A stretch of DNA of 30,953 nt from contig JAJRTK010000324.1 in assembly GCA_024278345.1 (NCBI GenBank), positions 1 to 30,953 of the forward strand, in the 5' to 3' direction. This DNA comes from a bacterium. Its GTDB lineage: Bacteria > CSSED10-310 > JAJRTK01. This document shows positions 1-30,953 of the stretch, piece by piece. The number at the start of each line of letters is the position of its first letter. Positions within the stretch are counted from its first letter, which is position 1. The notes below the pieces were generated by a model. It made no database searches. It was not told the origin of the DNA and saw only the letters and a program-made list of their open reading frames with translations. The position numbers and the translations under genes were made by a program.

Positions 1-1716
1 GAGAAGATCGAGGGGCAGTGCGCCGTTTTCCAAGACGCAACGGTGGAAGGCCTTGAGGTTGAAGCGGTTCCCAAGTTTGGCTTCCGCTCGGCGGCGGAGC
101 ATGAGGATACGCATTTGGCCGACCTTGTAGGCAAGGGCCTGACCGGGCATGGCCATGAAGCGATCAATCTCCTGCGCCACCACATCGGGAGAGAATGGTT
201 TTTTTAGTGCAAACTCTATGGCCTGCTCGCGGGTCCAACCCATGGCGTGGATGCCCGTGTCCAGGACGAGGCGCAGCGATCGCCACAACTCCGCGGAGAG
301 CATACCGTAGTAAGTGATAGGATCTTCGTAGAGCCCAAGCTCGGTTCCGAGGCTTTCCGAGTAGAGAGCCCAGCCTTCCATATAGGCGGTGTAGCGGCCA
401 AAGCGGCGGATTCTTGGCAGTCCCTCCAGCTCCTGTTGGATGGAAATCTGGAAATGGTGGCCCGGGGAGCCTTCGTGGAGAAGGAGTGAAGTCGTGTCGT
501 ATTTTGGACAGGACTTGAGGTTGTGGGTGTTGAGGTAGAAGATGCCTCGGCTGGAGCCGTCTGGTGCCCCCGGGACATAGGCTCCGCCAGGCGCCGACTT
601 TGCCCGGAACGACTCGATGGGGCGAATCTCGAAGTCGCTTTTCGGGGCTAGATCGAAGAGCGTGGGAAGAAGTCCGTCGATCTTCTCCTTGAGCTGACGA
701 TAGTCATCCAAGAGTTCTTCAGCGGTCTCGTAGTAGAAGCGTGGGTCTTGCCTCAGATAGACGAAAAAGGCCGCCAGGTCACCCTCGAAGTTGGTTTTTG
801 CCTTGACTTCTTCCATTTCCCCTAGGATGCGGTCCACTTCTTCGAGGCCGATCCCGTGGATTTCTTGTGGAGACATTCCGGTGGTGGTGAACGCGGACAC
901 CAGGTAGGCATACCAGGCCTCGCCATGGGGGATCGCGCAGAGGCCCGCGCTCTCCCTTGTTTTCGGCAGGTGTTCCTCCCGGAGGAACTGAGCGAGTTTC
1001 CCGTAGGAAGGGATGATTTGCTGGGTGATGGCGGTCCGGTAACGGGCCCTAAGCCGGTTTTTTTCGGCCTGGGAAAAATCCGAGGGAAACTGTTGGATCG
1101 GGAGCCAGAAAACACTCTTCTCCACGTCGTCGATCAGATGGGTTTCCAGAAGAGGAATTGTCTTTTCGATGATCTGCCGGGGTTGGACGATCCCCATGTC
1201 GGCTCCCCGGCGGAGGTTCTCCATGGCGATCTCCATCCAGTCCGCAAAATCGGCGATCCTTCCCAGCCAGTCATCGTAGTCTTTGACCGTTTGGAATGGA
1301 TGGATCAAGTTTCCCGAGCCAAGTTGGGCAAAGAAGACGGGCTCGCTAAAGAGCTGGTTGAGGGGAAGGAGGTGAGATGGGAATCCGTAACCTTCGAGAT
1401 CCCGTCGGAGATCGCTTTCGAAGAGCTCGAAAGTCAGCCGGTCTTGGCCTTCGAGCTTTGGGACCTCAACCTTTCGGAGGGCTGCCAGGGTTTCTTCAGA
1501 GAGCGCTTTTCCACGCTCTCGATGCTCTTCGGAGATCTGGAGCGGAAAGCGATGGTTATAGCGGTGATCGCCCACCTGGGTCGCGAAGATCGGGTTGAGC
1601 TCGAGCGTCTTTTCGAAAAACTTGTCGGCGATCTCGTGGAGTTTGTCAGCCGGGGAGTCAGGCGCGGGCGGTAAAGCTCCGCCCGATGGAGTAGAGGATT
1701 CGACTTGGAGGGACAT
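1..1716 (-). CDS. DUF885 family protein, putative zinc metallopeptidase (3' end outside window)
   Basis: The minus strand is open from an ATG at 1716 to the window edge, giving 572 residues with no stop; the C-terminus lies outside. The translation has the DUF885 signature: HEGSPGHH at residues 414-421 (bases 454-477), then YMEGWALYSES about 30 residues later, and near the edge FHRCVLENGALPLDLL, which is the usual C-terminal block of this family. HExxxHH-like and EGWALY elements suggest a metal-dependent hydrolase of the gluzincin type; this is inferred from the family, and the substrate is unknown. No signal peptide is visible, so a cytoplasmic protein is likely, although many relatives are secreted. 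It is transcribed away from the decarboxylase unit. Family assignment is secure; the enzymatic role is only probable. Confidence 0.9.
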   Translation of the reverse strand, partial: MSLQVESSTPSGGALPPAPDSPADKLHEIADKFFEKTLELNPIFATQVGDHRYNHRFPLQISEEHRERGKALSEETLAALRKVEVPKLEGQDRLTFELFESDLRRDLEGYGFPSHLLPLNQLFSEPVFFAQLGSGNLIHPFQTVKDYDDWLGRIADFADWMEIAMENLRRGADMGIVQPRQIIEKTIPLLETHLIDDVEKSVFWLPIQQFPSDFSQAEKNRLRARYRTAITQQIIPSYGKLAQFLREEHLPKTRESAGLCAIPHGEAWYAYLVSAFTTTGMSPQEIHGIGLEEVDRILGEMEEVKAKTNFEGDLAAFFVYLRQDPRFYYETAEELLDDYRQLKEKIDGLLPTLFDLAPKSDFEIRPIESFRAKSAPGGAYVPGAPDGSSRGIFYLNTHNLKSCPKYDTTSLLLHEGSPGHHFQISIQQELEGLPRIRRFGRYTAYMEGWALYSESLGTELGLYEDPITYYGMLSAELWRSLRLVLDTGIHAMGWTREQAIEFALKKPFSPDVVAQEIDRFMAMPGQALAYKVGQMRILMLRRRAEAKLGNRFNLKAFHRCVLENGALPLDLL

Positions 1717-2042
1717 GGAGAGTTTCCTTGGAAGGGCCGTTCGTCCCGGTCACGATATGGAGTAGGGCCGGGAAAATGCCAGGACCCGTGATCTCAAGTC
1801 ACCGGGATTTTGTCCCGGCTTGAACAACTTATCCAACCCGAAACCTGGCTTTCTGTCCAGTGCGGAGATCAAGTAGCACTCTGCTGGACGGAGGAGGCGA
1901 GCTTTGTGCGTCCCGGAGGATCTGGGTCGCCCGGGTTATGAAAAGGCGAGTGGCGGCGGACGGACTGCCGTCGCCGCGAGCGGACTCAACCCAAAGAAAA
2001 AAAAGCGTTTTGCTCGATTTAGACCCCACAGTGGGGATTCCC
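1717..2042. other. Intergenic region between divergent genes
   Basis: This stretch separates the DUF885 gene (minus) from the decarboxylase unit (plus) and should hold both promoters, but I see no convincing -35/-10 pair. It contains two dyads: an imperfect GC-rich hairpin at 1953-1977 (arms gcggcg-g-acgg and ccgt-cgccgc), and CCCCAC-A-GTGGGG at 2024-2036, whose single-base centre fits a DNA operator better than an RNA hairpin. A run of eight A lies at 1997-2004. Overlapping reading frames here look like chance. Confidence 0.4.
2024..2036. promoter_or_regulatory. Near-perfect 13-bp dyad, possible operator
   Basis: CCCCAC-A-GTGGGG has perfect 6-bp arms around one central base. It lies 6 bases before the possible ATG at 2043 and about 150 bases before the decarboxylase start. 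The one-base centre cannot form an RNA loop, so if functional it is probably a protein-binding site. It is a single occurrence, so chance remains possible. Confidence 0.25.
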
Positions 2043-2183
2043 ATGGCACGGGTTGTTGACGGTGTCGTTGGCGGCCTGCTCTTGCTTGGTGCCCAGTCTG
2101 GGGCGATACTGATTTTTCTGGTTTTTTCAGTTGTTGTGCGGCTTTCCCGCCAGTGGAAGCCAAGGCCGAAGAAAAGGAGTTGA
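2043..2183 (+). CDS. Possible small single-pass membrane protein (46 aa)
   Basis: An ATG at 2043 opens a 46-residue frame ending 3 bases before the decarboxylase start codon. The product has one long hydrophobic segment (about residues 8-33, GGLLLLGAQSGAILIFLVF) followed by a strongly basic tail (RQWKPRPKKRS), as expected of a single-pass protein with a cytoplasmic C-terminus. A GGGGA lies 6-10 bases upstream and could serve as a ribosome site. The close spacing would make it a translationally coupled leader cistron of the decarboxylase. The frame is open further upstream, but that part reads as random. I do not recognise the protein, and it may be a chance frame. Confidence 0.35.
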   Translation: MARVVDGVVGGLLLLGAQSGAILIFLVFSVVVRLSRQWKPRPKKRS

Positions 2184-2186
2184 AAC

Positions 2187-3635
2187 GTGAGGATTCCCCC
2201 GAAGGGTTGCAGTCGAGACGAGGTCCTTGGCCGGCTCGACGAGGTTGCGAAGAATGATCTCCCTTGGCGTTCGGGACGTCTGTTCGGTTACGTTTTCGAT
2301 GCCGGACTGGAGACCGAGGAAGTTGCCAAAGAGGCGTTCACTCGCTTCATGTCGCTCAATGCCCTTGATTTCACGGTCTATCCAAGTCTGCTTCAGTTCG
2401 AGAACGAAGTCATCGCCATGGCGTCGGCACACCTTTCGGGCGATGAGAATGTCGTGGGCAGCTTCACCAGTGGAGGCACCGAGAGCATTCTTTTAGCCGT
2501 GAAGGCCGCCCGGGACTTTTACCGGGAGAAACGGCCTGGGGCCGGTCAGCCGGAGATGATCCTTCCCATTACGGCCCACGCCGCCTTCCACAAAGCGGCC
2601 CATTACTTTGACATCAAGACCATCGTCACGCCTGTGGATTCCCAGACCTTCCGGGCGGATGTCGATGCCATGCGTCGGGCCATTGGGCCTGACACGATTC
2701 TGCTTGTTGGCTCGGCCACCTCCTACGCTCATGGGGTTCTCGACCCGATTTCGGAGATCGGGCAGCTTGCGGCGGAGCACGACCTTCTGTTCCACGTGGA
2801 TGGCTGTATCGGCGGTTTCCTCTTGCCTTATTTCCGCCAGCTTGGCTCCGAGATTCCGGCCTTTGACTTTTCGGTTCCCGGTGTAACGTCTATTTCCATG
2901 GACCTTCACAAATACGCCTATGCCCCCAAGGGGGCTTCAGTGGTGCTCTATCGCGAGCCGGGGCTTCGTCGCCATCAGTTTTTCGGTTGCGCGAGCTGGA
3001 CGGGTTACACGATGGTGAATTCCACGATTCAGTCCACGAAGTCGGGTGGGCCTCTTGCGGCGGCTTGGGCAGTCCTCCGGTTCATCGGTGAAGATGGTTA
3101 TCTCGAGATAGCACGGCGCCTGCGGCAGGCTGCTCAGGCGTTGAAAAGCGGCATCCAGGGGATTGACGGGCTTCGCGTCTTGGGGGATCCGCCCATGAGC
3201 CTGTTGGCTTTTGCGGCCGATGAGCTCGATGTGTTCGAGGTCATGGACGAGATGAAAGAGCGAGGTTGGTACATCCAGCCCCAACTCTCCATTGAGACGA
3301 TTCCCAAGAGCATTCACCTTTCCATCAACCCGTCTAATGTCCAGTGGGTGGAGCCTTTCTTGTCCGACCTTCGCGATTCGGTGGTGAAGGCGCGTACGGT
3401 CCCGCCTTCCTCCTTGGGCGCCATGGCTGCTCAGGCGTTTGCCGAAATGGACCCGGTCGAGCTCACTCCCGAGGCGTTCGAGCAGATGTTGGGAATGGCT
3501 GGAATGGATGGAGTTTCGCTTCCGGGACGGATGGCTGATGTCAACGGAATGTTGGACGCCATTCCGCCCAAGCTTAGGGAACGACTTCTCGTAGAGTTCG
3601 TCAACAGCCTGTTCCGACCGGCTACCAGGGGCTGA
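2187..3635 (+). CDS. PLP-dependent decarboxylase / sphingosine-1-phosphate lyase-like enzyme
   Basis: This 482-residue protein belongs to the group II PLP decarboxylase superfamily (fold type I). It contains the SFTSGGTESI phosphate-binding segment, the FHVDGCIGG block with the PLP-pairing Asp, and the Schiff-base lysine K242 in MDLHKYAYAPKGAS. The HKYAYAPKG form is the one seen in sphingosine-1-phosphate lyases, which cleave phosphorylated long-chain bases, rather than in glutamate decarboxylases. The real substrate cannot be read from the sequence. The GTG start at 2187 is backed by AGGAG at 2174-2178, seven bases upstream of an 8-base-spaced start. After the core (about residue 400) there is a roughly 85-residue helical tail with no clear family match. 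The first giant kinase begins 82 bases downstream and may be co-transcribed. Length fits bacterial S1P-lyase homologues. Confidence 0.85.
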   Translation: MRIPPKGCSRDEVLGRLDEVAKNDLPWRSGRLFGYVFDAGLETEEVAKEAFTRFMSLNALDFTVYPSLLQFENEVIAMASAHLSGDENVVGSFTSGGTESILLAVKAARDFYREKRPGAGQPEMILPITAHAAFHKAAHYFDIKTIVTPVDSQTFRADVDAMRRAIGPDTILLVGSATSYAHGVLDPISEIGQLAAEHDLLFHVDGCIGGFLLPYFRQLGSEIPAFDFSVPGVTSISMDLHKYAYAPKGASVVLYREPGLRRHQFFGCASWTGYTMVNSTIQSTKSGGPLAAAWAVLRFIGEDGYLEIARRLRQAAQALKSGIQGIDGLRVLGDPPMSLLAFAADELDVFEVMDEMKERGWYIQPQLSIETIPKSIHLSINPSNVQWVEPFLSDLRDSVVKARTVPPSSLGAMAAQAFAEMDPVELTPEAFEQMLGMAGMDGVSLPGRMADVNGMLDAIPPKLRERLLVEFVNSLFRPATRG

Positions 3636-3661
3636 CGGGTATGGGCGGCAGCTCGATTCAC

Positions 3662-3690
3662 CTGGGTTTTCCCAGTTGCTGTTGCAGCAA
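3662..3690 (+). other. Two tandem perfect short hairpins between decarboxylase and kinase genes
   Basis: CTGGG-TTTT-CCCAG (3662-3675) is followed directly by TTGCTG-TTG-CAGCAA (3676-3690). Both stems are perfect and abut without a gap. No T-run follows, so this is not an intrinsic terminator. They may tune the ratio of the two cistrons or mark an RNA-processing site. Their presence argues against using the TTG at 3676 as the kinase start. Confidence 0.4.
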
Positions 3691-3717
3691 TCGGGGAAGG
3701 CACTAGAATCTGTCGCA

Positions 3718-6700
3718 ATGGAAAATTACCCAAAATTGATCGGTCCCTACCGCATCATCGACAAGTTGGGCTTTGGCGGGATGGCCGTGGTCTACCGGGC
3801 GATCCACGCCGAAACAGGTGTTGAGGTCGCCGTTAAGACCGTGCGCCTCCAGCGCAGGATCGAGCTGCAACTCTTGCGAGCTGAGATCCGCGCCCTCTCC
3901 CGCGTTCGGCATCCGGGCATTGTCCGCATTCTTGGGGAAGGTCTTGAGGATGGGCTTCCGTGGTATGCCATGGAGCTTGTGGAGGGGATGGATCTTCTTA
4001 CCTACTGGCATTGCCGGAGGCAGGAGGGAGAGTCTTCGATCTCTGTTTCCGGCCCAGGTTCGCCGGAAGGCGCTCTTGCTGGCCAACGGGAAGGAAGTGG
4101 CGGGACTCAGAGCTCGGCGAGGACGGCTTCTTCCGGTGATTCTCTTCCAGACCTCCCGGCCTCGAAATCCGCGGAAGAACCTTCGGTGGCGGCCAGCGGG
4201 AGAGTTTCCGCCAACGGCCCCATTGGGCACTCAAAAACACCTGTGAGCAGCACGTCGGCTTTCGGGGAGTCCTCTCTCCCGGGAAGCGAAACTGCCCGCT
4301 CTCCACAGCTACGTCCATTACCTCGGGAGTCCTCTCTCCCGGGGAGCGGACCAGCCCCGGTCGCTCTCGCGCTTCCAAGTACGGAAGGCGGACCTTTGGA
4401 GCACTGTTTGGAGGAGGCGGTTTCCAAGGGGGAATTCAGGAAATTATCGCGGGCTCTGGACGAAGGGCCGCTGCCTTTGCCGGAGGCCGCTGGAGGCGAG
4501 CTTCCGTTAGCACTTCGCTTGATCAGGGCCATCTGCGAGCCCCTTTCTTATCTCCATGGCGAGGGTCTTGTTCACAGGGATCTCAAGCCGGAGAACGTGT
4601 TGGTCCGGCCTAGTGGTCAGCCAGTGCTTCTGGATTTTGGGCTCAGCGTTCCCTTCACGGGACGCTTGGGCCGGGATCTCTTGGCTCACCACGGGCGGAT
4701 GGTGGGGACCCGGGAATACATGTCTCCCGAGCAGATCCGGGGCGAATTCGTGGATGCCAGGAGCGATCTCTATTCCCTGGGCTGCATGCTCTTCCAACTT
4801 GTCACGGGCCGGTGCCCCTTCGTGAGCACCGATTCGAAGCAACTTTTGCTCCAACATCTCGAGATGCCGCCTCCATGCCCAAGCTCGCTGGTGAAAGAGG
4901 TTCCAGAGGAGCTGGATTCCTTGGTTTTGCGGCTCTTGGAAAAATCTCCCCACCGCCGCCTCGGCTACGCCACCGATTTGGCGGTGGAGCTCCTGAAGAT
5001 CGAGGGTTCGTTGAATCCCGAACTCTCATCACAGGTCGTAGCAGGGCAGTCTGAGCCCCGTTTTCACCAAGGAGGAGGAAAGGCGAACACCGGGGGCGTG
5101 GTTCTGCAAACGGTCCAGGATGGCCCGTGGACGAGGCCGCCCCTGGAGACGAGGATTCAGACAGCGCGGCAGATAGGCGATGAGGGCTCCGCCTTGAAGT
5201 CAGATGGCGCCAGGTTGCCCCCTGTTCGTCACGCTGGGCTTCGGGAGGCTGAAACTCCTCCTCGATCTTACCTCTATGGTCCCGGATTCCTTTCCCGTGT
5301 CCCGGAGTTGGCATTCTTTTCGAAGCGCCTGGATCAGTTGGCGGAAAACCAAGGATCCGTGGCGTTCGTAGAGGGGGAGGCCGGCTGCGGGAAGACTCGC
5401 CTCGCCGTGGAGACCATACACCTGGCGCGACGGAAACGGTTCCGGGTCCTTGTGGGCTGTTGCACTTCTAGCCGTGACTCGGCGGCCTCTTGGAAGCCAC
5501 TCCAGCCGTTGCGGCCCGTATTCCGCTACCTTGCCGACCGTTGCCGGGAACTGGGTGATGCCGAGTCCCAGCGGCTGTTTGGCCATGAGGGGAGGCTGTT
5601 GGCCAGATACGAACCGGCTCTTCAGGCCCTGCCCTTCTTGAAGGACTCCACGGAGCCACCCGATCTCCCCCTCGTGGCGGCAAGAACCCGTCTTTTCCGT
5701 CGCTTGGGGCGAACCTTCGAGGCATTGGTGATCCACAGGCCACTTCTTTTGGTTCTCGAGGATCTCCACTGGGCCGATGAGCTTACTTTGGAGTGGCTTC
5801 GCTTTCTGGTGGAGCACGGGCGGATCGGGCATATGCCGATGCTGGTTCTTGGAACCTACCGCGGAGAGGAGGCGGGGAATGACCGCGCCGGCGGTAGGCT
5901 TCTCCTCTCCCTGACTCACCAGCGTGAGGTGGCGCGTGTCAACTTGGGGCCGCTCGATGAAGATGCCGTCGCCGAGATGGTGGGAAACATGCTTGCCTTA
6001 TCGCCTCCGCCTCGCGCCCTGAGTCGCCACCTGGCCCAACATTCCGGAGGGAACCCCTTCTTCGTTCGCGAGTATCTCCAAGGCGCGGTGGATGAAGGGC
6101 TTTTGTGGCGTGATCCACGGCACGGATGGCAGGTGGCGGAGCCCCTTTGTTCAGGGGAGCTGGACTCCTTGGGCTACGAAAAGCTCCCGCTTCCCCGCTC
6201 AGTGGGTGCCCTTGTGCGGTATCGTCTCGGGACTCTTTCGCCGGGGGCTGCCGCTGTGGCGAATGTTGCCTCTGTTGCCGGTGACATAGCGGCAATCGAT
6301 CTCGTGACCGAAATCGCGGATCTCGGTGAGGCATCTTTTTTTGATGCCCTCGCCGAGTTGAGGAGAAAACACGTCCTTGTTCAAGATGGACATCGGTTTG
6401 GCTTCGTCCATCCCCAGTTTCGCCACGCCGTTTACGACGGACTTTCCTCTGAGCTTCGGAAGGATCTCCACCGAGCCGTGGCCAGGAGGCTGGAGAATGC
6501 GGAACCTACCGTCGCCGCTTTTCTTGTTGGCCGGGGCAGGCATTGGGAGGAGGCTGGGGAAAGAGAACGTGCGCGAAACACCTACTTTCAGGCCGCCCAC
6601 CAGGCCAAGGAGATCCACGATCTCGAAGAGTGTGAGCGGACAGCCGTTGCCTATCTTCGCCTGGCCGACGAACCCACTGTCCAAGGCTGCCTGGTGAGGA

Positions 6701-7917
6701 AGCTCCTTGCGGAGGGCGTCTATCAGGTCCAGGGCCGGGAAGAAGCGGCCATGGAGCAGGCCGGGAAGCTTCTTCGGGAAGCTCGCGCCATTGGAGCCGA
6801 GGCCTTTGAGCTCATCGCCTTGAGATTGCTTGCATCGATCCATCATGACGCAGGTCGGTACCGAAAAGCGCGTTCACTCTATGATGAAGCTCTTGTGGGC
6901 TCCAAGAAACTCGGGGATCTCGATCTGCAGACACTGATCACGGGCGATCTAGCCTATCTTGATCTCCATCAGGGCAGGCCGATAGAGGCGGCGGAGCGCG
7001 CCCGAAAGGGCCTCGATCTCGCACGGCGGTCAGGGAAGAAAGAGATCGAAACCAGGGCTCTTTCGCTTTTGGGAATCCTGGAGCACCAGCATGGCCGGCT
7101 CCCTGAGGCCGTACGACTCTTCGAACAAACACTCCAGCTAGCCAGGGACTTGGGGGATCGCAGGAGCGAAGCCATTCAGCTAGGGAGCCTTGCCAGGGCT
7201 CAGTTTTACTTAGGGAATGTCGAGCTCGCCGCCGATCTTTGTGAGCGGGCATTGGAATTGGCGAAGGAGGTCGGTGACCGCCGAAACGAGGGGCTCTTGT
7301 TGGGGAATCTTGCGGGGTTCTGGCGTACGCCCACAAGACTTCAACGCTCCGAGGAGCTTTACCGTGCAGCCGTTGCCATTGCCAAGGATATCGGGGATCG
7401 CTTGGGGGAAGCGGTGAGCCTTGTAGGTTGGGGTTCTTTGGAGCTGGAAAAGGGCTCGGTGGATAGGGCACGGGTTTTTCTTTCCAGTGGTTTCAATTCG
7501 GCAATGGAAATGGGGGACCGGAAGACGGAGTCGGTTGTTTGCCGGGAGCTCGCGCGACTGGATCGCTGGTTGGATCGCCCGCCTGATATCTCTTGCCAGC
7601 TTGTGGAGATCGCCCTGGATCTTGCTCGGTGCCAAGCCGATGCGATCTTGCTTTTCGAGGCTCTCCTGGAGGCTGGTTACCAGTCCCTTGCGCGCTCTGA
7701 GTCGGCATCGCTTTGGATCGAGGAGGCTCGGGAGCTCCTCATGGGTTTTAGGACTTCTCCGGGCAGTTTCTTGTCGCTGAGCTTCCAAAATCTCGAGATG
7801 GCCCAGGCGGTCTTGGTTGATGGCGGCAAGGGGAAACTGTTTCGAGGAGAGCGGCCCGCCCGATTTCCCCCGGGCTTTCGGCGTTGGCTTGCGGAAACTG
7901 GCCAGTTTCGGGCTTGA
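3718..7917 (+). CDS. Giant Ser/Thr protein kinase - AAA/STAND-type ATPase - TPR protein (1399 aa)
   Basis: From the ATG at 3718 the order is as follows. The kinase N-lobe has the glycine loop LGFGGMAVVYRA (17-28), K40 in VAVKTV and E56. A Ser/Pro/Gly-rich insertion spans about residues 101-262. The C-lobe has HRDLKPEN (286-293, catalytic D288), DFG (306-308), TREYMSPEQ and DARSDLYSLG. The ATPase has Walker A GEAGCGKT (553-560) and Walker B LLLVLEDLHWADE (D682). A helical/TPR region runs from about 970 to 1340. All catalytic kinase residues are present. No transmembrane segment or DNA-binding domain is evident, so it is probably a cytoplasmic sensor-kinase whose ATPase/TPR part gates activity or recruits partners; this is inference from PknK-like architectures. 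The ATG at 3718 is preferred over an in-frame TTG at 3676, because the kinase domain begins just after it. It follows the decarboxylase gene, and a paralogue lies at 22992-26780. Confidence 0.92.
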   Translation: MENYPKLIGPYRIIDKLGFGGMAVVYRAIHAETGVEVAVKTVRLQRRIELQLLRAEIRALSRVRHPGIVRILGEGLEDGLPWYAMELVEGMDLLTYWHCRRQEGESSISVSGPGSPEGALAGQREGSGGTQSSARTASSGDSLPDLPASKSAEEPSVAASGRVSANGPIGHSKTPVSSTSAFGESSLPGSETARSPQLRPLPRESSLPGSGPAPVALALPSTEGGPLEHCLEEAVSKGEFRKLSRALDEGPLPLPEAAGGELPLALRLIRAICEPLSYLHGEGLVHRDLKPENVLVRPSGQPVLLDFGLSVPFTGRLGRDLLAHHGRMVGTREYMSPEQIRGEFVDARSDLYSLGCMLFQLVTGRCPFVSTDSKQLLLQHLEMPPPCPSSLVKEVPEELDSLVLRLLEKSPHRRLGYATDLAVELLKIEGSLNPELSSQVVAGQSEPRFHQGGGKANTGGVVLQTVQDGPWTRPPLETRIQTARQIGDEGSALKSDGARLPPVRHAGLREAETPPRSYLYGPGFLSRVPELAFFSKRLDQLAENQGSVAFVEGEAGCGKTRLAVETIHLARRKRFRVLVGCCTSSRDSAASWKPLQPLRPVFRYLADRCRELGDAESQRLFGHEGRLLARYEPALQALPFLKDSTEPPDLPLVAARTRLFRRLGRTFEALVIHRPLLLVLEDLHWADELTLEWLRFLVEHGRIGHMPMLVLGTYRGEEAGNDRAGGRLLLSLTHQREVARVNLGPLDEDAVAEMVGNMLALSPPPRALSRHLAQHSGGNPFFVREYLQGAVDEGLLWRDPRHGWQVAEPLCSGELDSLGYEKLPLPRSVGALVRYRLGTLSPGAAAVANVASVAGDIAAIDLVTEIADLGEASFFDALAELRRKHVLVQDGHRFGFVHPQFRHAVYDGLSSELRKDLHRAVARRLENAEPTVAAFLVGRGRHWEEAGERERARNTYFQAAHQAKEIHDLEECERTAVAYLRLADEPTVQGCLVRKLLAEGVYQVQGREEAAMEQAGKLLREARAIGAEAFELIALRLLASIHHDAGRYRKARSLYDEALVGSKKLGDLDLQTLITGDLAYLDLHQGRPIEAAERARKGLDLARRSGKKEIETRALSLLGILEHQHGRLPEAVRLFEQTLQLARDLGDRRSEAIQLGSLARAQFYLGNVELAADLCERALELAKEVGDRRNEGLLLGNLAGFWRTPTRLQRSEELYRAAVAIAKDIGDRLGEAVSLVGWGSLELEKGSVDRARVFLSSGFNSAMEMGDRKTESVVCRELARLDRWLDRPPDISCQLVEIALDLARCQADAILLFEALLEAGYQSLARSESASLWIEEARELLMGFRTSPGSFLSLSFQNLEMAQAVLVDGGKGKLFRGERPARFPPGFRRWLAETGQFRA
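4265..4343 (+). repeat. In-frame direct repeat inside the kinase insertion (19 bp, period 60)
   Basis: The 19-mer gggagtcctctctcccggg occurs at 4265-4283 and 4325-4343. The 60-bp spacing equals 20 codons, so both copies encode ESSLPGS. Each copy is itself an inverted repeat (GGGAG...CTCCC). This shows that the insertion inside the first giant kinase grew partly by short duplication, typical of a disordered linker. Confidence 0.85.
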
Positions 7918-7924
7918 AGACATT

Positions 7925-7968
7925 CTCCTGGAGGCTCCGATTGCCTGCCAGGGGCCGGGCTCCAGGAG
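7925..7968 (+). terminator. Inverted repeat after the first giant kinase, weak terminator candidate
   Basis: CTCCTGGAG (7925-7933) is complementary to CTCCAGGAG (7960-7968), giving a 9-bp stem 7 bases past the kinase stop. The loop is long (26 bases) and only a pyrimidine stretch (cctcttcttctg) follows, with no true T-run. Rho-independent termination is therefore uncertain. Confidence 0.3.
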
Positions 7969-8225
7969 CCTCTTCTTCTGGGCATGGTTTTCGGTCAACC
8001 CTTTGTTCTCTTTGTGTTGCGTTCCGCTCCCATCGGGCGCCGTCCGACGCCCGCTGATCGCCATGATTGCCCCTCTCCATCCACTGCCCTTGGCCCGGAT
8101 CACCACGGGTTCCTGCTGCAGGAACTGGATTCTAAGCAAAAAGAGGCTGGGATTGAAAGACCGATTCCTACGGGGAGAAAGCACGTAGAAAATGAGTTGG
8201 CTGACCTTTGTGCGGAGGCGTGACC

Positions 8226-8254
8226 TTGACACTGCATGGGTGACCCTTTATATA
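8226..8254 (+). promoter_or_regulatory. Near-consensus sigma70-type promoter upstream of pntAA
   Basis: TTGACA (8226-8231) is a perfect -35 box. After exactly 17 bases comes TATATA (8249-8254), matching 5 of 6 positions of the -10 consensus. It is the best promoter match I found in the window. It points toward pntAA, but initiation near 8261 would leave about 480 bases before the pntAA ATG, so it could drive a long-leader pnt mRNA or a separate small RNA. Confidence 0.55.
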
Positions 8255-8741
8255 CGGTTTCGGATTTCCCATCTGGCGGAAACACCCGTCAGGTTGATTG
8301 CCGCCCGCGAGGTTTTTTTGGATTGGTTTGTCCCCATCAGCGATAGAATTCCCGGTCGTGGGGCTGTGTGCGGGTTTCTTAGGGGGATCTTCGCGAAAGG
8401 GGTTTGCCGAAGCCCATGTTCTAGCCTCGATCTGGGTCAGTCCGTGGATTCTCCGCTGTCGATGGATTCCCCTTCGGGCGATGGGATTTTTTTTCGGGTG
8501 CGTCACGGCGTATGTATAGAAAGAGTTCCGAATTTCGGGGAAGCTGGTCTTTTTTTGTTGATCTTTCCAGGCGGGGCAGGTTCCGCGAGAAACAAGCTGG
8601 CTGTTTCGTCCGGTGGAAATCCTCCCCAGCAAGGGCATAGAGTCGTCTACCCGGTCGTGGCTTTGTGGTGGTATCGAAAATCGAGCCCCGCGGAGTCTTG
8701 CGGCTGCATCCTCAAGCTCAGTCGAAAGAAGTCGTTGAACC

Positions 8742-9914
8742 ATGTTGAAGGTATTCATTCCCAAGGAACGGCGCGAAGACGAGACTCGCGTGGCCGCGAC
8801 GCCAGAGACCGTCAAAAAGATGGTCAAGGATGGTTTTGCGGTGACGCTGGAAGAGGGCGCCGGAGTTCGAGCGCATTTTTCCGACGAGGCCTTTGCCGAG
8901 GTCGGTGCGATGATCGTCAAGGGCGACTCCGAGGCCTGGAACCAGGCAGACGTCGTCTTGAAGGTCAATCCACCCATCGAGAACGATCTGCTTGGAGGGC
9001 ATGAGGCGGATGCCTTGAAGGCGGGCTCCCTTTTTATTGGCTTCGTGGCTCCATTCCAATCCCCCGAGAGCCTCAAGAGGCTTCGAGACCGCAAGATCAG
9101 TACCGTCTCAATGGAGCTGATTCCCAGGATCACCAGAGCGCAGAATATGGATGCGCTTTCGTCCCAAGCATCGATTGCGGGTTACAAATCGGTCTTGATT
9201 GTGGCCGAAAGGCTTGACAAATACTTCCCCATGCTGATGACCGCTGCCGGAACGATCCAAGCCACGAAGCTGGTGATCATGGGAGCAGGCGTTGCCGGAT
9301 TGCAGGCCGTTGCAACCGCTCGCCGCCTGGGGGCTATCGTGGAGGTTTCGGACATCCGGCCTGCCGTCAAGGAAGAGGTCGAGTCTCTGGGAGGCCGATT
9401 CATCGATCTCCCGGAGCTTGAGAGCGGCGAAGGCGAGGGGGGGTACGCCAGGCAGGTGACCCCCGAGTTCCTTCGCAAACAACAGGCTATCGTCCGGGAA
9501 CACGTCATTCATGCCGATGCGGTCATCACCACTGCCCTCGTGCCAGGAAAACGGGCCCCACGTTTGGTCACCGCGGAAATGGTCCAGGCCATGAGGCCAG
9601 GCGCGGTGATTCTTGACATGGCAGTTGCCCAGGGTGGCAACTGTGAACTGAGCCGGGAAGGGAAGGATATTGTTGCCCACGGTGTCACCATCGTGGGGAA
9701 TCCAAATATACCAGCGACGATGCCCAGAGACGCCAGCCTGGTTTATTCTCGGAACCTTTACAACTTTATGAAGCAGTTCGTTTCGCCTGAAGCACTGTCG
9801 TTGGACCTCGAGGACGACATTGTCTCTGGTGCGTTACTCATCCACCAGGGGCAGGTAAGAAACGAGCGCGTGGCCGCCTTCTTGGATTCCTCCCCTGAGG
9901 AAGTCAAATCTTGA
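8742..9914 (+). CDS. pntAA: NAD(P) transhydrogenase subunit alpha part 1 (NAD(H)-binding domain I)
   Basis: This 390-residue soluble subunit of the proton-translocating transhydrogenase binds NAD(H) and exchanges hydride with the NADP(H) domain of PntB. Visible features are the N-terminal IPKERREDETRVAATPE block, the mobile RQD-type loop RAQNMDALSSQASIAGYK (132-149, Q134), the Rossmann motif GAGVAGLQA (181-189) with D204 as the ribose-binding acid, and the C-terminal NPNIPATMPRDASLVYSRN segment. Length fits the split form of the enzyme, in which alpha is divided into a soluble and a membrane polypeptide. A weak AAAGAAG precedes the ATG. It is first in a three-gene operon; pntAB starts 39 bases after its stop. 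The enzyme supplies NADPH at the expense of the proton gradient. Confidence 0.96.
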   Translation: MLKVFIPKERREDETRVAATPETVKKMVKDGFAVTLEEGAGVRAHFSDEAFAEVGAMIVKGDSEAWNQADVVLKVNPPIENDLLGGHEADALKAGSLFIGFVAPFQSPESLKRLRDRKISTVSMELIPRITRAQNMDALSSQASIAGYKSVLIVAERLDKYFPMLMTAAGTIQATKLVIMGAGVAGLQAVATARRLGAIVEVSDIRPAVKEEVESLGGRFIDLPELESGEGEGGYARQVTPEFLRKQQAIVREHVIHADAVITTALVPGKRAPRLVTAEMVQAMRPGAVILDMAVAQGGNCELSREGKDIVAHGVTIVGNPNIPATMPRDASLVYSRNLYNFMKQFVSPEALSLDLEDDIVSGALLIHQGQVRNERVAAFLDSSPEEVKS

Positions 9915-9953
9915 CGGGTCTTCGACCCTCCATACACCGTAGGAGATAGAATC

Positions 9954-10259
9954 ATGGAAGGGCAGATGATGGGCCCGTTTCTGGTGGGATTGTACGTATT
10001 CGTTTTGGCGATCTTCGTCGGATTCGAGGTGATCACAAAGGTTCCTCCGACATTGCATACGCCGCTGATGAGCGGCGCCAATGCGATTAGCGGGATTACC
10101 GTGATCGGTGCCTTTACGGCAGCAACCTCGGGAGACGCTTCGATGGCCAGCGTGCTGGGTGGCCTCGCCGTCGGCTTTGCGACGATCAACGTCGTTGGCG
10201 GATTCCTCGTCACAGACCGCATGCTCCGCATGTTCGGGAAAAAGAGGAAGGCTTCATGA
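9954..10259 (+). CDS. pntAB: NAD(P) transhydrogenase subunit alpha part 2 (small membrane subunit)
   Basis: The 101-residue protein has three hydrophobic segments (about 8-29, 42-60 and 66-88). The block PPTLHTPLMSGANAISGI is diagnostic of the membrane part of the alpha subunit. With the membrane half of PntB it forms the proton channel (dII). GGAG eight bases before the ATG supports the start. Its stop overlaps the pntB start in an ATGA arrangement, indicating translational coupling. Separate pntAA/pntAB genes are common outside the enterobacteria. Confidence 0.95.
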   Translation: MEGQMMGPFLVGLYVFVLAIFVGFEVITKVPPTLHTPLMSGANAISGITVIGAFTAATSGDASMASVLGGLAVGFATINVVGGFLVTDRMLRMFGKKRKAS

Positions 10260-11686
10260 ATACCATTGTCAATATCGTCCTGCTCCTCTCGGCGGTGCTC
10301 TTTATTTTCGGGCTCAAGCAACTTTCCAAGGTCAAAACAGCCCGCCGGGGAAACACAATTGCAGCAGTGGCCATGTTGTTGGCCATGGTTGGCACGCTTC
10401 TGGAACTGCAGCTCAAGATTCCCGGGATGAACTATACCTGGATTGTTGGAGGCTTGGTGATCGGGGCTGTAATTGGAGCGGTTTTCGCCATCCGTGTTGC
10501 CATGACTTCGATGCCGGAGATGGTGGCGCTCTTCAACGGATTTGGCGGTCTGGCCTCGGCGATCGTGGCGCTGTCCATCTTTTGGAAAAGGGTCGTTGAA
10601 CCGGAAACAGCAGGGACTGTGGCCGCGGTTTTGGGCACCCCTCCGGCAGTGACGTTGGGATTGTCAATACTTGTGGGCGGTATCACCTTCACCGGTAGCA
10701 TCGTTGCCCTCCTCAAGCTCCAAGGCACTTTGAAAAAGGGCGCTCCCATCCTGCTTCCCGGGCGGCATCTGCTCAACATCTTGCTGGGCATCAGTGCCAT
10801 TGGCGTCGGAGGCTGGTTTGGCTTCGGCGCTACCGAGCTGAGTGTCTCCATCACGTCGATCATCGGGTTGACGGCGATTTCGCTTGTTTTGGGTGTGCTT
10901 CTTGTGATTCCCATCGGCGGAGCGGACATGCCGGTGGTGGTTTCACTTCTCAACTCCTATTCTGGTATCGCCGCCTCCATGGCGGGTTTTGTCATCAACG
11001 ACCCCTTGTTGATCATCGCCGGAGCGCTGGTCGGAGCTGCCGGTCTGATCTTGACCCAGATCATGTGCGTGGCGATGAATCGCTCGCTGGCTAACGTCTT
11101 GGTGGGTGGTTTCGGTGTTCAGGAAAGTGGTCCCCAGGGGAGTAGCGAATACTCCGGCGTCACCTCGTGCGGGCCCGAGGAAGCGGCCATGCTCTTGGAG
11201 TCGGCTCAGTCGGTGATCTTCGTTCCCGGTTACGGCCTGGCCGTAGCTCAGGCGCAGCATACCGTTCGTGAGTTGGCGAGCTTGCTCGAGGCGAATGGAG
11301 CAAAGGTGACCTACGCGATTCACCCCGTGGCCGGTCGGATGCCGGGGCACATGAACGTCTTGTTGGCCGAGGCTGACGTTCCTTACGAGCAGCTCGTGGA
11401 GATGGATGTCATCAATCCGGAGTTCAAGAATACGGATGTCTCCATCGTCGTGGGTGCCAATGACGTCGTCAATCCCGTCGCTCACAAAGATCCCGCCAGC
11501 CCCATATATGGGATGCCGATCTTGAACGTCCACCACAGTCGGAGCGTCTTCATCATCAAACGCAGTTTGAGTCCTGGTTATGCGGGAATCAAAAACGAGC
11601 TCTTTGAATACGATAACGCCATGATGGTTTTTGGGGACGCCAAGAAGGTTCTCCAGGGGATGATCAATGAATTCAAAGAACTGTAG
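10256..11686 (+). CDS. pntB: NAD(P) transhydrogenase subunit beta
   Basis: The 476-residue beta subunit completes the transhydrogenase. Residues 1 to about 275 are a multi-span membrane domain (dII, proton path). After a linker, the C-terminal NADP(H)-binding domain (dIII) shows VIFVPGYGLAVAQAQH, the IHPVAGRMPGHMNVLLAEA block, SIVVGANDVVNPVA and the terminal IIKRSLSPGYAGIKNELF motif that folds over NADP. Its ATG overlaps the pntAB stop. All hallmark residues of the dIII site appear intact, so a functional enzyme is expected. A strong terminator follows 11 bases after the stop. Confidence 0.97.
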   Translation: MNTIVNIVLLLSAVLFIFGLKQLSKVKTARRGNTIAAVAMLLAMVGTLLELQLKIPGMNYTWIVGGLVIGAVIGAVFAIRVAMTSMPEMVALFNGFGGLASAIVALSIFWKRVVEPETAGTVAAVLGTPPAVTLGLSILVGGITFTGSIVALLKLQGTLKKGAPILLPGRHLLNILLGISAIGVGGWFGFGATELSVSITSIIGLTAISLVLGVLLVIPIGGADMPVVVSLLNSYSGIAASMAGFVINDPLLIIAGALVGAAGLILTQIMCVAMNRSLANVLVGGFGVQESGPQGSSEYSGVTSCGPEEAAMLLESAQSVIFVPGYGLAVAQAQHTVRELASLLEANGAKVTYAIHPVAGRMPGHMNVLLAEADVPYEQLVEMDVINPEFKNTDVSIVVGANDVVNPVAHKDPASPIYGMPILNVHHSRSVFIIKRSLSPGYAGIKNELFEYDNAMMVFGDAKKVLQGMINEFKEL

Positions 11687-11697
11687 AGGTTTCTAAG

Positions 11698-11737
11698 AAC
11701 TAGCGGCGGTAAGGAAACTTACCGCCGCTAGTTTTTT
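11698..11737 (+). terminator. Rho-independent terminator of the pnt operon
   Basis: A perfect 16-bp stem (11698-11713 with 11718-11733) closes a GAAA tetraloop and runs into TTTTTT (11732-11737). It starts 11 bases after the pntB stop. This is the clearest terminator in the window. Confidence 0.96.
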
Positions 11738-11787
11738 GTTTTGGCTTGCCGTGGCGGATCCGGTTGATGAAGTCGGGAGAAGAGAAC

Positions 11788-12327
11788 ATGGGAAGGCAGG
11801 TGATTCTCCTCGACCGAGACGGAGTCCTGAACCGGGGTAGCAACGAATATGTCCTTCGGCCGGAGCAACTCGTCCTCATCGAGGGCGCCGCCGCCGCCGT
11901 GGGGTGCCTTGTACGGGCTGGCTACACGATTCTCGTTGTCACCAACCAATCTTGTCTGGGCAAAGGGCTCCTGTCATTTCAAGAGCTTGAACGAATTCAC
12001 CATCGGCTCCAAGCATCTCTCGGGGAGGAGGGGGGAGGCATCCACCAGATCTATGTCTGTCCTCATCGAGCAGAGGCCCAGTGTTCTTGTAGAAAACCAC
12101 GGCCCGGGCTCCTGCATCGGGCGTCGAGAGAATGGTTTTTTTCGTTGTCGGATTGCTGGTTCGTGGGAGACAATTGGACGGATGTCGAGGCCGCGGTTGC
12201 CGCAGGGTGTCGCCCAATTCTCGTTCGTTCCGGTGTTCAAGGAAAGAGAGCAAAGCCCGATCCCAGTGTACCAGATTTCTCCGATCTAGCTGATTTCGTG
12301 AAGAACCTCCTCGGCGGTCACCCGTGA
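11788..12327 (+). CDS. gmhB: D-glycero-D-manno-heptose 1,7-bisphosphate 7-phosphatase (HAD family)
   Basis: This 179-residue HAD-superfamily phosphatase removes the C7 phosphate of heptose bisphosphate on the route to ADP-heptose for lipopolysaccharide core. HAD motif I is LLDRDGVLN (D9 nucleophile, D11 acid/base), motif II VVTNQS (T52/N53), motif III K103 in RKPRPG, and motif IV VGDNWTD (D128). The family's zinc-binding Cys/His set is complete: C91, H93, C99, C101 in CPHRAEAQCSC. The ATG at 11788 is preferred because GGGAG lies eight bases upstream; earlier in-frame TTG (11746) and ATG (11767) codons overlap or crowd the pnt terminator. A related histidinol-phosphate phosphatase role is possible. 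No other LPS genes are nearby, so it stands alone. Confidence 0.88.
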   Translation: MGRQVILLDRDGVLNRGSNEYVLRPEQLVLIEGAAAAVGCLVRAGYTILVVTNQSCLGKGLLSFQELERIHHRLQASLGEEGGGIHQIYVCPHRAEAQCSCRKPRPGLLHRASREWFFSLSDCWFVGDNWTDVEAAVAAGCRPILVRSGVQGKRAKPDPSVPDFSDLADFVKNLLGGHP

Positions 12328-12351
12328 CAAGGTCTTCAACCAGGCGCCTGG

Positions 12352-12392
12352 AAAGAAAAATGGCTCGGCGCCCTCCAAGGGTCGCCGAGCCA
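12352..12392 (-). terminator. Terminator of the minus-strand hydrolase gene
   Basis: A stem of TGGCTCGGCG paired with CGCCGAGCCA, extended by CCCT/AGGG with a one-base bulge, occupies 12361-12392. In the minus direction it is followed by TTTTTCTTT (12360-12352), so it fits termination of the hydrolase transcript. In the plus direction there is no T-run, so any effect on gmhB would be weaker. Confidence 0.85.
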
Positions 12393-12407
12393 CTTGTCTA
12401 ACGCTAT

Positions 12408-13649
12408 TCAGTTGGAGATTCGGGCAGTATTGGAGGCTCCACTATGGAGATCAAGGAAATCGACGACGACGGGCCAAACTTCCTCGGCGGCACCCTCTCC
12501 TAGAATGATATCTCCGTGGCCGTAGTTTTCGGCTAAGAAGTAGCTCTTGTCCGAGCTGCCGAACTTCTTGAACCCCTCTTCGTAGATGACGTCATCGTTG
12601 GCTAACTTGTCTTTGTCCCCAGCGATGACGAGCATCGGGGCTGTGATCTGGTCGTAGTGGTCGGAGTAAACATAGGAGGGCCATGCCGGATCGTCGGTGA
12701 TGTACTCCCGCACACTGTTCGTACGCATCCAGTCAATAAACTGCAAGAGAATTGTGGAGCTTGTGTCATCAATGGCCGTATCCAGCGCCATGGCGATGAT
12801 TTCTGGCGTCATGTGAGCGGGGTTAAAAATCTGGGAGACCAAAAAACTGTCCGAGATGTTTGACACGATCCACATCAAAAAATCTGCCAGCCCATCACCC
12901 AGGTAGGGAGTGTTGCGAAGGTCGTCCGTGAGCCAATCGACGATAGAACCTTGAGGCAAATACTCGATGTTGCGGAGCATTTCTTCGAGAACTGAATTAT
13001 TACCCAGTGACGTCAGCAGCAGGTTGTAATCGTAGTAATCGTAGAAGAGGGCGTTGAGGGGACTCACCATGTGCTTCCAGCGCACCCGCGCCGGAGAAGC
13101 CACCGTAAAGAGGCCCCGGATGATCTCTTCGTTTCTCACCCGAGCGAGTTCCGTGCTCGCGTAAACTCTGGCGCGGCCTTGGGAATCCTGCACGAAACTG
13201 GTTCCCTGGAGCCACATGTAAAGAGCCATGCCGCCCATGCTGTGAGCGCCGATCAGTGGCCTTTGCCCCGTAGTGTCGAGAACGTGCAGGATGGCGGCTT
13301 CCACGTCCAGAAGAGCGAATTGGTCCACCGTCCGCACCCAGGTTCCGCCGTCGCCGCTCATGTAGCCTTCTTTGCCATGACCGCGGAGGTTGACCACCCA
13401 GACATCATATCCAGCGTTCGCGATATGTTCTGCCAGGGAGAGGCCAGGCATCTGTAAATCGATGGAGAAGATGTTCGCCATGATTCCGTGGAACATGACG
13501 ACGGGCTGAGCGCCGTCTAGAACATAGTGCTTCGCACTGAGGCGAATCCCGTCTTCGGTGAAGATCGCCTCTTCCCGAACTTCCGTGTAGGCGTTGGCAA
13601 TGGGGGAAACCCCAAGGAGGACCACTGCAATCCCCAACCAGCGTTTCAT
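12408..13649 (-). CDS. Secreted alpha/beta hydrolase, acid-lipase-like
   Basis: The 413-residue protein starts with a signal peptide (MKRWLGIAVVLLGVSPIANA, cut before Y21). The alpha/beta-hydrolase core has the oxyanion block VVMFHGIMAN, VVNLRGHG, the nucleophile elbow GAHSMGG with S137, an acid in VIAGDKDKL (D345 or D347) and the catalytic His in YGHGD (H378). The C-terminal YGHxDxxxGxxAxExVxP layout resembles lysosomal/gastric acid lipases and bacterial relatives, so it probably acts on esters outside the cytoplasm. Between about 165 and 330 lies a large helical lid-like region. GAGGAG eight bases upstream of the ATG supports the start. It converges with gmhB across a terminator. The substrate is not determinable. 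Confidence 0.85.
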   Translation of the reverse strand: MKRWLGIAVVLLGVSPIANAYTEVREEAIFTEDGIRLSAKHYVLDGAQPVVMFHGIMANIFSIDLQMPGLSLAEHIANAGYDVWVVNLRGHGKEGYMSGDGGTWVRTVDQFALLDVEAAILHVLDTTGQRPLIGAHSMGGMALYMWLQGTSFVQDSQGRARVYASTELARVRNEEIIRGLFTVASPARVRWKHMVSPLNALFYDYYDYNLLLTSLGNNSVLEEMLRNIEYLPQGSIVDWLTDDLRNTPYLGDGLADFLMWIVSNISDSFLVSQIFNPAHMTPEIIAMALDTAIDDTSSTILLQFIDWMRTNSVREYITDDPAWPSYVYSDHYDQITAPMLVIAGDKDKLANDDVIYEEGFKKFGSSDKSYFLAENYGHGDIILGEGAAEEVWPVVVDFLDLHSGASNTARISN

Positions 13650-14171
13650 GATCTCACTCCTCTATCAAAACTCCTGGGAGTCGGCTGGTCTGACGACCCA
13701 ACCCCGTGCCTCCAGAACCACGAGGGTTCGATTTCCTGCATGATCCAGAGGCAAAACCCATCTGTCCTCGAATCCTTGCAAGAATTATTCCGTTGAGCCA
13801 TAATCGTGGCAATAGGCAGGCATCTTTCGTGGGAAGGTCCATGAACTCTTGGCTGAAAGGGCGCTGAACCCAGCTTCTCAGGGTCGGTCGGTCCCTGTTT
13901 GTTGGCGAGCTGTGACCTTGGATTCGTGACTCGGTTTTCACGTTCGTGCCGACTGAATCACAATTCATTTGTCGGGAGAATCTGTGGATCTGGGGATTGA
14001 TCCGGTGGAACTTCCATCCCAAGATCACCATTGAAACGGACAGTCAGGTCTGAGAGTCCACCAGTGAAATTGCGAAACTTGGGAAAGTATGGCTAATTCC
14101 ATGAAACGAATTGGCGGCACTACAGGGTGGCTACGAACCAAAGGCGACCAGGACTTGGGACGAGTGGGTGG
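13650..14171. other. Intergenic region between divergent secreted-protein genes
   Basis: No gene is convincing here. The short frames lack signals and read as random. The region should contain promoters for the hydrolase (minus) and the glycosidase-like gene (plus). One candidate plus-strand promoter lies at 13776-13804. An ATG at 14101 opens a short frame that ends by overlapping the preferred glycosidase-like start; it has no recognisable product. Confidence 0.5.
13776..13804 (+). promoter_or_regulatory. Possible promoter for the glycosidase-like gene
   Basis: TTGCAA (4 of 6 to the -35 consensus) and CATAAT (5 of 6 to the -10) are separated by exactly 17 bases. It points toward the plus-strand gene but is about 370 bases from its start, so the assignment is weak. 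Confidence 0.25.
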
Positions 14172-15776
14172 ATGATGAGGCTTATTGGCGGACTGCTGGC
14201 TCTGGGCGGCTTTATCGTTTCCGTTTTGTTGACGGCAAATGGTTGTGGGAAGGCCACGCCAGCCGTCTATGAAGGCAAAGTGGGGACCTTCTTTTTCTTC
14301 TGGCATGATTGCCAGAGGAACGAGAGTCCAACACTAGACTATCCCTTCACCTATGGTCCGAAAGAAGGCTGTTCTCAGAAGCAGTTCATTTACCACCCCC
14401 AGGGGATGAATCGCGGCCGCCCCCAGTACAGCGCCAGAAATCGGCTCTGGTACATCGACGAAATCCAGCAGATGAAGCTTGCTGGTGTGGATTACATTTT
14501 CCCTGTTTACTGGGGCGATCACCCGATCTTCTCTTTTTTCAACACGGAAAACTTGAAGGAACTCGTGGCGGCCATCGACTGGATTGGATCGGATCTCAAG
14601 ATCGGGCTCTTCGATGACACGACCTCCCAGGTGTCTCAATGGAACTACGACAATGGCCGAGATTATGCCCCCTATCCGGCCATGAATATTGCCGACACGA
14701 CCTTGTGGACCTACTTTTACGAAGACAAGGTTCAGCCTTACTTCCAGACCATTCCCCGTCGCCTTTGGGCAACGCATAACGGCGAGCCCGTGGAAAAGGG
14801 CGGCCGCCCCATCGTCATCACCTGGATTGCCGAATCCAATGACCTGAATCCGGATGGGCCCTCTTTCTTCTCCTACCACGGGGCGGCCGCATCCCTTTGG
14901 GACCATATAAAAAAGCGTTTTGTCGAAGATTTCGGGGTCGAACCCTTTCTTATCCTCGAAACGACCTGGTACGAAAGAGCCGGTGATTTGGGGCCTGTTG
15001 GCGACGCCCAGTATGCCTGGGGAGCCGCGGCGTTTCATTCGATCTGGTACGACCGAAATGGCTATGTCGTCAGTTCCGTAGGTCCCGGCTACGACGATCA
15101 CCTTGTGCGTGCGGCGACACCGCGTAGGCGGCCTAGGAACTTGGTGCATGACGAAAAAGGAGTGGAGAGCTCCGGGAATTCTACCGCCTTCTTTCGGAAC
15201 GAATACCTCATGAATGTGCCGATTCCCCAATGGCCTCATCATGGAGTTCGGCCCGATTCAAATCTAGTTCTCATCGAAACCTGGAACGAGCTCTTCGAAG
15301 GGACAGCCATAGAGAAAATGCTCGACTGGCCCGACCTCGTCAATCGCTCCGAGACTCTCGCGCCCGAGACCTACATCCAGACTTTGCGGGAACTCAAACG
15401 GACGATTCCGGGATATCGCGACTATGATCACACGATTGTTTCCACGCGTTCCAACGGCGAGGGGAGCTGGACTTTAACCATCCGGAACGACGGGGACGTG
15501 ACTTGGAGCCCATCCGTTGTTCGCCTTGGCTACCAGATTCGCCGGTCCGACTCCACACTCCTAGCGGAGGGAACCCTCGCCGAACTCCCTCACGATGTGG
15601 CATTCGGAGAGTCCGTCGCTCTCACTTTTGCCCAGCCCCCACAATGGACGGATGCCGCGTCCTTTCCCGAATCAGGGGTTCTCGTCCAAATGAAAGTCGG
15701 GGACAAGTGGTTCTCCGAGCTTGGGGATAGCTATCTCATTCGAGCTGTCCACGACCCGTTTCCCGGGTTTTTCTAA
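14172..15776 (+). CDS. Secreted glycoside-hydrolase-like protein (DUF5010/GH99-like) with C-terminal beta domain
   Basis: A 534-residue exported protein starting MMRLIGGLLALGGFIVSVLL. The following TANGCGK resembles a lipobox, but position -3 is Ala rather than Leu, so lipidation is uncertain. The body has the feel of a TIM-barrel glycosidase: GTFFFFWHDC at the first strand, AGVDYIFPVYWGDH, and LIETWNELFEGTAIE near the end (E369, W371, N372, E373), the WNE-type segment typical of GH71/GH99/DUF5010-like enzymes. From about residue 415 a beta-sandwich follows, with LTIRNDGDVTWSPSVVRLGYQ, the pattern of Ig-like domains appended to secreted carbohydrate-active proteins. The start is chosen because the signal sequence begins there; an in-frame GTG at 14127 would add 15 residues. 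The family placement is tentative and the substrate unknown. Confidence 0.65.
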   Translation: MMRLIGGLLALGGFIVSVLLTANGCGKATPAVYEGKVGTFFFFWHDCQRNESPTLDYPFTYGPKEGCSQKQFIYHPQGMNRGRPQYSARNRLWYIDEIQQMKLAGVDYIFPVYWGDHPIFSFFNTENLKELVAAIDWIGSDLKIGLFDDTTSQVSQWNYDNGRDYAPYPAMNIADTTLWTYFYEDKVQPYFQTIPRRLWATHNGEPVEKGGRPIVITWIAESNDLNPDGPSFFSYHGAAASLWDHIKKRFVEDFGVEPFLILETTWYERAGDLGPVGDAQYAWGAAAFHSIWYDRNGYVVSSVGPGYDDHLVRAATPRRRPRNLVHDEKGVESSGNSTAFFRNEYLMNVPIPQWPHHGVRPDSNLVLIETWNELFEGTAIEKMLDWPDLVNRSETLAPETYIQTLRELKRTIPGYRDYDHTIVSTRSNGEGSWTLTIRNDGDVTWSPSVVRLGYQIRRSDSTLLAEGTLAELPHDVAFGESVALTFAQPPQWTDAASFPESGVLVQMKVGDKWFSELGDSYLIRAVHDPFPGFF

Positions 15777-15935
15777 GCTCTTCGTCTTGGGCTTGGAGTT
15801 ACACTTGTCGAAATATGCGAAAGGGGGTAAAACTGGGGATCAATTTTAGAATCAAGTGTGTTTGTTTATCCTGAGGATTCCGCGACCGAGTCACCTTGGC
15901 TTGAATCCCAATGTTCTATTTGAAGGAAGGTTGTA

Positions 15936-16427
15936 ATGGCGACGATTACACTCAAAGGTAACAAGTGCGAGACCCGTGGCGATCTGCCGGCAATTGGAAG
16001 TGTTGCACCCCAGTTCAGGCTTGTGGGCAAAGATCTGTCTGAGGTTGGTTTGGAGGATTTCCCTGGAAAGCGTGTATTAAACGTTTTTCCCAGTATCGAT
16101 ACGCCGGTTTGCGCGACCTCCTTGCGGACCTTCAACGGCAAAGCCGGGTCCATGGATGGTGTGACTGTCCTCAACATTTCCGCTGATCTTCCGTTCGCGT
16201 TCGGCCGATTTTGCGGGGCGGAAGGCTTGGAGGGGGTACATGCGCTTTCGACGTTTCGCTCGTCTTTTTCCGACGACTACGGGTTAACGATTGTTGACGG
16301 GCCGTTGGCAGGGCTTTGTTCTCGGGTCGTAATCGTTGTGGACGCAGAAGGAAAAGTCCTGTACACGGAGCAGGTTCCAGAGATCACCCAAGAGCCGGAT
16401 TACGAAGCCGCCCTCGCGGTTTTGTAG
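15936..16427 (+). CDS. tpx: Thiol peroxidase (atypical 2-Cys peroxiredoxin)
   Basis: This 163-residue Tpx reduces hydrogen peroxide and lipid hydroperoxides using thioredoxin. The peroxidatic cysteine is C59 in PSIDTPVCATS, and the resolving cysteine is C93 in FGRFCGAEG. Both sit where the family places them, and the length is typical of Tpx. The N-terminal VTLKGN-type start (ATITLKGNKCETRGDLP) is also family-typical. AAGGAAGG five bases before the ATG supports the start. It is probably a single-gene transcript, ending at the bidirectional terminator 39 bases downstream. Local NADPH supply through the pnt enzyme could feed thioredoxin, but nothing in the sequence links the two operons. Confidence 0.97.
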   Translation: MATITLKGNKCETRGDLPAIGSVAPQFRLVGKDLSEVGLEDFPGKRVLNVFPSIDTPVCATSLRTFNGKAGSMDGVTVLNISADLPFAFGRFCGAEGLEGVHALSTFRSSFSDDYGLTIVDGPLAGLCSRVVIVVDAEGKVLYTEQVPEITQEPDYEAALAVL

Positions 16428-16465
16428 AGCGGGCAGCGTAAGGAAGTGGGATTTTCTCGAAAGGC

Positions 16466-16502
16466 AAAAAGGGCAACCCTGGGTGGAGGGCCGCCCTTTT
16501 TT
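16466..16502. terminator. Bidirectional terminator between tpx and the DUF302 gene
   Basis: AAAAAGGGC (16466-16474) pairs with GCCCTTTTT (16493-16501) around an 18-base loop. T-runs lie on both sides, depending on strand, so it can end both the tpx transcript and the convergent DUF302 transcript. Confidence 0.85.
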
Positions 16503-16523
16503 GTGTGCGGAGGGGCTTGCCCT

Positions 16524-16928
16524 TCAGCCCGCTAGTGCTTCCGCCACTCGTTTCAACCGGGTCGTGGCTTCCGTGGCGACTGCGATAATTTCTTTGTTGT
16601 TGCCCAGTTCGGCCACGAGCATCATCTTATCGGGATCGATGATCCGGATCAGACTCCCTTCCTCGGTGGCTTCAACCGTGACGTTGCAGGGGAGAAGGAG
16701 CCCCATTTCAGCGTTGGCTGAAAGGGCCCGGTGCGCAAGAGTCGGGTTGCAGGCTCCAAGAATTGCGTAGTACCGGAAATCGACTCCGATCTTCTCTTTC
16801 AGAGCTTTGTGGACATCGATTCGGGTCAAAATTCCGAACCCTTCTTTTTTGAGGGCTTCGGTGACCCGTTCGACGGCTTCCGCGGGTGACGATTTCAATT
16901 GAACTTCGAACCCCATGGATTGACTCAT
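16524..16928 (-). CDS. DUF302 domain-containing protein
   Basis: The 134-residue protein spans one DUF302 domain with no signal peptide or membrane segment. It shows the usual FGILTRIDVHKALKEKIGV block, followed by YAILGACNPTLAHRAL and GLLLPCNVTV, in which the two cysteines flank the conserved ANAEMG segment. GGAGG eight bases upstream of the ATG fixes the start. DUF302 proteins often occur near redox and peroxide-related genes, and this one converges with tpx, but the biochemical role of the family is not settled. It lies 148 bases downstream of the secreted protein gene on the same strand and could be co-transcribed with it. Confidence 0.9.
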   Translation of the reverse strand: MSQSMGFEVQLKSSPAEAVERVTEALKKEGFGILTRIDVHKALKEKIGVDFRYYAILGACNPTLAHRALSANAEMGLLLPCNVTVEATEEGSLIRIIDPDKMMLVAELGNNKEIIAVATEATTRLKRVAEALAG

Positions 16929-17019
16929 GGCAAACCTCCGTTAGCGAGTGGGTAAAACTCGGTTGTTACGACCTAGCATGGAAGAAGTCAAACATCCACG
17001 AGCGAAAGCGCGGGTTCTC

Positions 17020-17038
17020 CGCGGGTTGAATGCCCGCG
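17020..17038. other. Short hairpin between two minus-strand genes
   Basis: CGCGGG-ttgaatg-CCCGCG forms a perfect 6-bp GC stem in the gap between the secreted protein gene and the DUF302 gene. No T-run follows on the minus strand, so it may attenuate or stabilise rather than terminate. Chance is possible given the GC content. Confidence 0.25.
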
Positions 17039-17076
17039 TGCAAATCCGCGCTGACGCTCTCAGGAGGAGAGCAGAC

Positions 17077-17955
17077 TTATTTGGTCTGTCCGCCCGACAG
17101 ATCGTCGTATTCGACTGGGTTGAGGGGCCGTGGTCCGAAGCTCTCGAGTTCGAGTTCTCGGCCGTTCCGAACGACCCGCTCGCCATTGATGAAGATTCGG
17201 TTGACTTCAATCATCTTTGTGACCAAGCTGTTCCAGCGCGGGGAAGCCCAGCGGATGTGGATGGCGCCACGCGTCCATGGGATGTTGTTCATCATGGCCA
17301 ACCGTCCCACTTCTTGAATATCAGTTGCCTTGGGTGGGATGCGAAGGACGGTGGTGAGCCCGGCCAGTTCGCCGTTGCCATGGAAGTAGGCCACCCGATA
17401 GAAGATGGGGCTATTTCCGGGGTTGTGCATGGTCAAGAAGTTGTCGTTTTGTTCACCAGCGAATGCGTATCCAAGGACATCGACTCCGCCAACGGCGGTT
17501 TCAGATGGCTCGACGGCGACGATGGCGAAGCGGAATCCGTCCCCCACCTGTCCATCACTGACCAGTGCTTCGATGGTATTGGCATCTCCGCCCACAGGGT
17601 TGAGGGCAACAGGGACGCCTTCGCGGCGGAACTCGCGCTGAAACTTGAACACCTGGCCGTTGAGGGTGATGGTGATCTCGTTCGCCGGGTGGGGGCATGG
17701 CGGCTGATTCGGCTCCATTCCGCCAGAAGCTTCGTCGGGTTGGCAGCCATTCTTGACGACCAGGGCGTATCGGACGTGCTCTCCCTCAATGGTGGTCGGG
17801 AAGGTGTCCGTGAGGGCGCCTCCCTCGAAAGAGACAGCAGCCCTGAACTGAAGGGTTTCTCTGCCGGGAGGTGGTCCTTGCCGTTCTCCGGCGGAACTCG
17901 AGGAGGCAAAGATCAGGGAAGCGGCAATGGCGATGGTCGTGATCAGTTTTCTCAT
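17077..17955 (-). CDS. Secreted protein of unknown function (292 aa)
   Basis: From the ATG at 17955 the protein has a clean signal peptide (MRKLITTIAIAASLIFASSSSA, cut near residue 22) and a mature part of about 270 residues rich in beta-strand-like stretches. There is a single clustered pair of cysteines (NGCQPDE... and QPPCPHPAN, about 20 residues apart) that could form a disulfide in the periplasm. Later segments include MHNPGNSPIFYRVAYFHGNG and WTRGAIHIRW. AGAGG eight bases upstream supports this start; the frame is open for 52 codons further upstream, but that part reads as random. I do not recognise a family. An overlapping plus-strand frame of similar length lacks a signal or any recognisable motif and is a shadow. 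Confidence 0.75.
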   Translation of the reverse strand: MRKLITTIAIAASLIFASSSSAGERQGPPPGRETLQFRAAVSFEGGALTDTFPTTIEGEHVRYALVVKNGCQPDEASGGMEPNQPPCPHPANEITITLNGQVFKFQREFRREGVPVALNPVGGDANTIEALVSDGQVGDGFRFAIVAVEPSETAVGGVDVLGYAFAGEQNDNFLTMHNPGNSPIFYRVAYFHGNGELAGLTTVLRIPPKATDIQEVGRLAMMNNIPWTRGAIHIRWASPRWNSLVTKMIEVNRIFINGERVVRNGRELELESFGPRPLNPVEYDDLSGGQTK

Positions 17956-18260
17956 GATGGATCCTCTGCTTGGCGAGAAGCGCCGGGAAAATTGGCAGCG
18001 AATGATTACTGGGGTCTCTCCAGACTTGCCAAAGGAAAGAGCGCGTTCCGTGCCAAACCCTGACGAAAATACGCAACGTGCTGATAAGTAAATGCTATTT
18101 GATAGATTCATCGCTTTTGTGTGCCCACGCGTGTAGGCAGTTTGTTTGGGGGGCCCTGCCCATTCCAGTTGTCAGTTGCCCACAAAGACAACATCGGTGG
18201 GCGGTTGTTCGACGCAACCTGGAATCGCGCCTTTTTCTTGAGAGAGCGCTGGAGTTTCTA
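17956..18260. other. Intergenic region between divergent genes
   Basis: This holds the upstream regions of the secreted protein (minus) and the cNMP/DUF4388 regulator (plus). The frame of the regulator is open through part of it, but the sequence there does not look like a protein domain. I see no clear promoter, hairpin or RNA gene. Confidence 0.4.
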
Positions 18261-19328
18261 ATGGAGATGGTTCATCATGCGGGTATGAGTCGCGACCTCC
18301 AATACATGGACAAGCTGAACACGCTTCGGCTCTCAGAGCTTTGCCGGGCGGCGAATGACACCGTGCTCGAAGAAATCTTGAACAAGAGTGTTTTTTCCTC
18401 TTATGGTCCGGGCGATGTGATTTACCGTCAGGGCGGGCCGGCCGAATCTTTTTGCATTGTCCACTCCGGTGTCGTGGAGATCTACAATGAAACAGCCACC
18501 GGAGGGAGTGTCATCGCCTATTTAGGGCCCACAGAGTGCGTGGGCGAGTTGGCGCTGCTCATAGGAGACAGCCGGACGGCTACAGCGCAAGTGCCCGAAC
18601 AGGCGGAAGTGATCCACATTTCCAGGGAGGTCTTCGAGGATCTGTTCATGCGCTTCCCGGTTTTTCTCCGGCAGATGTGCTCAATCCTGGCACAAAGACT
18701 TCGCCGCACCACCGACCTGAAATCGCGACCAGTGGAAGCGTCCAGAGATTCGGGTTTGGGGGGGAGCTTGAGGGTCTTCGACCTATCCATCGTCATCCAA
18801 ACCCTCATCGACTCCAGAAAAACGGGCCGGCTCGTTGTAGATGCGGAGGCGGATGGCGAAGGCCTCCAAGCCGAGGTTTTTTTTGACAATGGCAACATTG
18901 TTTGGGGGAAAGCCGGGCGCATTATGGGGGCGGAGGCTGTCTACCAACTTTTCCAAATTCGGTTGGACGGATCGTTTCAGTTCGTTGGCGAACCCCAAGA
19001 TGTGGTTCCTGATGCGAATATCTCCGAGGCACCCATGTCGGTGCTCTTGGAGGCCGCGCGGCTTCAGGACGAGCTGAAAGAGCTCAAAAAGCGGTTGCCA
19101 GACACCTCGATCATCCTTCGGCCCGTAGGGCGGGAGCTCCAGTGGACCGACTATTCCACGCGGCCATTCGCCGCGCCCTTTTGGGCGGCGGTTTGCCGAA
19201 GACCGGAGTCGGTGGATACATTGCTTCGCTGCGCGCCTTACAGCCATGAGCGGGTCTACAGGGTTGCCCTGGGGCTCATGGAGACGGGGCAGGTGGAGGT
19301 CGTTTCAGTGGGTAAAATGGAGATCTGA
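18261..19328 (+). CDS. Cyclic-nucleotide-binding domain / DUF4388 (PATAN) regulatory protein
   Basis: The 355-residue protein has a Crp-type cNMP-binding domain at about 40-150. The phosphate-binding cassette VGELALLIGDSRTATAQV is intact, including E96 and R105, so cyclic nucleotide binding is plausible. A DUF4388/PATAN domain follows (about 168-275; GSLRVFDLSIVIQTLIDSRKTGRLVV, VFFDNGNIVWGKAG), then a short helical segment and an unassigned C-terminal part (about 285-355). There is no helix-turn-helix, so it is not a classical CRP; it probably signals through protein contacts. Such combinations are known from Myxococcota and other environmental bacteria. The ATG at 18261 is chosen because GGAG lies six bases upstream, whereas the in-frame upstream extension reads as non-protein. 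Confidence 0.85.
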   Translation: MEMVHHAGMSRDLQYMDKLNTLRLSELCRAANDTVLEEILNKSVFSSYGPGDVIYRQGGPAESFCIVHSGVVEIYNETATGGSVIAYLGPTECVGELALLIGDSRTATAQVPEQAEVIHISREVFEDLFMRFPVFLRQMCSILAQRLRRTTDLKSRPVEASRDSGLGGSLRVFDLSIVIQTLIDSRKTGRLVVDAEADGEGLQAEVFFDNGNIVWGKAGRIMGAEAVYQLFQIRLDGSFQFVGEPQDVVPDANISEAPMSVLLEAARLQDELKELKKRLPDTSIILRPVGRELQWTDYSTRPFAAPFWAAVCRRPESVDTLLRCAPYSHERVYRVALGLMETGQVEVVSVGKMEI

Positions 19329-19597
19329 TGGCCTCCCCATTGGGAGTTACACATCGTTGGTCTTGCTTGAGCCGATGCTCTTGGTCCATGACTCTCCGCA
19401 TCGTTTGCCAAAGATGCCTACCTTGGGTGGCCGTCCCGATAAAAAGGGGATTAAAGGGAGCCAGTTGCTTTTTTCCCGGTCTCCTTTCCCCGTGGCTAGC
19501 ATTCATCTGCCTTGTGGGTTGTTGATTGTTGAGCTATGATCAGGTTGTTGCACATTCGAGTTGTTGACCTAAAGAGCCTCTCCCGGAACTAAAAAAG

Positions 19598-20857
19598 ATG
19601 AAGCGTTCCCAAACTTTCATGGTGCTTGGCCTGCTAGTTGGGGTCCTGGCAGGGTTTGCAATTCTAGCTTCCTTGATGGCAAGGGATGACAGTCTTCCCA
19701 GCGATGGGGATTTTGCTGTCGCCCGGACGGAACTCCCCAAGGCACGCAATGGTTGGATGTTGCTCGCCAAGGCATCGGATTCCATTGCTTGGCCGGACCG
19801 TGCAAGGATTCGATACGACAACCTGGGGGACAATGGTTGGGATGACGATCTTGCTGAGAGGTTATTAACTCTCAACGAAGAGGTTTTTGCTCAACTGGGA
19901 GCGGCCTTGGCCTACGAGAGACTCCAGGTTCCAGTAGTAATGGATCTCGATGATGATGTGTCCTATGTGGCGGTGTGGCAAGACATTGGGCGGCTCTTGG
20001 TGCTTCGCGCCCGGTTTCTTTTTCGTAGTGGCCTTGACAAGGAGGCCTTTGCGGAAATTAGCCGGCTGATGGAGTTTGGCCACCGGGTCCAAGAGGCGGA
20101 TGGAACGTTGTTGCATCATTTGGTTGGCCGTTCGCTGATGCAGCGCGGCCTTGAGCAGCTCCAAAGGATGGTGGGTCAGACGAAGCTCCGTGCCAATTCC
20201 GTGATCCAATTGGTAGGTCGTTTGGGAAACCAACACGACAGTGGGGCAGGCCTGGATGCCGCGGCGCGGAGGGAGTATTGGCTTCTTGGTAAGATGCTGG
20301 GTAAACTCGAGTCGGGGAAAAAGCGCTGGCATGACATTGGATTGGGTGAAGTGGCGCCCCTGACGATTTTCGGACACGTCTTCTTGAAGAACCGAACGCT
20401 GCGTTTGTACCATGACACGTTGGCGGTTTTCCGAGAGAACATTGTGCGGGCCTGCGCTGAAATGGGAGACCTTCCGCGGTACGATACGATCAATGGGAGT
20501 TCGACATTGGAGCTTTTGCGGATGTTGTTCAGCCGAAATTCCGTCGGGCGTCTTGTTCATTCCATCAGCCGTTCGACTCTGGATCGGGTTCTACAAGGCA
20601 AGTGCGCTTACAACACCCGGCTGGACGGGATTCGGTTGAGGATGGCGGTCTTGGGCTACAAGCACCGGTACGGAGAGCTACCGGAGAGCCTGTCGGCATT
20701 GGCGCCGGAGTTTATTGAATCACTGCCCGTCGATGCCTATTCGGGGCAGCCGTTCTATTACTCGCGGAAGCGGCAGGTTCTCTACTCGGTTTCCCGGAAC
20801 CTTACGAATGACGAAGGTTTGGAACCAGAAGACCTCGTGTTCGACCTGTCCTTTTGA
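19598..20857 (+). CDS. Membrane-anchored protein of unknown function with GspG-like C-terminal motif
   Basis: A 419-residue protein with one N-terminal transmembrane segment (about 8-29, MVLGLLVGVLAGFAILASL) and a large extracytoplasmic part that is mostly helical. The C-terminus has LRMAVLGYKHRYGELPESLSALAPEFIESLPVDAYSGQPFYY (read here in pieces: YGELPESLSAL, LPVDAYSGQPF, YSVSRNLTNDEG). This resembles the YPxSLxxL...LPxDPxSGxPxxY segment shared by type II secretion pseudopilins and by many large planctomycete/acidobacterial proteins of unknown role. No catalytic motif is visible. Upstream ribosome-site support is weak (GGAACTAAAAAAG). It precedes the RlmL-like gene by 30 bases and may be co-transcribed with it. 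Confidence 0.7.
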   Translation: MKRSQTFMVLGLLVGVLAGFAILASLMARDDSLPSDGDFAVARTELPKARNGWMLLAKASDSIAWPDRARIRYDNLGDNGWDDDLAERLLTLNEEVFAQLGAALAYERLQVPVVMDLDDDVSYVAVWQDIGRLLVLRARFLFRSGLDKEAFAEISRLMEFGHRVQEADGTLLHHLVGRSLMQRGLEQLQRMVGQTKLRANSVIQLVGRLGNQHDSGAGLDAAARREYWLLGKMLGKLESGKKRWHDIGLGEVAPLTIFGHVFLKNRTLRLYHDTLAVFRENIVRACAEMGDLPRYDTINGSSTLELLRMLFSRNSVGRLVHSISRSTLDRVLQGKCAYNTRLDGIRLRMAVLGYKHRYGELPESLSALAPEFIESLPVDAYSGQPFYYSRKRQVLYSVSRNLTNDEGLEPEDLVFDLSF

Positions 20858-20869
20858 AAACAGTGTGTT

Positions 20870-20884
20870 ACGGGATAGTCCCGT
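20870..20884 (+). other. Short perfect hairpin just upstream of the RlmL-like gene
   Basis: ACGGGA-TAG-TCCCGT forms a 6-bp stem, extendable by a wobble pair, ending three bases before the putative GTG start. It could restrict ribosome access to that start; no T-run follows, so it is not a terminator. Confidence 0.3.
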
Positions 20885-20887
20885 GAG

Positions 20888-22105
20888 GTGGTAAGGGTGT
20901 CGATCTTGTCTGGACGCAGTCGCCTGCAATTGGTGGCACCCTTGCGATTCCGGAGTTGTCTAAGGAAGGAGCTCGAGGCTCTGGGGCATCTTCGGATCCG
21001 AGAGAGCCCTTTGGGATTGGGCATCGACGGGGACATTGCTGATGCGATGCGTCTGAACCTCTATCTTCGGACGGCGCATCGAGTACTCTTTTTCCTTGAT
21101 TCCTTCCGCGCGCCGAGCCTTGATGAGCTCTGTCGCCAGGTCCGCCGTGGGGCCTGGGAGAAGTTGCTCCATGAAGATGGCTATCTGACGGTCAGCGCGT
21201 ACATCGATCAAGATGGCCAGAACAATGCGCGTTATGTCGCAATGAGGGTAAAAGATGCCATCGTTGACCGGATGCGCTGGTGGTGTGGGCGGCGGCCCGA
21301 TTCGGGGCCCCATCGGACTGGCGTCGTCATCTATGTCTCTTGGGTGCGGAATCGCTGCGAGCTTTACATTGACACTTCCGGCGAGGGCCTTGACCGGCGT
21401 GGGTATCGGAAGGCGTCTCACCGAGCTCCGCTCCGAGAGACACTGGCTGCCGCCCTGGTGATTTCCGCTGGGTGGAAAGGATCTGGTAGCTTTCTTAACC
21501 CGATGTGCGGTAGTGGGAGTCTCGCCATCGAGGCGGCCCTTGTGGCGACCAACGCAGCTCCCGGAATCTTCAGGGAAAATTTCGGTTTTACCCACCTGAA
21601 GGGATTCGACCAAGGGATCTGGCGGTCACTTCAGAAGGAGGCCCGTCATAGCCGCCGAGCCTGGAAGAAAGGAAGAATCGTTGCGACTGATCTGAATGGG
21701 AATGCCTTGAAGGCGACTCTGGCAAACGCGGAGCGGGCCGGGGTCAGCGATCTTGTGGCGTTGGAGATGTGTGATTTCGCGGATTCGCCGGTCCCACCGG
21801 GAGGAGGCGTTGTCATGCTTAACCCTGGATATGGCCGAAGGATTGGCCAACCTGAGGAACTCCAAGAGCTTTACCGAAGGATTGGGGCCTTCTTCAAAAA
21901 ACGCTGCATCGGCTATAGGGGCTATGTTTTCACCGCGAATCGAGAGCTGGCTAGCTGCGTTGGGCTGCGGGCTCGGCGGAAATTGCTGTTCTCCCATGGC
22001 GGGTTGGATTGTCGCCTTCTGGAATACGAGCTTTACCAAGGGAGCAAGAAGAACGGCTCGGCTTTGCCAGGATCTGCCAGTGCGGACCATGGTGAGGCAG
22101 TCTAA
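20888..22105 (+). CDS. RlmL/UPF0020-type RNA methyltransferase with altered motifs
   Basis: The 405-residue protein follows the RlmK/L N-terminal plan: an N-terminal ferredoxin-like/THUMP region (about 1-165, starting LQLVAPLRFRSCLRKELEALG), the linker YIDTSGEGLDRRGYRKASHRAPLRETLAAAL, then a SAM-dependent Rossmann methyltransferase domain. Motif I reads FLNPMCGSGSLAIEAA (202-217), where relatives usually have DPMCGSGT. The catalytic motif reads NPGYG (312-316) instead of the usual NPPYG. Relatives make N2-methylguanosine in 23S rRNA (G2445 in E. coli); the changed NPPY motif makes activity or specificity uncertain. The start is either GTG 20888 or GTG 20897; neither has a strong ribosome site. 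The last 25 residues are low-complexity. Confidence 0.8.
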   Translation: MVRVSILSGRSRLQLVAPLRFRSCLRKELEALGHLRIRESPLGLGIDGDIADAMRLNLYLRTAHRVLFFLDSFRAPSLDELCRQVRRGAWEKLLHEDGYLTVSAYIDQDGQNNARYVAMRVKDAIVDRMRWWCGRRPDSGPHRTGVVIYVSWVRNRCELYIDTSGEGLDRRGYRKASHRAPLRETLAAALVISAGWKGSGSFLNPMCGSGSLAIEAALVATNAAPGIFRENFGFTHLKGFDQGIWRSLQKEARHSRRAWKKGRIVATDLNGNALKATLANAERAGVSDLVALEMCDFADSPVPPGGGVVMLNPGYGRRIGQPEELQELYRRIGAFFKKRCIGYRGYVFTANRELASCVGLRARRKLLFSHGGLDCRLLEYELYQGSKKNGSALPGSASADHGEAV

Positions 22106-22138
22106 CGCACAAGCTGCCGGCTGCCGGGCCGCCGGGAA

Positions 22139-22741
22139 TTACTCGGAGGCATTGGGATCTTCTTCCTGTTCCGGTGTGTCCCTTTCGCCGGCTTCGATAC
22201 GACGTATCGCCTCCTTGACGGTGCTTTGGACGGTCGGATCTTGGTCGCTGAGAGATGCGCGGAGGCGACCGAGGGCATCAATCGCGTCGGAACCCATTCT
22301 GCCCAGGGCATGGGCTGCTTCCGAACGGATCCTCGGTACGCCGCTGTCGAGGCCTTCCAAGAGCTCTGGAACCGCCGATTTCGGAAGGGGCTCGTCCTTG
22401 GCCAAAAGCAATAGAGCTTGACGGGCCACGCGCCAGTCTTCCTCCGGTTTGAGAAGTTTCAACATGGCTCGAACGCTGCCAGGGGTTTTGCGGGCAATGC
22501 CTCGGAGGGCAAAGGCGGCACCATCTCGGACGCGCCAGTCCGTGTCCTTGAGCGCTTTGATCAAGTCAGGCCCGGCCACGCGGGCCTTGTCTCCCATTTC
22601 AGCGAGCTTGTAGGCGGCATCTTTGCGAACTTGAGAGTTGGGATCCTCAAGAAGCTTGATCTGTTCCTGGACCGGATCGACTTGTTTTCCACATCCAGCA
22701 AGCAAGACCGCAAAGACCAGCCCAAGAAGGAACTTCCTCAT
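22139..22741 (-). CDS. HEAT-repeat lipoprotein (200 aa)
   Basis: From the ATG at 22741 the protein has a classical lipoprotein signal, MRKFLLGLVFAVLLAGC, with lipobox LLAGC and lipidated C17. The mature part consists of about four to five HEAT/PBS-like helical repeats (each with a D...VR..AA..L..MG pattern, such as NSQVRKDAAYKLAEMG and DWRVRDGAAFALRGIA), so it is a protein-binding scaffold on the periplasmic side of a membrane. The tail is acidic (EQEEDPNASE). GAAGGGAG seven bases upstream supports this start over the longer frame from 22819. It converges with the RlmL-like gene (33-base gap) and diverges from the second giant kinase. Confidence 0.88.
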   Translation of the reverse strand: MRKFLLGLVFAVLLAGCGKQVDPVQEQIKLLEDPNSQVRKDAAYKLAEMGDKARVAGPDLIKALKDTDWRVRDGAAFALRGIARKTPGSVRAMLKLLKPEEDWRVARQALLLLAKDEPLPKSAVPELLEGLDSGVPRIRSEAAHALGRMGSDAIDALGRLRASLSDQDPTVQSTVKEAIRRIEAGERDTPEQEEDPNASE

Positions 22742-22991
22742 GCGGCTACTCCCTTCTTCGTTTTGGGTGTTTGTCGAATGGCTATGGATAGATTCAGGTG
22801 CTTTTGTCCGGTTCTTCAATGCACCTCCACCTTACGAATCTTGACATGGAAATGCAATCCACTGGTCTTTCAGACCTCAAAAATCTTTCACCTGGTTCGT
22901 TCACGACGAATCTCGGTGACATTAGCTGCCCCTCGCTTTACCGGCAAGGAGGAAGAGCGGAAAGCAAGAGGTTGATCCACGGAGGGAGCGA

Positions 22992-25900
22992 ATGACGATT
23001 CGCGGGAAGAGCGCTATATTCGCCCAAATAGGGTTGGCTGGGGAGAAGCAGGATCGAGGGGCCGAGGCAGGGAGGTGCCAGGTGAGAGCGCCACCATCGC
23101 GGATAGGGCATTATAGGATTGTCGAAGCGTTGGCTGAGGGCGGCATGAGCGTGGTCTATCGCGGCCTGGACCTTCGGACGGGAAACGCCGTTGCGGTCAA
23201 AACCGTTCGCCGCCATCATGCCAGAAGGCTTCGGAGCTTGAGACAGGAAATCCTGTCGTTGGCTGGTATGCGCCATCCGGGAATCGTTCCCATCTTGGAG
23301 CACGGAGTGCATGAAGGCTTGCCGTGGTACTCCATGCCGATGTTGGAGGGATTGACTCTGGACAGTTATGTCGTCCGTGCTTGGGAGGATCTGTGTGCGG
23401 CGGAGGCTGCCGAAGGCACTGGTCCCCAGGATGCCGCGGTTCTGACTTCGGCCAGCGTTGAGAGCCTGGATCCGAAAAATTCAGGATCCCCAAGAAAGTT
23501 GCCCGGGAAGGATCAGACTGCCGACTGGAACGATCCCCAGCAGTTCGACGAAACAGTCGATACTTCCAGCACCCAGGAACTGAAGGCGCGGAGCAAGGTT
23601 ACCGGGGAGGATCTCACCCTTCCACAGTTTCCCGGCGCTAAGGGGAAAAAGCTCGCGAAGGCTGTACTGGATCCGAGGATTCGGCGCATGGCTCTGGAGC
23701 TCATCCAGAATCTGTGCCACCCCCTTGCCTACCTACATGGCGCCGGCCTGGTGCATCGCGATCTAAAACCGGAGAACATTCTGGTTCTTTCTGGCGGAAG
23801 GCCAGTACTGCTCGATTTTGGGTTGATGTCCCGCTTTTCTGGCCACCAGGGCCGAGATGTCCTGGAGGCGGGCGGGCACCGGGTCGGGACGGTTCACTAC
23901 ATGTCTCCGGAGCAGATCCGGGGCGAGATGTGCGATGCGCGGTCGGACCTCTATTCCATGGGCTGCATCTTGTACGAGTTTGTCACCGGCCGGCGCCCGT
24001 TCGAGGCTTCCACCGCGGAGGGGATCTTGGAAGGACATCTTCACGCTCATCTTCGGTCGCCTTCCCACTATGTGAAGGAGCTGCCTCCAGAATTGGAAAA
24101 ACTAATTCTTGGGCTTCTGGAAAAGAATCCCAGAGCTCGCTTAGGTTATGCGGACGTGGTTGAACGCGTGCTGGCGGGACTTCTTGGGGAAGAGAGACAA
24201 GGATGCACCATCTACGGACCATTGCCCAAGGCACGCCCCTATCTCTACAGACCGCGCTTCTGTGGCAGGCAACGTGAACTCGACTTCTTCCAGAGCCGAT
24301 GGAAGGCGCTTCAGCATGGCCGGGGCGGGCTCACCTTGCTTCTGGCCGAGGATGGGGGGGGGAAAACTCGTTTTCTGGGAGAGGTGGGGAGTCTAGCACG
24401 CCGCCGGAAGTGCCGTGTCTTGATGGGAGAGAGCAGACCGGAACTGGGCAGCGCCGCGGCATTTGCCCCCCTCCAGCAGCCCATGCAGTCCATCGCCGAT
24501 CGCTGCCGGGAGTGGGGAGAGGAAGAAACGAAACTCATCCTGGGGAGACGAGGCGCCGTCTTGGCTGGCTACTTCCCGGCCTTTGTCGGATTGGGTGCTC
24601 ACAGCGAAGAACCAGATGAGCTGCCGCCCGAGGCTGCCCTCGTACGTCTCTATTCTTGCCTGGCCGAAACTCTGGGCGCCCTCACCGCGTCGAAGCCTGT
24701 GGTGCTGGCCTTGGACGACCTCCACTGGGCCGACGAGCTGACTCTTGGTTTTCTGAAATTCTTGGCAAATGGAAAGTTTCTGAGCGACGTGCCGCTCCTG
24801 ATTGTCGGAGCCGCTCGAAGCGAAGAAGGCGACGGAGCCTTGGCGAGCTTGCTCGCCTCACGAGGCATCGACTTCCTAAGACTCGAGCCGCTTGGAATCG
24901 AAGGGGTCGGAGCTATTGTTCGAGACATGCTGGCCATGAAAAAGCCTCCCTTGGAATTCGTTCGTACCCTGGCCTTCGAGGCGGGCGGAAAACCGGCTTT
25001 TGTGGCGGAATACTTGCGAATGGCCGTGGCGGAAGGAATCCTGACTCGGGACGGAAGTGGCAGGTGGAGCGTCGGGAAGAAGTGGTCGCCTTCCGTTGCC
25101 CCGGAGGGGGTGTCTGGCGATGAGCGCCAGTTCTTGCTCTTGCGCTCGCTTCGCGACTACACATTGCGGCGTTTCCAAGAGCTGTCGCCACAGGCCACCC
25201 GCTTCATCGAAGCTGCTGCCGTATTGGGGGGCAAAACGAGTCTCGACATCTTGACCGGAGTCGTTGGCACCGAAGAGGAGGCCCTGGAGGCCGTGGTCGA
25301 GCTCCAGCGTGCCGAGATCATGGAGGTCGTGGACGACCTGGAGCTCCGGTTCGTCCACGAGCGATTGCGTCAAGTCGTCTTGGAGGGGCTCCAGAGCCAA
25401 CGGCGGCGAGAACTCCATCGAAAAGCCGCCGAGGCTATCGAAGGCCATGGGTCCGGGGAACAGCAGGATGCTTCTGGGAACTTGGCAGTAAGGCTTGGCT
25501 ACCACTGGGAGTGCGCTGGTGACATGGTGCGGGCGAAGAACTCCTATCTTTCTGGCGCCCGATGGGCTAGGAAACGCTACGCTCATGGCCTTGCCGAAGA
25601 ACTCTATCGAGCCTTCTTGAGACTCGGCAATGGCCGCTCCAAAGACAGCGTCGAGGCTCGCCTCGAGCTTTGCAGTGAGGTCCTCAGGATTCAAGGAAGG
25701 GTGTCCGAGGCGCTACCGGAACTTGAGCTTTGCCTGGCTGAGGCCAGAGAACTTGGCTTTCGGGCCGGCGAGGCGCGAGTTCTCGTTGAGCTCGGCATCG
25801 TCCAGCAAGCAGTGGCACGGCTGGAGCAGGCTCTTGAAACCTATGAGGCCTCTCTTGCCATCTACCGCGAGATCGGCGATCGGCGAGGCGAGGCCATCGC

Positions 25901-26780
25901 CCTGGGCAAGCTCGCCAACGTCTATGGCATTCAGGCCCGGCTGTCCGAGGCGCTGGCGAATCACCACAGGTCCTTGGAAATCTTCCGCGAGCTTGGGGAC
26001 TTGCGTTATGAGGGCGCTGCATTGGCTAACCTTGCCAGTTTCCATTACGACAGAGGTGAAAACCATCGCGCCCTCGAACTCTTCCAGCGGGCCGTGGAGA
26101 TCCATCGGGAAGTCGGAAACCGCTTCCACGAGGGGATCACTCTGGGGAATCTGGCGACCTTGCTCTTCGAGGAAGGAGAGCATGCTCGAGCCCTCGATCT
26201 CTATGAGAAGGCACGAGTGATCTATCGTGAGGTCGGCGATCTCGCCGGAGATGCCTATGCAGCCTGCACCCTCGGGAACTGGTGCCTAAAATTGGGGCGC
26301 CTGGAAGAAAGCCGGCGGGCCTTCCAGCGGTCCCTTTCCATCGTCCGGGAGATCGGCGATCGGTCATTGGAGCTCGTCAACCTCGTCCAAATGGCTCTCC
26401 TTGCCAGACAGGGCGAGGCGGATCTCCCACGGGCGAATGAACTTCTGAACAAGGCTGAATCGATGCTCGCGGATTTCGGCGATCTGAAATATCTCGCCCT
26501 TTGCCACGTCCAACGCGGGCACCTGGCCCTGGCCGAAGGCCGGTCGGCTCACGCTTTCCTGGCGGAGGTCCAAAGTTTTCACGTGATGGCTCCGGAAGGA
26601 CCCGGGAGCGATATCTCAAGAGCGATCCACCGCCTGGAAAGGGCCCAGGCCGCCTTTGAGGCCGGCGAACCTCTCTTCATGGGCGAGTGCCCCGAGGAAC
26701 TTCCCCAAGGACTGAGACGCCAGCTCATAGAGGATGATCTGCTGCCGCCAACCTCCCCCAATTCTCAACGAAGGTCATGA
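22992..26780 (+). CDS. Giant Ser/Thr protein kinase - AAA/STAND-type ATPase - TPR protein, second paralogue (1262 aa)
   Basis: The domain order matches the paralogue at 3718-7917. The kinase N-lobe has LAEGGMSVVYRG and K70 in VAVKTV. A low-complexity insertion spans about 130-228. The C-lobe has HRDLKPEN (catalytic D257), DFG (275-277) and HYMSPEQIRG. The ATPase Walker A AEDGGGKT (452-459) has Ala at the first position, still within the accepted [AG]xxxxGK[ST] pattern, and Walker B is VVLALDDLHWADE. At least five TPR units follow (about 900-1150), with a 40-residue period marked by GDRRGEA...LANL. No membrane segment or output domain is visible, so it is likely a cytoplasmic sensor-kinase (inference). 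GGAGGG five bases before the ATG fixes the start. Its stop lies one base before the GCS2-type ligase start, implying translational coupling. About 40 basic residues precede the kinase domain. Confidence 0.93.
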   Translation: MTIRGKSAIFAQIGLAGEKQDRGAEAGRCQVRAPPSRIGHYRIVEALAEGGMSVVYRGLDLRTGNAVAVKTVRRHHARRLRSLRQEILSLAGMRHPGIVPILEHGVHEGLPWYSMPMLEGLTLDSYVVRAWEDLCAAEAAEGTGPQDAAVLTSASVESLDPKNSGSPRKLPGKDQTADWNDPQQFDETVDTSSTQELKARSKVTGEDLTLPQFPGAKGKKLAKAVLDPRIRRMALELIQNLCHPLAYLHGAGLVHRDLKPENILVLSGGRPVLLDFGLMSRFSGHQGRDVLEAGGHRVGTVHYMSPEQIRGEMCDARSDLYSMGCILYEFVTGRRPFEASTAEGILEGHLHAHLRSPSHYVKELPPELEKLILGLLEKNPRARLGYADVVERVLAGLLGEERQGCTIYGPLPKARPYLYRPRFCGRQRELDFFQSRWKALQHGRGGLTLLLAEDGGGKTRFLGEVGSLARRRKCRVLMGESRPELGSAAAFAPLQQPMQSIADRCREWGEEETKLILGRRGAVLAGYFPAFVGLGAHSEEPDELPPEAALVRLYSCLAETLGALTASKPVVLALDDLHWADELTLGFLKFLANGKFLSDVPLLIVGAARSEEGDGALASLLASRGIDFLRLEPLGIEGVGAIVRDMLAMKKPPLEFVRTLAFEAGGKPAFVAEYLRMAVAEGILTRDGSGRWSVGKKWSPSVAPEGVSGDERQFLLLRSLRDYTLRRFQELSPQATRFIEAAAVLGGKTSLDILTGVVGTEEEALEAVVELQRAEIMEVVDDLELRFVHERLRQVVLEGLQSQRRRELHRKAAEAIEGHGSGEQQDASGNLAVRLGYHWECAGDMVRAKNSYLSGARWARKRYAHGLAEELYRAFLRLGNGRSKDSVEARLELCSEVLRIQGRVSEALPELELCLAEARELGFRAGEARVLVELGIVQQAVARLEQALETYEASLAIYREIGDRRGEAIALGKLANVYGIQARLSEALANHHRSLEIFRELGDLRYEGAALANLASFHYDRGENHRALELFQRAVEIHREVGNRFHEGITLGNLATLLFEEGEHARALDLYEKARVIYREVGDLAGDAYAACTLGNWCLKLGRLEESRRAFQRSLSIVREIGDRSLELVNLVQMALLARQGEADLPRANELLNKAESMLADFGDLKYLALCHVQRGHLALAEGRSAHAFLAEVQSFHVMAPEGPGSDISRAIHRLERAQAAFEAGEPLFMGECPEELPQGLRRQLIEDDLLPPTSPNSQRRS
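24354..24362 (+). repeat. Nine-G homopolymer coding the Walker A glycines
   Basis: Nine consecutive G encode the three glycines of AEDGGGKT in the second kinase. Slippage by one base here would cut off the ATPase and TPR parts while leaving the kinase domain intact. Confidence 0.9.
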
Positions 26781-26781
26781 G

Positions 26782-27888
26782 ATGAATCCGGAAAAACTGA
26801 CTGTCGGGATCGAAGAGGAATACCAGATCATCGATCCCACCTCGTGGGGCCTCACCTCCTACGTTCAGGAGATTCTGGAACAAGGACGCATCCTCCTCAA
26901 GGAGCAGATCAAACCCGAGTTCCTCCAGTCCCAGGTGGAGGTGGGGAGCCGGATCTGCCACAATATGCAGGAGGCGCGCCAAGAGATCGTCCGGTTGCGC
27001 AGCACCATCGCCAAGCTCGTAGGCGCCGATGGACTGGTCGTGGCCGCCGCTAGCACCCACCCGTTTTCCACATGGATCTCACAGGATATCACCGCGGGCG
27101 AGCGGTACACCCAGCACCTGGAGGCCCTCGCCGACGTGGCAAGGCGCCTGCTTATCTTTGGAATGCACGTCCATATCGGCATCGATGACAAGGAGCTCAT
27201 GATCGATGTCATGAACCAGGCCCGCTATTTCCTCCCACATCTCCTGGCCCTCTCCACGAGCTCCCCTTTCTGGCATAATCGTGTCACCGGCCTCAAATCC
27301 TACCGAACCATCGTCTTCGAGAACCTTCCACGCACTGGCCCGCCACCTGTCTTCGGCTCTTGGAGTGAGTATCAGGAGTTCATCGCCCTTCTCATCAAGA
27401 CCGGCTGCATCGATGAAGCGACCAAGATCTGGTGGGATATTCGCCCCCACCCCTCCTTTCCCACGCTGGAGTTCAGAATCACCGACATCTGCACCAAGGT
27501 GGACGAGGCGGTTTGTCTGGCGGCGCTCATCCAGGCGATCGTCGCAAAGCTCATTCGCCTTCGGCACTCCAACCAGTCGTGGCGCCGCTACAGACACCAT
27601 CTCATCACGGAAAACAAATGGCGGGCCGCACGATACGGGATCGAGGGCCAACTCATCGATTTCGGCAAGCAAAAAGAAGTGCCCACGAAGCTCCTCGCCG
27701 AGGAGATCCTCGAATTCGTCGATGATGTTGTCGATGATCTTGGCAGTCGCCGCGAGATCGAAACCGTCCACACCATCCTCAGGGAGGGCACCAGCGCCGA
27801 CCGGCAGATCGCCACGTACCAGCGCACCGGAGATTTCAAGGCTGTCGTCCGCCAGATTGTGGAGGAGACTCTCGAAGGCTGCCAGTGA
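26782..27888 (+). CDS. GCS2/YbdK-type carboxylate-amine ligase (glutamate-cysteine ligase-like)
   Basis: The 368-residue protein belongs to the GCS2 family. Signature elements are LTVGIEEEYQIID (N-terminal metal/ATP glutamates), the HPFSTW segment, FGMHVHIGI (the family's MHVHVG motif), WWDIRPHPSFPTLEFRITD (the RxHxxxxTxExR-type active-site block) and ENKWRAARYGIEG. Members join a glutamate-type carboxylate to an amine with ATP; YbdK has weak glutamate-cysteine ligase activity, and the natural substrates of most members are unknown. Length equals that of YbdK. The ATG at 26782 is one base after the stop of the giant kinase and has GAAGG seven bases upstream, so the two genes are almost certainly one operon. 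The longer frame from 26734 overlaps the kinase and lacks support. Confidence 0.92.
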   Translation: MNPEKLTVGIEEEYQIIDPTSWGLTSYVQEILEQGRILLKEQIKPEFLQSQVEVGSRICHNMQEARQEIVRLRSTIAKLVGADGLVVAAASTHPFSTWISQDITAGERYTQHLEALADVARRLLIFGMHVHIGIDDKELMIDVMNQARYFLPHLLALSTSSPFWHNRVTGLKSYRTIVFENLPRTGPPPVFGSWSEYQEFIALLIKTGCIDEATKIWWDIRPHPSFPTLEFRITDICTKVDEAVCLAALIQAIVAKLIRLRHSNQSWRRYRHHLITENKWRAARYGIEGQLIDFGKQKEVPTKLLAEEILEFVDDVVDDLGSRREIETVHTILREGTSADRQIATYQRTGDFKAVVRQIVEETLEGCQ

Positions 27889-27995
27889 GCCCAACGTCAG
27901 CCCGAGGCACTCCAGGGAATCCCAAGATTGTTCTTTTGGGTTGATTTCCGCTCCCGCTGCTCGCGGCCGCTCCCATCACTCGCCATCTGAGTTGT

Positions 27996-29840
27996 TCAAC
28001 CGCCTTGGAAGAGACACCGGATCTGGTGACAGGTGGGACAGCGGAGGACGATGAGCCAACCGTCTTTGGAAAACTCCCCGAAAACCGGCGCTTCACACTG
28101 AAGAAGGCATTCCAGGGGTTCCCGGCCACAGACCGGTGTCCGGGTGCAACGCACGTAGTCCTGGTTCCAGGTCGGGTAGCCTCCTACCTTGATGGCGAAG
28201 ACGTTTTTCCCCTCCGTGAGACGCTCCATGGTCCCCGTTCCTATCTTCAGCGGCTCGTAGTCCGGGTCGTAAAGGATCTCCCAAAGGCTTTTGGCATCGA
28301 TCTTTCGCACAAGCTCTAACCACTGTTCCGGCAAGACGGGACCTGGGGGCTGAGCAAGAGGCTGCTCCACTTCGGAGGTCTTGATAAAGAGGGTTTTTGT
28401 GGGAAACTGCTCGTCCCAGCAGTGATAGTTTTGGCAGGTAAAAAAGATCAGCAGATCACCCGGTGTCTTGTTCAGGGCCTCCTTCACCTCGGGAATGGCG
28501 ATTTGGTACCGGAGAGCCATGGGCCTCTTGCAGTCCTGGTTGGGGCAGGTGGGCCAGAGATCGATCCATCGCTGGTCGAAGAGCGGCACACCACCACTTT
28601 TGCAGAGCCATCCTTCTGGCCGAGGCTCTTTCGTTGGACGGAGTTCGAAGGCGGTCTTCGTCTCAGATTCGTACCGCCGGCGGGCCTGGTTCTCACGGAA
28701 TTGTGCATCGACTTTCCTGTAGCCGGCTCCCAGCTTGGTGCCCATACGGAATTGAAGCTCCTTGCGCGCCAAATCGGGGGTGCGGCAGCGGACGACCCGT
28801 TCCTCTCCCCGTTGCCCTATCTTGCCAAAGCGAAGCTCCAGGGTCGAGCCAAACCGGTAAATGCTCCAGAAACGGCAGGCGGCCAGAGGATTGGCGGGAG
28901 CCTTCCAGAGCTCGTGTTCTTCGTGATCCAGAGGCGCGGCTAGAGACCGCTGGCGAATGAGCCTCTTTTGCTCCAGATCGGCGACCATCCCCAGAGTCCC
29001 GCCCAGATCCAGTAGCGCCGACGAGGAAACGGAGGTCCCGGCCAGGTTGAGCCCTTGGAGGCCGGTGAGAGAGGCCAGGCAACGCGCTCCCTTGTCATTC
29101 ACACGCTTTGCGCCCTGAAGATCGAGCTTGCGGAGGCGTCTTAGCCTCGAAAGGCTCTTGAGGGTTCCATTGGTCACCTTGGCCGAGCACTCGCTGAGGT
29201 CAAGCTCTTCAAGATTCTCCAGACGTTCCAGCAGCTTGAGGCTTCGCTTTCGCATCCGGCCCTTGCAGAGCTCCAGAACTCGGAGGTTCGACAGCTTCGA
29301 GATACTCTCCATCCCACGATCATCCAGGTTGTTGCAGGCCTGGAGGATGAGCCTTTCGAGGTTGCCGACCCGGTAGAGCCACCGGCCAGTGAAGCGACTG
29401 CACTCCACCAACTCAAGATTCCTCAGACCCTCAGCCTGAGCCAATTCAGCAACGTGTTTGTCCGTTGCCGTCCAGAAAAGAGCGATCTTTCGGAGCCTTG
29501 GAAATCTCCCCGCGTAGACAAGGCCTCCCATGGCGCCTTCGCAGCAATCGAGGGTGAGGCTTCGAAGATGCGGCAGCCGCTCAAGGTTGCGCATCCCCTT
29601 GCTTGTCACGCGGTGGGAGCCCTCGATGATAAGTTCTTCGAGAGTCGGGAACTCGGAGAGCAACCTCAGATGTTCATCCGTGCATTGCGATGGACATTCT
29701 AAAGCTCGTATCCCCGCTTCGGAAGAGAGCTTGCGGACCGAAGCCCAACGCCATTCTCCCTCAGCATCCCTTTCCATTGCGGCCATGGTTTGTTTGGGAA
29801 GCTTCCTCAACGGCTTTTTGGCGCCCTTTGTCTTGCCCAT
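27996..29840 (-). CDS. Leucine-rich repeat - WGR - cysteine-rich DUF1963-like fusion protein (614 aa)
   Basis: Three parts are visible. After a basic N-terminus (MGKTKGAKKPLRKLPK), about nine leucine-rich repeats of the cysteine-containing/AMN1-like type fill residues 44-285 (for example LRKLDLQGAKRVNDKGARCLASL). A WGR domain follows at about 322-378 (FWSIYRFGSTLELRFGKIGQRGE...GYRKV), a fold known to contact nucleic acid or partner proteins in PARPs. The C-terminal 200 residues contain two treble-like cysteine groups (C432/C437 with C469/C474; C565/C571 with C601/C604) and KVGGYPTWNQDYVRC, which resembles DUF1963 (YwqG-like). No signal peptide is seen; a cytoplasmic protein is likely. AAGGA eight bases upstream supports the ATG. 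It converges with the ligase gene. The function is not known; the DUF1963 link is my inference. Confidence 0.8.
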   Translation of the reverse strand: MGKTKGAKKPLRKLPKQTMAAMERDAEGEWRWASVRKLSSEAGIRALECPSQCTDEHLRLLSEFPTLEELIIEGSHRVTSKGMRNLERLPHLRSLTLDCCEGAMGGLVYAGRFPRLRKIALFWTATDKHVAELAQAEGLRNLELVECSRFTGRWLYRVGNLERLILQACNNLDDRGMESISKLSNLRVLELCKGRMRKRSLKLLERLENLEELDLSECSAKVTNGTLKSLSRLRRLRKLDLQGAKRVNDKGARCLASLTGLQGLNLAGTSVSSSALLDLGGTLGMVADLEQKRLIRQRSLAAPLDHEEHELWKAPANPLAACRFWSIYRFGSTLELRFGKIGQRGEERVVRCRTPDLARKELQFRMGTKLGAGYRKVDAQFRENQARRRYESETKTAFELRPTKEPRPEGWLCKSGGVPLFDQRWIDLWPTCPNQDCKRPMALRYQIAIPEVKEALNKTPGDLLIFFTCQNYHCWDEQFPTKTLFIKTSEVEQPLAQPPGPVLPEQWLELVRKIDAKSLWEILYDPDYEPLKIGTGTMERLTEGKNVFAIKVGGYPTWNQDYVRCTRTPVCGREPLECLLQCEAPVFGEFSKDGWLIVLRCPTCHQIRCLFQGG

Positions 29841-29931
29841 GGTCCATTCCTTTGGTTGTAGCTGGCGATTCCTGGCCGCTCCTCTTGCTCGCCGGTTTGG
29901 CCATCGTTCGACATGGGGCGAGCGTCTCTCC

Positions 29932-29941
29932 TATATATATA
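29932..29941 (-). promoter_or_regulatory. Possible -10 element of the LRR-WGR gene
   Basis: An alternating TATATATATA lies about 92 bases upstream of the gene on the minus strand, the only strongly AT-rich patch nearby. No good -35 box is found at 16-18 bases, so this is a weak promoter call. Confidence 0.3.
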
Positions 29942-30021
29942 AACCTTTAAGCAGTTCAGATCATCCCCTTTGACCTGGAAAAGAGCGGCGGGGACCCTGT
30001 TTGACTTGGGCTGATTCTGTC

Positions 30022-30044
30022 GCGGCCGTCCCGGGCACGGCCGC
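30022..30044. repeat. GC-rich inverted repeat
   Basis: GCGGCCGT (30022-30029) and ACGGCCGC (30037-30044) form a perfect 8-bp stem around CCCGGGC. No T-run follows in either direction. It may be the foot of a mobile element or a chance GC dyad. Confidence 0.4.
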
Positions 30045-30283
30045 CAAGCGGAGCGATGGCGCCACCCGCCAAAGGGGCCACCGATGACCAAGGCCACCGA
30101 ACTTCTCAGGGGCCGGTGGCGGAAGTAGAGAAGAGATGAAACTTTGGGCCTTGAGTGATCATATCCCGGCGACTGGCTGATTCTTGCTCCCTACCAGCGG
30201 TGGGATGGATTGGGCGGAAAAGCATGGAATCGTCTGTAACGACGAGAGATTCCTCCACTCCGAGCCGTACCCCACGAAGGAGG

Positions 30284-30373
30284 ATTGGTGCGCCGCGCGC
30301 CTGGAGGAGGGTCACTGTCGAATATGGGCCAACGTCAACAACGAATTGGTGCGCCGCGCGCCTGGAGGAGGGT
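30284..30373. repeat. Perfect 29-bp direct repeat, two copies 61 bp apart
   Basis: Positions 30284-30312 and 30345-30373 are identical; both begin attggtgcgccgcgcgcc and end tggaggagggt. The 61-bp period is not a multiple of three, so this is not a duplicated protein segment. The repeat lies next to a transposase remnant and is followed at once by a hairpin, suggesting binding sites or an end of a mobile element. Two copies alone do not make a CRISPR array. Confidence 0.9.
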
Positions 30374-30396
30374 TATCGGCATTTATTGCTGATAAC
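30372..30396. repeat. Hairpin adjoining the second direct-repeat copy
   Basis: GTTATCGGC (30372-30380) pairs with GCTGATAAC (30388-30396), nine pairs including one G-T wobble, around a 7-base ATTTATT loop. It begins at the last bases of the second 29-bp repeat. It could be a transposon end structure or a transcription stop for the minus-strand remnant. Confidence 0.6.
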
Positions 30397-30600
30397 TCGT
30401 ATTCATCGGCCTTTAGACAATTGAACCCGTTTTTGATAATGTCAGGAGCCTTTGGTGCGGCTCTGGGAGAAGTGAAAAGTTCGAAACAGGCTTTTTGGCT
30501 GCGGCAAGCTCCGTTTTTGAACAGACTCCTCCCCGACCGCATCGAAAATCTCGAAGCAGCCTTCGGTTTAACGGATTTTTGGGGCAGTGGCGCCGAGGAC

Positions 30601-30953
30601 TCAGGCGGTCGGAAGCTCGGAAGCCTCGCTCCCCACCAACAGATGATGCACGAGCTCCAGGGCACTGGTTCCGCGGCTCTGACCCAGGCTTTGACGTGCT
30701 TCAAGATCGCCATTAGAGAGCCGGATAAGCCAGAATGAGGCCCGGCGGTGCCGAGATTCCTCCAGCTTGAACGTCTCTTTCTTCACCGCGTTCGATCGCT
30801 CACAACCAGAGCGGAGTCTCATGAACTTCTGGTACCGCGGGCTGTTTCTGGGAATGTCGGGGCAAAGCGGCCCCCCAGAAGGCCATCTCGATATTCCCTT
30901 GGCAAAGGGGCACTCCACGTTTACTGAGATGGAGCTGGGGACGACGGGGATGC
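30601..30953 (-). pseudogene. Transposase C-terminal remnant, frameshifted, running off the right edge
   Basis: On the minus strand an open frame enters from the edge and reads ...SPRYQKFMRLRSGCERSNAVKKETFKLEESRHRRASFWLIRL (given here by its key parts: RSGCERSN, VKKETFKLE). This layout (R.S..ER.N..KK...LE) is the C-terminal end of DDE transposases. Right after FWLIRL the expected continuation MAILKHVKAWVRA is found, but in the next frame, at about 30715, so there is a one-base insertion or two-base deletion. The N-terminal part is outside the window, so it may be broken there as well. I cannot name the IS family with confidence. Confidence 0.55.

Follow-up and report, generated by a model that had tools for sequence, protein, structure and literature searches.

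Two kinase-AAA-TPR paralogues in the window

The window, i.e., the whole stretch of 30,953 nucleotides analysed here, encodes two large paralogous proteins, P0001 and P0002 (Table 1). Pkinase, AAA_16 and TPR were matched by Pfam in both proteins, with the Pkinase match falling into two stretches. Both belong to the Hanks-type kinases (PF00069), having a Pkinase match above the cut-off, the VAIK lysine and the HRD, DFG and APE motifs. Both also show the STAND-type arrangement, in which AAA_16 with Walker A and a DLHWAD-type Walker B is followed by a repeat sensor. The two proteins align with 41% identity in the kinase domain and 32% elsewhere; the gaps in the kinase-domain alignment lie only within a long insert following the hinge (PWYAMELVEG in P0001, PWYSMPMLEG in P0002). 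The initial annotation considered all catalytic residues on both sides of this insert intact, which holds for the lysine, the C-helix glutamate, HRD, DFG and APE/SPE of both proteins but not for the glycine loop of P0002 (AEGGMS, as against GFGGMA in P0001), where two of the three glycines are replaced in an otherwise intact kinase.

Table 1. Features of the two kinase genes (window positions)
Feature	Positions	Strand	Description	Basis
P0001	3718..7917	+	Hanks-type Ser/Thr kinase - AAA_16 (STAND-like) - TPR protein, 1399 aa	
P0001 kinase domain	3727..5007	+	residues 4-430, insert included	Pfam, AlphaFold
P0001 alphaD-alphaE insert	4036..4497	+	residues ~107-260, S/P/G rich, without WWT	predicted disorder, pLDDT ~27-46
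P0001 AAA_16 domain	5293..5844	+	residues 526-709, Walker A GEAGCGKT, DLHWAD	Pfam
P0001 TPR region	6817..7497	+	residues ~1034-1260	Pfam
P0002	22992..26780	+	paralogous kinase - AAA_16 - TPR protein, 1262 aa	
P0002 kinase domain	23094..24164	+	residues 35-391, insert included, glycine loop AEGGMS	Pfam
P0002 alphaD-alphaE insert	23400..23678	+	residues ~137-229	bounds transferred from P0001 model
P0002 AAA_16 domain	24255..24806	+	residues 422-605	Pfam
P0002 TPR region	25785..26372	+	residues ~932-1127	Pfam

Other genes of the window include a cNMP-binding/DUF4388 reading frame (18078-19325) flanked by two reading frames without a Pfam match (16948-18060, 371 aa; 19598-20854, 419 aa). The reverse strand (27996-29840) encodes a 614-aa protein in which leucine-rich repeats are followed by a WGR domain, an unusual pairing.

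Position, composition and distribution of the insert

Measured between the final hinge-motif residue and the histidine of HRD, the hinge-to-HRD distance is 195 residues in P0001 and 134 in P0002. In 74 bacterial Hanks kinases recovered with the same search it is 33-42 residues (median 38). The extra length is thus ~157 and ~96 residues, in agreement with the ~160 and ~100 residues first annotated.

The exact site of the insertion is narrower than the interval from hinge to HRD given by the initial annotation. An AlphaFold2 model of P0001 residues 4-685 was built from a 22-row alignment containing only window and GTDB-contig sequences (model residue n corresponds to P0001 residue n+3). Helix alphaD occupies model residues 90-103 and alphaE residues 258-278; nearly the whole stretch between them has a pLDDT of ~27-46, compared with 80-96 for most of the kinase core. 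A model of a same-phylum relative (L125) has pLDDT below 50 at residues 99-161 and mostly 85-97 in the kinase and AAA core. From this placement and the low pLDDT in both models, the insert is predicted to be a disordered expansion of the alphaD-alphaE (DE) loop containing no folded subdomain; an ordered known subdomain, for which structure prediction had been proposed as a check, was found in neither model. The bounds of the P0002 insert were placed from the P0001 model through the distances to hinge and HRD.

The insert was initially treated as a peculiarity of the two window proteins. This framing is wrong, since the insert is common to most of the clade of kinases with a PWYxM hinge. This clade was sampled as 123 distinct members with readable hinge and HRD, from the window's phylum and Myxococcota. 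The hinge-to-HRD distance exceeds 50 residues in 108 members and is 34-49 in the other 15; over all 123 it ranges from 34 to 195 (quartiles 67, 92 and 113). A further Myxococcota sample (n=13, partly overlapping the first set) gave mostly 60-123 residues, with two members at 36-41.

The window's own genome (6 Mb; 95 Pkinase and 34 FHA matches) carries ~26 kinase-AAA-TPR paralogues with the PWYxM hinge, and ~21 of its paralogues besides P0001 and P0002 have the insert. Very large expansion of the group was observed in another genome of the same phylum (G003, 9.2 Mb, ~90 PWYxM kinase-AAA-TPR genes); two other families of this phylum have PWYxM kinases in smaller numbers. In Myxococcota the clade was found in 11 of the 112 genomes searched, with one or a few genes per genome.

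On a kinase-core tree, weakly supported and poorly resolved, from which the insert columns were left out, the presence of the insert requires 14 changes as against a shuffled mean of 36. This clustering indicates a trait inherited within the clade, with repeated loss or regain. The short-looped 15 of the 123 members, together with own-genome kinase-AAA proteins lacking the PWYxM hinge (hinge-to-HRD 44-49, no long insert), go part of the way towards showing the same architecture without the insertion, which the initial annotation had named as evidence against its reading. The kinase-AAA-TPR architecture does not require the insert, which, judging from these sequences, is a dispensable clade trait. 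Since members without it keep their catalytic motifs, it also looks dispensable for catalysis.

Two further observations concern kinases of these groups. About 24 of the 123 clade members are non-RD kinases (HGD, HLD, HCD and similar in place of HRD), which suggests activation without classical activation-loop phosphorylation. Three Myxococcota kinases without PWYxM (L129, L138 and L248 from Hyalangium, Myxococcaceae and Archangium) have a highly acidic alphaD-alphaE insert with a distance of 161-166 residues, possibly an independent DE-insert lineage.

The inserts are rich in Ser, Thr, Pro, Gly and Ala and mostly unalignable among members; Ser and Thr make up 18% of the residues in the 108 inserts and 7% in the kinase core. 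The description of the insert as conserved in position and unconserved in content, made for P0001 and P0002, is right for this pair and extends to the divergent, disordered inserts of the clade, except that 31 of the 108 share the motif described below. Besides this motif, an (R)xPAAGGxL segment directly before alphaE occurs in 13 of the 108 inserts, compared with 2.7 after shuffling, in both phyla (e.g., L020, L032, L123); as a sequence feature it appears real but minor.

The WWTx(S/T)L motif

WWT is present in 31 of the 108 inserts, in most of them within WWTx(S/T)L; all 31 come from the window's phylum, where four genera are represented (genomes G000, G001, G003 and G007). Composition-preserving shuffles of each insert gave a mean of 0.28 and a maximum of 3 occurrences in 1000 runs. 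Additional cases are a gene of the own genome (G000:C457, WWTLCL) and two genes of G003:C202. No WWT was found in the Myxococcota clade members sampled, and about 70% of inserts lack it, including those of P0001 and P0002, where no recognisable version, even a weak one, is present. A search for weak versions scored 8 of the 77 motif-less inserts at p<0.05 where chance alone would give ~4; this small excess was rejected as a source of further cases.

At the DNA level, WWT has the fixed letters TGGTGGAC and then any base, as the Thr codon is ACC, ACG, ACT or ACA; the Ser and Leu codons vary as well, and the flanking codons change between cases. Variation of the Thr, Ser and Leu codons indicates that the motif is conserved at the protein level. 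Within the 123 sampled kinase reading frames no WWT was found outside the inserts. A genome-wide pattern search of four genomes returned kinase inserts, chance matches out of frame or in short ORFs, and one broken kinase gene; all in-frame matches traced in long ORFs lie within kinase inserts, apart from this broken gene. The latter (L322, G003:C72:73860-76876) is the remnant of a PWYxM kinase in which WWTQSL still stands beside a hinge fragment. A free-standing gene for a WWT peptide was also considered and rejected, the short-ORF matches being either L322 or unconvincing reading frames.

On the weakly supported core tree the presence of WWT requires 26 changes (26.6 after shuffling), i.e., it is scattered as if at random. 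In the close pair L081/L097, the insert with DDWWTQSLAGNEE aligns by eye to EQRSTRALAADEE, T.(S/A)LA being retained; this difference looks like the loss of both tryptophans. Searches of the literature for a 'WWT motif' and for a bacterial DE insert found neither described, which is weak evidence of absence.

Possible functions of the insert and comparison with known systems

We consider it somewhat probable that the DE insert acts as a disordered recruitment or regulatory tether with WWTx(S/T)L as its docking motif. The TPR/AAA part would sense and switch the kinase. The insert would leave the C-lobe next to the active-site cleft as a flexible, Ser/Thr-rich tether carrying short linear motifs, and would recruit or position partners, probably once phosphorylated by its own or a sister kinase. 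Since WWTx(S/T)L occurs in about a third of the window-phylum inserts, many paralogues could dock one shared partner. The functional tether proposed by the initial annotation is accordingly a plausible reading for the clade, to be set against the 15 of 123 members that have a similar core and no insert; the autophosphorylation platform that it named beside the tether is a hypothesis.

WWTxSL looks like a putative docking motif, possibly a phospho-motif. FHA domains are phosphothreonine readers that recognise Thr with Leu at +3, and WWTxSL has Leu at +3 from its Thr; the own genome, as mentioned, has 34 FHA matches. A more specific and tentative version of the tether reading is that the Thr is (auto)phosphorylated and an FHA-type reader recognises it through the Leu at +3, or that a shared TPR hub binds the motif; many different sensors would then feed into a single output.

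Neutral loop expansion could also explain the insert. An ancestral expansion of an insertion-tolerant surface loop would have been inherited, with its length and sequence drifting without function. We regard this as doubtful for the insert as a whole, despite the hinge-to-HRD variation within the clade, the catalytic motifs retained by insert-less members and the unalignable bulk of the content, because 31 inserts retain WWTx(S/T)L through synonymous codon changes while their surroundings diverge, and the insert itself is kept across two phyla. The near-invariant motif is likewise what favours the earlier judgement that the insert is not random decay, although this support does not reach the two window inserts, from which the motif is absent. 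For the 70% of inserts that lack the motif, those of both window proteins included, drift may be the explanation.

Less probable still is an intramolecular autoinhibitory switch, in which WWTxSL or other insert segments would fold onto the TPR, AAA or kinase surface of the same protein and keep the kinase off as long as the sensor is not engaged. TPR grooves bind Trp-containing and helical peptides, the insert exits the C-lobe near the active-site cleft, and AlphaFold draws the WWT segment of L125 as an isolated helix. However, this helix has a pLDDT of only ~27-32 and makes no confident contact, so the model gives no docking of the motif. Intramolecular docking was also sought by covariation and rejected, as no kinase-core or AAA column follows the presence of the motif beyond the permutation maximum. 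An origin of WWT as a DNA-level or mobile-element signature, suggested by its fixed letters, is made very unlikely by the free variation of the Thr, Ser and Leu codons, the differing flanking codons and the tracing of in-frame occurrences to kinase inserts.

STAND proteins combine sensor repeats, an ATPase switch and an effector, and PknK is named as one of them (PMC4381067). By described architecture, P0001 and P0002 resemble STAND kinases of the PknK (M. tuberculosis) / MalT kind, in which a kinase as effector is joined to a STAND-like ATPase and a repeat-type sensor; they differ in that canonical TPR_12 repeats outscore MalT-type TPR. The nearest solved folds are PknB-type kinases (Foldseek with the L125 model, phmmer with P0001). 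The best stretch of these PDB kinases aligns to P0001 only from residue ~265 onward, in the C-lobe, and none of the PDB kinase matches showed anything equivalent to the insert.

The closest analogue of the insert itself is the kinase insert domain of KIT, PDGFR and VEGFR. This 'longDE' insert of receptor tyrosine kinases evolves fast, with no detectable similarity between families (PMC8662651), and was removed for crystallography with kinase activity kept (PMC7096506). The bacterial insert resembles it in its alphaD-alphaE site (P0001 and L125 models), disorder, fast evolution, clade-wide occurrence, lack of sequence similarity between families and apparent dispensability for kinase activity. 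The analogy is one of position and not of homology, since the bacterial proteins are Ser/Thr kinases nearest to PknB rather than tyrosine kinases of the longDE clade; the likeness is probably convergent. The bacterial insert is also longer (up to ~155 extra residues) and carries Trp-Trp-Thr motifs where the receptor insert has phosphotyrosine SH2 sites. If the tether reading is true, dozens of paralogous STAND kinases sharing one docking motif would have in it a bacterial equivalent of the insert of receptor tyrosine kinases. In animal receptor kinases, docking by linear motifs that lie in disordered inserts is a hallmark, and this clade would show that bacteria arrived at it independently. 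WWTxSL is also a concrete bait of six residues with which the partner shared by this large, uncharacterised kinase family could be sought.
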